The notes under the pieces are model-generated. The model saw only the letters and a program-made list of their open reading frames with translations. It was not told the origin of the DNA and made no database searches. Positions 1-55,968 of a stretch of 55,968 nucleotides of DNA are shown here, piece by piece; position 1 is the stretch's first letter; the number at the start of each line of letters is the position of its first letter. The stretch is from a virus. The DNA is taken from the IMG/VR virus record IMGVR_UViG_3300044846_003320, positions 1-55,968 of that record; one strand, 5' to 3'. The position numbers and the translations under genes were made by a program.

Positions 1-156
1 ATAATAAAAAAATCTAAAGAAAAAGATGGTTTACATTTTTTACCTTTTAATAAAGAATTAAATACACACATTATTGATCCGGATAAGATTTATTCCGGAG
101 ATGTTTTATTTTTTATGACCGACCACACAAGTAGTATGGGTAAAATGGGGTCTTAA
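1..156 (+). CDS. 3' end of an unidentified gene (truncated by window edge)
   Basis: The first reading frame is open from base 1 to a TAA at 154-156, giving 51 residues of the C-terminus of a protein whose start lies outside the window. The text looks protein-like (FLPFNKEL, SGDVLFFMTDH) but matches no family that I recognise. The stop overlaps by a few bases the 3' end of the convergent small gene at 153-335. Strand and frame are reasonably supported; function is unknown. Confidence 0.6.
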   Translation: MIKKSKEKDGLHFLPFNKELNTHIIDPDKIYSGDVLFFMTDHTSSMGKMGS

Positions 157-335
157 ATATTTTTTTTATTGCCCACACATTGAAACTCTGGATTATCTGT
201 CCAGAGTTTTTTGTTTGTACCGGTAATTAACATGTGACAATTATGTTTCTTTCCCCATTTTTTAGAATGGTTAACTATTGAGTCATTGTTTTTGTTTCTA
301 ACAATCCAAGGACATTCTTTACAACATTTCTCCAT
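153..335 (-). CDS. Small cysteine-rich (CxxCPW) protein
   Basis: A 60-residue protein. It opens with MEKCCKECPW and carries a later H-C pair (KKHNCHM) and a last Cys near the C-terminus (FQCVGN). The CxxCP...CH spacing suggests a small zinc-binding module, as in several short phage proteins, but I cannot assign a family with certainty. It lies 10 bases downstream of the 346-636 gene on the same strand, so the two are probably cotranscribed from the promoter at 660-691. Confidence 0.65.
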   Translation of the reverse strand: MEKCCKECPWIVRNKNNDSIVNHSKKWGKKHNCHMLITGTNKKLWTDNPEFQCVGNKKNI

Positions 336-345
336 CAGATTTTTT

Positions 346-636
346 TTAATCTACAACACCATTACTATAGAACATATTAAACTTAGTACTTTCATCTAAA
401 GATTTGTACCAATTTATATATTCAGTGTGTAATGTTTCATCTTCAAATTCACAATGACTTCCGTTACAATATCTTAGACTATTATTCTCCTTATCAAACC
501 TTTTGAATATCTCTTCTTTATCCCCTTCCCAAGTTTCTATATTAGTAATAACAGACTTTGTATCTAAATATCTAAAACCCGTCTCTGTTACAACGGTTTC
601 ATTTTTTGGTGACCAACGTTCAATTTTTACTACCAT
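346..636 (-). CDS. Conserved-looking hypothetical protein, 96 aa
   Basis: An ATG at 636 opens a 96-residue soluble, mixed-charge protein with several aromatic residues (ERWSPKNETVV, YINWYKSLDES). There is no signal peptide or membrane segment. It is first in a two-gene minus-strand unit, followed by the CxxCPW protein. A Bacteroidota-type promoter (TTTG-N20-TAAATTTG) lies just upstream at 660-691, which supports the start. Function not recognised. Confidence 0.65.
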   Translation of the reverse strand: MVVKIERWSPKNETVVTETGFRYLDTKSVITNIETWEGDKEEIFKRFDKENNSLRYCNGSHCEFEDETLHTEYINWYKSLDESTKFNMFYSNGVVD

Positions 637-659
637 ATATTTTAACTATTTTGATATTA

Positions 660-691
660 CAAATTTACAAAAAATATATTAATTATACAAA
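660..691 (-). promoter_or_regulatory. Bacteroidota-type promoter, TTTG-N20-TAAATTTG
   Basis: On the minus strand TTTG (691-688) is followed after exactly 20 bases by TAAATTTG (667-660). This fits the Bacteroidota -33/-7 consensus TTTG/TAnnTTTG. It lies 23 bases before the ATG at 636 and would drive 346-636 and 153-335. Confidence 0.6.
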
Positions 692-718
692 TGATAATTA
701 CTTTTTTGTGGGTTACGT

Positions 719-726
719 ATATTTAT
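719..726 (+). promoter_or_regulatory. Putative late promoter element ATATTTAT
   Basis: ATATTTAT followed by an AT-rich stretch and then the ATG at 747 (20 bases between). It is one member of the recurrent element found upstream of virion-type genes in this window. Confidence 0.5.
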
Positions 727-746
727 ATTATAAAAAGGGTATTATT

Positions 747-2030
747 ATGAAACGGAATTTAACTGAAGAAATATATAGAATGAGAAAACTAATGGGTTAT
801 GACTCTAAATCGGATAGAGAAAACATTACATCATTAGATAGATTAACAGAAGAAAAGATAGTCAAAAAATATTTTCTTAATGAACAAACGGAGGAATATG
901 AAAAAGTAACACAGTTCAACGCAGGAATTAGAAACGCAAAAGATATTCAACGACAATTCGGAAATAATATTTTTTATAAGTCTTTAGGCGAACCACAACC
1001 ATTAAAGGTTGACCCACCTAAAGTTGAGGCATTATATAAGGATAATATGGTTACTATTGACGGCGCCACAAATTCCGAACAATTAAAGGAACAGTTAGAC
1101 ATAGTTATTCAGAATTTACTCGATACCTCAGGGTTTGACGCTAAAAATGTGGTAATGTCTATTCAAGGCGCTGCAAATGATAAAGCACCTACTGAGACTG
1201 GTCCTGGTGGGATAAAATTGGATCACCCAGACTCACGACCATTTGGTGGTATAGATATCACTAAAAGTGAGAATTATGATGCAGGAAACCAATACTTAGC
1301 GGAGAAGAGAGCTGAGTCAGTTGCCAAATATATTCAAGAAAAGATTCCGGGTATTACAATCAAAACAAGTGGTAAAGTAATGCCAGGAAAAACTGAGGAA
1401 GAGAAATTCATCCTCTTAAACGCAAAATATAAAGATGAAGCTCAATATCCTATAGAACAGGGTAAACCAAAAATAGAGTTTATTAATAATTTAGAAGTTA
1501 AATTGGCTAAAGACTTTGGTGTAGAGGGTGGTAGTATAACGCAAGACCCTACTCAAACATATTATCAAGGGAATAGAACAATTAAATTAACACCCGCCGG
1601 TGGTACAGAACCAATAGTACTTAGTTACTTTTGGGATGGCAGTACGGGTCAGAATCCTATTTCTGCCGGAGGTGTTCAAGGTGGTGTTGGTGGTGCTGAA
1701 TTTAGACAAGGAGCATGGACAGACAACCCAACTGGGGCTTTTGAGACACAGGCTTTTAAAAACGTTAGTAGTAATGCCCACAGTAAAATTGTGACAGCTT
1801 TAACCACAAGTGGATATTTAAATAACCGTCAGGAAGGTGAAGATATTTTAACAATAATTATGGATGGTACAAAATTATCAGACGTTAGTGAAATTAACGA
1901 TTTTGAGACATTCATTAGTAAGTTGGGTGTTGGCAATTCAAACTTCGATAGAGACTTAGCGGTTGATAATGGTGCATTTATGATCAATTATATAACCAAA
2001 ATAGTAAGTGGTGGTAAGAAAAAGTCATAA
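747..2030 (+). CDS. Putative virion protein with OmpA-like domain
   Basis: 427 residues from the ATG at 747. A longer in-frame start at 606 would overlap the divergent gene and place the promoter element inside the coding region, so it was rejected. The N-terminus has a tag-like segment (LTEEIYRMRKLMGY) and then FLNEQ, a possible (L)xE processing site. The middle resembles an OmpA C-terminal fold: MSIQGAAND, then an asparagine-rich stretch with LAEKRAESVAKYIQ (compare LSxxRAxxVxxYL), then SGKVMPG. OmpA-like domains bind peptidoglycan; a virion role is inferred from the tag and the ATATTTAT element. The gene at 2770 has the same arrangement. A shared hairpin separates it from the convergent CAP gene. 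Confidence 0.7.
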   Translation: MKRNLTEEIYRMRKLMGYDSKSDRENITSLDRLTEEKIVKKYFLNEQTEEYEKVTQFNAGIRNAKDIQRQFGNNIFYKSLGEPQPLKVDPPKVEALYKDNMVTIDGATNSEQLKEQLDIVIQNLLDTSGFDAKNVVMSIQGAANDKAPTETGPGGIKLDHPDSRPFGGIDITKSENYDAGNQYLAEKRAESVAKYIQEKIPGITIKTSGKVMPGKTEEEKFILLNAKYKDEAQYPIEQGKPKIEFINNLEVKLAKDFGVEGGSITQDPTQTYYQGNRTIKLTPAGGTEPIVLSYFWDGSTGQNPISAGGVQGGVGGAEFRQGAWTDNPTGAFETQAFKNVSSNAHSKIVTALTTSGYLNNRQEGEDILTIIMDGTKLSDVSEINDFETFISKLGVGNSNFDRDLAVDNGAFMINYITKIVSGGKKKS

Positions 2031-2036
2031 AAAAAA

Positions 2037-2060
2037 GGGGTTATTTAACCCCTTTTTCTA
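2037..2060. terminator. Bidirectional terminator hairpin
   Basis: GGGGTTA-TT-TAACCCC (2037-2052) is flanked by A-run and T-run sequence between two convergent genes. It can terminate the plus-strand gene ending at 2030. Its left arm lies just beyond the 3' end of the minus-strand gene ending at 2041. Confidence 0.8.
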
Positions 2061-2649
2061 TTTTATATTCATCAGTATATTTACCCACGATAACTGTTAT
2101 GTACATTCCAGATGATATCGGATTTTCTCTATAGTCGTGTAAGAAATCAATCACAACATAAATACAATCCCAATTAGAGTTCGTTAAATCATTCCAATGA
2201 TCTGTTGAATTACTAAAAAGTTTAATAAAATGATCACTACATGAATTGAATGTTGCTGGATTATATGCCTGTGATATACTAATAACCCCAGTACCAATGT
2301 CTTCACTCAAATCTTCAATTTTAGTTCTATCAAGTAATCTTAATCTAGATATATGTGAAGGGTATTCTACCATACCTTCTACATCATCATCTTCCCAATG
2401 AGTTAATTTACCCAATTTTCTCATATAAAGGGCGTGGTGATCACCCGCCGGTGCCAATAAAGTATCAAACGCCAATGGTTTTTTACCCAACTTAACTCTT
2501 TCTTTATTCAATTTTTCAATGAATAATTGTTCACAATAAGAAGAAGACTTCTCACTTAAGTCTGGGATATAGTCAGTTGGTTTCTGAGAAATTCCATTGA
2601 TAGACAAAAGAAGTGTAAGTGTTGCGATAATTAAATTTAAAGATTTCAT
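2041..2649 (-). CDS. Secreted CAP/SCP-domain protein
   Basis: 202 residues with a clear signal peptide: MKSL, then a hydrophobic run LIIATLTLLLSI, then the small-residue region NGIS. The rest fits the CAP (SCP/PR-1) superfamily: ExLNKERxKLGKKPLAFDxLLxxAGDHHALYM, then KLTHW, a SEDIG segment, SDHWNDL, and a C-terminal YITVIVGK strand. CAP proteins are extracytoplasmic and often bind lipid or act on cell walls; in a phage it could modify the infected cell surface or aid release, which is inference. Its TTTG-N20-TATATTCG promoter differs from the late element of its neighbours, so it may be expressed earlier. Confidence 0.75.
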   Translation of the reverse strand: MKSLNLIIATLTLLLSINGISQKPTDYIPDLSEKSSSYCEQLFIEKLNKERVKLGKKPLAFDTLLAPAGDHHALYMRKLGKLTHWEDDDVEGMVEYPSHISRLRLLDRTKIEDLSEDIGTGVISISQAYNPATFNSCSDHFIKLFSNSTDHWNDLTNSNWDCIYVVIDFLHDYRENPISSGMYITVIVGKYTDEYKIEKGVK

Positions 2650-2671
2650 AATTTATTTAGTTTTATTAATA

Positions 2672-2703
2672 CGAATATAAGACAAAAAAATTAAACTGCC
2701 AAA
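2672..2703 (-). promoter_or_regulatory. Bacteroidota-type promoter variant, TTTGGCAG-N16-TATATTCG
   Basis: On the minus strand TTTG (2703-2700) is followed by 20 bases (beginning GCAG) and then TATATTCG (2679-2672), a one-base variant of TAnnTTTG. It lies 22 bases upstream of the CAP gene start. The same TTTGGCAGTTTAA block recurs at 12157-12175. Confidence 0.55.
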
Positions 2704-2743
2704 TTTTTTTACAAAAAAATAATTTTTTTTCTATCATATAATC

Positions 2744-2751
2744 ATATTTAT
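2744..2751 (+). promoter_or_regulatory. Putative late promoter element ATATTTAT
   Basis: ATATTTAT followed by ATAAATAAA, 18 bases before the ATG at 2770. Confidence 0.5.
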
Positions 2752-2769
2752 ATAAATAAAGTGTTAAAC

Positions 2770-4050
2770 ATGAAGAATAAAATACAATCATTAAACGAAC
2801 AGAGAGAAAGGATGAAGACACTCTATGAGTTTAATTTTAATTACGATAAAAAGTTATTGAATGAGGATGAAAATGAGAGAGAAACTTTTAAGTTTAAAGA
2901 AACCTTTCCCGATAATTTAGCGTACCCTATAAAACCAGGGGTTACATTCAATACGATAAACGATATAAAATTAAATGAGTTAACGCCTGAGTTTTATGAC
3001 TTCATAACTAAACTTAATCTATCAATTAGTAAAGGGGCTAAAATAGACAACGTTCAAATACAAAGTGGTGCATCATCTGAGGGTGCCACCAATCAAATAC
3101 CGACAGGATATTCACAAGAGTTAGTCAATAAATCTTATTATGATAATGGTAAGGTTACTTATGATAATAAAGTTATTGCCTTAAATAGAGGAAAGGCAAT
3201 TAAAGGATTAATCGAAAAATTCGTAACACCACTTAAAGGTAAAATAAGTGACCCTAACCCTAATCTAAACGAAAAAGAAGTTAGAGTTACCATACCATCT
3301 GGTGTTTTATTTAACTTTAAAGAAAACCCTAAATTCAGTAGAGAATATAGAACACCTACTAAACAGTTTAGTGACGCTTCCGTAATAAAAGTTAATAAAT
3401 GTGAGACACCGATTAAGGCGTCTGGTAGTGCAGGTATTCTACCTAATTATTTGGCAGATAGAATTGTCATTGATTTTGATGTGAATTACGCAGGTGAAAT
3501 AATATTCAAGGGAGACTCATATGTTATACCTGACAGATTTGTCATTAAAAGAAATAAGTTAGGTGGTAAAGAAGATTTAATCAAAGATAGTGGTTACATT
3601 ACTTCTTTATCTTCAGGTGATCCAGACTTTACATCTTTATCTAAACAAGTAAAAACAATTACCGGAATGGATTTACAAGGTGGAGTAAACGGTTTTACTC
3701 ACACAATAAACAAAGAATCTGGTTACAATTATTTTATTGATATCTACGCACCGTTTGGTGGGACTTATTGGACGGCAAATTTGGAATGTTCTACGCAACC
3801 AGAACTAAAGACCCCCACACCTAAAAGTGAATTCAAAGATGGTGAGGGTCAAATATACTATGTTGATTTAAAGACTGGTAAACATTCAGATAAAAAAGAA
3901 GGTAATTTTCAAGAACTATCTCATGAAGGAGATTTCAAAAACGGTAAATTTTTTAGTGGTAGAAAATACGTTTATGATAATGATGGTATCTTAGAAAAGA
4001 TAGAAGTATGGGAAAATGGTAAATTCGCTAGATTAGGGACAATAGAATAA
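2770..4050 (+). CDS. Putative virion protein with OmpA-like domain (second copy)
   Basis: 426 residues from the ATG at 2770; the GTG at 2761 is an alternative. The N-terminus has a tag-like segment (SLNEQRERMKTLYEF) that parallels the 747-2030 product (LTEEIYRMRKLMGY), then LLNEDE, a possible (L)xE cleavage point. A central segment (VQIQSGASSEGAT, later VIALNRGKAIKGLIEKF) resembles the OmpA-like fold. The last ~80 residues look like MORN-type repeats (GDFKNGKFFSGRKYVYDNDG, VWENGKF), often found as short beta-hairpins. A virion structural role is inferred from the tag, the promoter element and the similarity to the preceding plus-strand gene. Confidence 0.65.
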   Translation: MKNKIQSLNEQRERMKTLYEFNFNYDKKLLNEDENERETFKFKETFPDNLAYPIKPGVTFNTINDIKLNELTPEFYDFITKLNLSISKGAKIDNVQIQSGASSEGATNQIPTGYSQELVNKSYYDNGKVTYDNKVIALNRGKAIKGLIEKFVTPLKGKISDPNPNLNEKEVRVTIPSGVLFNFKENPKFSREYRTPTKQFSDASVIKVNKCETPIKASGSAGILPNYLADRIVIDFDVNYAGEIIFKGDSYVIPDRFVIKRNKLGGKEDLIKDSGYITSLSSGDPDFTSLSKQVKTITGMDLQGGVNGFTHTINKESGYNYFIDIYAPFGGTYWTANLECSTQPELKTPTPKSEFKDGEGQIYYVDLKTGKHSDKKEGNFQELSHEGDFKNGKFFSGRKYVYDNDGILEKIEVWENGKFARLGTIE

Positions 4051-4197
4051 ATATAGGGAAACCTGATCCTCACCAATAAGACTAAAATGATTATTAAATT
4101 TTTCATAGTTATTTAATTTTTTATAACAAATATAAAAAAATATTTCATATGGCAAAAAAAAATCCCACAAAAATGAGATTTTTTTTAAATAGTCAAT

Positions 4198-4205
4198 ATA
4201 TTTAT
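4198..4205 (+). promoter_or_regulatory. Putative late promoter element ATATTTAT
   Basis: ATATTTAT followed by ATATAATAAAATAAA. The nearest ATG (4224) opens a 15-codon mini-ORF and the tagged gene starts at 4283. Confidence 0.45.
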
Positions 4206-4223
4206 ATATAATAAAATAAAGTT

Positions 4224-4271
4224 ATGGAGTACGAAGATGATTATGAATGGTATCCTGATCAAGGAATTTAA
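4224..4271 (+). CDS. Possible 15-residue leader ORF
   Basis: ATG-TAA frame encoding MEYEDDYEWYPDQGI, lying between a late-type promoter element and the tagged gene at 4283. It is the first ATG downstream of the element at the usual distance. It may be a short leader peptide or simply chance; nothing else supports it. Confidence 0.25.
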   Translation: MEYEDDYEWYPDQGI

Positions 4272-4282
4272 AAAAATATATT

Positions 4283-4723
4283 ATGAAAATTAAAAAGAAC
4301 GGAGAAATAATAAATCTAAGTGAATCAGATTTAAATAGAATTATAGAACATACTAAAAGATTAGACGAAGGACTAGGTAGAAGAATTATGTCTGGCTTTA
4401 AGGGTATTGGGGGTATGTTTAAAGGCACAGGATACGACTACACCAAATACGCTTACCAATTAAGTGGTGCAATAAACGAATTAAATGAGGAATTAGTAGA
4501 GACTAAGAAAGAGTTACAGAAGATAGTTGACAAATCTAATAGGTCTAAGATGACAAATGTTTCCTTCGATAGACTGAGTACACATATTGCAGATGCAATG
4601 GACGCTTATCAAATGGTTATCGATACAAATGAAATTATTATAGAAGATTTAGATGCTTCAGTTTCAAGTGAAAGGGGGGGTGATAGACCCTCTAATAACC
4701 CCGGAAACCAATTTACACAATAA
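4283..4723 (+). CDS. N-terminally tagged helical protein, 146 aa
   Basis: The N-terminus carries a clear copy of the shared tag (IINLSESDLNRIIEHTKRL), then DEGLG, a plausible (L)xE processing point. The rest is predicted alpha-helical with heptad-like spacing (LNEELVETKKELQKIVDKS) and ends in a glycine/asparagine-rich tail. Unknown family. The tag and the promoter element suggest a virion or internal-head protein, by inference. Its 3' end overlaps the convergent 4713-4985 gene by 11 bases. Confidence 0.7.
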   Translation: MKIKKNGEIINLSESDLNRIIEHTKRLDEGLGRRIMSGFKGIGGMFKGTGYDYTKYAYQLSGAINELNEELVETKKELQKIVDKSNRSKMTNVSFDRLSTHIADAMDAYQMVIDTNEIIIEDLDASVSSERGGDRPSNNPGNQFTQ

Positions 4724-4985
4724 TCTCATAATAAAAGTATAAATCATTACCGTCGATACCTACGTATAGTTGCGTGTGTTTTTTTTTGTCTAACCTCTCT
4801 TTTGTTATTTCACTATCCTCCATTTTAAATCTAACTATTTCACCATTAATTCCTTTTATCTTATCCCATCTAATTTTACTATCATTAGGAACATAAGTAA
4901 TCGGACTTTTTTTTTCTTTAACTTCTACCCTTTTCTTAGGTGTGGTTTTTTCTAATGACTCAGATTTAACTTTTTTTCTACTCAT
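4713..4985 (-). CDS. Small basic hypothetical protein, 90 aa
   Basis: 90 residues. The first ~30 are rich in Lys, Arg and Glu (MSRKKVKSESLEKTTPKKR) and probably disordered. The remainder looks like a small beta-rich fold (GEIVRFKMEDSEITKERL, LYVGIDGNDLYFYYEIIV). No family recognised. The start is supported by a close promoter: TATATTTG ends 5 bases before the ATG with a TTG 20 bases further upstream, so the message would be nearly leaderless. Confidence 0.65.
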   Translation of the reverse strand: MSRKKVKSESLEKTTPKKRVEVKEKKSPITYVPNDSKIRWDKIKGINGEIVRFKMEDSEITKERLDKKKHTQLYVGIDGNDLYFYYEIIV

Positions 4986-4989
4986 AATA

Positions 4990-5020
4990 CAAATATATAT
5001 ACTTATTTAAAAAAAAACAA
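4990..5020 (-). promoter_or_regulatory. Bacteroidota-type promoter, TTG-N20-TATATTTG
   Basis: On the minus strand TTG (5020-5018) then 20 bases then TATATTTG (4997-4990). The ATG at 4985 follows after 4 bases, the same tight spacing as at 16980-16992. Confidence 0.5.
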
Positions 5021-5027
5021 TATTTAT
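5020..5027 (+). promoter_or_regulatory. Putative late promoter element ATATTTAT
   Basis: ATATTTAT followed by ATAAATAAA, 24 bases before the ATG at 5052. It overlaps back to back the promoter of the divergent gene. Confidence 0.45.
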
Positions 5028-5051
5028 ATAAATAAATGTGACTATTAAACA

Positions 5052-6527
5052 ATGGAACAACAAGAATTTTTAGAAAAACTATTTAATACTTTAATCAAAA
5101 ATCGTTTAAATTATAACCCCGTTACTAATATAGAAATTAATATATGTGACATTAACTCTCATATCGGAAAATGGAATGTAAATAAGGTACAACTTAAAAA
5201 GGACAGTTATCTGGGTACGGAGGTTAGAAAATGTTTAAGAAATTTATACGGTGTTACTGAAGATGAATCCGATACTTTGTGGGATATGATTAGAATCCAT
5301 TTAAAGAAATTAATATTTGTGGAAAATGCGTATGAGGTTTTATATGATGATTATGTACAATATGAATCTGATCCTTATCGTATAAACGGTTACAAATTGA
5401 AAGATCTTAATGATTTTATTGATTTTATGGGTGAGATTTGGTACGGAGATTTTAAAAGTGATGTATACGGTGATGAAAAAATTAATTTCTTAGATATGTT
5501 GGATAAGAGTGAGTACGAATACATCCAAAGTGAGTTATTCGACTTAATAGAGTCTTCTTGGGAACCAAATGATGAATATAGAAGTATTAATGAAGATATT
5601 GAAAGGTATGATGAGGAGGAGAAAGAGTTTAACCCCCTTAATGATGATTTAGCAACAAAAGTACAATACGAAAAAGTTTTTAAGGCATTCGATAGTAATC
5701 CCGATAAAATATTTGACTTATTAAAAGTTTTTGATTTTCAAAATAATGAACAAGGTGAAAAATATGAAAAAGAATATAATTTTATCTATAAGTATTTAAC
5801 AGAATATAATAATAGAACACCAAAATACATAAGAATAGTTTTCGATGCAGATGATTTATCAGGTATGTTTGTAGATGATAGGGATTATGACATACAAGAT
5901 ATGGTTAAAAACTATCTAAGTGGTGATTGGGATTATGATACTACTTGGGAATGTATGGATTTTGATTCTTGGTTGTTTGATAAAATAGATGAATCTAATA
6001 TTAAAACACTTAAAGAACATTATTTAAAAGATTTAGAAGGTGAAGAATCAGAAGAAGACTTTAAGGAGTTTGTTGAAAATGAGTTTGGTAGTGATATTGG
6101 TTGCGCCGCCAGTGACGCACAATACAGCGCAGATATAGATTACTTACATTCTGATTTTGAAAATGGTATTGAGGATTATTTAAGTGGTTTTGGTGGTAAA
6201 TTACAAAATAAAGTGAATAGTGATGGTAATCTTAATATGGGATTAGAATATGTCGCAGATTTAGAAATTGGAGAACTCACACAATCTCCTTTCTTTCAAG
6301 AGTCTCTTTTAGGTATTTTAGAAGATGATTATCCTGATAGTTTTTACGATATTTATAATAATATCATTGAATCAGAAAAGGAGGGTTACAGTTCAGAGTA
6401 TAATTATTTTTTACCTGAAGATAAAATTAGTATTAATACAGATAAACATTTTAGATATGGTGGTGCGGGAAATATAGAATGGAATTATTTTAATGAAATA
6501 TTATCAGACAAACTATCTTATTATTAA
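5052..6527 (+). CDS. Large acidic hypothetical protein, 491 aa
   Basis: A very acidic, aromatic-rich protein dominated by Asp, Glu and Tyr (for example DDRDYDIQDMVKNYL and WDYDTTWECMDFDSWLFD). There is no signal peptide, membrane segment or catalytic motif that I recognise. Its composition and the way it is built of short D/E/Y-rich helices resemble the 24569-25639 product; the two may be distant paralogues, but this is only an impression. Extreme acidity could suit a DNA mimic or an internal-head protein. The preceding ATATTTAT element suggests late expression. Confidence 0.7.
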   Translation: MEQQEFLEKLFNTLIKNRLNYNPVTNIEINICDINSHIGKWNVNKVQLKKDSYLGTEVRKCLRNLYGVTEDESDTLWDMIRIHLKKLIFVENAYEVLYDDYVQYESDPYRINGYKLKDLNDFIDFMGEIWYGDFKSDVYGDEKINFLDMLDKSEYEYIQSELFDLIESSWEPNDEYRSINEDIERYDEEEKEFNPLNDDLATKVQYEKVFKAFDSNPDKIFDLLKVFDFQNNEQGEKYEKEYNFIYKYLTEYNNRTPKYIRIVFDADDLSGMFVDDRDYDIQDMVKNYLSGDWDYDTTWECMDFDSWLFDKIDESNIKTLKEHYLKDLEGEESEEDFKEFVENEFGSDIGCAASDAQYSADIDYLHSDFENGIEDYLSGFGGKLQNKVNSDGNLNMGLEYVADLEIGELTQSPFFQESLLGILEDDYPDSFYDIYNNIIESEKEGYSSEYNYFLPEDKISINTDKHFRYGGAGNIEWNYFNEILSDKLSYY

Positions 6528-6538
6528 TAAAATTTTAT

Positions 6539-6546
6539 TATATTTG
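6539..6546 (+). promoter_or_regulatory. Possible Bacteroidota -7 element TATATTTG
   Basis: TATATTTG lies 32 bases before the ATG at 6579. No TTTG is seen at the expected upstream distance, so this is only a half match. Confidence 0.3.
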
Positions 6547-6578
6547 TATCATACGAGAACTAAAGTTAAAAAAATAAT

Positions 6579-7031
6579 ATGAATTCAAGACAAAAATTTA
6601 TATCCACATTAATAGACTTCCTGAATAAAAGGTATGGTAAAATGTCCAACCCAAATAAAGACTTTAATCTTTTTAGTAATGTATTGGGGTACGCAACGGA
6701 AAAGGTTAGACCAGAATTAGTTAATATATACGATATAGAGTATCGTTCTGACTTATATTATGAGATTATTAATAAATTTGTTAGGGATAACTATGGTGAC
6801 GGTAATAATGCATTACCTGGAGACAGAATACGTTTAATTAACATGCCTGATGATCCTAACCCAATAGAACCTAACACTACAGGTACTGTTACATCAATAG
6901 ATACAATTAATATGTTCGATGAAGATCTTTTAAACGTTGATTGGGATAACGGTAGAATTTTAAATTTGATTGTGGGTATTGATGAATTTGAGGTTATTGA
7001 TAAAGATGAACAAAATAATTTTAAACAATGA
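6579..7031 (+). CDS. DUF4314-domain protein
   Basis: 150 residues. The first ~75 residues are helical and unassigned. The C-terminal ~70 residues fit DUF4314, a small SH3-like barrel: PGDRIRLINMPDDPNPIEP, then TTGTVTSIDTI, then VDWDNGRILNLIVGIDEFEVI. The biochemical role of the domain is unknown; it is common in phage and plasmid proteins. The stop overlaps the next start (ATGA at 7028-7031), so the two genes are probably translationally coupled. Confidence 0.75.
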   Translation: MNSRQKFISTLIDFLNKRYGKMSNPNKDFNLFSNVLGYATEKVRPELVNIYDIEYRSDLYYEIINKFVRDNYGDGNNALPGDRIRLINMPDDPNPIEPNTTGTVTSIDTINMFDEDLLNVDWDNGRILNLIVGIDEFEVIDKDEQNNFKQ

Positions 7032-8050
7032 AAGATTTAATTAGGAAAATATTAAAAGAGGAGTTTACACACCCGAACCATCAAAAGTTTTTAGATGGTG
7101 TGGTTAATTCTTTATTAGAAACTATATATATTTCACCGTCAAATAACATGACTTCGTTTGGATCTGTTAGTGAGATGGAAGATATTGGTGTTTTTGATAT
7201 CGATCTCGAAAGAATAAGACATGAAGATAAATATATAAAACAATTAGGGTGGGACTATCATTATGATCCTGAAGACGTATATGATGAAGGATATTATTTC
7301 AGAATAAATAACCCAAAACAACAATATAATTCAGATGAATTTTATTATGAAATTGTTTATGATTGGTTAGATACTTTGGTGGAAAAGGGGGTATTGGATT
7401 ATAATGAAGATTTCGGAGATGCGGGTGAATGGGTTTTATTGGAAGATGATATTTTACTAAAAAGTAAATTGTTTATTTTTAATTGTACTGTATGGAGAAC
7501 GTTATTAAAAGATGGATATGAATTATTTGGGTGTGAGAGTTCCGCTAACCGAATCTCAATTATGGGAAAACTTAATAGTGTTTACGACATTGATGACTCT
7601 TTTTCTATGGATTATGTAGTAAACGAATTTTTCAGAAAATTACCATATAAGTTAAAAGATATGGGTATTAAAATGATTATACCTTCAGATAATGAAACAC
7701 TGAATGAAAGTATAGTTGGTGATTTTATTGAATTCGGAAAAAGGGAATTATCATTAGGTGATGGATTTAGAGTTAATTTAACTGATAATGGTGATGACAT
7801 TGAGACATTGGCGAATTATGATATGATAGATGGTGAGATTAATGTCCTAACAAGAGATAGGGCAACTCCAGATATAATTAGATCCATTGCACATGAAATG
7901 GTACATCATAAACAAAATGAAAGAGGTGATTTAAGAGGTAATCCTGATGAGGGTGAAGATGGGTCACCTTGGGAAGATGAGGCGAACGCAAAGGCGGGTG
8001 AGTTACTTAGGGTTTTTGGGAAACAATATCCTGAGATTTATGATATATAA
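7028..8050 (+). CDS. Tagged zinc metallopeptidase-like protein (HExxH)
   Basis: 340 residues. It opens with a short tag-like helix (MKDLIRKILKEEF). The C-terminal third carries a gluzincin-type active site: IAHEMVHHKQNERG supplies HExxH, and ~25 residues later WEDEANAKAGELL offers the third, glutamate ligand. This spacing is typical of SprT/IrrE-like peptidase domains. An ETLNES sequence just before the peptidase domain matches the (L)xE cleavage pattern seen in the capsid protein, so release of the enzyme domain by the prohead protease is conceivable. Coupled to the DUF4314 gene by an ATGA overlap. Peptidase fold likely; substrate unknown. Confidence 0.7.
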   Translation: MKDLIRKILKEEFTHPNHQKFLDGVVNSLLETIYISPSNNMTSFGSVSEMEDIGVFDIDLERIRHEDKYIKQLGWDYHYDPEDVYDEGYYFRINNPKQQYNSDEFYYEIVYDWLDTLVEKGVLDYNEDFGDAGEWVLLEDDILLKSKLFIFNCTVWRTLLKDGYELFGCESSANRISIMGKLNSVYDIDDSFSMDYVVNEFFRKLPYKLKDMGIKMIIPSDNETLNESIVGDFIEFGKRELSLGDGFRVNLTDNGDDIETLANYDMIDGEINVLTRDRATPDIIRSIAHEMVHHKQNERGDLRGNPDEGEDGSPWEDEANAKAGELLRVFGKQYPEIYDI

Positions 8051-8439
8051 ACTTTATCCCCAATAGAGATATTATTTGATTTACTGAAACCATCATTTAC
8101 TTCTAAATTACCATTTGATTCTACGGAAGAGTATATTGTTGTTTCATCTTGCGCTTTCGCCCTTTTAATGTCAACAATCTGATTATTATTTATGAAAATC
8201 ATCTCAATTGGGAAATTAACATTTTTCATCCAAAACCCACCATCAACATAATCGTAAAACATTCCACAATTATCACAAAGATTATCTCTATACATTAAAC
8301 CTGTCATTTTCTCTTCGTCTGTAGTTGGAACTTCACAATTTACTACGATTTCTTCACCATCAGAGTTTGTTATTGTCAAAACACAACTTTCTTTAAATGG
8401 TACCGATACAGTTTCTAATAATAAATCCAATAGTTTCAT
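8038..8439 (-). CDS. DUF192 family protein
   Basis: 133 residues matching DUF192 in order: EKMTGLMYRDNL, then GMFYDYVDGGFWMKNVNFPIEMIFINNNQIVDI, then NGNLEVNDGFSKSNNISIGDKV. DUF192 proteins are small beta-rich proteins of unknown function, usually secreted or near transport genes. No signal peptide is evident here; the N-terminus (MKLLDLLLETVSV) is hydrophobic but short. Its 3' end overlaps the convergent peptidase gene by 13 bases. Confidence 0.8.
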   Translation of the reverse strand: MKLLDLLLETVSVPFKESCVLTITNSDGEEIVVNCEVPTTDEEKMTGLMYRDNLCDNCGMFYDYVDGGFWMKNVNFPIEMIFINNNQIVDIKRAKAQDETTIYSSVESNGNLEVNDGFSKSNNISIGDKVYIS

Positions 8440-8500
8440 AATAATAAATATTGACTTTTTAATAAAAGATAGTTATACTTATAATATAAAAATTTTAATT

Positions 8501-8686
8501 ATGCCAAAAAGTAGACATAGAAAAAATCAAAAACAAAAATCTAAGGCTAGGACAGAAAGAATTGAATCTGATCAAAGAAGAGTACAAAAAATATTTCAAA
8601 AAGAGTTTATGAAAGAGATAGAAAAACTCAAAGATAGACAACTTGATATCGAAGAAGTAGAAGTAATAGAAGAAACTGATAACTAA
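8501..8686 (+). CDS. Small charged coiled-coil-like protein, 61 aa
   Basis: A Lys/Arg/Glu-rich 61-residue protein with a basic N-terminal half (PKSRHRKNQKQKSKARTER) and an acidic C-terminus (IEEVEVIEETDN). Probably a single long helix. The start follows the A/T-rich run typical of this genome, and a strong hairpin with a T-run terminates the gene at 8674-8700. Function unknown. Confidence 0.65.
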   Translation: MPKSRHRKNQKQKSKARTERIESDQRRVQKIFQKEFMKEIEKLKDRQLDIEEVEVIEETDN

Positions 8687-8700
8687 TATCAGTTTTTTTA
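8674..8700 (+). terminator. Rho-independent terminator
   Basis: AACTGATA (8674-8681), loop ACTAA, TATCAGTT (8687-8694), then TTTTT. The 5' arm includes the last codons of the 8501-8686 gene. Confidence 0.8.
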
Positions 8701-8811
8701 TAATATACACCCGAAAAACCCATCCATTTTTAGTATTTGGGTAGATTGAGTAGAATGATTTGAACGGTAGATAATAGATATGTAATCGTTTGGGTCTAAA
8801 TTAAATAACAT
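8698..8811 (-). CDS. Possible 37-residue ORF
   Basis: An ATG-TAA frame on the minus strand fills the gap between two plus-strand genes. It encodes 37 residues beginning MLFNLDPNDYISIIYRS and looks protein-like, but has no recognised family and no clear promoter. It would converge on the 8674-8700 hairpin. Low confidence. Confidence 0.25.
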   Translation of the reverse strand: MLFNLDPNDYISIIYRSNHSTQSTQILKMDGFFGCIL

Positions 8812-8831
8812 TTTAAAAAAATTAAAGAAAA

Positions 8832-9026
8832 ATGAATAACGAACAAAAAGGACAACTTTATCATTCATTATTGTTACAACATGATAAATTAGATGGACAA
8901 ATTGCAGATATTAAATCTGAATCTGCTGGTATGGAACTTAACGAAACTCAAAAAGCGAAGTTAGATTTGTTAGAACAACAAAAAAATGATTTAGTTAGGA
9001 AGGCAATTAGTTTAATGAACAGTTAA
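8832..9026 (+). CDS. Small helical protein, 64 aa
   Basis: 64 residues, Gln/Lys/Glu/Leu-rich and probably a helical hairpin (YHSLLLQHDKLDGQIADIK, KLDLLEQQKNDLVRKAISL). The start follows an A-rich run (AAAGAAAA) typical here, and a strong GC-rich terminator lies ~45 bases after the stop. Unknown function. Confidence 0.65.
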   Translation: MNNEQKGQLYHSLLLQHDKLDGQIADIKSESAGMELNETQKAKLDLLEQQKNDLVRKAISLMNS

Positions 9027-9071
9027 TTTATTTACTTTTTTAACCTTATTAGTACGAGTATAGATGACATT

Positions 9072-9104
9072 CCCCCAACCCCTAAAGAGGGTTGGGGGTT
9101 TTCG
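9072..9104 (+). terminator. Rho-independent terminator
   Basis: CCCCCAACCC (9072-9081), loop CTAAAGA, GGGTTGGGGG (9089-9098), then TTTTC. A conspicuously GC-rich stem in AT-rich surroundings. Confidence 0.85.
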
Positions 9105-9120
9105 ATTTATAGTAAAAACG

Positions 9121-9534
9121 TTAATATTTTTTTGATTTTTTTAACATTTCTTTTAAAATATGAGGTTTTACCTTATAACCTTTATCGATATTCTCTTTGT
9201 AATGAAGGAATTGTAAATTTTTAATATTACCAATCAATTCTGGTGAAATATTATTATGATACCCAACTGAAATGCTACAAATATGATCTAAATGATAGTT
9301 TTTCCACCCTCTTTTGTCAGAATTCTCTAAATTATAGTATGGTTGTAGTTCCGTAACCTCCCAAACCATCGCATAATACAATTTTTTTTCTAAATCCTTA
9401 ATATTTTTGATTTTTTGTTTGATTTTTGGGTATTTTTTTGTAATTTTACGTATTTGATACCTAATTTTATCTTTAATTTTTTCAGATGAAGACTTTCTTC
9501 GGTATTTTTTATTATATTTTAATGGTTTTTTCAT
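9121..9534 (-). CDS. HNH endonuclease
   Basis: 137 residues. The N-terminal ~55 residues are strongly basic (MKKPLKYNKKYRRKSSSEK) and should bind DNA. The HNH core follows: YHLDHICSISVGY supplies the His-Asp-His, then NIKNLQFLHYKENIDKGYK supplies the Asn and distal residues. Free-standing HNH enzymes in T4-like phages are usually mobile homing endonucleases. This one sits between two plus-strand genes and shares a divergent promoter region with the lysozyme gene. No host-gene insertion site is visible, so it may be a solitary mobile gene. Confidence 0.8.
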   Translation of the reverse strand: MKKPLKYNKKYRRKSSSEKIKDKIRYQIRKITKKYPKIKQKIKNIKDLEKKLYYAMVWEVTELQPYYNLENSDKRGWKNYHLDHICSISVGYHNNISPELIGNIKNLQFLHYKENIDKGYKVKPHILKEMLKKSKKY

Positions 9535-9542
9535 ATATTTAT
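9535..9542 (+). promoter_or_regulatory. Putative late promoter element ATATTTAT (lysozyme)
   Basis: ATATTTAT 23 bases before the ATG at 9566. A second copy at 9554-9561 lies too close to the ATG to act as its promoter. Confidence 0.5.
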
Positions 9543-9559
9543 TATAAAATAATATATTT

Positions 9560-9567
9560 ATAAATAT
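9560..9567 (-). promoter_or_regulatory. Putative late promoter element ATATTTAT (HNH gene)
   Basis: The minus strand reads ATATTTAT at 9567-9560, 25 bases before the HNH ATG at 9534. Together with 9535-9542 this forms a divergent pair. Confidence 0.4.
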
Positions 9568-10117
9568 GAAAATTATAATTACTGAAAATCAATTAAAAAG
9601 ATTAATAATTGAAAGTGACAATAGAAGTGATGGCACTAAATTAATCGCCAGTCAAAATTTTTGGGATTGGTTAAGGTGGCATGAGGGTAGTCCAACCAAA
9701 AAAGGAGATCCGTTATTAAAGGCATACAAAGATACCGTAGGCGTTTGGACTATTGGTTATGGACATACAGGTGAAGAAGCGTATGAGGGTAACGTAATAT
9801 CTAAAAGTAAGGCAAATGATCTATTTATTAAGGACGTGAATGAGGCCGCAAAATGTGTAAAAACATTTTTAAATTCTTGGAAGGAAACAAATCATGAGGG
9901 ATATAAACTTAAACTGAATGAATATGAGGCACTCATTTCATTAGTTATTAATAGTGGGTGTGAGGGAGTGAGAACATCTGATTTCATTCAAAAACTTAAA
10001 AAAGGTAACTATGATGATGCAGCAGAACTAATTAAAACCTATAGATCAAAAGGATTAAAAAATAGGCGTAATGTAGAATATGAATTATTCAAAAACTCAC
10101 AATACATTAAGGATTGA
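9566..10117 (+). CDS. T4-type lysozyme (GH24) with N-terminal tag
   Basis: 183 residues. A perfect copy of the shared tag (MKIIITENQLKRLIIES) precedes a complete GH24 muramidase that hydrolyses the MurNAc-GlcNAc bond of peptidoglycan. The catalytic triad fits: Glu in WLRWHEGS, Asp in AYKDTVGVWTIGYG, Thr in GHTG. The downstream Leu- and Asn-rich helices (ALISLVINSGCEG, FIQKLKKGNYDDAAELI) and NRRNVEYELF match the C-terminal lobe. There is no signal peptide or SAR segment, so classical holin-mediated export is possible. The tag ends in LIIES, an (I)xE site, which raises the possibility that the enzyme is packaged in the head and trimmed. Late promoter element upstream. Confidence 0.85.
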   Translation: MKIIITENQLKRLIIESDNRSDGTKLIASQNFWDWLRWHEGSPTKKGDPLLKAYKDTVGVWTIGYGHTGEEAYEGNVISKSKANDLFIKDVNEAAKCVKTFLNSWKETNHEGYKLKLNEYEALISLVINSGCEGVRTSDFIQKLKKGNYDDAAELIKTYRSKGLKNRRNVEYELFKNSQYIKD

Positions 10118-10136
10118 ATTTTTTATTAAAAACAAT

Positions 10137-10144
10137 ATATTTAT
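10137..10144 (+). promoter_or_regulatory. Putative late promoter element ATATTTAT
   Basis: ATATTTAT followed by ATAATAAAAA, 17 bases before the ATG at 10162. Confidence 0.5.
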
Positions 10145-10161
10145 ATAATAAAAACTAAATT

Positions 10162-11799
10162 ATGAAATACATTATATCTGAAAATCAATATAAGATATTA
10201 CTTAAAGAAGATAGGGTAGAATTCTTAAGAAATCAAAATGTAATTGATCCAGAAACATTAGACCAAGCGGTAGAGGGTGAAAATGAAAGAGAAGATGAAA
10301 GAGAACCGGGAGGTGGTAGAAATAGAAGAATTAACGTTAAACCTATCGAAAATCATGAGGGTATCGATATCGCATATATTGTTACTAGTAGAAATGGTAA
10401 ACAATCAATAAAATTATCGCCAGAAATATTTCAAGACATTGTAGATGCCGACCCATCGAACAATAAACAATATGTTCAGTGGATGATTAAAGTGTTTATG
10501 AATCATATTAACGAAAATGATTTCGAACAAGCGGTTAGATTTTTAGCGGAAGATTTACCTGAAGCGAATGAATTTTTAGGTGTTTTCGATAAAGTTAAAA
10601 GTAAAAAAGTATTTAAAAGAAGTGCACCTAATAGACCTAACGCACCTCAAAATGTGACAGACATCAACCAATACAGCGATCTAGCACACCTATATAGTGT
10701 AGTGAGTCCCTTTGTTGGTGCCGAAGATGAAGACGAAGATGGGGAAAGTAAGATTTGGAAAAGTTTGAAAAAATTCGTTGACTTAGGTGAGGCAAGACTA
10801 GCATATCGAGATAATGACGTATTAGTATATACACCATTAACAAGGGATTCGAGTTGTGAACCTTTAGGTGGTTTAGCCTCTTGGTGTACTAGAAGAGAAG
10901 GTAACAGTTATTTTGATAGTTATAGAAGAAATAACCCAAAACCTGATGGGTCACTTTCCGATTATTATGTAATTATGCCTAAAAAACTTTTCGATGGTGA
11001 TGATGAAGGTGGTTTATATCCACTACAATTCCATTTTGAATCTAATCAAATACACGATAAAAATAACTCATCTATAGAAAACAGCAGTAAGTTAGATAGT
11101 GTTTTAAATAGATTTTCAGGACTTAGGGATTTCTTTAAGAAAGAATTGGGTGCGTTAGTAGAGATGGACGTAAGAAAAGGATCGGGACTTATGGAGAGTT
11201 CATATATTAAATATTTAAATAAGTTTGGTGGATCCGCGAAAGAACACATAAGCGGTGAAGCGTATGAAGAAGGTGTTAAGAATATTAAGAAATTAGCGTC
11301 AGAACAAACTGTACCATTAAAACAAAACAAATACTTAAATTGGTTATTAGATAATGTTGATGATGTCGATGTTACAGAGTATTTAGATAAGGATACTGTT
11401 GAGATGGTAGACTTTTCTGATATGAAGATTAAAACTCTACCAGACTTATCAGGATTCAAAAAACTAAGTCATTTAGCAGCCATAAATTGTGGCCTTGATA
11501 AATTCCCACCTGCGGATTACTTACCATTGGACACATTGGTAATGCTTTCATTAAGTAATAATAATATTGTGGAAATACCTGGTGAGGGATATGAAAAATT
11601 AAAAACTGTATTTGGAATATCTGCAGGTGGTAACCCGATTAAAAAAGTTAACAACGAAACATTAAAGAAAATGTGTACTAAAGAAGGTGCTACCATCGTT
11701 AGACTTTCTTTCGACACTAATGGTTTAGAAGGTGAAAATAAAGAAGAATTCTACAAGATGAAAGATGAGTTCTGTCAGGGGATAATGTGGTCAATATAA
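10162..11799 (+). CDS. Tagged protein with WCT-type domain and leucine-rich repeats
   Basis: 545 residues. Tag MKYIISENQYKILLKEDR, then an acidic, probably flexible segment. Residues ~230-330 contain ASWCTRREGNSYFDSY, SDYYVIMPKKLF, YPLQFHFESNQIHDKNN, a pattern I associate with uncharacterised large-phage proteins carrying a WCT(A/R) motif. The C-terminal ~120 residues are leucine-rich repeats (IKTLPDLSGFKKLSHLAAINC, LVMLSLSNNNIVEIPGEG), a protein-binding fold. LRRs in a phage suggest recognition of a protein partner. Virion location is inferred from the tag and the late promoter element; function unknown. Confidence 0.75.
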   Translation: MKYIISENQYKILLKEDRVEFLRNQNVIDPETLDQAVEGENEREDEREPGGGRNRRINVKPIENHEGIDIAYIVTSRNGKQSIKLSPEIFQDIVDADPSNNKQYVQWMIKVFMNHINENDFEQAVRFLAEDLPEANEFLGVFDKVKSKKVFKRSAPNRPNAPQNVTDINQYSDLAHLYSVVSPFVGAEDEDEDGESKIWKSLKKFVDLGEARLAYRDNDVLVYTPLTRDSSCEPLGGLASWCTRREGNSYFDSYRRNNPKPDGSLSDYYVIMPKKLFDGDDEGGLYPLQFHFESNQIHDKNNSSIENSSKLDSVLNRFSGLRDFFKKELGALVEMDVRKGSGLMESSYIKYLNKFGGSAKEHISGEAYEEGVKNIKKLASEQTVPLKQNKYLNWLLDNVDDVDVTEYLDKDTVEMVDFSDMKIKTLPDLSGFKKLSHLAAINCGLDKFPPADYLPLDTLVMLSLSNNNIVEIPGEGYEKLKTVFGISAGGNPIKKVNNETLKKMCTKEGATIVRLSFDTNGLEGENKEEFYKMKDEFCQGIMWSI

Positions 11800-11837
11800 C
11801 AATAGATTAAAATAACAATAGAGTAAAAATAAATAAA

Positions 11838-11972
11838 ATGAATAAAGGTAAAAAAACAATCAGACTTACGGAATCAGAAATGGTTGAGATGATCGAAAGA
11901 ATCGTTAATGAAGTAAAAAGAGAAAAAAGAAATCAAATTTCTGAGTCACGTAGAAGATATAATAGAAAATAG
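11838..11972 (+). CDS. 44-residue protein consisting almost only of the shared tag
   Basis: A small ORF of 44 codons starting at ATG 11838 after an A-rich leader (AAATAAA). Its N-terminus (KKTIRLTESEMVEMIERIVNE) is a near-consensus copy of the tag found on the larger proteins. It is followed by a basic tail (VKREKRNQ, SRRRYNRK), with an ISES sequence between them. A tag with only a basic tail is what one would expect of a small DNA-associated internal-head peptide, which is inference. It follows the LRR gene by 38 bases, probably in the same transcript. Confidence 0.65.
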   Translation: MNKGKKTIRLTESEMVEMIERIVNEVKREKRNQISESRRRYNRK

Positions 11973-11980
11973 ATATTATT

Positions 11981-12082
11981 ATGGTAAAAGGTAATATTGG
12001 AAATCTTAATGAATAATCAACTACTGTCGCAGATGTTACCGATTTAGGGCTTATATTAAACACCATCTCTACGATTGAGTAG
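11981..12082 (+). other. Short frame with in-frame stop
   Basis: The frame from ATG 11981 reads MVKGNIGNLNE, then TAA, then STTVADVTDLGLILNTISTIE, then TAG. The LNE-stop-S junction resembles the LNES processing sites of the virion proteins, so this could be a decayed structural-gene fragment. It overlaps the terminator stem, so it may be meaningless. Confidence 0.2.
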
Positions 12083-12094
12083 AGGTGGTGTTTA
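12059..12094. terminator. Long hairpin between convergent units
   Basis: AACACCATCTCTAC (12059-12072), loop GATTGA, GTAGAGGTGGTGTT (12079-12092); 14 pairs with one G-T. It ends the plus-strand unit 10162-11972 or folds in a minus-strand transcript started near 12135. The trailing T-run is poor on both strands. Confidence 0.6.
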
Positions 12095-12137
12095 TGAACT
12101 AAATACTAAATTTTTCATATTTATTTGTTTTATAATA

Positions 12138-12169
12138 CGAATAAAAAACAAATAATTTAAACTGCCAAA
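12138..12169 (-). promoter_or_regulatory. Possible minus-strand promoter TTTGGCAG-N16-TTTATTCG
   Basis: TTTG (12169-12166) then 20 bases (starting GCAG) then TTTATTCG (12145-12138), closely matching the CAP-gene promoter at 2672-2703. It reads away from the ClpC gene end into a region holding only an 8-codon frame and the 12059-12094 hairpin, so it may start a small RNA. Confidence 0.35.
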
Positions 12170-12173
12170 TTTT

Positions 12174-14405
12174 TTAAGAGATTTTTATCACAATTTCTTC
12201 TTTTGCCTTAGAATAACTCACTTTAATAGTTTGACCTTCTTCTACTCTACCACTTAAAATTTCTTCAGAGACAGGATCCTCAATATGTTTTTGTATTGCC
12301 CTATTCAATGGTCTTGCCCCATATTCTTCATCGTATCCGACATCCACTAAATGATCTTTCGCAGTTTTATTTATTTGTAGTGTATAACCTATTTCAGATA
12401 CCCTTTTCACTAATTTAACAATTTCTAAGTCAACAATCTTACCGATTTGTTCCTTAGTTAATGATTTAAATATAATAACATCATCTAATCTATTTAGGAA
12501 CTCAGGTGGAAATTGTTTTTTAAGTTCATCAGTTAACATACTCTCTTTAATGTCATCTCGTTTCTCCAATTTAGATTTAGTACCAAAACCAACGCCCGTA
12601 CCAAAGTCTCGTAGTTTCTTAACACCAACATTAGATGTCATTATAACCATACAGTTTTTAAAGTTAACTTTTCTTCCTGACGAATCCGTTAAATGTCCAT
12701 CATCTAATAATTGTAATAGGATATTGTATATTTCTTTATGTGCCTTTTCAATCTCATCAAATAGTACAATAGAATACGGTTTTCTCCTAACTTTCTCAGT
12801 GAGTTGCCCACCATCTTCATGTCCAACGTAACCCGGAGGAGAACCTATTAATCTAGAGATAGAATGTTTTTCCTGAAATTCAGACATATCTAATCTAATT
12901 AATGAATCTTCATCACCGAACATATGCTCCGCCAATTTTTTCGCAATATGAGTTTTACCCACCCCACTATTTCCAATAAACATGAAAGTTCCTACTGGTT
13001 TTTTAGGGTTCCTGATCCCAACTCGATTTCTTCTTAATGATTTGGCAATCTTTTCTAACGCTACTTCTTGACCGATAACTTGTTTACCCATCTCTTTTTC
13101 CATCTCTAACATCCTCTTACCTTGATCACCACTAATTCTTTTTAATGGTATTCCCGTCATAGATGCAACCACTTCATTAACGTCTTCAGGGGTTATTATT
13201 TTTTTATCTTTACTTAAACTATCTACCCACTTTACCTTTTCACCATCCAACCTTTCGTTGATTATTCTCTCTTCGTCTCTTAATCTCGCCGCCTCTTCGT
13301 ATTTTTGTTTCTTAACAACTTCACTCTTTTTATTTTTTAACTCTAAAATTTTATCTTCTAAATCATTAATTGCCTTTGGGACTTTAACGTTAATCTGACT
13401 TCTAGATCCAACCTCATCCATAATGTCAATCGCTTTATCGGGAAATTCTCTGTCTGTGATATATCTATCCGACATCTTAACACATTGTTCGATTGTCTCT
13501 GTTGGGTAAAATACTTTATGGTAAGTTTCATACGAATCTTTAATTTTCATTAAGATTTTTATCGTATCTTCTACTGAAGGTGGGTCAATAATTACTTGTT
13601 GGAATCTTCTCGCTAAGGCACCATCCTTCTCTATATTTTCTCTAAATTCATCTAATGTGGTTGCACCAATCAATTGTAAGTCACCTCTCGCCAACGCTGG
13701 TTTTAATACATTCGCAGCGTCCATAGATCCACTTGTGTTACCTGCACCTACTATAGTGTGAACTTCATCTATAAATAATATCACATTATCTACACCCATA
13801 AGTTCATCAACAACACCTTTAATCCTTTCTTCGAACTGTCCTCTATATTTTGTACCCGCAACTAATGAAGTTAAGTCTAATGAAACAATTCTTTTATCTA
13901 ACAACGTTCTAGGTGCGTCACCTTGTACAATTTTTAACGCCAACCCCTCTACTATTGTGGTTTTACCAGTATTATGACTAATTATCCCGTTCGAGACGTA
14001 TCTATGGTTATTATCTTTAACCTCAAAATCATACGTATCATGAACCCCTATGTCCGTTTTAGATACAACCTCAACCATACCATCAATAGTGTTAACAAAA
14101 TCACCAATTTCTACTAAACCTAATGGTAACCATGTAGCACCATCTAATTTCTTAACCCTACCATCCTCAATATCAACCATTAAATAGTGATCCTCAGATG
14201 CTTCCAAAAACATACCGTTAGATAATTCAACCCTAAAACATTTTTTATCTTTTTTAGTTATTAAAGAACCCAGACTACTAAAACCTTCATCAGTTTCTAT
14301 TTGGTAGGTACCACCTTCGTCTTTTACCATGTTAAAGAAATCCGTAACTGACATCTCAACAACATCATCGATTTCCATACTTTTTTTATTTTCCTTTGTT
14401 TCCAT
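12174..14405 (-). CDS. clpC: ClpC-type AAA+ unfoldase, C-terminal half fused to C-intein
   Basis: 743 residues. Residues 1-145 are a C-terminal split intein ending in SNGIISHN, and residue 146 is the +1 Thr. From TGKTTIVEG onward it continues a ClpC/ClpB-type ATPase: Walker B VILFIDEVHTI, a middle region with a UVR motif (KQKYEEAARLRDEER), a second Walker A (GNSGVGKTH), Walker B (IVLFDEIEKAH), then TSNVG and FLNRLDD. The UVR motif, and a VGF tripeptide (GTGVGFGTK) where ClpC/ClpA carry the ClpP-docking loop, favour ClpC over ClpB. It could thus feed substrates to host ClpP. After trans-splicing with the 14649-15371 product, the P-loop reads GDPGTGKTT and the mature protein is ~820 residues, normal for ClpC. 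Confidence 0.9.
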   Translation of the reverse strand: METKENKKSMEIDDVVEMSVTDFFNMVKDEGGTYQIETDEGFSSLGSLITKKDKKCFRVELSNGMFLEASEDHYLMVDIEDGRVKKLDGATWLPLGLVEIGDFVNTIDGMVEVVSKTDIGVHDTYDFEVKDNNHRYVSNGIISHNTGKTTIVEGLALKIVQGDAPRTLLDKRIVSLDLTSLVAGTKYRGQFEERIKGVVDELMGVDNVILFIDEVHTIVGAGNTSGSMDAANVLKPALARGDLQLIGATTLDEFRENIEKDGALARRFQQVIIDPPSVEDTIKILMKIKDSYETYHKVFYPTETIEQCVKMSDRYITDREFPDKAIDIMDEVGSRSQINVKVPKAINDLEDKILELKNKKSEVVKKQKYEEAARLRDEERIINERLDGEKVKWVDSLSKDKKIITPEDVNEVVASMTGIPLKRISGDQGKRMLEMEKEMGKQVIGQEVALEKIAKSLRRNRVGIRNPKKPVGTFMFIGNSGVGKTHIAKKLAEHMFGDEDSLIRLDMSEFQEKHSISRLIGSPPGYVGHEDGGQLTEKVRRKPYSIVLFDEIEKAHKEIYNILLQLLDDGHLTDSSGRKVNFKNCMVIMTSNVGVKKLRDFGTGVGFGTKSKLEKRDDIKESMLTDELKKQFPPEFLNRLDDVIIFKSLTKEQIGKIVDLEIVKLVKRVSEIGYTLQINKTAKDHLVDVGYDEEYGARPLNRAIQKHIEDPVSEEILSGRVEEGQTIKVSYSKAKEEIVIKIS
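13971..14405 (-). other. C-intein (145 residues) of split ClpC
   Basis: Starts at the ATG at 14405 with a lysine-rich lead (METKENKKSMEIDD) that may pair electrostatically with its partner. Intein hallmarks follow: FLEASEDHYLMV (block B, with His), ATWLPLGLVEIGDFV, TYDFEVKDNNHRYVSNGIISHN (blocks F and G). The terminal His-Asn and the +1 Thr are intact, so splicing chemistry should be possible. No endonuclease domain is embedded. Confidence 0.85.
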
Positions 14406-14661
14406 ACTCTTTATTTAATTTTTTAATAATTTCACTAACTGAGGTATCATAAATAACATTATAACCATTGTCTTTAAAAAAGACAATCTTATCACCCATT
14501 TTACGTGAATATTCGTCTAACATTTTATTATCAACATAACCAACATTTTTAATTAATCCAAAATATTCGATATATGTGTCGTATTTAGTAAGGTAGAAAT
14601 CGTACCTATATTTTTTACCATCTGGGTACCACTCATCATGTTTGAAGTCTATATTGATATG
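14386..14661 (-). pseudogene. Vsr/PD-(D/E)XK-like homing nuclease remnant inside the fractured clpC
   Basis: An open frame of 91 codons begins just after a TGA and has no ATG, GTG or TTG before its conserved core; an ATA/ATC start or a -1 shift from the N-half gene would be needed. The core, WYPDGKKYRYDFYL then YDTYIEYFGL, and the later KMLDEYSRKMGDKI and FFKDNGYNVIYD fit the C-terminal domain of Vsr-like phage homing nucleases (YDFYL...IEYxGL). It overlaps the end of the N-half gene by 13 bases and the start of the C-half gene by 20. The two halves of clpC are in the same frame; this frame is offset. Family assignment likely; activity doubtful. Confidence 0.65.
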
Positions 14662-14705
14662 TCAGATATTTTCTTAACCTTGATTTTAGTATCACCTAAT
14701 ACACA
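14649..14705 (-). other. N-intein (18 residues) of split ClpC
   Basis: [18 protein letters not shown] then TAG. Cys1 and the GDT of block A are present. An N-intein this short is characteristic of the atypically split inteins known from phage-derived metagenomic sequences. Confidence 0.85.
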
Positions 14706-15371
14706 ACCCGGATCACCAATAATAATAGGATTATTCTTTTTCTTTCTCGCCAATATTTGGGCAACTCTTTGAATTGACTCGTCCCTACCAATTACCGGAT
14801 CAATCTTACCTTCGGACGCTCTTTTAGTAACATCGATAGAAAAATTATCTAATATAGGTGTTTCATTAGACTTACTACTTTTTAATTTATTTTTACTTTC
14901 TCTACTTTTATTTTCATCTTCATTTTCCATAGGTTCTATCGCACTTACAATGTTATCTTTATAATTTTTATAAGAAATCTTCGCACTTTTTAACATTGAG
15001 GACATATTAGTTTTTACTTTAAGTGTTGCCAAAAGAATGTGTTGGGTGTCCAAGTATTCATCGTTTAATTTATCACACTCTATTTCCGCACCCTTTAAAA
15101 TGTTTTCTGTCATTTCTTCCAATGGGAAATCTTTATTATTAATTTTCACATTATCATAATCCTCTTCTCTTAACAAAGACTTCTCTATAGTTTTATGTAA
15201 ATTATCCACATCAACACCCATATTAATTAATGTCTTTATCGCATTATTATTATAGTCGTTTATTAATGATATTATTATATGTTCAATTCTAACCTCATAA
15301 TCGCCATAAAATTTCGCCTGTTTTATGGACATATTTATAATCCTCTTAACTTTAGGTAATACTTTTTTCAT
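14649..15371 (-). CDS. clpC: ClpC-type AAA+ unfoldase, N-terminal half fused to N-intein
   Basis: 240 residues. Residues ~1-145 are a Clp N domain (two helical repeats: [27 protein letters not shown]). A charged linker (~146-175) follows, and then the start of the first ATPase domain (ITRxASEGK-like [38 protein letters not shown]). At residue 223, in the middle of the Walker A loop, the sequence changes to [18 protein letters not shown] and stops: this is an 18-residue N-intein beginning with the catalytic Cys. The partner half lies downstream on the same strand at 12174-14405. Without splicing neither half has an intact P-loop, so activity depends on trans-splicing. Confidence 0.9.
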
Positions 15372-15377
15372 TTTAAA

Positions 15378-15409
15378 TTTGTTTTTTTAATTAAATATCA
15401 TTATCTTTG
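15378..15409 (+). promoter_or_regulatory. Bacteroidota-type promoter, TTTG-N20-TATCTTTG
   Basis: TTTG (15378-15381), 20 bases, TATCTTTG (15402-15409), then the methyltransferase ATG 22 bases on. A full consensus match. Confidence 0.7.
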
Positions 15410-15431
15410 TTTCAAAGTTAACTATAAAATC

Positions 15432-16355
15432 ATGAAAAGTCAATACAAATTACAATTAGGTGATACAAAAATCGTTCTAAAAGAAATGATCGATAACGGT
15501 GAAAAGGTTGATATGATATTCACTTCTCCCCCTTATTTTTCAATGAGAAAGAATTATAGTGGAAATGATGATGGGGAAATCGGATCCATTCACGTTGACG
15601 ATTACGCAGATTGGTTGTTAGAATTCACTGAATTGTTTTTACAGGTTCTTAAACCTGATGGTAGTTTTTTCTTAAATATTAACGATAAAATTGATAAGGG
15701 TGTTGTTCATCCTGTTTTAGATGAGTTAAGATATAAGATGAGGAAACAAGGTTGGTATATGGTTGCGAAACCATATATTTGGTTTAAAAAGAACGCAATA
15801 CCCACAAACTGTAAATATAGGGCAATCGATAGATACGAATATGTTTTCCATTTTAGCAATTCAAACAAACCCAAATTTAGGGCTGACAATTGTAGGACAG
15901 AACATTCTGATGTCACTAAAAAAAGGTTTGAGAAACCTGTTACCACAATTAACTCTAGAGATGGTGTTTATGATTCACAAATGAAGGAGTTAAATGAAAA
16001 GGGATCGTTACCACATAATGTTGTTATCGCTGCGGCGGAATCTAATCCGGGTATTTTACACCCTGCACCGTTTACGGTTGAATTGGCAGAGTGGTTTGTT
16101 AAGATTGGTAGTGATGAGAATGATGTCGTTTTAGATCCATTCGCAGGTTCATCTACAACGGGAGTGGCATCACTAAAGAATAACAGAAAGTTCATTGGTA
16201 TTGATTTGGTTGAGTTCAATATTAACTTCGGTAGAAAGAGAATGGATCATTACTTAGAAACTGGTGAGACATATATACCTAAAAAAGAATTAGAAGAAAA
16301 GGATATAGATGTCAATTATTACAAAATTAAAGGTAAACATATAAACAATCCATGA
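15432..16355 (+). CDS. DNA methyltransferase (TSPPY type, beta class)
   Basis: 307 residues of an S-adenosylmethionine-dependent DNA amino-methyltransferase. Catalytic motif IV is TSPPYFSMR near residue 30. The SAM-binding motif I, VVLDPFAGSSTTGVAS, comes near residue 240. This order defines the beta class, which includes N4-cytosine and some N6-adenine enzymes; TSPPY leans towards N4-cytosine, but the target cannot be read from sequence. No restriction partner is adjacent, so it is probably an orphan enzyme protecting phage DNA. Its consensus Bacteroidota-type promoter implies early expression by host polymerase. Confidence 0.9.
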   Translation: MKSQYKLQLGDTKIVLKEMIDNGEKVDMIFTSPPYFSMRKNYSGNDDGEIGSIHVDDYADWLLEFTELFLQVLKPDGSFFLNINDKIDKGVVHPVLDELRYKMRKQGWYMVAKPYIWFKKNAIPTNCKYRAIDRYEYVFHFSNSNKPKFRADNCRTEHSDVTKKRFEKPVTTINSRDGVYDSQMKELNEKGSLPHNVVIAAAESNPGILHPAPFTVELAEWFVKIGSDENDVVLDPFAGSSTTGVASLKNNRKFIGIDLVEFNINFGRKRMDHYLETGETYIPKKELEEKDIDVNYYKIKGKHINNP

Positions 16356-16365
16356 CAAATTGTCA
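16353..16365. repeat. Small palindrome TGACAA-A-TTGTCA
   Basis: A perfect 6-bp inverted repeat at the methyltransferase stop codon. It is followed by a direct repeat AACGTTTG (two copies, 16386-16404) ahead of the Hsp20 gene. Possibly an operator; no supporting regulator identified. Confidence 0.3.
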
Positions 16366-16437
16366 CATTTTAGTCGTTGGTATAACGTTTGTCTTGAACG
16401 TTTGTAAACATAATAACAATGAAAAATAAAATTAATA

Positions 16438-16890
16438 ATGAGTACAAATTTTTTTAAGTTAATCGAAGAGTTCGAAACGATGTTAGTTAAAAATTCTTCC
16501 CCCAATTATAATCTTAAAGGTAGATTAAATAGTGGTGGTAAAATATTAGGCTTTAGTACTAATATTCCCTCAACTAATATTTTTGAGGACGAATGGGGAT
16601 ATAGGTACGAAATCATTACACCTGGATTATCTAAAGGGAATCTTTCTATTGAAATTAATGGTGAAACATTATCATTTAAAGGTGAACATAAATTAGAAAA
16701 AACAGAAAACGGTGATTATATATCTAAAGAGTATCGCTATAATAATTTTCATAGAACTTTTGATATCCCTACAAATGTTGTCAGTGAAGAAATTTACGCA
16801 AAAACAGAAAACGGTATAACGACAATTTACTTACCAAAAGAAAAACTAAGTAAAACAAAGTCCTATAATAGAAAGGTAACTATAGATTAA
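16438..16890 (+). CDS. Small heat shock protein (Hsp20/alpha-crystallin)
   Basis: 150 residues. The alpha-crystallin domain spans ~55-145: DEWGYRYEIITPGLSKGNLSIEINGETLSFKGEHKLE as the early strands, then EYRYNNFHRTFDIP, AKTENGITTIYLPKE and a C-terminal basic strand. Hsp20 proteins are ATP-independent holdases that oligomerise in the cytoplasm. T4-like phages often encode one, presumably to protect folding of abundant capsid proteins. Here it sits ~1 kb from the phage ClpC, suggesting a small proteostasis set. The ATG at 16438 follows an A-rich stretch. Confidence 0.9.
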   Translation: MSTNFFKLIEEFETMLVKNSSPNYNLKGRLNSGGKILGFSTNIPSTNIFEDEWGYRYEIITPGLSKGNLSIEINGETLSFKGEHKLEKTENGDYISKEYRYNNFHRTFDIPTNVVSEEIYAKTENGITTIYLPKEKLSKTKSYNRKVTID

Positions 16891-16955
16891 GTACATATCT
16901 ACTACATTTAAATGATTCATGACTTTACAAGTTGTGGATTTTTTTTATATTTATA

Positions 16956-16987
16956 TTTGTTTAAATAATAAATTTTTTATATCTTTG
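16956..16987 (+). promoter_or_regulatory. Bacteroidota-type promoter, TTTG-N20-TATCTTTG
   Basis: TTTG (16956-16959), 20 bases, TATCTTTG (16980-16987). The ATG at 16992 follows after 4 bases, suggesting a nearly leaderless message. Confidence 0.65.
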
Positions 16988-16991
16988 TATT

Positions 16992-17216
16992 ATGATACCA
17001 AGTGCACCAACATTTAGAAAAATAGTTTTATTACTTAAAGACGAAGAAGGTAAACCTACAGACAGAATAGTATATGAAGATTCTGCAATGGTAATAACAG
17101 GTAATTATGTTTTAATTACTGAAGAGACAAGAGTTTCCATAAGTGAACCTTCTGAAATTAAGGGAGATGTTTATGAACTTAAAAATATACATTCATATAA
17201 ACTTTTAAAAGATTAA
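16992..17216 (+). CDS. Small hypothetical protein, 74 aa
   Basis: 74 residues, predicted beta-rich (FRKIVLLLKDEEGKPTDRIVYED, AMVITGNYVLITEETRVSI). No family recognised. First gene of a three-gene plus-strand unit: the next start follows the stop by 2 bases and the third overlaps by ATGA. Early-type promoter directly upstream. Confidence 0.65.
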   Translation: MIPSAPTFRKIVLLLKDEEGKPTDRIVYEDSAMVITGNYVLITEETRVSISEPSEIKGDVYELKNIHSYKLLKD

Positions 17217-17218
17217 TT

Positions 17219-17515
17219 ATGGTTTTATTAAAACATGAAGAAAACGGTTCGATAGAGTGTCTTTATGACTCTTCTAATATTTTAGGGTCTAAGTATGTCG
17301 TTAATGAAAAAAAATTGGCACTTATTTTTAACTCTGGTAGACAGTATATCTATGAGGGAGTTACCTTTACTGATTATAGTAAGTTTGAGGGGGGTAAAAG
17401 TCAGGGTAAGGTATTACACACAGTTATTAAAAAATATTCGTATTCACAATCAAGTGATATAGTAGACGTACAACCAATAGTGGAACAAATAAATGAAATA
17501 AAAAAGACGTTATGA
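17219..17515 (+). CDS. KTSC-domain protein
   Basis: 98 residues. The region LALIFNSGRQYIYEGVTFTDY...GKSQGKVLHTVIKKY fits KTSC, a short domain also found appended to lysyl-tRNA synthetases (xLxVxFxxGxxYxYxxV...AxSxGkxxxxxI). It is common as a stand-alone phage protein; function not established. It overlaps the downstream gene by four bases. Confidence 0.75.
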   Translation: MVLLKHEENGSIECLYDSSNILGSKYVVNEKKLALIFNSGRQYIYEGVTFTDYSKFEGGKSQGKVLHTVIKKYSYSQSSDIVDVQPIVEQINEIKKTL

Positions 17516-17703
17516 TTAAGAGTTATCAGATAAAAAAGATTATGAATAAAGGTGGTAAACCACAACACGTTATTTTACTGGATTCGAATGGTGAGGTTTA
17601 TGAGACATCGTGTTTTGGTGTGGTAACGAAATTATGTGAACTATTAAATACCAACACAGATAGGGGTTGGAGATATGAAATTATTACTATAGGTAGTAAA
17701 TAG
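17512..17703 (+). CDS. Small hypothetical protein, 63 aa
   Basis: 63 residues of mixed beta character (QHVILLDSNGEVYETSCFG, GWRYEIITIGSK). Translationally coupled to the KTSC gene by ATGA. Unrecognised. Confidence 0.6.
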   Translation: MIKSYQIKKIMNKGGKPQHVILLDSNGEVYETSCFGVVTKLCELLNTNTDRGWRYEIITIGSK

Positions 17704-18168
17704 AAACGGGCGTTTCATAAATAACAAATAACAAATAAAAATTAAAAACAAATAGTTATGGAAAAATTATCATTCGCTTTGGGTGTTGCTTCTGTATTGG
17801 TTGTGCTTATGGGTATAGTCATTACTTGGGTTACACTTAAGGTTATAAAGTTAATTAAAATTAACAAAAACTTAGAAAGTTACATATCTGAAACAGATAG
17901 AAGTATACATAATAGAATAGACAGAACAGAACACAATTATTCTGGTGAAATAAAAGAAATATATGACACATTCCACAGACGGATTGATGACTCATATAGA
18001 AATATTGACCAAACGGTTGAACGATCCCATTCACATACGGTTGAGTTACATAATGAGGCTATAAGATATATAGACTCTAGAATAGACAAGTTACTCAATA
18101 ATCCTAAATTTTGTTTAAACAAAGAAAAGGAATTATTGACGGATTAAAATAAGAATACGCCCGTTTCT
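17702..18168. repeat. 12-bp inverted repeat flanking one gene
   Basis: AGAAACGGGCGT at 17702-17713 is matched by its reverse complement ACGCCCGTTTCT at 18157-18168, on either side of the 17758-18147 gene. The left copy alone also forms GAAAC-GGGC-GTTTC. The right copy is followed by TATTTTT. In this AT-rich sequence a GC-rich 12-base match this close is unlikely by chance. Confidence 0.55.
17758..18147 (+). CDS. Membrane-anchored coiled-coil protein
   Basis: 129 residues. One N-terminal membrane helix (~residues 7-35, LGVASVLVVLMGIVITWVTL) is followed by a basic edge (KVIKLIKINK) and a long helical, heptad-like region rich in His, Arg, Asp and Glu (IDRTEHNYSGEIKEIYDTFHRRIDDS). This layout, a short signal anchor with a cytoplasmic or periplasmic coiled coil, recalls small phage membrane proteins such as spanin- or lysis-associated factors, but there is no specific match. 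Flanked on both sides by a 12-bp inverted repeat. Confidence 0.65.
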   Translation: MEKLSFALGVASVLVVLMGIVITWVTLKVIKLIKINKNLESYISETDRSIHNRIDRTEHNYSGEIKEIYDTFHRRIDDSYRNIDQTVERSHSHTVELHNEAIRYIDSRIDKLLNNPKFCLNKEKELLTD

Positions 18169-18198
18169 TATTTTTAAGATATTTATCCATATATTAAT

Positions 18199-18206
18199 AT
18201 ATTTAT
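18199..18206 (+). promoter_or_regulatory. Putative late promoter element ATATTTAT
   Basis: ATATTTAT 13 bases before the ATG at 18220. A second copy lies at 18179-18186. Confidence 0.5.
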
Positions 18207-18219
18207 TAAAAAAAGATTT

Positions 18220-19014
18220 ATGGATATTATAAAAATTACTGAACAAGATATCAATGATATCATCCAAAAAGAAAACATTGACTTCTCTTCATTTGAAGTG
18301 AGATCCACACTTAACCCAAAAATATTCGATAAAGAACAACATATGTATGAGGATATTAGAAGGAGACTTCTTATGATTGCAGATGATTTCTTTGAAACAT
18401 TAAATGTAAGTTGGGTAGACATAAATGACATTATTTTAACTGGTAGTTTGGCGAACTTTAATTGGTCAAAATTTTCAGATGTAGACTTACATATATTAGT
18501 AGATTTTGGTGAAGTTGACGAAAACGAAGAGTTAGTTAAAGAATATTTCAACTCCAAAAAGAATTTATGGAATGAAAAACACGACATAACTATTAAAGGT
18601 TATGATGTGGAATTATATATGCAAGATACTGAAGAACCACACGTTTCTAGTGGTGTATATTCTATTCTATGGGATGGATGGGTAGTACAACCTGACTCAA
18701 CTAAAAAAGAAATAGACGCAAAAAAAGTAGAACAAAAAGTTAATAATATTATAGACACAATACATGATGTCTATTATATGTATAAAAATGAGGAATACGA
18801 TAAAACTATCAGAATGATTAAAAACCTAAAAGAAAAAATCAAAAAAATGAGACAAACTGGTTTAGATCGTGAAGGTGAGTATTCGTTTGAGAATATCGCA
18901 TTTAAAGTATTAAGGAGAACCATGTATTTAGATAAATTAAGTGAAATTGAGAATAGTTCATATGATAAATCTTTAACATTAGATGAGTCTATGTTAAGAA
19001 TTAAAACATTATAA
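18220..19014 (+). CDS. Tagged nucleotidyltransferase-fold protein
   Basis: 264 residues. A tag-like N-terminus (MDIIKITEQDINDIIQKE) precedes a Pol-beta-type nucleotidyltransferase core: LTGSLANFNWSKFSDVDLHILV gives the GS motif and the DxD metal ligands, and GYDVELYMQD supplies the third acidic residue. The C-terminal ~100 residues are helical, with a basic coiled-coil stretch (MIKNLKEKIKKMRQTG). Enzymes of this fold transfer NMPs to protein, RNA or small molecules; the substrate is unknown. It ends with TLDESMLR, another (L)xE site. The ATATTTAT elements suggest late expression, which with the tag suggests a virion-borne enzyme. Confidence 0.75.
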   Translation: MDIIKITEQDINDIIQKENIDFSSFEVRSTLNPKIFDKEQHMYEDIRRRLLMIADDFFETLNVSWVDINDIILTGSLANFNWSKFSDVDLHILVDFGEVDENEELVKEYFNSKKNLWNEKHDITIKGYDVELYMQDTEEPHVSSGVYSILWDGWVVQPDSTKKEIDAKKVEQKVNNIIDTIHDVYYMYKNEEYDKTIRMIKNLKEKIKKMRQTGLDREGEYSFENIAFKVLRRTMYLDKLSEIENSSYDKSLTLDESMLRIKTL

Positions 19015-19046
19015 AAATTAATTTGCGTTTTTTTATGAAAAATGCA

Positions 19047-19054
19047 ATATTTAT
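19047..19054 (+). promoter_or_regulatory. Putative late promoter element ATATTTAT
   Basis: ATATTTAT followed by TTAATAAAA, 16 bases before the ATG at 19071. Confidence 0.5.
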
Positions 19055-19070
19055 TTAATAAAAGATAATT

Positions 19071-19391
19071 ATGGGAACATATTTAACGGGAACTTATTCC
19101 GTATTACATACATCAGGTACTACAGACTTCACTAATTTTGTATATAGTGCAGTTTATTTCAACTCTGGATCAACATACACTATTAATGGTACTAATGTTA
19201 TTGGGGTCGCAGGTAAAACATTAGACATTATAGTACAAGTGGATGGCACAACACTAAGTACAGGATACCTATTATTAGGTAATTCAATTCCACCACAAAC
19301 AAAAATTAATACAGGTTTAATTACTGCAACTGGTGGTACAGAACAATATCAATTTGTAAACATTAAAACCGGTTTACCAACTAACGGATAA
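19071..19391 (+). CDS. Small Ser/Thr/Gly-rich putative virion protein
   Basis: 106 residues, low in charge and rich in Gly, Thr, Ser, Asn and aromatic residues (YLTGTYSVLHTSGTTDFTNF, GTTLSTGYLLLGNSI). This composition is typical of extracellular beta-sandwich or fibre-like phage structural proteins. No family recognised. A late promoter element directly upstream and the large head-region gene 20 bases downstream suggest a structural role. Confidence 0.65.
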   Translation: MGTYLTGTYSVLHTSGTTDFTNFVYSAVYFNSGSTYTINGTNVIGVAGKTLDIIVQVDGTTLSTGYLLLGNSIPPQTKINTGLITATGGTEQYQFVNIKTGLPTNG

Positions 19392-19411
19392 AATGAAATA
19401 AAAACATAAAA

Positions 19412-21451
19412 ATGAGAAAAAACGTAAATCCAAAAACATTAAAAGGTCAAGACAAACTTAATAGGATGTTAGATCTTATGGGGAAAATGAATACTTTAAA
19501 TGAAAGTAAATCATATTCTGAATTAGAATTAATCAAAAAAGGACCTAATGACGTTGTTTATGGTATCATTAGAGAAAATCACGATTACTTTATTAAAACT
19601 TCAAATAAAACTTCAGGACGATTCTTATCAGAAGACTTTAGTTATGTCGGAGGACTACAAAACAAATATGATGAAAGATATAAGTCATATGCGGAAGCAA
19701 TCAAACACTTAAATATGAAGTTTGATATGTTGAATGAGTCTTATGGTATCGAAAACAATACTAATATTTTTGAGTCTGACGGTGTTGCCTTTGGTGGTGG
19801 GGTAGGTTTTGGATTTGTTATGGAAGAAGATGAAGAAGATCAAACTGAAGGAGAAAAAGAAATTATATCTGACGCAGATTTAGAAGAACAAAAGAAAGTT
19901 CTTAAGGTTAATACCCCTAAAGTAGAAGCACCTGTGGAAGATGAGGTAGAAGATGAGACTGAAGTTAATGTTGATATGGGAGGAGACATCGCAGATGTTG
20001 ATTTCGGTGAAGAAGAAACTGAAGAGGATATGGGTGATGAAGAAGGTGATGATAACACTAAAAAGATACAAAAATATACCGGTAAAATCGGACAGTTGTT
20101 AAGAGATATGGATGTAGCGGATTCTGACTTAGAAAAATATGTAATTAATTCAATTATCTCAGCGATGCATTTAGATGAAATGGATGAAGGAGATAAAGAA
20201 GATATTATTGCAAAATTAGAAGGTGGAGAAGACGAAGAAGTTTCAGACGAGTTCGATAAGGGAGGTGATGAAGAAGTAGATGAGTTCGATATGGGTTCCA
20301 CTGAAAAAACACCGGAAGAAAGTGGTGATGAACTATCTGAAGGTGAGGACAAAGAAGATGGTGATGATAAAAAAGAAGTTCTTAACATCACAGAAAAACA
20401 AATGGATATGTTACACAAAAAAGGTATCTGTGAATGTGATGATAAGTGTTTAGTATATAGAGAATCAGGTGTTGAAGATTCAATATTGTTAGATAAAATT
20501 GCCGAAACTGATAAAGAATGTATATTCATTTCTAAAAAACAAATGGATATGTTACACGAAAAAGGTATCTGCAAATGTGGTGATGTTACACTAAAATATA
20601 AAGAAGGTAAAAAAGAAAAAATCGAAGGGAGAGTTTTGTGTAAAAAACAATTAATGGAATCTTTCTTAAGAAGAGAAACTAAAAAAACACTTAGAAACGT
20701 TATTAAAGAAAGAAGAGAACTTTGTGAACAATGTGGTAGTAGAATGAACGAAGGTATGTGTATGAAATGTGAACTTAGCGAAAGTGAAATGGTATACGAA
20801 AAACTTGCCGGTAAACAAAGAAATTTAGATAAAAACAATAATGGTAGAATCGATGCGGAAGACTTCAAAATGTTACGTAAAGGAAGAAAAGATAGTAGAC
20901 GTAATATAGATGAAGAAGATATGTCTGTAATGGACGCAATTGCAACTGGTCAAGGTTACTTATCCACCACAGGTGATTTAGACAGAGACTTCGATGGTAT
21001 CCCTAATCGTTTAGATATGGATAACAACGATGATGGTAAATTAGATTTTGAGATGGGTAAAGGTGATGACTTCATTGACTTAGATATCAATTTCTTAAGA
21101 AATAATAATCCAGGAACTAAAGAAAGGGAAAGAACTATAACTAGACCAACAACTACCCCAGGAAAAGGTGATAAGTGGAGAACTACTAAGCGACCTAAAG
21201 TTGATCCTAGACCTAAAGCACAAATGGATAACGATGAAGACTTCATTGACTTAGATATCGATTTCTTAAGAAATGATAGTCCGGGAACTAAAGAAAAGGA
21301 AAGAACTATAACTACACCAACAACTAGACCAGGAAAAGGTGATAAGTGGAGAACTATTAAACGTCCTAAAGTTGATCCTAGACCTAAGGCAGAAAACCCA
21401 AATATGGATAAACCAAAACCTTCTTACAGAAGAAGAGGTATGTTTAGATAA
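19412..21451 (+). CDS. Large acidic protein with zinc-ribbon, EF-hand-like and tandem repeats
   Basis: 679 residues. The first ~120 include MLDLMGKMNTLNES and FDMLNES, (L)xE-type sites. Residues ~140-310 are extremely acidic. Two copies of a ~47-residue unit follow (KQMDMLHKKGICECDD / KQMDMLHEKGICKCGD). Next come a CxxC...CxxC zinc-ribbon-like element (LCEQCGSRMNEGMCMKCEL), then LDKNNNGRIDAEDF, a canonical EF-hand/dockerin-type calcium loop, and a thrombospondin-3-like DRDFDGIPNRLDMDNNDDG. The C-terminus holds two 57-residue repeats. The mosaic suggests a metal-stabilised structural or scaffolding protein; no overall match. It shares the LAGKQR motif with the scaffold gene (FAGKQR). Confidence 0.7.
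   Translation: MRKNVNPKTLKGQDKLNRMLDLMGKMNTLNESKSYSELELIKKGPNDVVYGIIRENHDYFIKTSNKTSGRFLSEDFSYVGGLQNKYDERYKSYAEAIKHLNMKFDMLNESYGIENNTNIFESDGVAFGGGVGFGFVMEEDEEDQTEGEKEIISDADLEEQKKVLKVNTPKVEAPVEDEVEDETEVNVDMGGDIADVDFGEEETEEDMGDEEGDDNTKKIQKYTGKIGQLLRDMDVADSDLEKYVINSIISAMHLDEMDEGDKEDIIAKLEGGEDEEVSDEFDKGGDEEVDEFDMGSTEKTPEESGDELSEGEDKEDGDDKKEVLNITEKQMDMLHKKGICECDDKCLVYRESGVEDSILLDKIAETDKECIFISKKQMDMLHEKGICKCGDVTLKYKEGKKEKIEGRVLCKKQLMESFLRRETKKTLRNVIKERRELCEQCGSRMNEGMCMKCELSESEMVYEKLAGKQRNLDKNNNGRIDAEDFKMLRKGRKDSRRNIDEEDMSVMDAIATGQGYLSTTGDLDRDFDGIPNRLDMDNNDDGKLDFEMGKGDDFIDLDINFLRNNNPGTKERERTITRPTTTPGKGDKWRTTKRPKVDPRPKAQMDNDEDFIDLDIDFLRNDSPGTKEKERTITTPTTRPGKGDKWRTIKRPKVDPRPKAENPNMDKPKPSYRRRGMFR
21068..21390 (+). 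repeat. Two tandem 171-bp repeats in the C-terminal coding region
   Basis: Two diverged units begin with GACTTCATTGACTTAGAT at 21068 and 21239 (period 171 bp, 57 codons). They encode DFIDLDINFLRN... and DFIDLDIDFLRN..., both ending KVDPRPKA. The unit boundary keeps the frame. Confidence 0.85.
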
Positions 21452-21849
21452 TGAAACTAGTATATATAAATAAAATAGGTCAAAACTGGAAGGGGAATTA
21501 CATTTATGAATTCCTCTTTTCAGATATTTTAGATGATATAGATGGTGAAGGATGGGACTCGTACCCATCATCTGGTAATCCAGAACCACCAGAAGGGAAA
21601 TTAATAAAAAAGTCAGGTGTATTAAATACTGATTTAAAATTAGATTTAGTACAAGAGTCTGACTCATTTGCAATGTGGGACGCAGTTGATGGAATTGTTG
21701 CAATGGCTTGGGAAAATATGGAAGGATATGATGATTATCCCGAAAAAAGACTATATTTCTCTTTTGGTGAAGAAATTTCTTCGGTAGAAGATAAACTATA
21801 TGAAAAAGATATGGTAATAATATATGAAAAGGAAACTATAAATACGTAA
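21451..21849 (+). CDS. Conserved phage hypothetical protein, 132 aa
   Basis: 132 residues. The start overlaps the previous stop (TAATG). Text such as NWKGNYIYEFLFSD, EGWDSYPSSGNPEPP, LVQESDSFAMWDAVDGIVAMAWE and RLYFSFGEE is dense in conserved-looking aromatic and acidic residues. I recall similar uncharacterised proteins in other large T4-like phages, but know no function. Tight coupling to the upstream metal-binding protein suggests a shared role. Confidence 0.7.
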   Translation: MKLVYINKIGQNWKGNYIYEFLFSDILDDIDGEGWDSYPSSGNPEPPEGKLIKKSGVLNTDLKLDLVQESDSFAMWDAVDGIVAMAWENMEGYDDYPEKRLYFSFGEEISSVEDKLYEKDMVIIYEKETINT

Positions 21850-21852
21850 GTT

Positions 21853-22350
21853 ATGGGAAAAAAAATTAGAATATATGAATCAGAGATTAGGAGAGCAACT
21901 AGACGTAAATTAATGGAACGTTATGTTGACGAGGACTATGAGATGAGAGATACTTATAGTAAAAAAGATTTTAAGCCAACACCAAAAGAAAGAGGTGTTG
22001 AGGATGTGTTTGGTAAGTATGGTGACGATATGGATCCTGCGGTTGTTAGATATATGAGAAAAAATCCCGATCACATTCTAAGAAGAATGGCGAAATTATA
22101 CCCAGACATCTATATGAGACACATTCCATTACAATCTAACACAGAACTAGAAATGGGGGATGAAATGATAGGTGAGGAAACTCAAATGACTGTCTATGAT
22201 GACCCAACAAAATTGGCATCTGATTTATCAAATGATAAAATTAAAAGGGATGATACTGTAGGTCTAAAAGACGCACAAGGTAACATAAGAACCGCAACAT
22301 TTGGTGAATCAAAAAAAGACTTAATTAAAAAATTCATAAAAAGAAAGTAA
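21853..22350 (+). CDS. Tagged hypothetical protein, 165 aa
   Basis: A tag variant at the N-terminus (KKIRIYESEIRRATRRKLME), then a charged mid-section with MDPAVVRYMRKNPDHILRRMAKLYPDIY and a C-terminal DAQGNIRTATF segment ending in a basic helix (KKDLIKKFIKRK). No catalytic motif. The gene starts 3 bases after the previous stop and is followed 3 bases later by the next tagged gene, so it is part of an operon of tagged proteins just ahead of the packaging genes. Confidence 0.7.
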   Translation: MGKKIRIYESEIRRATRRKLMERYVDEDYEMRDTYSKKDFKPTPKERGVEDVFGKYGDDMDPAVVRYMRKNPDHILRRMAKLYPDIYMRHIPLQSNTELEMGDEMIGEETQMTVYDDPTKLASDLSNDKIKRDDTVGLKDAQGNIRTATFGESKKDLIKKFIKRK

Positions 22351-22353
22351 GTT

Positions 22354-23085
22354 ATGACAAAAGGGGAAATCATAAAAAAACTAATTTCAGAAAAATTTGC
22401 GTCAAAAGCACAACAAAGGTTCTTTTATGCTATGGCGGACAAAGATACTAAAAAAGGTAGAAAGTTTAAGAAGTGGGCAAAAGAATTTTCTGATGATACT
22501 GATTTTGAGGATATACCTGAAAAAGTTTCTGAGGATAAAAAAGAAACTAAAAACCCAAAAATGAAAAAAAGGGATTTAGTAGAATACATTAATTCTAAAG
22601 TTAAGATTAATGAATCTCCATATAATGAAAGTGGTGATCGTTTTTTCGTAATTAGGGAAATACCTTCATCTGATAGAACTAAAGTATTTAAATTTTTAGA
22701 GCACCTTAGAGAAAGTGGACTTATTAATATGTATGGTGCATCCCCATTATTAAATTGGGATAAAGATGATTTACATAGATGGTTATATGGAATGGGTAAG
22801 GATCCTGAAAGTTTAGAAGAAGAGATAGAAAATTTAGATTATTATGATGAAGATGAAGATGAGTATGATTCTACTGGTGATAAAAACATGTTAGAAAAAC
22901 AATTAACACACATAAATTATCTTTTAGATAATAAACAAGAAATAAGAGATATTTTAATTAGGGCAGCTTTGGCTAGAATAGAAAATAGTGGAGGTAGTAC
23001 CGACTTAATAAATGTACAGAGAGTATTTGGGAGAATGGCATCAGATTCTTTTAAAATGTGGACTAGTATTATGTATCCGATTTAA
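22354..23085 (+). CDS. Tagged hypothetical protein with KAQQRFF motif
   Basis: 243 residues. Short tag-like start (KGEIIKKLISEKF), then FASKAQQRFFYAMADKD...FKKWAKEFSDDTDFEDIPEKV. This motif (SKAQQRxFxA...KKWAxEF) recurs in many small phage proteins of unknown function. KINES follows near residue 90. The C-terminal half contains a helical, possibly winged-helix region (VFKFLEHLRESGLINMYG, LLNWDKDDLHRWLYGM). Operonic with its neighbours. Confidence 0.7.
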   Translation: MTKGEIIKKLISEKFASKAQQRFFYAMADKDTKKGRKFKKWAKEFSDDTDFEDIPEKVSEDKKETKNPKMKKRDLVEYINSKVKINESPYNESGDRFFVIREIPSSDRTKVFKFLEHLRESGLINMYGASPLLNWDKDDLHRWLYGMGKDPESLEEEIENLDYYDEDEDEYDSTGDKNMLEKQLTHINYLLDNKQEIRDILIRAALARIENSGGSTDLINVQRVFGRMASDSFKMWTSIMYPI

Positions 23086-23097
23086 AAATAAAAAAAT

Positions 23098-24531
23098 ATG
23101 AAAAGAAAAAATATCATTAACGAAGTAACTAATAGAGTTATAAAAGAAAAATATAGACTTAACAAAATCGTTGAGGCAATTGAATATGATCCAGAACAAC
23201 CAGAAAGGATGAATCCCGGATTAGAAAAAAGACTTAGAAGTGGTGAACATATCTTTGGTAAGAGTAAATCAATACCTGTTGGTTCGGAAGCACAAAATTA
23301 TTCTGAAAAACTGGCAAGTAAAAGATTTAAAGAAATTATTAATAAAGTAAAGAGATATCATGGAGTCCAAAACATCAACCCTATGATGATGCAACAGATG
23401 TTTCAGATTATGGGCGAAGTTAGTCAAATTGAGTCCAGACATAAAGAAGCTTTAGAACAATTGGCAATTGATATAGTTTCCGAAGAATTTGACATTCCGG
23501 ATCAAATGTTAGAGGCAACATTATCACCTCCCGGTACTGATTTAGGGTTTAATGATCAAGATGAAGAGGAAGAAGATGAACAAGACTATGGTTCAGAGTT
23601 TGAGACACCAAAAGCCCCAAAAAGTGCGGAGAGAATGGAAGAGTTAGAAATGGAGGTAGATAAAAGAAGAGTCATAAACGCTTTGATGCAAGGGGCATCT
23701 AAAAAAGGACACTATATTTTCCATATGGTTGCTGACGAATTAGATACTATTGACCCTAGACTTATGGGGTTATATGGTAAGCTAATGTCTTTAGCAGATT
23801 TCCAATATTGGGTGATTCCCGATACTACTATGACAGGACAAGCTGGAGGTGTAGAGAAGATTGAATGGAGAAAGGCTAAATCGCCTGAAGATTCTGACGA
23901 GGAAGAAGAAATGGATAAAGTTAATGTTGAGGAAGGAGACGAGATACCTGTAGTAGTAGCAAAGGCTTGGATATTCCCGCTTTTAGTACATGAACTTATT
24001 AAAGGTACATTAGAATTATCCGCAATCAATTGGGCGGACGGTCACTTAGATTTTGAAGAACAATCAGAAGTAATTAAAAAGGCAGATACACCAGAAGGTG
24101 AAATATGGGGGATGAGATTAGGTCCTGGTATGTGGGAGAAGTTCTTAGATTGTGTAGGATCTGAAAATTACGATATGAAACAATGGTTATTTCAAGAATT
24201 AACTAAATTGCCGGCAAAACAATTTCATGAATTTATGAAAGAAATTTTAAGTGGTAGCCAAAAGTGTAAAGAAGTAATCCAAACATTAAAAGACTTACAC
24301 GCAGAAGATCCTTCAGATAGTTTAGAAGACATATTCGATGAAACAGGTTATGATGATATGGACGATATTATAGATAACTTAGATAATGAAACCGAAGAAG
24401 AACCAACTACTGATGAACCAAAAGAATTAGATTATTCCGAAATGTCACCTAATGAAATACAAGGGTTGATAGATGATGCATTAGATAACGGTGACTTCGA
24501 TACGGTTGCGAAACTACATAAATATTTATAA
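23098..24531 (+). CDS. Tagged acidic structural-type protein, 477 aa
   Basis: Tag-like N-terminus (KNIINEVTNRVIKEKYRL). A long mixed helical protein follows with two acidic runs (DEEEEDEQDYGSE; DSDEEEEMDKV) and an acidic C-terminal third (DDMDDIIDNLDNETEEEP). Central text includes VAKAWIFPLLVHELIKGTLELSAINWADGH and WGMRLGPGMWEKFLDCVG. No family recognised. Its position immediately upstream of the terminase cluster and its tag suggest a head-associated role. Confidence 0.7.
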   Translation: MKRKNIINEVTNRVIKEKYRLNKIVEAIEYDPEQPERMNPGLEKRLRSGEHIFGKSKSIPVGSEAQNYSEKLASKRFKEIINKVKRYHGVQNINPMMMQQMFQIMGEVSQIESRHKEALEQLAIDIVSEEFDIPDQMLEATLSPPGTDLGFNDQDEEEEDEQDYGSEFETPKAPKSAERMEELEMEVDKRRVINALMQGASKKGHYIFHMVADELDTIDPRLMGLYGKLMSLADFQYWVIPDTTMTGQAGGVEKIEWRKAKSPEDSDEEEEMDKVNVEEGDEIPVVVAKAWIFPLLVHELIKGTLELSAINWADGHLDFEEQSEVIKKADTPEGEIWGMRLGPGMWEKFLDCVGSENYDMKQWLFQELTKLPAKQFHEFMKEILSGSQKCKEVIQTLKDLHAEDPSDSLEDIFDETGYDDMDDIIDNLDNETEEEPTTDEPKELDYSEMSPNEIQGLIDDALDNGDFDTVAKLHKYL

Positions 24532-24547
24532 TAATTATTAAAACATT

Positions 24548-24555
24548 ATATTTAT
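24548..24555 (+). promoter_or_regulatory. Putative late promoter element ATATTTAT
   Basis: ATATTTAT followed by TAATAAAAA, 13 bases before the ATG at 24569. Confidence 0.5.
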
Positions 24556-24568
24556 TAATAAAAAGACA

Positions 24569-25639
24569 ATGGTAGGTACTTTAAACCCCAATTTTAAAAA
24601 ATTAATACTAAAATATATTAGTTACCAGAAGCATAACTATGGTGACGATTACACGTTGTATATTGACGATATGATAAAATACTTTGACGATATAGATAAA
24701 GTAGATATATTTTCAGGTGTTTTTAATTATATTATTGAGGAAGAAGATGAGGACCCATTAGACTATATAGACTTAAATGAATTAAATGATCGGTTTTATT
24801 CTGATACTATAATAAAAATATTGAGGGATTCAGGTTGGTTTGAAAAATATTTTAATTTAGATAGGTACAAAGATTACGTAACTAAAGAAGGTAGAGCAAT
24901 ACCAATATTCAATGATATTAAATGGGGTGGAGATACCCCCTATTTAATTATCGATGGGTGGCATGAATTATCAACATTATACCACTCTAATGATAGAAGT
25001 GTTGCCGAACTTGTATTAGGTGAAGATTCGTCAGAACTTTTTAGTGTTGATAGTGTTGACTTTATGGGTGAAGTGTGGAATGAATTAAATGAAAAATCAT
25101 TAAAACACATAATAGATTATATTAAGGATAATGGTTTTATTGGCGGAGAATTAGAGTATGATGAAGATCCAGATGGTGGCGGATTGAGTGAGGATATGTT
25201 GGCCGACAGTGATTTATTAGGTGAATTAATAAATGATGAAGATATGTTTGATGACTTAAAGAGGGAATTGGAAAATTTTTATAGGTGGTCATACAACTCC
25301 GCAGCGGAATCCGAAGTGTTTAAGTCTATAAGTAGTGATATAGTAGATCTTTTGGGTTCTGAAGGTGAGTGGGATGTAATCAAATCAAAAAAAGAAGGTG
25401 GTTCAAATAAACATATTTTAAAGTTCGACATTAGTAAAATATTTATGGATATATTAGAAAGATTCGTGGAGTGTGAAGGTAAATTACCTGAAGATGAATA
25501 TTCGGATTTTTTACAGGTCTTAAGTGCAACATTAGAATGTGAAGGAGAAATGTTAGAAACACCCGATATGGGATATTTTTATCCTGATAGTAGTACGATA
25601 TCTGAACATTTAAATGAAAATTTATTAGGAAACTTATAA
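24569..25639 (+). CDS. Acidic hypothetical protein, 356 aa
   Basis: 356 residues, rich in Asp, Glu, Tyr and Leu (YTLYIDDMIKYFDDIDKVD, NEDMFDD-like stretches, FYRWSYNSAAESEVFKSISS). It has no tag, no signal and no catalytic motif. Composition resembles the 5052-6527 product. The C-terminus ends EHLNENLLGNL, containing another LNE. The stop overlaps the next start (TAATG). Confidence 0.65.
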   Translation: MVGTLNPNFKKLILKYISYQKHNYGDDYTLYIDDMIKYFDDIDKVDIFSGVFNYIIEEEDEDPLDYIDLNELNDRFYSDTIIKILRDSGWFEKYFNLDRYKDYVTKEGRAIPIFNDIKWGGDTPYLIIDGWHELSTLYHSNDRSVAELVLGEDSSELFSVDSVDFMGEVWNELNEKSLKHIIDYIKDNGFIGGELEYDEDPDGGGLSEDMLADSDLLGELINDEDMFDDLKRELENFYRWSYNSAAESEVFKSISSDIVDLLGSEGEWDVIKSKKEGGSNKHILKFDISKIFMDILERFVECEGKLPEDEYSDFLQVLSATLECEGEMLETPDMGYFYPDSSTISEHLNENLLGNL

Positions 25640-26493
25640 TGAAGATTAAACTAACGGAAAGACAATATTTAAAAGTTATTACTGAAAATCAAAACCCTAA
25701 CATTGATAGGTTATTACAAAAGTTTTTTGACGATACTAGATCCTTAGATGAAGACGAAAAACTATATTATTTTTTCGATATATATGAATTTAATGAAAAA
25801 ATGATGGGAGTTAGTGATAGATTGTATGATTGGTTTAAATATAGTCTTTTAAGTGACATTAAAATGATTAATCGTAGAACTCTTAGTAAATACCAAAATA
25901 AAATTAATAATCTTTTAGAATTGTTAACTACAAAAGAAACTAAAAAAATAATAGATTCTAATAAAAACGTTTTAGAAAAAATTAAAGAATTAATTAAATT
26001 AGAAAGTGTTATACCAAAATATTTTAAAAGTGAAATCTTAAAAGAGTTAATTGATGGATTATTGTTTGATTCCATACAATATCTGTTTAACAATTATGAA
26101 CCTAAAGAAGCGATTAGACAATCATCCATTCTATCTGATCATTTAGGTATAAATAGAATGGAAAATATAGAACCATTAGTTAAAGATTTCGCAGAAAAAA
26201 ATGGGTTAACTATCATACCTAAACATAAAGGGTTCACTCTCCAAAAAGATGAAGGTAGTATGGTTAGGGATTTAATTAATTATATGAAAGATATACCAGA
26301 AATACCTAAGAAAACAAAAAGAGGGTTTTTAGACTTTATTGGTAGTCATTATACGGGTGGGCAATATTCTACCTTTTGGAGTGCGGTTAATAAGGCGGGT
26401 ATTATACAAAAAGTAGGTGGTGGTAATAACGTCACATACGAATTAGGTCCTAACTACAAAGCGTATGAAGAAGGTAATGTAGTTGCATTTTAA
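25639..26493 (+). CDS. Tagged hypothetical protein, 284 aa
   Basis: A clear tag copy (MKIKLTERQYLKVITEN), then a largely helical body (LLELLTTKETKKIIDSNKN, AIRQSSILSDHLGINRM). The last ~90 residues look like a small DNA- or protein-binding winged-helix domain (MVRDLINYMKDIPEIPKKTKRGFLDF, STFWSAVNKAGIIQKVGGGNNVTYELG). It directly precedes TerL. A head or packaging accessory role is plausible but unproven. Confidence 0.7.
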   Translation: MKIKLTERQYLKVITENQNPNIDRLLQKFFDDTRSLDEDEKLYYFFDIYEFNEKMMGVSDRLYDWFKYSLLSDIKMINRRTLSKYQNKINNLLELLTTKETKKIIDSNKNVLEKIKELIKLESVIPKYFKSEILKELIDGLLFDSIQYLFNNYEPKEAIRQSSILSDHLGINRMENIEPLVKDFAEKNGLTIIPKHKGFTLQKDEGSMVRDLINYMKDIPEIPKKTKRGFLDFIGSHYTGGQYSTFWSAVNKAGIIQKVGGGNNVTYELGPNYKAYEEGNVVAF

Positions 26494-26503
26494 TCATTTA
26501 TAG

Positions 26504-26511
26504 ATATTTAT
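26504..26511 (+). promoter_or_regulatory. Putative late promoter element ATATTTAT
   Basis: ATATTTAT 13 bases before the TerL ATG at 26525. Confidence 0.5.
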
Positions 26512-26524
26512 ATAGAAAAAAATA

Positions 26525-29500
26525 ATGGATAGAGCAGAACAACTTAAAATATTTGCTCGATGTTTAGGTGATCCAACATACGCAATAGAAACGTTTTTAA
26601 AGACATTTGATTTAACTCAGAAAGGTATGGTACCTTTTAAGTTGTATTACAAACAAAAAGAAATCATTAAGTCATACGAAAAAAACAATCGTAATCTGGT
26701 AACTAAACCTCGGCAGGCAGGTGTGTCTACAACTACTGCCGCATATATTGCAGTTAAAACTGCCTTTGGTGATCCAGATAACCCACATAAAGTACTTATA
26801 CTCGCCAATAAACAAACATTGGCGCAAGAATTTTTAAAAAAAGTAAAAGACTTTTTAGAACAAATACCTTATTGGGTTTGGGGGTTAGATGAGTCAACAG
26901 ATTATTTAGAGATAAATTCAAAAGGACATCTTAAATTAAAATCAAACGGTTGTGAAATTAGAGCCCTCGCAACGTCTAAAGATGCATTAAGGGGTTTTAC
27001 TCCAACATTCTTAGTAATGGACGAGGCGGCATTCATCGACAATGGGGCAGATGTATTTGGTGCCGCATTGGCGTCATTAGGTACTGGTGGTAAAATCGCA
27101 CTTATATCTTGTGTAACGGATGATACATTTATTTTCACTGATAAAGGATTAAGACAAGTTTCTGATTTTATAGATTATGGACAACCTGATAACCCTAATG
27201 AGGGTTATTATGTGGATGAATACTCAATTTTAGGGAAAGATAAAACTAGGCAATCGAATATTTTAGTAAATAATGGTTTACAAGATACTATTAAAATTAC
27301 CACAACAAATAGTTTTTTAGAAGGTACATTAACACATAAACTTTGGGTTTATCAGAGTGAAACTAAAATTTATAGTTGGTTACCTATGGGTGAAATAAAA
27401 GAAGGTGATTATGTTAATATTCAGTATGGTTATAATTTATTTGGGGATGATGATAAAATAGAACATAATTACATCTTTAATAATAAAGAAAAAAAACCAA
27501 AAAAGATTTATAAAGAGATTGATAATGATTTAAGTTATTTAATAGGGTTATACCTTTCAGAAGGTTCTAGTTATAAAAAATATAATAAAAAAGGTGAATT
27601 AGTTGGTGTAAGTATAACATTAACTTGTGGTGATTTTATTGGGGACTCCATTAATAACGCAGGTTTTAATTATAGTTGTCATGATGGATTACACTATACA
27701 ATTTCATCTAAATATTTAGGTTCTTTACTGGAAAATTTAGGCATCGATTTAAGTCTTACCGCAACTAAAAAATTTATACCTAAAAAATTATTATCATTGT
27801 CTAAAGAAAAGACTATTCATCTTTTAAAAGGTTTTATGGATGGAGATGGTTATTCAGATAGTGTTAGGGGTAGAATAGGTATTAATATTTCTTCTAAGAA
27901 GATGTGTTTACAAATAAGATATATGTTATCTAATTTAGGTATTTTAACAGATTATCAAGAAGGTATTAATAAAGGTTCTAAATTGATACCTACAAAAAGT
28001 AACTATTATAGATTATCTGCAACATCTATTGACGCCTTAAAATACTTTGAACTAATAGGGTTTAATTTTGAAAGAAAAGAAAAGAAAAAAGATTCGATTA
28101 AAAAAGTTAATTTAAATAATAGATATAGAATCATACCAAACGGTAAAATCATATTGAGACGAATTATTGACGATAATAATTTAGTAAGACGTTTTAGGGG
28201 TAGTAATTTAAAATTAACTAGTATTAGATTAAGTGATAAAAATAAAACCTCAAATCTATCAGTTAACATTTTTAAAAGTTTTATAGATTATATTGAAAAC
28301 AATTTAGGTATTGATATCACAAAATATAATATTGATAAAATCTTAATGGAAAAAAGTAAATGGGTTAGAGTAAGTAAAATAGAAAAAAGTAAAAATAAAA
28401 CTTATGATTTTTCATTACCTGAAACAGATGATTTTTGGTGTCATTCAGTTTTATATAACAATATATTAGGACACCAAACCCCTAATGGGATGGACGAATT
28501 ATATTATAAAACATATGATAAATCCAAAACAGGCGATAATAACTTCAATATTGTGGAAATGAAATGGTATCAGGACATTAGATATAATAGAGGGTTGTAT
28601 TGGGTTAGAGGTGATGAAAAAGAAGAAGAGATTAAATGTGAATCATTAGGTAGAACCAAACTTAGGTGGGAATATAAGGGTGTTATATATGAGACAGATG
28701 AATCTACAATAGACTATTATGAAGTAATGGTTAAAGACGGGTGGAAACCATTGTCGCCATGGTATGATGAAATGTCGGCAGATATGGGTGACCCTAAGAA
28801 AATCGCACAGGAACTTGACGTTTCATTTATTGGGTCAGGTGGTAATGTTATTGAAGATGAATATATAGTCTACCACGAAGAGAATTTCGTCTTCGATCCA
28901 AATTTTTCTGCGGAGGCAGAAAAGAGTATGTGGATATGGAAAAAACCTGAAGTCGGGCACAAATACATAATGGGTGTGGACGTTAGTAGAGGGGACGGTA
29001 AAGATAGTTCTACTATTGTTATATTAGACTTCGAAAACTTAGAACAAGTTGCAGAATTTAAACATAAGTTACCACCCGATATGTTGGCGGAAATTGTTTA
29101 TAAGTATGGTAATATGTATAACGCGTATACTATTGTGGATATTACTGGAGGTATGGGTGTGGCAACAGTATTAAAACTTCTGGAGATGGAATATGAATAT
29201 CTACATTATGATGACCCTAAAAGTAGAAAATTATCTGAAAAGTATTCGAAGACTGTATACAAACAAGGTGATAAAGTACCGGGATTTAATGTTGGTAATA
29301 CTCGTCTACAAATGGTTTCTGAATTAGAAGAACATATTAGAGAAAATAAAACTATAATACGTTCACGGAGATTAATATCAGAACTTAGAACATTTGTTTA
29401 TAAAAATGGTAGACCGGATCATATGGAAGGTTTTAATGATGATATTATTATGGCATATGCAATGGCAATATTCATTGTACAAACATCTTTTAAAAAATTA

Positions 29501-29695
29501 GAACAAGTGGAAAAACAAACTAAGGCAATGTTAGAGAGTTGGGTAAATGTGTCAAACATCCAAAGTAAACCAATGATTAATGGACAACAACACATTAATC
29601 CCTTCTATACTAACACACCAACGTATAATCCAGTCCACCCCAATAATGGTAATAATGATAATGGTGAATACAACTGGTTATTCGGAATTAAATAG
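26525..29695 (+). CDS. terL: Terminase large subunit (gp17-like) interrupted by an intein
   Basis: 1056 residues, of which 196-651 are an intein; the spliced enzyme is ~600 residues, close to T4 gp17. It is the DNA-packaging motor: the N-terminal ATPase has the variant Walker A KPRQAGVST (61-69) and Walker B FLVMDEAAF (~162-170). The C-terminal RNase H-like nuclease has YIMGVDVSRGDGKDSS, TIVDITGG and FNDDIIMAYAMA. The extein junction reads GGKIALIS | TPNGMDELYY, so the intein sits exactly at the ATPase coupling motif (TPNG, motif III). Late promoter element upstream. The next gene is the portal; tail sheath and tube genes, which lie between terminase and portal in T4, are absent here. Confidence 0.95.
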   Translation: MDRAEQLKIFARCLGDPTYAIETFLKTFDLTQKGMVPFKLYYKQKEIIKSYEKNNRNLVTKPRQAGVSTTTAAYIAVKTAFGDPDNPHKVLILANKQTLAQEFLKKVKDFLEQIPYWVWGLDESTDYLEINSKGHLKLKSNGCEIRALATSKDALRGFTPTFLVMDEAAFIDNGADVFGAALASLGTGGKIALISCVTDDTFIFTDKGLRQVSDFIDYGQPDNPNEGYYVDEYSILGKDKTRQSNILVNNGLQDTIKITTTNSFLEGTLTHKLWVYQSETKIYSWLPMGEIKEGDYVNIQYGYNLFGDDDKIEHNYIFNNKEKKPKKIYKEIDNDLSYLIGLYLSEGSSYKKYNKKGELVGVSITLTCGDFIGDSINNAGFNYSCHDGLHYTISSKYLGSLLENLGIDLSLTATKKFIPKKLLSLSKEKTIHLLKGFMDGDGYSDSVRGRIGINISSKKMCLQIRYMLSNLGILTDYQEGINKGSKLIPTKSNYYRLSATSIDALKYFELIGFNFERKEKKKDSIKKVNLNNRYRIIPNGKIILRRIIDDNNLVRRFRGSNLKLTSIRLSDKNKTSNLSVNIFKSFIDYIENNLGIDITKYNIDKILMEKSKWVRVSKIEKSKNKTYDFSLPETDDFWCHSVLYNNILGHQTPNGMDELYYKTYDKSKTGDNNFNIVEMKWYQDIRYNRGLYWVRGDEKEEEIKCESLGRTKLRWEYKGVIYETDESTIDYYEVMVKDGWKPLSPWYDEMSADMGDPKKIAQELDVSFIGSGGNVIEDEYIVYHEENFVFDPNFSAEAEKSMWIWKKPEVGHKYIMGVDVSRGDGKDSSTIVILDFENLEQVAEFKHKLPPDMLAEIVYKYGNMYNAYTIVDITGGMGVATVLKLLEMEYEYLHYDDPKSRKLSEKYSKTVYKQGDKVPGFNVGNTRLQMVSELEEHIRENKTIIRSRRLISELRTFVYKNGRPDHMEGFNDDIIMAYAMAIFIVQTSFKKLEQVEKQTKAMLESWVNVSNIQSKPMINGQQHINPFYTNTPTYNPVHPNNGNNDNGEYNWLFGIK
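27110..28477 (+). other. LAGLIDADG-type intein in TerL (456 residues)
   Basis: Begins CVTDDTFIFTDKG (block A) and ends CHSVLYNNILGHQ before Thr+1. Two dodecapeptide motifs, LIGLYLSEG (~residues 337-347 of the precursor) and LLKGFMDGDG (~432-443), mark a DOD homing endonuclease domain, which looks intact. The terminal residue is Gln instead of the usual Asn, a known but uncommon variant. Confidence 0.92.
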
Positions 29696-29719
29696 AATGT
29701 AAACATTTAGAATTTTGAT

Positions 29720-29727
29720 ATATTTAT
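29720..29727 (+). promoter_or_regulatory. Putative late promoter element ATATTTAT
   Basis: ATATTTAT 31 bases before the portal ATG at 29759. Confidence 0.45.
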
Positions 29728-29758
29728 TATAATAGTAATAAAGTATATTTAAGTAAAA

Positions 29759-31669
29759 ATGGCAAAAAAAACAATATTCCAACAATTAAACGATTTATTT
29801 GGCCCAGAGGTTGTGAAACCGCAAAATAAATCAAGGTATTCAATTAACGATAAAGAACTTCTTAAAACTAAATCTAAAGAAGAATATGATTTTGAAAAGT
29901 TAAAAAGACAACAAGATTCGTATCTTTCTAATATGTGGCAAAAAGTGGATAATGAAATCTACCAACATTCCATATATTATGAAACAACTAGGTTAGCATC
30001 TTATGCGGATTTTGAGGGTATGGAGTTTTTTCCCGAAATCGCCGCCGCATTAGATATAATGATGGAAGAATCTACCACATTAAATTCGGATAACAAAGTT
30101 ATTAACATATTTTCTGAAAGTAGGAGAGTTAGAAGAATATTAGAAGACTTATTTTTTAATAGATTAGATATACATACATCATTACCTATGTGGACGAGAA
30201 ATGTTTGTAAATATGGTGATGATTTTTTATTCCTCAATATAGATAGTGAAGAAGGGATTACAGGTGTTAAACAATTACCAAATATTGAGATTAGTAGAAA
30301 GGAAAATGAAGGTTTCGGTGAAAATCCTGCGAATGCCGAAACTGATAAAATTAACCCAATTAAATTTATATGGGGTCAAAGAAATATTGAGTTTAATGCG
30401 TGGCAAATCGCACACTTTAGGTTGTTGGGCGATGATAGGAGACTACCTTACGGAACTTCAATGTTGGAAAAAGCGAGAAGGATATGGAAACAATTGTTAC
30501 TTTCTGAAGATGCGATGTTGATATACAGAGTAACTAGGGCACCTGAAAGAAGAATCTTTAAAATATTTGTCGGTAACATTGATGAGAAAGATGTACCCGC
30601 ATATGTTAACAATATTGCGAATAATTTTAAAAGAAGTCCTGTTATTGATCAAAACACGGGGCAGGTAGACACTAGATATAATCAAATGGCTCAGGACCAA
30701 GACTATTTTATCCCAGTAAGAGACACAAACGCACCTTCACCAATAGAGACTCTACCAGGAGCATCTAACCTATCTGAGATTGCAGACATTCAATACCTTC
30801 AGAAAAAATTGTTTACTGCACTTAGAGTACCTAAACCATTCTTAGGATTTGAGGAGGTTAATGGTGAAGGTAAAAACTTAGCGTTACAAGATATTAGATT
30901 TGCTAGAACAATCAATAGAATTCAACAAGCAATGATACAAGAATTAAATAAGATTGCTATCATTCATTTATATATTTTAGGGTTAGAAGATGAGTTAGAA
31001 AACTTTACACTAACATTGAATAACCCGTCTACTCAGGCAGAGATGTTAAAGGTAGAACAAACTCAATTAAAGGTAACCCTATATAAAGATGTAGTATCAG
31101 ATGCGGGTAATGGATTCGGAACAATGTCAATGACTAGGGCGAAAAAAGAAATTTTAGGAATGTCTGAAGAAGAAATAAGAAATGATTTAGAACAACAAAG
31201 ATTAGAAAAAGCTGCCGCAGCAGAAATGGAACAAACCGCAACTATCATTAAGAAGACAGGTATCTTTGATAGGGTAGATAAACTTTATGGTGATTTTTCT
31301 ACATTAACCGGTGGTGTACCCGCAGAGGGTGGTGGTGAAGAAGGTGAAGGCACAGGTGGTGATGACTTAGGTGGGTTCGGAACAGACACTGGAGGTGACT
31401 TAGGTGGAATCGGAACAGACACTGGTGGTGCAGAACCCGCACCAACCGAAGAGTCAATAAAGAAAAAAGACAATCTTTTATTAGAGCAAGGAAGAAGAAG
31501 ATACGAAGAGAAAGTTAATAAATATCAAAGAATTTATTTAAATAGACTTATGGAAAGTTTAGATAAGGATGAAAGGGTTTTTAACTTAGATGAGGTAGAA
31601 AAGGATACTGAAATACTAAACTCTAAAATTAGTGATATGGCAAAAGAAATCGATAATTTAATTAAATAG
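29759..31669 (+). CDS. Portal vertex protein (gp20-like)
   Basis: 636 residues. The order and text fit a T4-like portal: LASYADFEGMEFFPEIAAALDIMMEEST, RNVCKYGDDFLFLN, WQIAHFRLLGDDRRLPYGTSMLEKARRIWKQLLLSEDAMLIYRVTRAP, and FTALRVPKPFLGFEE. The dodecameric portal forms the head vertex through which TerL pumps DNA. A glycine/threonine-rich low-complexity segment (~residues 520-560, GGEEGEGTGGDDLGGFGTD and a repeat) interrupts the C-terminal helical region. Sits immediately after terL. Confidence 0.93.
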   Translation: MAKKTIFQQLNDLFGPEVVKPQNKSRYSINDKELLKTKSKEEYDFEKLKRQQDSYLSNMWQKVDNEIYQHSIYYETTRLASYADFEGMEFFPEIAAALDIMMEESTTLNSDNKVINIFSESRRVRRILEDLFFNRLDIHTSLPMWTRNVCKYGDDFLFLNIDSEEGITGVKQLPNIEISRKENEGFGENPANAETDKINPIKFIWGQRNIEFNAWQIAHFRLLGDDRRLPYGTSMLEKARRIWKQLLLSEDAMLIYRVTRAPERRIFKIFVGNIDEKDVPAYVNNIANNFKRSPVIDQNTGQVDTRYNQMAQDQDYFIPVRDTNAPSPIETLPGASNLSEIADIQYLQKKLFTALRVPKPFLGFEEVNGEGKNLALQDIRFARTINRIQQAMIQELNKIAIIHLYILGLEDELENFTLTLNNPSTQAEMLKVEQTQLKVTLYKDVVSDAGNGFGTMSMTRAKKEILGMSEEEIRNDLEQQRLEKAAAAEMEQTATIIKKTGIFDRVDKLYGDFSTLTGGVPAEGGGEEGEGTGGDDLGGFGTDTGGDLGGIGTDTGGAEPAPTEESIKKKDNLLLEQGRRRYEEKVNKYQRIYLNRLMESLDKDERVFNLDEVEKDTEILNSKISDMAKEIDNLIK

Positions 31670-31689
31670 AACTTTTTTATAAATTCAGA

Positions 31690-31697
31690 ATATTTAT
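31690..31697 (+). promoter_or_regulatory. Putative late promoter element ATATTTAT
   Basis: ATATTTAT followed by TTATAAAAAA, 14 bases before the ATG at 31712. Confidence 0.5.
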
Positions 31698-31711
31698 TTA
31701 TAAAAAAGAAC

Positions 31712-32476
31712 ATGGAGAATTTTGGTAATATTAAAGATACCTTTAAAAATTTAGTAGTAGAGTCTATAATTAAAAAAAACGAAAAGAGTAAAAAACTATT
31801 TTCTAAATTTTTAAAAACAATTAAAGAAAATAAAACATTAAAGAATCAATATCTAATTTATAGTAATTTACAAAATAGTAGGTTCGATGATGGTGTTGAG
31901 GCGAAAGAATTCGTTAAGGAGAATATTGAACTACTTAAAGGTTTAAACGAAGGACATATCGTAAAAGGTAATGAGTTTTTCGTTAAATTACTTAAAGGTA
32001 ATAAAATCATAAAAGAAAATCAAGAATTCTATAATAAAATATCTTATTTAGTTAACACCGAAAAAACACCTTCGAATATTAAAAAAATTAATGAGACAAT
32101 TAATTATATAGTTAAAAATATGTTAGAAAAAGAGGAAGTAAAAGAGGTTGTTACGGAAAGTGTATATTTACCACCTAGTGTGTTAACAAAATTGGCAGTA
32201 AATAAGTTTAATTCTAGATATTCTAACATTAGTGAGTCAGAAAAAGAAATCATTAAAACAGTACTTAATGGTACAAGTGAAGATAAAGAAAATATTTTCA
32301 ATAAATTAAAAAGAGAGTGTATTGATGGTATCGATACTAAATTAAATGAGTCTTCTGATTTAGATCTTAAAGATAAACTATTAAAAGTTAAGGATAAACT
32401 ACTGAACAATAGTTTCAACATAGATTCTTTTACTACTGATATTACAAGATTACACGATTTAAAAGAATCAATATAA
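31712..32476 (+). CDS. Helical head-region protein, 254 aa
   Basis: 254 residues, lysine- and leucine-rich and almost entirely helical. It begins MENFGNIKDTFKNLVVES, where LVVES is a potential (V/L)xE cleavage point, and later contains KEVVTES and DTKLNESSD. Lying between portal and protease, the slot held in T4 by the small core proteins gp67 and gp68, it is a candidate prohead core or internal protein. No sequence family recognised. Confidence 0.65.
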   Translation: MENFGNIKDTFKNLVVESIIKKNEKSKKLFSKFLKTIKENKTLKNQYLIYSNLQNSRFDDGVEAKEFVKENIELLKGLNEGHIVKGNEFFVKLLKGNKIIKENQEFYNKISYLVNTEKTPSNIKKINETINYIVKNMLEKEEVKEVVTESVYLPPSVLTKLAVNKFNSRYSNISESEKEIIKTVLNGTSEDKENIFNKLKRECIDGIDTKLNESSDLDLKDKLLKVKDKLLNNSFNIDSFTTDITRLHDLKESI

Positions 32477-32496
32477 CTAATAAAAAAATAAGAAAA

Positions 32497-32847
32497 ATGA
32501 AAAAAAGAGTAATAAGACTTAGTGAATCTGATTTACAAAGAATTGTAAAAAGAGTGATTAAAGAAAATATGATTAATGAATTAGGTGGGATGGACGATGG
32601 ACACCCTAGATTCGGTGATGTTAAATTTTCTGATTTATCGAGAGACGAAATATTAAGAATGGGTGGTAGTGAATACTCAGAAGATTCTGACGATGATTTA
32701 ACTGATGACAATGAATATTATGACTTTGATGGTGATATTGATGACTTAAAGGGTGGTCGTAGAGGGAAATTGCCAATTATGAGGTCAATGCCTTCACGAC
32801 ATAATACCGGAGATAGACCGTTCAGAAGAGGAAATAGAAAAATGTAA
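32497..32847 (+). CDS. Tagged small head-region protein, 116 aa
   Basis: The tag is a textbook copy (KKRVIRLSESDLQRIVKRVIKE). An acidic central part (DLSRDEILRMGGSEYSEDSDDDLTDD) and a basic Arg-rich C-terminus (GGRRGKLP, RHNTGDRPFRRGNRK) follow. Position between portal and protease, with the tag, fits a core/internal head protein. A hairpin terminator follows at 32888. Confidence 0.72.
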   Translation: MKKRVIRLSESDLQRIVKRVIKENMINELGGMDDGHPRFGDVKFSDLSRDEILRMGGSEYSEDSDDDLTDDNEYYDFDGDIDDLKGGRRGKLPIMRSMPSRHNTGDRPFRRGNRKM

Positions 32848-32887
32848 AAAAACGGATTAGGGCCGTTATTGTCTACGGACAAATATT

Positions 32888-32922
32888 ACCCACTAGAGTT
32901 CGCTACTATAGTGGGTTTTATT
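32888..32922 (+). terminator. Putative terminator hairpin
   Basis: ACCCACTA (32888-32895), loop, TAGTGGGT (32909-32916), then TTTATTT. Confidence 0.65.
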
Positions 32923-32948
32923 TGCGATTAAATTTGACATTTCACGAA

Positions 32949-32956
32949 TATTTTTG
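32949..32956 (+). promoter_or_regulatory. Possible Bacteroidota -7 element TATTTTTG
   Basis: TATTTTTG with a TTTG 24 bases upstream (32921-32924). It could drive 33006-33443, which lacks a late element. Confidence 0.35.
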
Positions 32957-33005
32957 TATTATTATTAACAAACTTTTAAATAACAATACATGAAAAAAAT
33001 TATGA

Positions 33006-33443
33006 ATGAAATTAGGAAAAGAAATCAAATTAGATTTATTAGAAAACTATAAAACTAAGATTGGTACTGTTAACAACAAAGAATCAAAAAGTATCTATAT
33101 TAATCTATCTGCGTGGGGCGAATTAGATGAATTAGACGAAAATCTAAATTACGAATATTTTTTAAGTAATTTAAGAAAAAAAATAAAACAAAAATTAAAC
33201 AACTATCTAGATCAAGATTTATACTACAATAACAAATACATTGTAGATTTAGATATGAGAACTTCAGGACTATCAGTAGAAAAAAAAAGTTTTATGTCTT
33301 GTGAAATAACACTCTTCCAAAAAAGACATTATCCGTTAAACAACCCAAAAATTATAGATAGTACTAAAAGTATTATTTATAATGTCGTAAAAAATTGTAT
33401 AGAAACCAATAACGTTTTTACTTTCCATAAGAGAAAAAAATAA
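33006..33443 (+). CDS. Hypothetical protein inserted in the head module, 145 aa
   Basis: 145 residues of mixed alpha/beta type (KIGTVNNKESKSIYINLSAWG, FLSNLRKKIKQKLNNYLDQD, CEITLFQKRHYPL). It has no tag or processing motif and is bracketed by a terminator and its own promoter-like element, so it appears to be an independently expressed gene placed between core-protein and protease genes. The start is uncertain: an out-of-frame ATG at 32991 opens a 20-codon frame overlapping it. Confidence 0.65.
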   Translation: MKLGKEIKLDLLENYKTKIGTVNNKESKSIYINLSAWGELDELDENLNYEYFLSNLRKKIKQKLNNYLDQDLYYNNKYIVDLDMRTSGLSVEKKSFMSCEITLFQKRHYPLNNPKIIDSTKSIIYNVVKNCIETNNVFTFHKRKK

Positions 33444-33455
33444 TTTTTTTAACAT

Positions 33456-33486
33456 AGTGATATATTTATTATTAAAGTATATCACT
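33456..33486. repeat. Inverted repeat surrounding the protease promoter element
   Basis: AGTGATATA (33456-33464) and TATATCACT (33478-33486) form a perfect 9-bp inverted repeat that encloses the ATATTTAT element and ends 3 bases before the protease ATG. It could act as an operator or an mRNA hairpin. Confidence 0.5.
33462..33469 (+). promoter_or_regulatory. Putative late promoter element ATATTTAT
   Basis: ATATTTAT 20 bases before the ATG at 33490. Confidence 0.5.
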
Positions 33487-33489
33487 ATT

Positions 33490-35301
33490 ATGGAAATATT
33501 AAAAAATAACGATAGCAATAAGAGGGGTGTCCTTATTGAGTATGATTCGGGATACATTTCACCAAAAGATAACCAGAACTTTATTAGTGAAATGACTAAA
33601 CTATCAAAAGGGGAACCTATCATAGAGGAACCTTTGATAGTTTATGCGGTTATGCAAAAATATGGGGTAGAAAACAGAAATGGAAGAGTATACCCTGAAG
33701 CTATACTTAGACGAGAAGCGGAAAACTACCTTAAACTTATTAAAGAAAAAAGAGCGTTAGGGGAATGCGTACCTGAAGGTACTGAGATTTACACCACTGA
33801 TGGGTGGTTTAAAATTGAGGATGTTAAAGTTGGTGATAAAATTTTAACAATGAATATTGATACCAACTTCATTGAGGAACAAAATGTTACGGATACTATC
33901 AAAAAACAATATGACGATGACTTAATCCATATCTATAACAATAGTAGTTTAGACATGAAAATCACTAAAAAACATAAAGTAGTATTATGGGATAGAAATG
34001 ATAAATCTTATATCTTAACTGGTGAAGAATTATATGATAAAATAAAAAATAAAGATTCTAAAGTATCTCATTCTTATATTAAACATTCCGCAGAATGGGT
34101 AGGTGATTCACCTAAAACTTATACATTAAAAAATAGTGATATTACTATAGATATAGAAGATTGGGTTTCTTTTTTAGGTATTTTTATTGCCGATGGACAT
34201 TGTAGTGGAACTAAAGGTGGCAATAAGAAAAATTTAGTATGTATTACACAAGTGAAGGAAGAGTCCTCAAAAATGATTGAGTCTTTACTTGAACGGTTAC
34301 CTTTTAAATATAGTGTATCAGATAACAGACAATATAACATATATAGTAAAGAATTATATGATGAATTGTTCAGTTTAGGGAATTCATATCAAAAACATAT
34401 ACCTAATTATATTAAACAATACTCACCGGAATTGTTAAATATTTTATTAGATTGGTTATTACTTGGTGATGGAAGAAACAGACACAATAGTAAAAATGAA
34501 TTAATTAAAGAATATGTCACTACATCAAAATCTTTGGCAGATGACGTATTCGAAATTATAGTAAAACTAGGGTACGGTGCAACAATTAACACAATCACAC
34601 CAAAAGATAGAATTATTGTTGATGAAAACGTAGTCTTTAGTGAGGTTGAAAATGAAGATGGAACAATTTCTTTAATTAAAGAAAAAATTAAAACTAAACG
34701 ATTAATAAAATCTTCTGATTCTAAAGTATTATATAATGTACACCTTAGAACTAATAAGGGAATTTATTTAGATCATAGATTTATAAAGATTGATAAGATT
34801 AAACATAATGATTATGTATACTGTGTAACTGTCCCTAATAGTACGTGGTTAATGAGATCAAATAATAAGATCTCTTGGACACATAATTGTGACCACCCAG
34901 AATCATCTATTGTTGCGGTAAGTAGAATTTCTCATAATGTGGTAGACCTTTGGTGGGAAGGTAATGTACTTATGGGTAAGTTAGAAATCATTATGTCACC
35001 GGGATTCGTAAACCAAGGAATTATATCTTGTGAAGGTGACAGAGTAGCGAATTATTTGAGAAAAGGTTTAAAGATTGGTGTGTCATCAAGAGGTGTAGGT
35101 TCTTTGGAAAAAGAAGGTGGTAAGAATATAGTGCAAGACGATTTTGAATTAATTTGTTGGGATATTGTTACCTCACCGTCTACTCCAGGTTCTTGGATTT
35201 ATAGTGATGTTCCATCTAGAGAACAACAGATGTCTGAGTCGAATATTAAAAAAGAAGATGCTATCCTTAAAGATAATTTAAATAATTTTTTACTCGATTA
35301 G
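33490..35301 (+). CDS. Prohead protease (gp21-like) interrupted by an intein
   Basis: 603 residues from the ATG at 33490; the further upstream start at 33457 would include the promoter element. Residues 93-466 are an intein; the extein is ~229 residues, near T4 gp21 size. The protease is a herpesvirus-type serine protease: VYAVMQKYGVENRNGRVYP at the start, catalytic His in GE|CDHPESS, Ser in KIGVSSRGVGS, and ELICWDIVTSPSTPG at the end. It matures the prohead by cutting after (L/I)xE sequences. The intein is inserted two residues before the catalytic His. A 9-bp inverted repeat brackets the promoter element. Confidence 0.93.
   Translation: MEILKNNDSNKRGVLIEYDSGYISPKDNQNFISEMTKLSKGEPIIEEPLIVYAVMQKYGVENRNGRVYPEAILRREAENYLKLIKEKRALGECVPEGTEIYTTDGWFKIEDVKVGDKILTMNIDTNFIEEQNVTDTIKKQYDDDLIHIYNNSSLDMKITKKHKVVLWDRNDKSYILTGEELYDKIKNKDSKVSHSYIKHSAEWVGDSPKTYTLKNSDITIDIEDWVSFLGIFIADGHCSGTKGGNKKNLVCITQVKEESSKMIESLLERLPFKYSVSDNRQYNIYSKELYDELFSLGNSYQKHIPNYIKQYSPELLNILLDWLLLGDGRNRHNSKNELIKEYVTTSKSLADDVFEIIVKLGYGATINTITPKDRIIVDENVVFSEVENEDGTISLIKEKIKTKRLIKSSDSKVLYNVHLRTNKGIYLDHRFIKIDKIKHNDYVYCVTVPNSTWLMRSNNKISWTHNCDHPESSIVAVSRISHNVVDLWWEGNVLMGKLEIIMSPGFVNQGIISCEGDRVANYLRKGLKIGVSSRGVGSLEKEGGKNIVQDDFELICWDIVTSPSTPGSWIYSDVPSREQQMSESNIKKEDAILKDNLNNFLLD
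33766..34887 (+). other. LAGLIDADG-type intein in the prohead protease (374 residues)
   Basis: Begins CVPEGTEIYTTDGWFKIED (block A) and ends SNNKISWTHN before Cys+1. Block B is LDMKITKKHKVVLWD. Two dodecapeptide motifs, FLGIFIADG and LLDWLLLGDG, indicate a LAGLIDADG nuclease. All splice-junction residues look intact. Confidence 0.92.
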
Positions 35302-35332
35302 TAAAATAATTAACACTTTTCTAAAATATCGC

Positions 35333-35340
35333 ATATTTAT
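35333..35340 (+). promoter_or_regulatory. Putative late promoter element ATATTTAT
   Basis: ATATTTAT 60 bases before the scaffold ATG at 35401, leaving a longer A-rich leader than elsewhere. It probably serves scaffold and capsid genes together. Confidence 0.45.
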
Positions 35341-35400
35341 TTAGTGAACGTATAACATTGCGTTAAATAATAATTAATAACAATTAAAAAAAAAAGTAAA

Positions 35401-36756
35401 ATGGCTGAAAAAAAGAAATCAATCATCGAAGAGGCTTTACTAGAAGCAAAGTCTTTAGAGGATGCCTTAAAAGCCAATACGAAAGAAATGCTTGCGGCAC
35501 TTATGTCCAAGGAATTTGAAAGTATCGTCGAGTCATCTTTGAAAAAGGGAGATGAAGAAAAAGAAAAAAAAGTCTCAGAACAAGAAGATGAGATAGATTT
35601 AGAAATGATCGATACAGAAGTTAAAGGATCCGATGATGAAGAAGAAGAAGAAGACCTTTTAGATCTTGAAGATGAAGAATCTGATGAGGTGGAAGACATC
35701 GAATTAGATTTAGATGATGAAGTATCTGATGAAGAGTCTGATGACATTGAACTTGACTTAGACACCGACCTAGACTTAGACGCTAGTGAAGGTGAAGAAG
35801 GAGAGGAAATGAAATTAGATTTAGAATTACCTTTTATGGGTATGGGAGGAGAAGAAGTAATGGACTTAACAGGTGCGTCTGATGACGAAGTTGTTAAAGT
35901 TTTCAAAAAACTCTCTGACGATGATGAAGTAGAAGTTGTAAAAGATGCTGGTGGTATCCATCTAACAGATAATAAAACAGGTGCAGAGTATTACATTAAG
36001 GAATCTATGGATGAAATGAGACATTCTATGAACGAAAAAGAGTATTGCGCTGAAGGGAATTGCGGTTCTATGTACGAAGAAGTAATGTACGAGATAGAAT
36101 TAGACGAAGATTCCGACATGATGGAAATGTTTAAAGAAATGGGTGGTATGAAAAAAAGTCACTATGGTGAAGACTACCACATGGAAGAAGGCGCTTACAT
36201 TGATGAGGAAGAAGAAAAATTAGAAGAGGACAAACTACAAAGACACAGAAAGTTCGCTGGTAAACAAAGATACAGTGGCACTAAAGTGGGTAGAAGAGAC
36301 GAATCTATAAAACTTCGTAAACCTTTAGTAAATAGAACCCCAAAATCATCTACAGTTTCTGAATCTAAGATAATGAAAGAATACACAGAGTTAAAATCTA
36401 AAAACGAAGAGTATAAGAAAGCACTTAATGTATTCAAAGACAAACTTAATGAGGTGGCTTTGTTTAACACTAACTTAGCGTATGTGAATAGAATCTTCAC
36501 TGAGCATTCGACAACGAAAAAAGAAAAAATGGATATCCTTAAGAGGTTTGACAATGCTGAGTCGATAAAAGAGTCTAAGAACATATACAAAACAATTAAG
36601 ACTGAGTTAGATAATAAGAAACCAATTAACGAGTCAGTACAAAAAAAAGTTAATAAGACTATTGAGTCGTCAAAGTCGCAAAATCTAAATGAGTCTACAG
36701 CATATGTAGATCCACAGATATCTGCGATTAAAGATTTAATGAGAAGAATCTCATAA
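35401..36756 (+). CDS. Prohead scaffold/core protein (gp22-like)
   Basis: 451 residues between protease and capsid genes, the T4 gene-22 position. Highly acidic: residues ~50-140 are almost all Asp, Glu, Ser and Leu (for example DDEEEEEDLLDLEDEESDE). The C-terminal third is a helical, lysine-rich region (YTELKSKNEEYKKALNVFKDKLNEV) typical of scaffold coiled coils. It ends with KSQNLNESTAYVDP, an LNES site close to the C-terminus. The scaffold is expected to be degraded by the prohead protease. An RKFAGKQR motif is shared with the 19412-21451 product. Confidence 0.85.
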   Translation: MAEKKKSIIEEALLEAKSLEDALKANTKEMLAALMSKEFESIVESSLKKGDEEKEKKVSEQEDEIDLEMIDTEVKGSDDEEEEEDLLDLEDEESDEVEDIELDLDDEVSDEESDDIELDLDTDLDLDASEGEEGEEMKLDLELPFMGMGGEEVMDLTGASDDEVVKVFKKLSDDDEVEVVKDAGGIHLTDNKTGAEYYIKESMDEMRHSMNEKEYCAEGNCGSMYEEVMYEIELDEDSDMMEMFKEMGGMKKSHYGEDYHMEEGAYIDEEEEKLEEDKLQRHRKFAGKQRYSGTKVGRRDESIKLRKPLVNRTPKSSTVSESKIMKEYTELKSKNEEYKKALNVFKDKLNEVALFNTNLAYVNRIFTEHSTTKKEKMDILKRFDNAESIKESKNIYKTIKTELDNKKPINESVQKKVNKTIESSKSQNLNESTAYVDPQISAIKDLMRRIS

Positions 36757-36795
36757 AAATAATAAAATAACAAAAATTAAAAAATAATAAAAAAA

Positions 36796-38550
36796 ATGGG
36801 ACATTTGTTAAATTCAGGTCAAGTCGGAAACATCGGACTAGAGCACCTAAAGCAAATCAGATCTAAAACTATTTCTAAGTGGACCTCATTAGGTTTCCTT
36901 GAAGGTTTGAAAGGTCACGTAAAAGAGAACATCGCACAATTGTACGAAAACCAAGCATCTTCTTTACTTAATGAGTCGACTTCGTCTGATTCATCAGGTT
37001 CATTCGAGACAGTGGTATTTCCAATTGTACGAAGAGTATTCTCTAAATTATTGGCTAACGATATCGTATCGGTACAAGCGATGAACATGCCAATTGGAAA
37101 ATTATTCTTCTTTGTACCTAAAACATCATCTACACAAGTTCCTTTGAACGGTAAAGATGGTTCCGCTAACGGATCATTACCAGCATGTGTTATTTCTGGA
37201 TGTAATGAAGATACACTTATCACTCCATTCTTAGAGAAGTCACTATATGACTTATACTATAATGATGGATTGTTTGACGCATCTAAAGGTAAAAAAATCG
37301 TTTTTGCTGGGGCAGGTTTCTATGGTGCAACACTTAACGCTAATGGTGTGAAAGTACCTACTAATTTATCATCACAACCTAAAGCTTCGGATGGTTCATT
37401 CAGAAGTGTTAAAATGTGTGTAACAGGTTTCTCTACTACTAACGCAGGTAGATTAACTGGACCAGACGGAAACGAAATGGATACTGAATCTTTCTTATCT
37501 TCTTTATCAGTAGTTTCTACACCAGCAATTGTTGATGGTGATGGTAAACAAATTATTGCTGCAGGTGGTAGTGTACCATTTAGAGTAGTAACTCAGAAAT
37601 ACGGAAGAGGTATCGTTGATTATGGTGATATCTGTACTCCTGATGGATGTTTACTAATCGAATTGGACCTTACACATCCAGCTTGTATTGATTGTTCTTC
37701 TGCTAACTTTGACGGATATGTTGGTGCGGCAACTGGAACTTCATTTACAGGTTTGACTGTAGCTTGGTCCAGATACGAATCATTAGAATTCTCAACTGAA
37801 ATGGGTGAGGTATCATTCGAACTTGATGAAGTTGTGGTTTCTGTAACAGAAAGAAAACTAAGAGCTACTTGGTCACCAGAATTGGCACAAGACGTTAGTG
37901 CATTCCATAACATTGATGCAGAAGCAGAACTTACGGCGTTATTGTCTGAGCAAGTTGCGGCGGAAATCGATAGAGAGATCCTAAGAGACTTAAGAAAAGG
38001 TTCGGCTTGGCAATTGAGATGGGATTACAACGGATGGAAACGAGCTAACAATGGTGGTGGTTTCAACGCTTACACTCAAAAAGAGTGGAATCAAACGTTG
38101 ATTACTAAAATCAATCAAATCTCAGCTCAAATTCATAAGGCTACTTTAAGAGGTGGTGCTAACTTCATCGTTGTTTCGTCTGAAGTTTCTGCTATCTTTG
38201 ATGACTTAGAATACTTCCACGTATCTAACGCATCTCCAGAGCAAGATCAGTACAATATGGGTATTGAGAAGATTGGTTCATTAGGAGGAAGATATACTGT
38301 ATATCGTGATCCATATGCACCGGCTAACTCAATCATCATTGGACACAAAGGAAAATCATTGTTGGATACTGGGTACGTTTACGCACCTTACGTACCTCTA
38401 CAATTGACTCCTACGTTACAAAACCCGTTCAACTTCGCACCAACGAAGGGTATCATGACTAGATACGCTAAGAAAATGGTTAATAACCGTTTCTATGGTG
38501 TAGTTACAGTTGATGGAGTTCAAACATTCGATGTAAACGAATTGAGATAA
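36796..38550 (+). CDS. Major capsid protein (gp23-like)
   Basis: 584 residues with the T4 gp23 pattern: FETVVFPIVRRVFSKLLANDIVSVQAMNMPIGKLFFFVPK, then ATWSPELAQDVSAFHNIDAEAELTALLSEQVAAEIDREIL, and SIIIGHKGKSLLDTGYVYAPYVPLQLTP at the end. A likely maturation site is SSLLNE|ST after residue 60, close to the T4 gp23 cleavage at residue 65. The coding sequence uses noticeably more C/G in third positions than its neighbours, as expected for the most abundant protein. It follows the scaffold gene by 39 A-rich bases and is followed by a strong terminator. Confidence 0.95.
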   Translation: MGHLLNSGQVGNIGLEHLKQIRSKTISKWTSLGFLEGLKGHVKENIAQLYENQASSLLNESTSSDSSGSFETVVFPIVRRVFSKLLANDIVSVQAMNMPIGKLFFFVPKTSSTQVPLNGKDGSANGSLPACVISGCNEDTLITPFLEKSLYDLYYNDGLFDASKGKKIVFAGAGFYGATLNANGVKVPTNLSSQPKASDGSFRSVKMCVTGFSTTNAGRLTGPDGNEMDTESFLSSLSVVSTPAIVDGDGKQIIAAGGSVPFRVVTQKYGRGIVDYGDICTPDGCLLIELDLTHPACIDCSSANFDGYVGAATGTSFTGLTVAWSRYESLEFSTEMGEVSFELDEVVVSVTERKLRATWSPELAQDVSAFHNIDAEAELTALLSEQVAAEIDREILRDLRKGSAWQLRWDYNGWKRANNGGGFNAYTQKEWNQTLITKINQISAQIHKATLRGGANFIVVSSEVSAIFDDLEYFHVSNASPEQDQYNMGIEKIGSLGGRYTVYRDPYAPANSIIIGHKGKSLLDTGYVYAPYVPLQLTPTLQNPFNFAPTKGIMTRYAKKMVNNRFYGVVTVDGVQTFDVNELR

Positions 38551-38570
38551 TCGATTTAAAGAGTGAATAT

Positions 38571-38602
38571 AAAAGGGTAGATTTTGTCTACCCTTTTTTG
38601 TT
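38571..38602 (+). terminator. Rho-independent terminator after capsid gene
   Basis: AAAAGGGTAGA (38571-38581), loop TTTTG, TCTACCCTTTT (38587-38597), then TTG-rich tail. Confidence 0.85.
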
Positions 38603-38609
38603 TTATAAG

Positions 38610-38617
38610 ATATTTAT
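38610..38617 (+). promoter_or_regulatory. Putative late promoter element ATATTTAT
   Basis: ATATTTAT 19 bases before the ATG at 38637. Confidence 0.5.
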
Positions 38618-38636
38618 TATTATATTTACATTATAT

Positions 38637-39500
38637 ATGATAATCAAAAAGAAATACGTACTATTAGAGTCTTTATTAATAGATGATACAAATGAATTTG
38701 ACGCAACTGAAAAAAGAATTTTTAAGACGTTAAATATCCAATACGGTGACCCAATGAAAGGTGGTGAGGAGGGTAAGAAACCATTCACTCAATGGGAAGT
38801 CGCAGCATGGTTAATTGAGAATATTGAAATTCCATATGATATGGCTTATGGGTTGACAAAAACGTATTATTGGAACTACGATAAACTTTTTAGTGAAACG
38901 ACTTCTCTTAGAAAAACAATCCCTTCCGCACAATTATTCAAGGATCATCATCAAACATTAAGTAAATTATTTAGAGATAAATTAACGAATGATTTATATG
39001 GGCAAATAAAAATTAATATTGATAGGGATACGGGTGTAGAAGACATGAGAGATATTAATTTTTGGGGGGGATATTCGGGAGTTGTCCTATACTTACCTTT
39101 TATGACTATGGATAATAATGGCAATTATATCTATGGTGATGATAGAAATGGTAGAAATTTAATAGTAGACGTATTTTACCGTATATTAGATAAGGAAGGT
39201 AATATTGTTGACGGTTATTTCACAGATGATAAGTATCAAGAAAAAATTGATAATGAAAAATTTAAGGTTGTCGTAAAATATACGTTAGGTGAGACAACTG
39301 ATAGAGAAGGAAGTGGTAGACAGTTTAATTTAATGGAATTTGATGTTCCATACCCTAAACCATTGTCTTTAAAAACATATTCAGAGATGTTAAATCTAAT
39401 TTTGGGTGATGTCATTAAAAAGATAGAATCGATGACATTTACTTTACCTCCCCACTTAGACGGTTTTGAGGAATCTAGTGGAGATTCTCAACCTGATTAA
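38637..39500 (+). CDS. Putative neck/tail structural protein, 287 aa
   Basis: 287 residues from the ATG at 38637; an upstream TTG frame exists but crosses the promoter element. It begins MIIKKKYVLLESLL, with LLES as a possible processing site. The body is mixed alpha/beta (FTQWEVAAWLIENIEIPYDMAYGLTKTYYW, INFWGGYSGVVLYLPFM, FNLMEFDVPYPKPLSLKTYSE). No family recognised. It follows the capsid gene under its own late element, which suggests a head-completion or neck role. Its 3' end overlaps the convergent gene by 26 bases. Confidence 0.65.
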   Translation: MIIKKKYVLLESLLIDDTNEFDATEKRIFKTLNIQYGDPMKGGEEGKKPFTQWEVAAWLIENIEIPYDMAYGLTKTYYWNYDKLFSETTSLRKTIPSAQLFKDHHQTLSKLFRDKLTNDLYGQIKINIDRDTGVEDMRDINFWGGYSGVVLYLPFMTMDNNGNYIYGDDRNGRNLIVDVFYRILDKEGNIVDGYFTDDKYQEKIDNEKFKVVVKYTLGETTDREGSGRQFNLMEFDVPYPKPLSLKTYSEMLNLILGDVIKKIESMTFTLPPHLDGFEESSGDSQPD

Positions 39501-40881
39501 CAATATTAAACTTTAGGGTATTGGTATATGTCTTAACTAATTGGTTAGACGTTAATTTAATATCGATATAATATTCATTAGGTATCATCCAAGAAGTATC
39601 TAAAATAAAATAATTTTTAAGGTAAGATTTATTTACATCAGTCCAATTAATAACGTTAACTTCAGTATTACCTTCTCTAATCCACAATCTATACTGTAAT
39701 CCATCTATCACAGATGTTTCGTTTACCGTATAAGGTATTCTAGCATTAACAAATACTTTTCTTTGATCACCTCTCTTTATTTTTTCATCTCTTCTAATAC
39801 CACTTAAATTAAATGTATATTCTATTGGTAAAGATTCTGAATCACCAAAGTTATAATATTCTGTATCATCCTTAATCTCAAATTGTAGGGTAACATTAGG
39901 ACGATTAATTCCATTTATAACAATATTTGACCAAGTATCGGTAAATATTGTACAATCTGAAGATGTGATAGGTACAAATAATTCTATATAATAAACACCT
40001 TTAGTTTGTTGTACTACATTATTACTTGTGAATGAGGAGAATAATGTACCATTACCATTTTTAACTACTACAGATGGTTTAGAACCCAAATTAGTCGGTT
40101 CTCCACCTAGATTAGTGTATAAGTATAGTCTATTAGTCTTTCCTCGATAAAAGTTCTTCCTGTCGTCTCTAATGGGGTTATTATAAGATGTCTCCACAAA
40201 AGGTTCATAATATGTTTGTGTGTGTCTGGTAAAGAATCCTACATATTGTGATGGTACAACTTCTTTGGTTTCCAAATCCCTTTCAAATGCAATACCATAT
40301 CCATAGTTTGTTGTCCCACCAGTAATTAAACTATTTACTTCATTGGTAATATCCATTTCAATATTTTCATTACCTTTATCGAAATGTTGTGTTGTTACAG
40401 TAATACCTGAAGGTGATCCCGAATAAACACCAGGTTCGTCCCACGCATTTGTTGTAGTCGCATTAACCCAATTACTCGCAGATTCTACGAATGTAATATC
40501 GTCACTAGGATGTAATCCCATAAATTGTTGGTAGTCGTATCCACAACCTTCATCCCATAATTTATTAACTCTAAATAAAACTAAATCAAAAGAAGATGTT
40601 CTTTGTTTACCATCTAATAATTTTTGTGCTTGCAAATCTCTATCAAAGAATGAACTATTAGTCATTCTTAAAGTATGTGTAACATTAGATAAGTCACCTA
40701 ATTCACCATTATTATATTTTTGTTGTAAATCTGAAATATCAAAATATAATAAGTGTCTGGTGTAATCAGTTTGAGTTTCTTTTCCCCCATAATATAATTC
40801 GGCGATAGGATTTCTACCTGTATTTATTAGGGTTCCGAATATGATTGTATTGTTTTTATCTATATAAGTTCTAGTTACCAT
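39475..40881 (-). CDS. Putative tail/virion protein, 468 aa
   Basis: 468 residues, rich in Thr, Asn and Tyr and largely beta. The first ~240 residues (NPIAELYYGG, TRHLLYFDISDLQQKY, THTLRMTNSSFFD) resemble the jelly-roll domains used in phage fibres and DNRLRE-type modules. The last ~200 look like Ig-like repeats (FEIKDDTEYYNFGDSESL, RKVFVNARIPYTVNETS, PNEYYIDIKLTSNQLV). It is likely a tail, fibre or whisker component. A minus-strand late element lies 12 bases upstream of its ATG. Assignment by composition and context only. Confidence 0.65.
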   Translation of the reverse strand: MVTRTYIDKNNTIIFGTLINTGRNPIAELYYGGKETQTDYTRHLLYFDISDLQQKYNNGELGDLSNVTHTLRMTNSSFFDRDLQAQKLLDGKQRTSSFDLVLFRVNKLWDEGCGYDYQQFMGLHPSDDITFVESASNWVNATTTNAWDEPGVYSGSPSGITVTTQHFDKGNENIEMDITNEVNSLITGGTTNYGYGIAFERDLETKEVVPSQYVGFFTRHTQTYYEPFVETSYNNPIRDDRKNFYRGKTNRLYLYTNLGGEPTNLGSKPSVVVKNGNGTLFSSFTSNNVVQQTKGVYYIELFVPITSSDCTIFTDTWSNIVINGINRPNVTLQFEIKDDTEYYNFGDSESLPIEYTFNLSGIRRDEKIKRGDQRKVFVNARIPYTVNETSVIDGLQYRLWIREGNTEVNVINWTDVNKSYLKNYFILDTSWMIPNEYYIDIKLTSNQLVKTYTNTLKFNIVNQVENLH

Positions 40882-40893
40882 ACCTTTTTATAA

Positions 40894-40901
40894 ATAAATA
40901 T
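40894..40901 (-). promoter_or_regulatory. Putative late promoter element ATATTTAT
   Basis: The minus strand reads ATATTTAT at 40901-40894, 12 bases before the ATG at 40881. Confidence 0.45.
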
Positions 40902-40902
40902 C

Positions 40903-42210
40903 TTAATTACTATTAATGTTCTTATTTAATATCCTATTTAAGTCAAATCTTATGACATCAGTTGTTGTGGTACTAGGATCCGCAGGTAATCCATGATATG
41001 GATGAACATGTGAGATAACATATTGTTTAACTAATTCTAAAAATTCCACTAATGTGTCACCATAGACTAATGGGTGTGCACCTTTATTGATTTTCTCTTG
41101 TTCTTCATCAGTTATCAAACCTTTAGGGTCAGTTAAATTAAATGTGTGTTCACCATCATGACTAATTAAGTTTATTTTATTGGCAACAACATTAACTACA
41201 CTACTTTTTTTACCGGTATTTTTTTCTAATCTAACTGTTTTAATTGTCTTTTTTGGTCCTGGTATTGGTGTGTTAGTAAAAACAGATATGTTACCACTTA
41301 CATTAGGTAAGGTATTTAGATAATCTTTTACGGTAGATTTAATTTTCCACTGTGTACCTTTATTTGCGTCAACGTATGTTTTTACCGCAGTCAAGGCTAA
41401 ATCTCTAGATTGTGAACCCACAAAAGAACTCACATTCTCAAATGAACTTTTAAGTGTGTTTAATTTAATATCATAAACCTTAACAAATACTTCGGTCCTA
41501 TCAATATCACTTTCTCTATATCTACTCTCCTCTAAATCGCCAGATAAGATAACACCACTATTAGTTATGCTATTTATTTCGACAGTCACAAGAGTATCAG
41601 GTATTGGTATGATACTAGTTTGTATCACTCTATCTTCAACGACTCTTTTCAATTTTTCGTTACCGTATTTCAGTTGGATGTAACCTAAATTTTTATTATT
41701 AAATTTTCTAGGATCACTTTCTAAAGTCTTACCGACTCTCAACCACATTTCTCTATCTTTTTGTATGATATCCGTATTATATCTACCTTGTAATACAATA
41801 TCTTCATCATTACCATATGCACCAGGCTCTACTTTGGGGTCATTTAATTTCACATAACCGTTAGGTAATATAGATAAGGCAGAATTATATTGTTCCTCAT
41901 TTAAATTTGTTGGTTGAGTAATCAACGGTCCGATCCAAAATCTAGTATTTTTAAATGATGAGGTTGGGGAGGAATTATTATATTCATATTGAAACACAAA
42001 TACACATTCACCTACTTTTGGTAGAGTTACTAAATATTTTGGTAGTAGTGGTACACAATCTATAAGTTCTAAATCACCTTCAGTGTCAATACCAGTAATT
42101 TTCACTTTAATTCTACCTGATTTAGTATTATCTACAATTGATCTAACCTCACCGACTTTGATTATTGGTATGGTGTTAATATTGGTACTGTCACTATAAT
42201 AATTACCCAT
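40903..42210 (-). CDS. Baseplate hub/spike protein (gp5-like, OB-fold)
   Basis: 435 residues. The N-terminal ~110 residues fit the gp5/gpV OB-fold: IKVGEVRSIVDNTKSGRIKVKITGID, VPLLPKYLVTLPKVGECVFVFQYEY, RFWIGPLITQP. Unlike T4 gp5 no lysozyme domain is embedded; the tagged GH24 enzyme elsewhere could be functionally related. The C-terminal part has SHDGEHTFNL and VISHVHPYHGLP, reminiscent of hub/needle termini that bind metal through His. The start codon overlaps the stop of the upstream 60-residue gene (TAATG). Confidence 0.75.
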   Translation of the reverse strand: MGNYYSDSTNINTIPIIKVGEVRSIVDNTKSGRIKVKITGIDTEGDLELIDCVPLLPKYLVTLPKVGECVFVFQYEYNNSSPTSSFKNTRFWIGPLITQPTNLNEEQYNSALSILPNGYVKLNDPKVEPGAYGNDEDIVLQGRYNTDIIQKDREMWLRVGKTLESDPRKFNNKNLGYIQLKYGNEKLKRVVEDRVIQTSIIPIPDTLVTVEINSITNSGVILSGDLEESRYRESDIDRTEVFVKVYDIKLNTLKSSFENVSSFVGSQSRDLALTAVKTYVDANKGTQWKIKSTVKDYLNTLPNVSGNISVFTNTPIPGPKKTIKTVRLEKNTGKKSSVVNVVANKINLISHDGEHTFNLTDPKGLITDEEQEKINKGAHPLVYGDTLVEFLELVKQYVISHVHPYHGLPADPSTTTTDVIRFDLNRILNKNINSN

Positions 42211-42392
42211 TATTCTTCTCCTTTATATCTTTTAGTTAAAATAGTATTACCTAATAAATATTCCTTTTCAGTTAATTCTAATTTTTCAGATAATGATATT
42301 ATTTTTTCTTTTATACTTTTTTGTTGGTGTGCGAGTTCCTCTAGTTGCATTTTTATGGACGCGTTACTCATATTTTTCCAATCTATTTTCAT
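42210..42392 (-). CDS. Small coiled-coil protein, 60 aa
   Basis: 60 residues, almost one helix (MQLEELAHQQKSIKEKIISLSEKLELTEKEYLL). Sandwiched between hub-type genes with one- and three-base junctions, so it is a genuine member of the tail operon. Possibly a small baseplate or assembly factor. Confidence 0.65.
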   Translation of the reverse strand: MKIDWKNMSNASIKMQLEELAHQQKSIKEKIISLSEKLELTEKEYLLGNTILTKRYKGEE

Positions 42393-42395
42393 ATA

Positions 42396-42800
42396 CTATC
42401 TTATAATACCTTCACCCTTACTTATACCTATAGTTGTCCCAACAACTACTATTGGCCCACCCGCATTACCACCAGTTGCTTGTATAGGTGTACCTGGAGG
42501 TATCGCCACTTCAATCTTCGCCTTAGTTAAAAGTGCGTTTAAAATTTCTTCGACTCTTATTACTTCCATTTTCAATTCAATATTTTCTGAACCACTAGGT
42601 AATGGACCAATACCTACCCCTATCTCCTTTTTTCTCTCTATTATTTTAGACGCAATATCTATCGCACTTAAACCTTCTCTAAATTTAGCCCCAATCAAAA
42701 TCTCTTGTTTACTTATAGGTTGTAAAGGTGTAGATGGTTTAAATAAATTTTTAAACAAATTCCTAATAGTGCTAATTGTAGTATTAAAATTGGTTGCCAT
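42396..42800 (-). CDS. Tail-operon hypothetical protein, 134 aa
   Basis: 134 residues. The N-terminal half is helical (ISTIRNLFKNLF, GLSAIDIASKIIERKKEIG). The C-terminus is glycine- and proline-rich and hydrophobic (IEVAIPPGTPIQATGGNAGGPIVVVGTTIG), low in charge. No family recognised. Located in the baseplate operon between the 557-residue protein and the hub protein. Confidence 0.65.
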   Translation of the reverse strand: MATNFNTTISTIRNLFKNLFKPSTPLQPISKQEILIGAKFREGLSAIDIASKIIERKKEIGVGIGPLPSGSENIELKMEVIRVEEILNALLTKAKIEVAIPPGTPIQATGGNAGGPIVVVGTTIGISKGEGIIR

Positions 42801-42811
42801 AATATTTTATT

Positions 42812-44485
42812 TTAAAAATCACAAAATCTATTTTTTCTATTAAATTGTGAATTAACATTATTTAATGAATCTAAATTCACTTTATCTGTAAACCCTCTAG
42901 CGGTATCTACAACACCCTCTACCTTACCAAATAAATTATTTACATTTTCAATCTGTTCATTTACAAACCCAGGTAATAAACTTAGTCTAGATTTTAATAG
43001 GTTAATGTTTTTTTCTTTTATTTTTTTAGTTAATACACACAATATTAATTGTTTTAATCTATTTATCACTAAAGGTAATAAATAATCGTAAATTAACCTT
43101 CGTATAATTTCACCTATAACATCTCTAATTATACACTCATATTCTTTAAGTATTTTTTTAACAGATATTTCAGTGACAGGTTTACTATTAACTAAATAAT
43201 AGAATAAATTTAACATTAGTAAATTCTTAGGTGATAATACTAATTTAGTTAACACAATTTGTAGTGAGGTAATAAAATTAGATAAGAACTCACCAGATGC
43301 CCCATCTTTATCTAAGTTTTTCACATTTTCAGTTGATTCTTTAATTAAATCATCAATCGATTTAGTATATGTGTTAATTTTTTCTTGTAAATTAGAAGAA
43401 TTTTTTAAACTATCATTAATATTTTTTAATGTGTCAAATGATATAGTACTAATTTCTTTACCACAACATTTTTTAAATTTTTTCACACCCGATTTCTTCT
43501 CTTTAACTTTTTCTTTGATATTACTTAATTGTTTACTATCAAAAGTATAAAAACTCTCATCGAATTCAATTTCAACATTATCAATGCCTGCATCTATATA
43601 GTCGTCAATTGAATTCTCCAATTCTACTACCTTATTTAAACACGCCTCAGGTAATTTTATTTTATTTGTTAAAGTACCATATAAGAGATCAATTACATTA
43701 GGTATAGTTTTATCTACATCGAACAAAGGTTGTTGACTATTAAAATAATCTACTAATAGTGTAATTAATGTTTTATTTTGATAATTACTATTCAAAACTC
43801 TAATATTAAATACCCTTGGTCTAGGTTCTATATTTTGATATTCCACAGTACCATCATTTTGGGTGTATGCGATGGGACTGTTTTCATAATAACGAACCTC
43901 TAAAATCTCTTTCCCATTTGTAGGGTTAGCCCATATTAAAGGATTCCCATTTTCCTGTATAACTTCCCATAAAAATGCGTTGACATCATTAGACGAATCA
44001 CCATCATAAAATAACTTCCCTATTTCGGTGTTTGGGTTTGCGGCGAATAAACAAGTTAAGTCTAATTTATTAATTTCAATATTTATCCCAACACCCTCTA
44101 CTCCGCTAGATGGTTGTACTTGATATAACCATTCAGGTATTTTGGGTTCTATTTTACAAGCGTAACAACTTTTTATCGATTCAATAAAATTAACTGATAA
44201 ATCTTCAGAGAGAGGTTGTAATTGTTCTACTAACCAGTTTATTAACTGCATCCTCATTTCATCAAAGTTTATTCCTGACACTAAAGCTAGCACATCTGCA
44301 AGTAAATCAATTACTTTTTGACTTGGATTTAAATTAGGGACTTCAGGTATTAAATTAGGAATACTTAAATCAGGTAGATTATTACAAATAGTTTTATTTA
44401 AATTTATCAACTCAAATATCTCCCTTTTTGCATCCGTAAAAACGTCTTTAGGTTTACATACAACATTTCTAAATTTATTGCTCAT
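42812..44485 (-). CDS. Large tail/baseplate-type protein, 557 aa
   Basis: 557 residues. Helical N-terminus with repeated Pro/Asn/Leu text (NNLPDLSIPNLIPEVPNLNPSQKVIDLLADVLALV), a beta-rich centre, and a helical C-terminal third with hydrophobic stretches (ITSLQIVLTKLVLSPKNLLMLNLFYYLV; YDYLLPLVINRLKQLILCVL). Cysteine pairs (YACKI, KKCCGKE) are notable. No T4 homologue recognised, but size and operon position suggest a structural baseplate or tape-measure-associated component. Confidence 0.65.
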   Translation of the reverse strand: MSNKFRNVVCKPKDVFTDAKREIFELINLNKTICNNLPDLSIPNLIPEVPNLNPSQKVIDLLADVLALVSGINFDEMRMQLINWLVEQLQPLSEDLSVNFIESIKSCYACKIEPKIPEWLYQVQPSSGVEGVGINIEINKLDLTCLFAANPNTEIGKLFYDGDSSNDVNAFLWEVIQENGNPLIWANPTNGKEILEVRYYENSPIAYTQNDGTVEYQNIEPRPRVFNIRVLNSNYQNKTLITLLVDYFNSQQPLFDVDKTIPNVIDLLYGTLTNKIKLPEACLNKVVELENSIDDYIDAGIDNVEIEFDESFYTFDSKQLSNIKEKVKEKKSGVKKFKKCCGKEISTISFDTLKNINDSLKNSSNLQEKINTYTKSIDDLIKESTENVKNLDKDGASGEFLSNFITSLQIVLTKLVLSPKNLLMLNLFYYLVNSKPVTEISVKKILKEYECIIRDVIGEIIRRLIYDYLLPLVINRLKQLILCVLTKKIKEKNINLLKSRLSLLPGFVNEQIENVNNLFGKVEGVVDTARGFTDKVNLDSLNNVNSQFNRKNRFCDF

Positions 44486-44491
44486 AACTTT

Positions 44492-44872
44492 CTAATCTAT
44501 GTCGTACTCAGTATTCTTATTGTTCGATTTTTCTTTAAATAATTCTCTAAGTATGTTTTTATCTTCTTCTGTTATACTACTATCAATATTATTTTGACCA
44601 TCATCTGATTTAGTACCAATTATTTGAGTCTGTAGTTTAGCTAACGCGATTTTTTTATCGACAGTACTTTCTAAAATTTTGATGGTTTCATTATTAACTT
44701 TACCTATTTGGTATTCGTCATTAGTATCTTCTATCTCCGCTCTTTGTTTTCTTTCGTTAAGCTCTCTTCTAGCATTATTCATAATGGTATTACAATCATT
44801 ATAAATTTCTTGCATTAATTCCTGAAGACTATTCTTATCTAAATTTATTTTAGTTTTTTTAGGTCTAGCCAT
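44492..44872 (-). CDS. Hypothetical charged protein, 126 aa
   Basis: 126 residues, highly charged and helical (LQELMQEIYNDCNTIMNNARRELNERKQRAEI, DKNILRELFKEKS). Basic start (MARPKKTK) and acidic end. It begins the baseplate operon, with a late element 15 bases upstream of its ATG. The size and helical character are compatible with a small structural or assembly protein; not recognised. Confidence 0.65.
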   Translation of the reverse strand: MARPKKTKINLDKNSLQELMQEIYNDCNTIMNNARRELNERKQRAEIEDTNDEYQIGKVNNETIKILESTVDKKIALAKLQTQIIGTKSDDGQNNIDSSITEEDKNILRELFKEKSNNKNTEYDID

Positions 44873-44887
44873 AAATTGTGTTTTATT

Positions 44888-44895
44888 ATAAATAT
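44888..44895 (-). promoter_or_regulatory. Putative late promoter element ATATTTAT
   Basis: The minus strand reads ATATTTAT at 44895-44888, 15 bases before the ATG at 44872. It would drive the 44872-to-40903 tail operon. Confidence 0.5.
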
Positions 44896-44910
44896 CTTTT
44901 GTTTATTTTT

Positions 44911-45645
44911 TTATAATAAATCGTTTTCTATTTTATCATTTTTGAAAAGTGAGTACATTTTTTTATATCTTCTCATACCAACCCTAATATCTTTAGTAGT
45001 TAAATCAGTAATTTCTCTGATGTATGATAAGATAAGATTTTTATTATATTTATTACCACTTTCAATTTGTTCAAATATGGTTTCCCAATCATCTAAAATT
45101 TTACATAGGGCATCTCCAACCTTAATTTCTGTTTCAGATAACTTACTATAAAGTAATTCAGATTTAATATTAGCCGATACCTCTTTAATAAAACTATCTA
45201 ATTGCATTTTTTGATCGTCTATGCAATATATCTGATTATTCATAGTTTCTATTGTCTTATGAACATCTTCATAAGAAACATCATATCTAATCTTTTTATC
45301 ATCTTTGATCAATTGACCTAAAAGATAATGTTTACAAATTGTACCAAAATAAGAATACGCCTTTTTATTCTTATCCGGTTTAAAGTTGTGCATTTTAGTT
45401 ATTAGAAATGATAGAGTATCCGAATGGACATCTTCATATTCGTATTCTTTTCTGTACAACTTATACCTCCTTATGATGGACTCAACCATCTTATTTATCG
45501 GGTTTTTTAGAAATTCATTATAAATTTTATTTCTTTCACTATATGACTCACTTGTTAAAAACTTAACTACTGCTTCCTCTTGGTCTGGACCAAAATATAA
45601 ATTTGATGTTCTCTTTCTACCCCTTTTTTTGGGTTCTTCAGACAT
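44911..45645 (-). CDS. Late sigma factor (gp55-like, sigma70 region 2)
   Basis: 244 residues. The middle fits sigma70 region 2 as found in T4 gp55: KMVESIIRRYKLYRKEYEYEDVHSDTLSFLITKMHNFKP, then KAYSYFGTICKHYLLGQLI (the core-binding/-10-recognition helices). Regions 3 and 4 are not evident, as in gp55. T4 gp55 directs host polymerase to TATAAATA late promoters; this protein is the natural candidate to read the ATATTTAT elements here. The N-terminus is basic (KKRGRKRTS). Its own upstream sequence lacks the element, so it may be expressed earlier. Confidence 0.82.
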   Translation of the reverse strand: MSEEPKKRGRKRTSNLYFGPDQEEAVVKFLTSESYSERNKIYNEFLKNPINKMVESIIRRYKLYRKEYEYEDVHSDTLSFLITKMHNFKPDKNKKAYSYFGTICKHYLLGQLIKDDKKIRYDVSYEDVHKTIETMNNQIYCIDDQKMQLDSFIKEVSANIKSELLYSKLSETEIKVGDALCKILDDWETIFEQIESGNKYNKNLILSYIREITDLTTKDIRVGMRRYKKMYSLFKNDKIENDLL

Positions 45646-45655
45646 TACATTTTAT

Positions 45656-46438
45656 TTATACTTCATATGTTATTTCTCTATCATTAGTGAAAAAATATTC
45701 TTTCTTTGCTTTGTTCACCCAAAACTTACTTTCTAATACATCGATTGTTGACTTATATTCTACGAATAAAGAACCCTCTCTATTGTTAGTATGTTTGTAA
45801 CCTAATTTAGGTATAACCATAATAGGAATGGATAGATAAGACATTCTTAGTAAGAATTCATAAGTAAATGTAAGTTTCATATGTGATTTTAAACCACCAT
45901 TATCTAAGAAACTATCTCTTTTTACTATCATTCCATCAAAGTTAAAGTTTTGGGCTCTGAGTAATGTATTATTATCTATTCTACCAATTTCTTCTGAGAA
46001 ATCTTTAGCCCATACACTTTCATTAGTAAATGAAATAAATTTACCATTTTCATCAGTTTCATAGACAATAGGTAAAAATACACCCACTTCTGGATATGCG
46101 TTAATATATTCTACACCATTTTTAATCCATATTGGTGATACCTCATCATCATACTCTACAAAAGTGAAATAATCACCCGTACTTTTTTCTACACCATAAT
46201 TAATCTGTGTTTGAAAATCATATTTTCCGGTTTCATTCTCAATGACTTTAGTAACGTCTTTGATATCACCGAAATCGTAATTATTTAAATAGTTTTTTAC
46301 ACTCTCATCATTAGATGTTACAAAAATAACCTCATAAGGTTTAATCTTTTGTGATTTTATACTCTCAATACAACCGACTAAATAATTTTCTTCTAGTTTG
46401 TGTACTGGTACTACTATTGTAATATTTGACATATTCAT
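45656..46438 (-). CDS. Glycosyltransferase family 2
   Basis: 260 residues of a GT-A fold: ITIVVPVHKLEENYLVGCIESIKSQKIKPYEVIFVTSND, then GDYFTFVEYDDEVSP, the DxD-like nucleotide-sugar and metal site. The acceptor region is a helical C-terminus. It is likely to transfer a sugar to a phage or host surface acceptor. It lies 10 bases upstream of the sigma factor in the same orientation and next to a second glycosyltransferase. Confidence 0.85.
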   Translation of the reverse strand: MNMSNITIVVPVHKLEENYLVGCIESIKSQKIKPYEVIFVTSNDESVKNYLNNYDFGDIKDVTKVIENETGKYDFQTQINYGVEKSTGDYFTFVEYDDEVSPIWIKNGVEYINAYPEVGVFLPIVYETDENGKFISFTNESVWAKDFSEEIGRIDNNTLLRAQNFNFDGMIVKRDSFLDNGGLKSHMKLTFTYEFLLRMSYLSIPIMVIPKLGYKHTNNREGSLFVEYKSTIDVLESKFWVNKAKKEYFFTNDREITYEV

Positions 46439-46455
46439 TTTTTTATTTTTAATTG

Positions 46456-46593
46456 TTATCTACCTTGACCTCTATAACTTTTCTTATAAAGTTCACTATT
46501 TTTAGTCTTGCTAGTTTTTGTTTTAGCGTGTACACCTTTTCTCTTTACACGAGTATTAGATACATTCTTAATTGTGGTAGCACCTTTAGCCAT
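46456..46593 (-). CDS. Small basic conserved phage protein, 45 aa
   Basis: 45 residues from the ATG at 46593 (MAKGATTIKNVSNTRVKRKG... ending KSYRGQGR). The RKGVHAKTKTSKTKNS...YRGQGR pattern is one I recall in many T4-like phage genomes as a tiny uncharacterised basic protein. Its start overlaps the 3' end of the upstream glycosyltransferase gene by 8 bases. Strong basicity suggests nucleic-acid binding. Confidence 0.7.
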   Translation of the reverse strand: MAKGATTIKNVSNTRVKRKGVHAKTKTSKTKNSELYKKSYRGQGR

Positions 46594-47725
46594 TGGTTTC
46601 GTTATTTCCTATAGTTATTAGTTCTTTTTCTTGAAGTTGGTTGTAAGTTGATTCTAACTCAACAACTCTTCTTTTAAAGATACCATCATACACTTCAGAC
46701 AAAATTTCATTAGATTCTTCTTCCACATATTTGTTTTCCCATTCACTCATACCTTCCATAATGTTTTGAGGTAGTGCATCTTCTAAGTAAAGTCCCACCA
46801 TAGTTGCAATAATATCAGGAATCGCATTCATATTAGGAGTCCATATACCGTTGTCATTTAGGTTTAGGTTACCATTTTGATCGATAGATCCCATCCATTC
46901 AGGAATCATTCTAGGAATTTTACCAATGACAGGTGTATTAGATTTCATACACTCTAACGGGAATGTCCCAAAACTTGATAATTCATCTACCCAAACACCT
47001 AAGAAAGATTGACTTAATTCTTTTGCGAAAGTTTCCCTAGGTAATCCCGCCATATCTCTGAATGACACAAATCTATAGTGAGGGTATTTCTGATAAAATA
47101 CTTTTACAATTTTCAATAATTCTCTTTTATCTCTCGCAACCATCGCAACTGTAGGTATTTTAGGTTTATCACTATTTTTAAAATAAGATGGAATACTCAC
47201 AGGTACTTCATCAGTTCTAATACCCCTAAATACTGAATTTGCATAATCAGAAAGATTCTTATTAGTAGTAATCACATCTCTTATCCCAAATTGTTCCCAA
47301 CCTTCACCTATTTCTAACATCTCAAAGATATATTCGTATGATTGTAGGAAAACAATTCTTTTACAAGGGAAGTTTGCGGTTTGTTTAATAATACTTGCAA
47401 ACGCTTCAGGAATAATAACAAAATCTGAAGGACCAACTTGTAATTGTTGTGATTCTATAGAGACATGTGGTAAATTTGCATATTCTTCACCTAACCACTC
47501 TGCGATACCCATACCTTCTTCATCCTCACTGAGTTTATAATCATTTTTGTCGTGAAGAATTTGAGCGTTATAACCCAGTTCTCTAAGTTGTTTTACGTGT
47601 TCGTAAATTGTTGCAACACCTGCGGTTGGATTACCTTTGGTGTCAATAGTGAAAAAATAGATACCGAAATCTTTATTGTTAATTTTGTCGATACTACTTT
47701 TAATTCTGTCTAATTGTTCACTCAT
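46586..47725 (-). CDS. GT-B type glycosyltransferase
   Basis: 379 residues. N-terminal Rossmann half: FGIYFFTIDTKGNPTAGVATIYEHVKQLRELGYNAQIL. C-terminal half: TVAMVARDKRELLKIVKVFYQKYP and ELSSFGTFPLECMKSNTPVIGKIPRMIPEWMG, the donor-binding region of GT4-like enzymes (E-x7-E type). Expected to transfer a sugar from a nucleotide donor, perhaps the GDP-fucose made by the downstream cluster, though that link is inference. Confidence 0.8.
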   Translation of the reverse strand: MSEQLDRIKSSIDKINNKDFGIYFFTIDTKGNPTAGVATIYEHVKQLRELGYNAQILHDKNDYKLSEDEEGMGIAEWLGEEYANLPHVSIESQQLQVGPSDFVIIPEAFASIIKQTANFPCKRIVFLQSYEYIFEMLEIGEGWEQFGIRDVITTNKNLSDYANSVFRGIRTDEVPVSIPSYFKNSDKPKIPTVAMVARDKRELLKIVKVFYQKYPHYRFVSFRDMAGLPRETFAKELSQSFLGVWVDELSSFGTFPLECMKSNTPVIGKIPRMIPEWMGSIDQNGNLNLNDNGIWTPNMNAIPDIIATMVGLYLEDALPQNIMEGMSEWENKYVEEESNEILSEVYDGIFKRRVVELESTYNQLQEKELITIGNNETNG

Positions 47726-47746
47726 AACATTTATTTGTTTTTATTA

Positions 47747-48079
47747 TTATAATTCTTTAAGTATACCTTTCATCAATAAAGTATTAAAGGCAATCTTAAA
47801 AGGTATTGTTGCATTGTTGAGTGCAACCATACCCATTTTATTATCTACTTCTTCGTTATACATCATAAGTGCACCGATCATATCACGATACATTTCATAT
47901 TTTGTACCATCAATATGTAACTCAACCATGTTCGGTAGAGGTTCTTCCATTCCAGCATCACATTGACTTTCATTAACCGTCAATGGTTGTGATTCTTGTT
48001 CGATTCGAACTATTTCTGACAATCTATCAATGTCAAGGTATAATTCTTTACCTCCGATATCTAACAATAAGTTATCCAT
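47747..48079 (-). CDS. Conserved phage hypothetical protein, 110 aa
   Basis: 110 residues: DIGGKELYLDIDRLSEIVRI, a Glu/Asn-rich middle with TVNES, then MVELHIDGTKYEMYRDMIGALMMYNEEVDNKMG. It looks like a small alpha/beta protein. No function known. Same strand and spacing as flanking glycosyltransferase and HAD-like genes. Confidence 0.65.
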   Translation of the reverse strand: MDNLLLDIGGKELYLDIDRLSEIVRIEQESQPLTVNESQCDAGMEEPLPNMVELHIDGTKYEMYRDMIGALMMYNEEVDNKMGMVALNNATIPFKIAFNTLLMKGILKEL

Positions 48080-48124
48080 ATGATTTTTTTATTAAATTTA
48101 TGTAAAATTCTAAATTAGTAAATA

Positions 48125-48742
48125 TTAAATGTCCTCAAACTCGATAGTTTCTGTTCCTAATATTTTTTCTAATATTTTTTTATCATCTAAAATTTCTTTT
48201 AGATCTAAAATTGTGTAATCTGCGTCGCAATCCTTATTATAGTGATTTATAACTTTAATCGATACTTTTTCTTTTGGTTTAGTTTCTAATGTTGTTGGAT
48301 TTGCAGTGATAAGAACATCCACATGTTCCCATTTTTTATGATAATCTTTAACAAAAACAATATTATTTACCTTCGCTGAAAGTTTAGATAAAAAGAATAA
48401 TGTTGCGGGTTTACTATTATTTAATTCTTTACTGATCACAATGGGTGTATGTCCCATATCTTCTATTAGATTATGTAGTTGGTTTAGGTGTTCTACAGAA
48501 TTAAGTTTTGTCTCACCTGCGTGTCCAAATATTTCTAAAGATGAATCGATATAGAGAAATCTATTAAGTTCTTCAGTACCACCACTAAATTCAAAATGTT
48601 CTAAAAGATTTAAAGTGTTAATGTCTCTCTTAGGTAATTCCTCTCCTTCTTCTAATTCCGCAAGGTAATATTTGTCATATACCGACTCAAACTTACTTAT
48701 AAAATCTCTTACTACACCATCAATTGTTATTCCTATTCTCAT
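48125..48742 (-). CDS. HAD-like protein lacking the nucleophilic Asp
   Basis: 205 residues resembling 5'(3')-deoxyribonucleotidase-type HAD proteins: MRIGITIDGVVRDF at the start (motif I normally DxDGV), then LIEDMGHTPIVISKELNNSKPATLFFLSKL and VFVKDYHKKWEHVDVLITANPTT. The first motif-I Asp, which forms the phosphoaspartate, is Thr here (T-I-D), so hydrolase activity is doubtful. I recall this T-x-D form in related large-phage proteins, suggesting a repurposed fold. Role unknown. Confidence 0.7.
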   Translation of the reverse strand: MRIGITIDGVVRDFISKFESVYDKYYLAELEEGEELPKRDINTLNLLEHFEFSGGTEELNRFLYIDSSLEIFGHAGETKLNSVEHLNQLHNLIEDMGHTPIVISKELNNSKPATLFFLSKLSAKVNNIVFVKDYHKKWEHVDVLITANPTTLETKPKEKVSIKVINHYNKDCDADYTILDLKEILDDKKILEKILGTETIEFEDI

Positions 48743-48788
48743 ATTTTAATTTTTATTAATAGTAGTAATATATAGTAATTAGTAAACT

Positions 48789-49544
48789 TTATTTACTGCT
48801 TTCTAAATCATCGAAGGTTGATTCGATGACCTTGATGATTGGGTTTCTAACTACATCATCAGGATCTCTCAATGTAACAGTACCAAATCCTTCAACACCT
48901 TCAAATTTTTCAATAATGACTTCTAAAGAACTGTCAGTTCTTTTCTTAATATCTTTTTGTTTAACATCACCTAAAATAACCATCTTTGAGTTGTCACCAA
49001 TTCGAGTCATTAAGGTTCTCATATTACTTACGGATATGTTTTGTGCCTCATCAACAATAATAATTGTGTTATCAATACTACGACCCCTAACAAAGGCTAA
49101 TGGTTGGATATTAATAATACTCAACTCCCTTAATTTTCTAGTTAAACTCTCGCCAATGATCTTTTCAAAATTATCAATAAAAGATATCATATAAGGATCT
49201 AATTTTTCTGATAAATCTCCAGGTAAAAAACCTAATTCTTCTCCGGGTAACTGTATTACAGATTTAACCAAAAGTATTTTTTTATATTTTTCTTTTGTTT
49301 TGATTAATTTTAGGGCTTCTGCACACGCAATATATGTTTTTCCACTACCAGCCAATCCTGACGCAATAGTTATCTCATTTTCTTTTATCGATTGTACTAA
49401 TTTTTTTTGGTTTTCTGTTTTACATTTAACATTAACAAACATAGATGATAAAAATTTATCTTCTTCCATGTTTTTACTATATACGAAGGATTCGACTTCT
49501 CTAAGTTCTTCCTCTGTTAGTTTTTTATTTCGTCTTCTACTCAT
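48789..49544 (-). CDS. phoH: PhoH-like ATPase
   Basis: 251 residues. QKKLVQSIKENEITIASGLAGSGKTYIACAEAL gives the Walker A GLAGSGKT; TIIIVDEAQNIS gives Walker B; MTRIGDNSKMVILGDVKQKD is the following conserved strand. Motifs PGEELGFLPGDLSEKLDPY and QPLAFVRGRS are diagnostic of PhoH. PhoH proteins are helicase-like ATPases acting in RNA metabolism; they are widespread in marine phages. Confidence 0.92.
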   Translation of the reverse strand: MSRRRNKKLTEEELREVESFVYSKNMEEDKFLSSMFVNVKCKTENQKKLVQSIKENEITIASGLAGSGKTYIACAEALKLIKTKEKYKKILLVKSVIQLPGEELGFLPGDLSEKLDPYMISFIDNFEKIIGESLTRKLRELSIINIQPLAFVRGRSIDNTIIIVDEAQNISVSNMRTLMTRIGDNSKMVILGDVKQKDIKKRTDSSLEVIIEKFEGVEGFGTVTLRDPDDVVRNPIIKVIESTFDDLESSK

Positions 49545-49580
49545 ATATTTAATTTACCATATTTTTATAAAAATTAAAGT

Positions 49581-50492
49581 TTATTTTCTAATATTTTCGT
49601 AATTAGATTCAAACCACTCTATTGTTTCTTTTAACCCATCATATAGTGGAGTGAATTTAAAATCGGGTAAATAGTTTTTAATTTTAGAATTATCTGATGG
49701 TTTTCTAAATTGACCATCAGGTTTGTTAGTATCCCACTTTACCTCACCTTTGAAGTTCATTAGTTCTACAATCAATCCTACAACGTCTTTAATTGATACT
49801 TCATCAGAAGTCGATAATATAATCGGTTCATCTTCATTATAATTTTCTAAAACCCATTCAGTTAATTTAACCACATCTTTATTGTAAATAAACTCTCTAA
49901 GTGGTATCCCACTACCCCATATAGTTAATGGTGTATTAGTTTCTCTCGCAATATAACATTTATGTATTAAAGAAGGTACGACATGACCATTCTCTATATC
50001 AAAATTATCATTAATTCCATATATATTAGTAGGTATAACCGATTTGTAATTTAACCCATATTGTTCTCTGTATGACTTGATTTGAATATCTGCCATACGT
50101 TTTGCATATGCATAAGCGTCATTACTAAAATGTGGTGGACCTAGATGTATCTTTTTTTCAGTTAGTGGGTATTCCACATTATTTGGGAAGACACAAGTAG
50201 ACAAAAACACTACTAAGTCTTCTACATTATTTTTTCTACATTCTTCTATTACATTTGTATTCATCATAATATTTTGGTAGAAAAAATCACCTTTATGTTT
50301 CATGTTACCCATAACACCACCTACCTTACCCGCACAATGTATTACCGACTTAGGTTTATTGGTACTTATCATTATATGAGTTGATATGGGATCTATTAGA
50401 TTGTAATCTTTAGAACCAAACTTTATATAGTTGGAACCTATAAATTGTGATCCGACTAAACCATTTCCGCCAGTAACTAAAATCTTAGACAT
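49581..50492 (-). CDS. fcl: GDP-L-fucose synthase-like epimerase/reductase
   Basis: 303 residues if the ATG at 50492 is used (MSKILVTGGNGLVG); an upstream ATG at 50510 adds six residues. It is an SDR-family enzyme with the NADP-binding GGNGLVG loop, the catalytic YAYAK (Y-x3-K), and SVIPTNIYGINDNFD, all as in GDP-4-keto-6-deoxymannose epimerase/reductase. Its substrate would be the product of the GMD encoded immediately upstream (the genes overlap), giving GDP-L-fucose. Confidence 0.85.
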   Translation of the reverse strand: MSKILVTGGNGLVGSQFIGSNYIKFGSKDYNLIDPISTHIMISTNKPKSVIHCAGKVGGVMGNMKHKGDFFYQNIMMNTNVIEECRKNNVEDLVVFLSTCVFPNNVEYPLTEKKIHLGPPHFSNDAYAYAKRMADIQIKSYREQYGLNYKSVIPTNIYGINDNFDIENGHVVPSLIHKCYIARETNTPLTIWGSGIPLREFIYNKDVVKLTEWVLENYNEDEPIILSTSDEVSIKDVVGLIVELMNFKGEVKWDTNKPDGQFRKPSDNSKIKNYLPDFKFTPLYDGLKETIEWFESNYENIRK

Positions 50493-51480
50493 ATATAATA
50501 TTTTTTTCATTATAATATGTTAACCAATACGATATCATTTCATCTAACATAGTTTCGAAAGTATATTCAGTTACCCACCCTAATTCTTCCCTTAATTTTG
50601 TAGAGTCCCCTTTTAAGTTTTCTAATTCCTCAGGTCTCATATGTTTTTCATCAACTATAATGTAATCTTTATAATCTAAACCTAATTTTTTAAAGGTGTA
50701 TTCACATAAATCGCTAACTGAGTGTGACACACCTGTTGCGCATACATAATCTGTCGGATTATCTGTTTGCAACATCATCCACATTGCTTTAACGTAGTCT
50801 TTAGCATGACCCCAATCCCTAGTAGCGGATAGATTACCTAACGATAGTTTTTCTTGTAACCCTAACTTAATTTTAACTGCTGCCTTAACAACTTTATTTG
50901 TTACGAAATTAGTACCCCTACGAGGAGATTCGTGATTAAATAGAATACCGTTCCATATTTTCATACCATAAGAATTTCTATAATTTCTACAGATATTATA
51001 TGAAAATACTTTTGCACACCCATATGGGGATACTGGATTCATAGGTGTGGTTTCTCTTTGGTATCCATCGGAATCAATGGAATTTCCAAACATTTCAGAT
51101 GAAGATGCCTGATAAATTTTCGAATGTGGGGATACCATTCTTATCACCTCTAAAAGATTAAGTGTGCCCACACCAGTAACATTTGCAGTACATATTGGTT
51201 GATCGAAACTAATTCTAACGTGTGATTGTGCTGCCAAATTATAAACTTCATCTGGTTGTACTTTAGATAAAATTCTAATTAACGATGCCATATCCGTTAA
51301 ATCCGCATACTCTAAATTTATTAAATTACCATCTCTTAAAGATTCAATTCTCGATGATTGTGTTTCAGATACTGAGTTTCTTTTCACAGTTCCCCAAACC
51401 TCATATCCCTTTTCTAAAAGAAATTCTGCCAAATATGAACCATCTTGCCCATTAATTCCAGTTATAAGTGCTTTTTTCAT
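50485..51480 (-). CDS. gmd: GDP-mannose 4,6-dehydratase
   Basis: 331 residues. MKKALITGINGQDGSYLAEFLLEKGYEVWGTVKR is the classic GMD N-terminus with the NADP loop. QASSSEMFG and SPYGCAK supply the catalytic Ser/Thr-Glu and Tyr-x3-Lys. HESPRRGTNFVTNKV and LSLGNLSATRDWGHAKDYVKAMW complete the family signature. It converts GDP-mannose to GDP-4-keto-6-deoxymannose. It starts 12 bases after the nucleotidyltransferase stop and overlaps the fucose-synthase gene. Confidence 0.95.
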   Translation of the reverse strand: MKKALITGINGQDGSYLAEFLLEKGYEVWGTVKRNSVSETQSSRIESLRDGNLINLEYADLTDMASLIRILSKVQPDEVYNLAAQSHVRISFDQPICTANVTGVGTLNLLEVIRMVSPHSKIYQASSSEMFGNSIDSDGYQRETTPMNPVSPYGCAKVFSYNICRNYRNSYGMKIWNGILFNHESPRRGTNFVTNKVVKAAVKIKLGLQEKLSLGNLSATRDWGHAKDYVKAMWMMLQTDNPTDYVCATGVSHSVSDLCEYTFKKLGLDYKDYIIVDEKHMRPEELENLKGDSTKLREELGWVTEYTFETMLDEMISYWLTYYNEKNIIYV

Positions 51481-51492
51481 TTTTTATATTTT

Positions 51493-53046
51493 TTATTTTT
51501 TATTAAAATATTCGTTCCAATAATTATATGTTTTATAATCATCAGGTGTTCCCCAACAAATATAATCCTCAACCTCAAAAACTTTTACTGTTAATCCCAT
51601 ATCTATATTTTGATTTAAAACATCATCAACATAAAATTCGTTATTAGTTCTAATATTTTTTTCTTTATTATTTTTTAAACCATTTAAAAAATATTTTGCC
51701 TTCCTAAAAAACATTGTGCCTACTATTGCGTGAGTTGTTAATGGATCATCATAAATGAAATTTTTACACGAAACATGCCTAATGTTATCATCGTCATCAA
51801 CATCCAACCAAGCATAACTATTCGGATTAAGTTTACTTGTTTGATTGTTTCTAAATGACCAAACTAAAACATCAATACTTTCATCGAATAACATTTCTTG
51901 ACATTTTTCTACATTATAATATATACCATTATCACATGCAGATATTAAAATAGGGTTTTCAGGGTTAATAGTACCCATACCTAATTCACAAGTACAGGCT
52001 TGTCCTTCGGTAACATAGTCTAATTCAACTACTGAATGATTCGAATAGTATTTTTTTATAATTGAGTTTATGTCAAAGTTATCTGTATGTTCTTTCCTAA
52101 CAATAAAAATATTATTTTCACAAGTAGGTAAATCTTCTACCGCTTTTATTACCATAGGTTTATCTTCTACATCTATAAATGGTTTTGGGGTTAGGTAACC
52201 TTCTTTATAGAATCTATTTCCATTACCCGCCATAGGTAAAATTAATGTAGTATTATTAGGTGTTTTTATCTTTTTCATTTTTTCTTTTTTGAAAAAATTT
52301 GACCAAGATTTATAAATTTCTAAATCATAAGGTGTACCCCATTGTAACATTTTTTGAATCTCAAAAATACTTACTTTTAAACCATCTTTAATTAATAAAT
52401 TATATACTAAACTTACATAATATTCACCATTAATATTTATATCTAAATCGATTAAAATTTTAAAATATTTTTTTAATAACTTACCACTTTTAAAATAATA
52501 TGTACCATTAGATGCATATTCATTCATTTTGTTTTTAGTAAAAGATTCTTTTTCTTTTATTTGTTCTAAAAACATATTTTTTTCTTTACAAAATGCATAA
52601 TTATCACCACCCAACATATGGGGGTGAAATCCCTTATAACATGCCATTGCACCATCAGAATTTTTTATTCTTACATCATCTAAAAATTGATTATAATCCC
52701 AAACAGTACCATAATCACAATAACTAACAATTACGTCTCTATTATCATCTATTGAATCGAATATTTGATAAACCGCATCCACAGGACCTTTTCTATTTTC
52801 ATTTGGTACGGTGAAAATTTTACAGTTCGGAGAAATATTTTTTAGTGTCTGTAATATATTAGTCTCATCAATATGTTTTTGATTACAAATAAATATAACA
52901 TCATCTGGCCTATTAAACAAATTAACTACATGTTCAATTATTGGTAAGTTATCTACTATTATTAAAGGTTTTGGATTCACATAACCTGCATCTATAAATC
53001 TTTTACCCATTCCTGACATAGGAATAATTATTTGTGGTTTTTTCAT
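51493..53046 (-). CDS. Tandem-duplicated sugar nucleotidyltransferase
   Basis: 517 residues consisting of two GT-A nucleotidyltransferase domains. Copy 1 (~1-250): IIIPMSGMGKRFIDAGYVNPKPLI, then VIVSYCDYGTVW. Copy 2 (~265-517): LILPMAGNGNRFYKEGYLTPKPFI, then ILISACDNGIYY. Both keep the glycine-rich signature and the PKP lysine. Each ends with a similar EVEDYICWGTPDDYKTYNYW / EIQKMLQWGTPYDLEIYKSW segment. It should activate a sugar-1-phosphate to a nucleotide sugar; the sugar is unknown. Upstream of gmd, coupled by ATGA to the GDPD-like gene. Confidence 0.85.
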   Translation of the reverse strand: MKKPQIIIPMSGMGKRFIDAGYVNPKPLIIVDNLPIIEHVVNLFNRPDDVIFICNQKHIDETNILQTLKNISPNCKIFTVPNENRKGPVDAVYQIFDSIDDNRDVIVSYCDYGTVWDYNQFLDDVRIKNSDGAMACYKGFHPHMLGGDNYAFCKEKNMFLEQIKEKESFTKNKMNEYASNGTYYFKSGKLLKKYFKILIDLDININGEYYVSLVYNLLIKDGLKVSIFEIQKMLQWGTPYDLEIYKSWSNFFKKEKMKKIKTPNNTTLILPMAGNGNRFYKEGYLTPKPFIDVEDKPMVIKAVEDLPTCENNIFIVRKEHTDNFDINSIIKKYYSNHSVVELDYVTEGQACTCELGMGTINPENPILISACDNGIYYNVEKCQEMLFDESIDVLVWSFRNNQTSKLNPNSYAWLDVDDDDNIRHVSCKNFIYDDPLTTHAIVGTMFFRKAKYFLNGLKNNKEKNIRTNNEFYVDDVLNQNIDMGLTVKVFEVEDYICWGTPDDYKTYNYWNEYFNKK

Positions 53047-53522
53047 GGGTGTAATCCTTTAGTTTTTAAATTATACTCACAGTAAGTAATATAATCGGTA
53101 CAAACACCGTATGGTATTTTATTTTTAAATTTGTTTATATCATCTATATTTAATAATGGTATTATTGTTCTTTCACAAATATTTAAATTTAGATTGTGAA
53201 CCCATATTAAATTATTACTGGTTAAAACGTAAGGATCAGAATTGTGACAAAAATATATAAAATTATTTTTATTTTCACTTAATTGTATTGCAGAATCTAA
53301 ATCTTTACAATGTAACCATAGTTTAGATTTTCTTTTTTCTAACCATAATTCACTAACCACATAATCTGGATTATCGTGACCTAAATAAAATTTATTATCA
53401 ATGAATCTTATATCCACCTCGACATCATAACCACTAGATAGGGCAATATCAATATATGACGGTGAATTTTCTTTATTAGGTAATGGTTCTTTTATGTTTC
53501 CTCTATGTGAAATTAATTTCAT
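53043..53522 (-). CDS. Glycerophosphodiester phosphodiesterase-like protein (short)
   Basis: 159 residues, shorter than the usual ~240. MKLISHRGNIKEPLPNKENSPSYIDIA gives the HRG and the following Glu-Asn; GYDVEVDIRF gives the ExD; FYLGHDNP gives the catalytic His, all as in GDPD TIM-barrel enzymes. In surface-polysaccharide operons such proteins often lie beside HAD phosphatases and nucleotidyltransferases. It overlaps both neighbours by four bases. Confidence 0.75.
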   Translation of the reverse strand: MKLISHRGNIKEPLPNKENSPSYIDIALSSGYDVEVDIRFIDNKFYLGHDNPDYVVSELWLEKRKSKLWLHCKDLDSAIQLSENKNNFIYFCHNSDPYVLTSNNLIWVHNLNLNICERTIIPLLNIDDINKFKNKIPYGVCTDYITYCEYNLKTKGLHP

Positions 53523-53812
53523 ATCTCTTCAATTCTTAAAGTTTTATCATCTATAAATAAATCGTAATACGGTTTGTCAACAAATAATTCATGATATTTT
53601 ACCCCCCACTCATCTAATTGTTTTTTTGTTAAATCATACCAATTTATTTTAGTTCTACTACCTCTAGCCGTCCAATAAACAATAGTATTACCTTCATCGT
53701 AAAGTTTGTTTATTTTATCTATATTTTCTTTTATAGGTTGAGCATTAAAATAATTTCTAGGGTGAGGTGTTTCACATATGGTTTCATCAATGTCTACATA
53801 TATAACTTTCAT
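53519..53812 (-). CDS. HAD phosphatase, polysaccharide-biosynthesis type
   Basis: 97 residues. Motif I is VDIDETICETPHPRNY (DxD intact), motif II is TIVYWTARG, and the C-terminal FVDKPYYDLFIDDKTL gives motifs III/IV. This small cap-less HAD type is common in capsule and LPS operons, dephosphorylating a sugar phosphate. Overlaps its neighbours on both sides (ATGA). Confidence 0.85.
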   Translation of the reverse strand: MKVIYVDIDETICETPHPRNYFNAQPIKENIDKINKLYDEGNTIVYWTARGSRTKINWYDLTKKQLDEWGVKYHELFVDKPYYDLFIDDKTLRIEEI

Positions 53813-54474
53813 ATTAAAGATTTTCTATATTTTTCGTTTTCATCATTTATTAATTTATTAATATCTAAGTCAGACAAATAAGTCATATTCATTTTATCTA
53901 CTCCTGATAAAAAAATTTCTGCAGATTTTTCACAAATTTCTGTTGCAACTACACATTCTTCTATTGTCTTTCCACAAGTTATAATACCATGATTTTTTAA
54001 TAGTATAAGTTTAGGAAAAAATTTTTCACTTTCAATAAATTTATTAACTATATCTTCTATATGTTTAAATAATTCTTCTCCAGGATTTGCATATGGTATG
54101 ACACACGATTTTTTATCATTAAATATTACTTGATCAGGAAACAACCTGTAAACAGAAAAATCATAAATATTGTCTGAACAAAGTATCTTTAGTGTATTTG
54201 TTGGGTGAGTATGACACACATAATTTATTTCCACATGTTTAAGTAAAAATCTATGAAAATTTAATTCCATACTACCTTTTTTACCTAAATTATCTTTTTG
54301 GTTACCCAAAAAATCATAACAAACTATATCGTCATCAGTTAAATTGTTTAAAAATGAACCACTACTTTTTATGAAAAATAAGTCTCCTTCTTTTTTTGAT
54401 ATATTCCCCTCTGCACCAACGACAAATTTTTCAATCTTTTTACCTAATAATTTAAGGTCTTTATGTTTATCCAT
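53809..54474 (-). CDS. Class II aldolase (fuculose-phosphate aldolase-like)
   Basis: 221 residues. AEGNISKKEGDLFFIKSSGSFL at the start; Zn ligands HTHP in YVCHTHPTN and His in LLKNHGIIT; catalytic Glu in GSMELNFH. This fits the AraD/FucA class II aldolase/adducin family, which splits or epimerises sugar phosphates. The substrate is unclear; membership in the fucose-type operon may be informative or coincidental. First gene of the sugar operon on this strand. Confidence 0.88.
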   Translation of the reverse strand: MDKHKDLKLLGKKIEKFVVGAEGNISKKEGDLFFIKSSGSFLNNLTDDDIVCYDFLGNQKDNLGKKGSMELNFHRFLLKHVEINYVCHTHPTNTLKILCSDNIYDFSVYRLFPDQVIFNDKKSCVIPYANPGEELFKHIEDIVNKFIESEKFFPKLILLKNHGIITCGKTIEECVVATEICEKSAEIFLSGVDKMNMTYLSDLDINKLINDENEKYRKSLI

Positions 54475-54554
54475 ATTAAATGATTTACAACAAAATTAAG
54501 TATTTTTTTTAAAAAATAAATAGTATTTTGTCTTTATATTTTGTCATAATTCAG

Positions 54555-54562
54555 TATTTTTG
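54555..54562 (+). promoter_or_regulatory. Possible Bacteroidota -7 element TATTTTTG
   Basis: TATTTTTG ends 4 bases before the GT61 ATG at 54567. A TTTG lies 24 bases upstream (54527-54530), slightly wide of the consensus. Confidence 0.4.
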
Positions 54563-54566
54563 TTAA

Positions 54567-55793
54567 ATGAAAATATATAAATTAGATGAGATAAAAGAAT
54601 TTACTAACATTCTAAAAAAAGATAAAAACGGTAGGGTTATTAATCTGTACAATTTGAGTGAGTGTCAATTTAATACTGATAAAACATTCTATCCTGATGT
54701 GTCTATTTATTCTTATAAAAATAAAAAACACTTTAACCCAATAAACGAAATAGTATTATCACTAGAGAAACAAAGTATAAAAAAAAATACAAATTTAACC
54801 GTAAAAAAATATAAATATAATGAAGTAAATCCAGTATTTTATTTCATATATAATACAGAAAATTATTTCCATTTTATTTACGATACTTTACCTTATTTAA
54901 TTACATTTAAAAAATTAAAAGATACTACACCTGATATTAAATTATTAGTGAATTACCCTAATCAACAAACAAAACATATATATAAATTCGTTTTAGAATT
55001 TTTAAGTTTAGTTGGTATTAATTTAGAAGATTTAATATTTGTAAATGATGAAACAGTTTATGAAAATATATTTATTTCTTCTTCTTACACTCACAATGAA
55101 AATTCTAATCTACCTCCAAGAGAAGAAGTATATGGTTTTTTTAGATATATAGTTAATTCTAATTTAAGTCATTTTAAAAATGATACCCCTAAAAAGATTT
55201 ATATTTCGAGAAGAAGTTGGGTACATAACGATTATTCTAACATAGGGACTAATTATACTGCAAAAAGAAAAATGTGTAATGAGGATGAATTAGTAAATTT
55301 ATTAGAAAAAATGGGGTATGTAGAAATTTTTACTGAAAATTTAAACACTATAGAAAAATTAAATTTATTTTTTAACGCAGAAAGTGTTATTGGGGCGATC
55401 GGTGGTGGATTGTGTAATGTTTTATTTTCTAAAGAAGACACTAAGTTGTTAACAATAGTATCCCCAACATTTTTAGATGTCAATTATAGATTTAAATATT
55501 CCTTAGATGGGGTATCAAACAATTACTTTTACAATACTACCCATACTGAGGATAGTGAATTTAAAAGTAATATGAGAGTTGAGTGTGAAGAATTATCTAT
55601 TGTTGGTGAGGTGTCTAAAATCGATGGGGATATGTTATCAATAATTTATTCTGATAATTTAGTGGCTGGTTGGAACAACCAAATAAATTTTAAAAAAACT
55701 ACAGTTAATTCTAAAAGTTGTAAGAAATTAGATGAAGGATTAAATTCACCATTTTTAATAGATTTAGAAAAAATTAAAAGTTTAATTTTTTAA
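54567..55793 (+). CDS. GT61-family glycosyltransferase
   Basis: 408 residues. VFYFIYNTENYFHFIYDTLPYLI, then KKIYISRRSWVHNDY, then ENLNTIEKLNLFFNAESVIGAIGGGLCNVLFS match the GT61 (DUF563) pattern (N-x-x-H-x2-D, RR, then GxxGAxLxN). The canonical GA(H)GA is GAIGGG here. Such enzymes transfer xylose, GlcNAc or related sugars. Divergent from the sugar operon but functionally consistent with it. Its 3' end overlaps a convergent partial gene. Confidence 0.8.
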   Translation: MKIYKLDEIKEFTNILKKDKNGRVINLYNLSECQFNTDKTFYPDVSIYSYKNKKHFNPINEIVLSLEKQSIKKNTNLTVKKYKYNEVNPVFYFIYNTENYFHFIYDTLPYLITFKKLKDTTPDIKLLVNYPNQQTKHIYKFVLEFLSLVGINLEDLIFVNDETVYENIFISSSYTHNENSNLPPREEVYGFFRYIVNSNLSHFKNDTPKKIYISRRSWVHNDYSNIGTNYTAKRKMCNEDELVNLLEKMGYVEIFTENLNTIEKLNLFFNAESVIGAIGGGLCNVLFSKEDTKLLTIVSPTFLDVNYRFKYSLDGVSNNYFYNTTHTEDSEFKSNMRVECEELSIVGEVSKIDGDMLSIIYSDNLVAGWNNQINFKKTTVNSKSCKKLDEGLNSPFLIDLEKIKSLIF

Positions 55794-55968
55794 GGCGCAT
55801 TATAATAAATATAATATAATCATAAAAATTGTTTAATTTAGGGATATCTAAATTTATGTCAACATACTTTTTAAAATCTAACGTATAAAAATTATTTTCG
55901 ACACTAACTTCTATTGAAACTTTCAGATTTTTTAAATCCTCTACTATTGACTTTATATCAAAATTAGA
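55774..55968 (-). CDS. 3' end of an unidentified gene (truncated by window edge)
   Basis: The minus strand is open from base 55968 to a TAA at 55776-55774, giving 64 C-terminal residues (IKSIVEDLKNLKVSIEVSVEN, YVDINLDIPKLNNFYDY) with a hydrophobic, basic end. It converges on and overlaps the GT61 gene by 20 bases. Unrecognised. Confidence 0.5.
   Translation of the reverse strand, partial: SNFDIKSIVEDLKNLKVSIEVSVENNFYTLDFKKYVDINLDIPKLNNFYDYIIFIIMRLKKLNF

Follow-up and report, generated by a model that had tools for sequence, protein, structure and literature searches.

Why should proteins of unrelated families in one viral genome begin with the same short sequence? The question is raised by the window, the 55,968 nucleotides of IMG/VR record IMGVR_UViG_3300044846_003320 analysed here, in which a first-pass annotation had named eleven proteins with a common N-terminal motif and read it as a capsid-targeting signal that loads a set of enzymes into the prohead. 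The precedent is phage T4, whose internal proteins and Alt carry a short N-terminal leader, the capsid-targeting sequence (CTS), that is removed by gp21 (PMC9026906, PMC3012670). According to PMC9026906, the gp21 site is L/I-X-E and the CTS may let T4-like phages bring various proteins into their capsids. All eleven places are present in the sequence as written, and by eye an [ILV]xE lies near the leader end in 10 of them, the exception being 18220. We distinguished a long class A leader (LTESDL...RVIKE), a short class B leader (IITESQYK.LLKE), class C (MNLQEHIRKVLREE or MKNIIKKILKEE) and class D (LTEEI.RM..LMGY...LNE). The leaders of the window are listed below, a slash marking the predicted cut.

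747..884, + strand: class D leader of ORF 606-2030 (MKRNLTEEIYRMRKLMGY...KKYFLNE/Q), start codon and cut placed by eye, absent from the first-pass list; an OmpA match in the mature part stays below threshold, and similar leaders occur in G049, G053 and L064
2770..2865, + strand: class D-like leader of ORF 2761-4050 (MKNKIQSLNEQRERMKTLYEF...KLLNE/D), by eye, absent from the first-pass list and, like the preceding one, a probable further member of class D
4283..4348, + strand: class A leader of ORF 4283-4723 (IINLSESDLNRIIE/H), 22.8 bits (HMM seed), de novo cluster
7028..7060, + strand: short class C leader of ORF 7028-8050 (MKDLIRKILKE/E), de novo cluster; the C-terminal part holds HEMVHH, metallopeptidase-like by eye, and has no Pfam match
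9566..9613, + strand: class B leader of phage lysozyme ORF 9566-10117 (MKIIITENQLKRLIIE/S), HMM seed; Phage_lysozyme at 1.4e-24, the match starting at residue 51
10162..10209, + strand: class B leader of ORF 10162-11799 (MKYIISENQYKILLKE/D), from the HMM search; weak LRR match
11838..11912, + strand: class A leader that takes up the greater part of the 44-aa ORF 11838-11972, which falls under the 60-aa cut-off of the ORF list
18220..18273, + strand: tag-like N-terminal extension of nucleotidyltransferase ORF 18220-19014, without [ILV]xE; doubtful member
21853..21918, + strand: weak class A leader of ORF 21853-22350 (KIRIYESEIRRATRRKLME/R), 5.9 bits
22354..22392, + strand: short class C leader of ORF 22354-23085 (MTKGEIIKKLISE/K), de novo cluster
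23098..23175, + strand: leader of ORF 23098-24531, predicted cut E26/A27, from the family alignment and AlphaFold
25639..25686, + strand: class B leader of ORF 25639-26493 (MKIKLTERQYLKVITE/N), from the HMM search
32497..32565, + strand: the class A leader that scores highest in the window (MKKRVIRLSESDLQRIVKRVIKE/N; 34.4 bits, HMM seed), on ORF 32497-32847 between gp20 and gp21

The sharing of the motif and its N-terminal placing on unrelated proteins were both confirmed. A strict regular expression matched 21 of 23,088 N-terminal positions versus 3 of 389,739 internal ones in the window and 81 loci, and at 12 bits or more the HMM gave 230 N-terminal matches versus 7 internal ones. Comparing leaders de novo, with no motif supplied and pairs with similar remainders left out, yielded 7 N-terminal pairs in the window at a score of at least 40, versus 0 at residues 60-88 and 1 at the C-termini; the T4 CTS pair, the positive control, was recovered, and at a score of at least 45 there were 126 pairs in G051 versus 1 in T4. 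At a score of at least 38 the window genes clustered as 4283/18220/21853/32497, 9566/10162/25639 and 7028/22354. The consensus leader reads MKKxIxLTESDLxRIVKxVIxE. One further pair at that score, 49581/50485, consists of nucleotide-binding proteins with no tag and was rejected. Separately, the HMM matches L031/9112, L068/11956 and L074/6048 resemble DNA-binding helix-turn-helix proteins by eye; they are probably false, and were kept in the HMM counts.

A profile search of the window genome and its relatives placed the tag on 168 carriers, which fall into 107 families at E<=1e-3 once the leader is removed. Long and short leaders alternate inside cargo families, leaders of one genome differ by synonymous codon divergence, and some carrier families are paralogous, one of these having 9 members with several from G051. 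Homologs of 10162 bear other leaders ending in [ILV]xE in 9 of 11 cases and no leader in the remaining 2 (by eye); in these two genomes, G041 and G046, miniproteins like 11838 follow the 10162 homolog. The 25639 homologs in L001, L003, L005 and L034 likewise start with class B leaders. Among the forms that had been flagged as weaker, 21853 gains support from a mature part homologous to the strongly tagged L141/2859 and L023/6343, and 23098 from class A leaders in its family in two genomes. The nucleotidyltransferase at 18220 does not fit as a carrier, having IIQKE instead of [ILV]xE and a leader absent from the 8 homologs listed.

Pfam recognised 13 families among 110 tagged proteins versus 80 among 110 untagged ones (25 of the 80 listed), the untagged sample being confined to 110-600 aa and possibly containing other leader classes; most cargo is thus without known function, and the proposed "set of enzymes" was too narrow. 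Recognisable cargo includes several cell-wall hydrolases, such as lysozyme and a SleB-type hydrolase, and G049 encodes a leader-bearing lysozyme alongside an untagged one. Peptidoglycan-binding domains are about equally frequent in tagged (4/110) and untagged (3/110) proteins, so that an enrichment of cell-wall cargo is unsupported and was rejected as a trait specific to tagged proteins. Single tagged members with PHROG matches to tape measure, tail lysozyme and ParB domain could be tail or non-virion carriers. Searches for defence-system likeness gave weak single matches only (best E 0.00068). A purely accessory nature of tagged genes is likewise unsupported, core genes making up 12 of 50 tagged versus 308 of 1003 others (p 0.35, not significant). 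T4 replication homologs, taken as a negative control, included no tagged protein, in a set too small at 11 proteins.

To judge the predicted cleavage site, the head genes of the window are needed.

29759..31669, + strand: gp20 portal protein (phrog_213, 7e-63)
31712..31762, + strand: N-terminal segment encoded by the gene that follows gp20; it ends LVVE/S, by eye, and is outside the tag counts; similar ends occur in many of the relatives listed and are absent from L009, L013 and L014 (by eye)
33457..35301, + strand: gp21-type prohead protease (phrog_207, 9.5e-33), apparently interrupted by an intein (by eye)
35401..36756, + strand: acidic gp22-like scaffold, from position and synteny, with no PHROG match
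36796..38550, + strand: gp23 major capsid protein (phrog_138, 5.4e-66)
36796..36975, + strand: gp23 N-terminal propeptide ending SLLNE/S, from the alignment of homologs

Using an HMM blind to the leader end, we found [ILVM]xE at +8, +9 or +13 in 77 of 93 leaders versus 888 of 12,382 control anchors (7.2%); the site is missing at the usual spacing in 16, 18220 among them, and 7 of these 16 lack it at any spacing tested. All 77 distinct gp23 homologs have [LI][LIM][NTS]E at the same position. Position P1' is Q, N, S, E or D in the tags and A (47), S (22), T (6), N (1) or G (1) in gp23, a difference that counts against a shared cleavage reading. Hydrophobic or basic residues occupy P1' in 15 of 144 cases versus 515 of 1152 downstream positions (9 of 67 once pattern-selected contigs are removed), and conservation, 3.8 bits at P1, is down to 0.4 by P3' with pattern-selected rows included. 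The head-locus family of 23098 is aligned over 32 rows, 25 of them with an N-terminus; its leaders, 7-43 aa long and mutually unalignable, all end at one domain boundary, with E there in 25 of 25 and [ILMV]xE in 23 of 25. The AlphaFold model of 23098 falls below 50 pLDDT at residues 20-26 and has block means of 84-90 over residues 31 to 60; searches with its fold found no PDB match at E<=0.001, and BFVD gave one unnamed phage protein. Among 30 distinct 14-mers upstream of a basic DL[AG]VWFG module, which lies 7-273 residues into proteins, 28 place [ILVM]xE ahead of it (background 2.1%; 28% given E). The extra [IL]xE sites of the gp22 scaffold (640 versus 411 shuffled) were dropped as support because random proteins have a nearly equal excess (805 versus 603). 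The cleavage half of the earlier interpretation is well supported by sequence.

Tagged genes and head genes also have a promoter-like element in common: TATTTAT lies upstream of 22/30 tagged families, 14/24 head genes and 288/1010 others, and its reverse complement is not enriched. The tag is not a constant feature of the gp20-gp23 operon, being present there in some genomes only, among the loci listed out of 65 compared.

It is likely, judging from sequence and by analogy, that the leaders are capsid-targeting propeptides working like the T4 CTS. The conservation of the site points to cleavage by the prohead protease, the T4 precedent to loading into the prohead, and interchangeable leaders that end at the expected protease site suggest a large swappable head cargo.

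The leader might instead direct proteins elsewhere, to the inner membrane, the tail or baseplate or a replication compartment, with [IL]xE simply marking where an amphipathic helix naturally stops. The leader does look amphipathic-helical, with a low-confidence helix at 9-24 in the AlphaFold model made for the YMFF cargo family (mean pLDDT 51); several of the cargos that can be recognised hydrolyse peptidoglycan, and there are the single tape measure and tail lysozyme matches. Helix ends, however, leave unexplained why unalignable leaders have [ILMV]xE at a common boundary, why the site precedes a module 7-273 residues in, and why it resembles the gp23 site; we regard this explanation as unlikely. 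It is very unlikely that the leader, removed by the prohead protease or a different one, serves as an inhibitory pro-segment or a stability tag and not for packaging: the cleavage evidence would fit equally, and lytic cargo such as lysozyme and SleB-type hydrolase would gain from being kept off, but fold-specific inhibition is hard to square with more than 100 families and a 44-aa miniprotein. Copying of leaders with N-terminal domains, or chance similarity of low complexity, is barely credible despite the paralogous families and the three DNA-binding-like matches, being disfavoured by the 107 families counted without the leader, the synonymous codon divergence, the de novo comparison and a reversed-order control with 0 matches.

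Returning to capsid targeting, T4 offers short N-terminal leaders on unrelated, diverse cargo, an L/I-X-E end and a gp21-type protease. Here, in contrast, the leader sequences are other, each genome has several classes and many more predicted carriers, and there are modular proteins with internal sites. Profile A1 matched nothing in T4 and four other records, a search without a positive control, and by eye the tag and T4 MKTYQEFIAE have only the terminal hxE in common. In phiKZ and SPN3US, many head proteins are described as cut after glutamate by a gp21 relative, and SPN3US is given about 50 head proteins in all (PMC5694885, PMC9026906). As reported, their P3 is S/A in phiKZ and A in SPN3US, unlike I/L/V in the tags; the phiKZ-type S/A-X-E motif does not describe the sites here, P3 being I/L/V/M in 77/93 leaders and L/I/M in 77/77 gp23. 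Several of their propeptides are given as longer than 100 residues, and the account of SPN3US reports identical short N-termini for two paralogs only. Sec signal peptides, too, are N-terminal, modular and repeated in the same genomes (their own clusters by eye), whereas the leaders lack a hydrophobic core (consensus, by eye) and have an acidic end site.

A tagged protein would be made late in infection; its amphipathic N-terminal leader would dock on the scaffold core while the prohead is still growing, before the shell closes. The gp21-type protease would then cut after [IL]-x-E, in module linkers as well, and would free the gp23 propeptide likewise. Stripped of its leader, the mature protein would remain inside the head alongside the DNA until ejection into the next host. 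Scale and variety set these leaders apart from T4: the carriers in one genome number up to tens, and the leaders come in several interchangeable classes.

A DNA pattern for the long leader matched 67 stretches in IMG/VR, its reversed-order control matched 0, and the pattern had 0 matches in the cellular genome collection. At least two further proteins common to gp23-bearing genomes occur in 61 of the 67 pattern loci. Among tag contigs of at least 27 kb (38 of 66), phrog_207 occurs in 19 and phrog_138 in 18; the four largest tag contigs without those PHROGs have many genes in common with gp23-bearing genomes. Against the phages collection, the tag consensus matched Agrobacterium phages only, at E>=1, which we read as chance. 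A literature search found "LTESDL" in no paper and no title on such a system. Cultured Flavobacterium phage immuto, which grows on Flavobacterium sp. LMO8, has its own repeated leaders (MENFDLKKFLVEN... and MKKQILSEQF.RMQ.LAGIITE...), its leader-bearing proteins including 1803, 25061, 103806, 111675, 117631 and 118632, so a cultured phage is at hand for tests.

More tentatively, and with slightly less than even confidence, we propose that an uncultured, often jumbo, T4-like lineage uses general cargo loading, in which perhaps a tenth to a fifth of the larger proteins, from more than 100 families, would carry swappable, protease-released leaders. Modular proteins downstream of gp23 would be cut in the head to several basic peptides, and a large, quickly exchangeable effector set, cell-wall hydrolases among them, would be delivered with the DNA. 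If true, one short sequence rule would tell which phage proteins of no known function are packaged and injected, a good share of the "hypothetical" genes in this lineage would become candidate infection effectors, and the T4 CTS idea, as set out in PMC9026906, would be widened to a large modular system.

Short N-terminal leaders recur on otherwise unrelated proteins of these T4-like phages, falling into a long class A (LTESDL...RVIKE), short classes B (IITESQYK.LLKE) and C, and class D (LTEEI.RM..LMGY...LNE). The first-pass annotation had claimed an N-terminal motif common to different proteins, and regular expression, profile and motif-free comparison all find it to be real. A strict expression matched at 21 of 23,088 N-terminal versus 3 of 389,739 internal positions. 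The profile search of the genome and its relatives that the annotation had proposed, with a profile built from 19 leaders, gave 230 N-terminal versus 7 internal matches at 12 bits or more in 5081 called genes, a count that contains the seeds and a gene set that includes contigs retrieved by the leader pattern. For the motif-free comparison we aligned the first 28 residues, left out pairs with similar remainders, and took residues 60-88 and the C-terminal as controls. Pairs scoring at least 45 (N-terminal/residues 60-88/C-terminal) numbered 2/0/0 in the window; 88/0/0, 51/0/0, 126/1/0, 31/0/0, 25/1/0, 4/1/1 and 1/0/0 in the related records G038, G049, G051, G053, G004, G046 and G041; and 16/0/0 in immuto, 4/0/0 in Mel-JY01, 1/0/0 in T4, 1/0/0 in crAss001 and 0/0/0 in RM378. 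T4 served as a positive control: of its three pairs at score 38, one joins two proteins that bear the known capsid-targeting leader MKTYQEFIAEA, and the other two look unrelated to that leader. Clusters at that score held 47 proteins in G051 (of 309 of at least 90 aa) and 41 plus 8 in G038 (of 221), chance members being possible, and some clusters in immuto and other genomes are, by eye, Sec signal peptides. The single feature common to an alignment of 110 tagged proteins, whose rows include pattern-selected contigs, was MKKxIxLTESDLxRIVKxVIxE. Leader residues that are identical often differ in codon within a genome, as in 202 of 516 pairs in G051, so what is kept is the peptide rather than a recent copy of the DNA. 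The cultured Flavobacterium phage immuto (NC_055915) carries its own pair of repeated leaders, at 1803, 103806, 117631, 118632, 25061 and 111675.

The window record, 55,968 bases in full with a G+C content of 30%, contains a T4-type head locus:

26525-29695, large terminase, read by eye
29759-31669, gp20 portal
33457-35301, gp21-type prohead protease
35401-36756, scaffold, assigned by position
36796-38550, gp23 (major capsid protein)

Its gp23 had at least 600 matches among IMG/VR relatives, of which 80 loci were kept; the best annotated-phage matches, an uncultured 484-kb phage, Microcystis phage Mel-JY01 and Flavobacterium phage immuto, align with part of it at 40-43% identity. By eye, both the terminase and the protease genes contain apparent inteins. 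A Clp-type ATPase (12174-15371, minus strand) is carried on two ORFs instead of one, the first closing with an apparent intein N-part and the second opening with an apparent C-part (...ISHNTGKTT, both by eye), and looks like a fractured gene with a split intein. In the gp20-gp23 interval of four related loci (L012, L033, L035 and L044), GIY-YIG-like ORFs seen by eye lie immediately 5' of gp21; three begin like the gp21 N-terminus, and they probably encode endonucleases of mobile introns that sit within the protease gene. The window closes on a series of genes that look, by eye, sugar-nucleotide-type (dehydratase-, epimerase- and nucleotidyltransferase-like; 49581-55793).

Cleavage falls after L/I-X-E for T4 gp21 and after S/A-X-E for phiKZ (PMC9026906). 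To guard against circularity, we restricted the profile to the first 12 leader columns, leaving it blind to the end, and ran it on loci L001-L080, ten whole contigs or records, and the window itself. It returned 93 distinct N-terminal matches. Counted from the anchor glutamate, 77 of them have [ILVM]xE at +8, +9 or +13, versus 888 of 12,382 control anchors, which supports the (L/I)xE-type leader end proposed earlier; the other 16 lack it at the usual spacing. Conservation falls from 3.8 bits at the site glutamate to 0.4 bits at P3' (pattern-selected rows included, I/L/V required). Hydrophobic or basic residues directly follow the site in 15/144, versus 515/1152 a few residues further (p 2e-17), and Q does so in 42/144; without pattern-selected contigs the values are 9/67 and 7/67. 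The gp23 of these phages carries [LI][LIM][NTS]E ahead of its conserved domain in 77/77 distinct sequences; the next residue is A in 47, S in 22, T in 6, N in 1 and G in 1, and the site is alike in immuto (IVSE, then A) and Mel-JY01 (LISE, then A). The leader P1' is unlike that of gp23, and no clear signal came from [IL]xE-type sites in gp22; both count against the capsid-targeting reading.

Three anchors speak for cleavage. The first is the family of a window gene close to the terminase, 23098. Of its 32 rows, 7 lack the N-terminus; the remaining 25 have unalignable leaders of 7 to 43 residues (one common to L028 and L037), yet their boundary is a glutamate in 25/25 and [ILMV]xE in 23/25, the exceptions, L052 and L062, being nearly identical to each other. 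By eye, the leader is class A in G051 and L068. In the AlphaFold model of 23098, confidence is mostly good from residue 31 onward, but pLDDT stays under 50 across residues 20-26, the site of the predicted cut. The second anchor is a basic module, DL[AG]VWFGxKKKPKG, at offsets of 7 to 273 in modular proteins downstream of gp23: [ILVM]xE immediately precedes it in 28/30 distinct upstream contexts, against a background of 2.1%, or 28% given a glutamate. Some modular proteins (L042, L060, L064, L069) contain the class A leader internally. Repeated basic or Cys-rich modules with [IL]xE linkers occur downstream of gp23 in L042 (6089), L060 (4989), L064 (8484), L069 (12210) and others, three of which match phrog_23735; these modular proteins look like head-processed polyproteins. 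Third, long and short leaders swap within cargo families (G053 at 3697 and L056 at 14653; G051 at 144152 and at 78974). In the YMFF family a class C leader of 14 residues (L069, L187) replaces the class A leader of 22, and the terminal glutamate is invariant in 14/14 aligned members. This tagged family, the L057 protein at 7057 and 13 further alignment members, starts YMFFSNLEQM and has a basic C-terminal domain, KKTGTKLCARGKAAAKxKFDVYPSAYANGYAVQVCKG.

With leaders removed, 168 tagged proteins make up 107 sequence families. Pfam searches of 110 tagged proteins matched 13 families (peptidoglycan-binding with 4 members, lysozyme, SleB-type hydrolase, M23, M78, SET, DHH, nucleotidyltransferase, LRR and others), versus 80 among 110 untagged proteins sampled within a limited size range; the tagged set is thus poorer in known domains than that sample. 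Among the 25 listed of these 80 families were methylases, glycosyltransferases, epimerases, PhoH, dUTPase and DnaJ, as well as peptidoglycan-binding (3) and chitinase-type (2) domains, so no cell-wall preference of the tagged cargo is demonstrated. Among the 25 of 31 PHROG families listed for tagged proteins, 11 bear the name endolysin but probably represent few proteins; others are a ParB domain, a tape measure, a tail lysozyme and proteases. G049 encodes an untagged 152-aa lysozyme alongside a leader-bearing one (MNLVKILRNIILE, then Q), and the leader-bearing form therefore need not be the endolysin. Class B proteins of ~150 aa occur in several copies in G051 (76559-79426, 144152, 238754-242200). 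Two homologs of window ORF 10162 lack a leader, though each is followed by a leader-bearing miniprotein, the arrangement that 10162 and 11838 also show. The nucleotidyltransferase at 18220, previously named as a tag carrier, is a doubtful member: the site is absent, as is the leader from its 8 listed homologs. Conservation was not significantly lower in tagged than in other genes; this, the leaderless homologs of 10162, the 18220 case and the 16 leaders without the site all speak against the capsid-targeting reading.

Where the intergenic space measures 30 bases or more, TATTTAT lies upstream of 22/30 tagged families, 14/24 head genes and 288/1010 others (p 7e-7); its reverse complement was not enriched (7/30 tagged versus 156/1010 others), and with at least 50 bases the counts were 12/20 versus 189/717 (p 0.0019). 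The strand-specific element often reads ATATTTATA, mostly 15-50 bases ahead of start codons. This promoter-like element suggests common control of tagged and head genes in late-promoter fashion.

A degenerate DNA pattern of the long leader found 67 stretches in 66 viral contigs and none in a genome collection of one genome per species (84,980 species, contigs under 3 kb left out); a control pattern of reversed residue order had no matches. In the 38 pattern contigs of at least 27 kb, a gp21-type protease was present in 19 and gp23 in 18. The four largest contigs lacking these head genes have many genes in common with gp23-bearing genomes (G038, for example: 127-144 of 299 with G049, G051 or G053), and two or more proteins, compared with the first 25 residues removed, link 61 of the 67 loci to six gp23-bearing genomes. 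We read these as pieces of the gp23-bearing phages' lineage. Six loci remain: L095 and L096 lie in contigs that carry gp23; the contigs of L118 and L134 carry neither gene and, with L100 and L140 in short contigs outside the gp21/gp23 search, make four loci without placement.

No published description of such a leader system was found in one open-access library (mostly title level; preprints outside its scope). In features visible from sequence, the tagged set works like the capsid-targeting sequences (CTS) of T4 internal proteins, and differs from them in leader sequence, number of leader classes and number of carriers. It is probably a new variant of the CTS system rather than a proven member of it, with putative docking, cutting and packaging.
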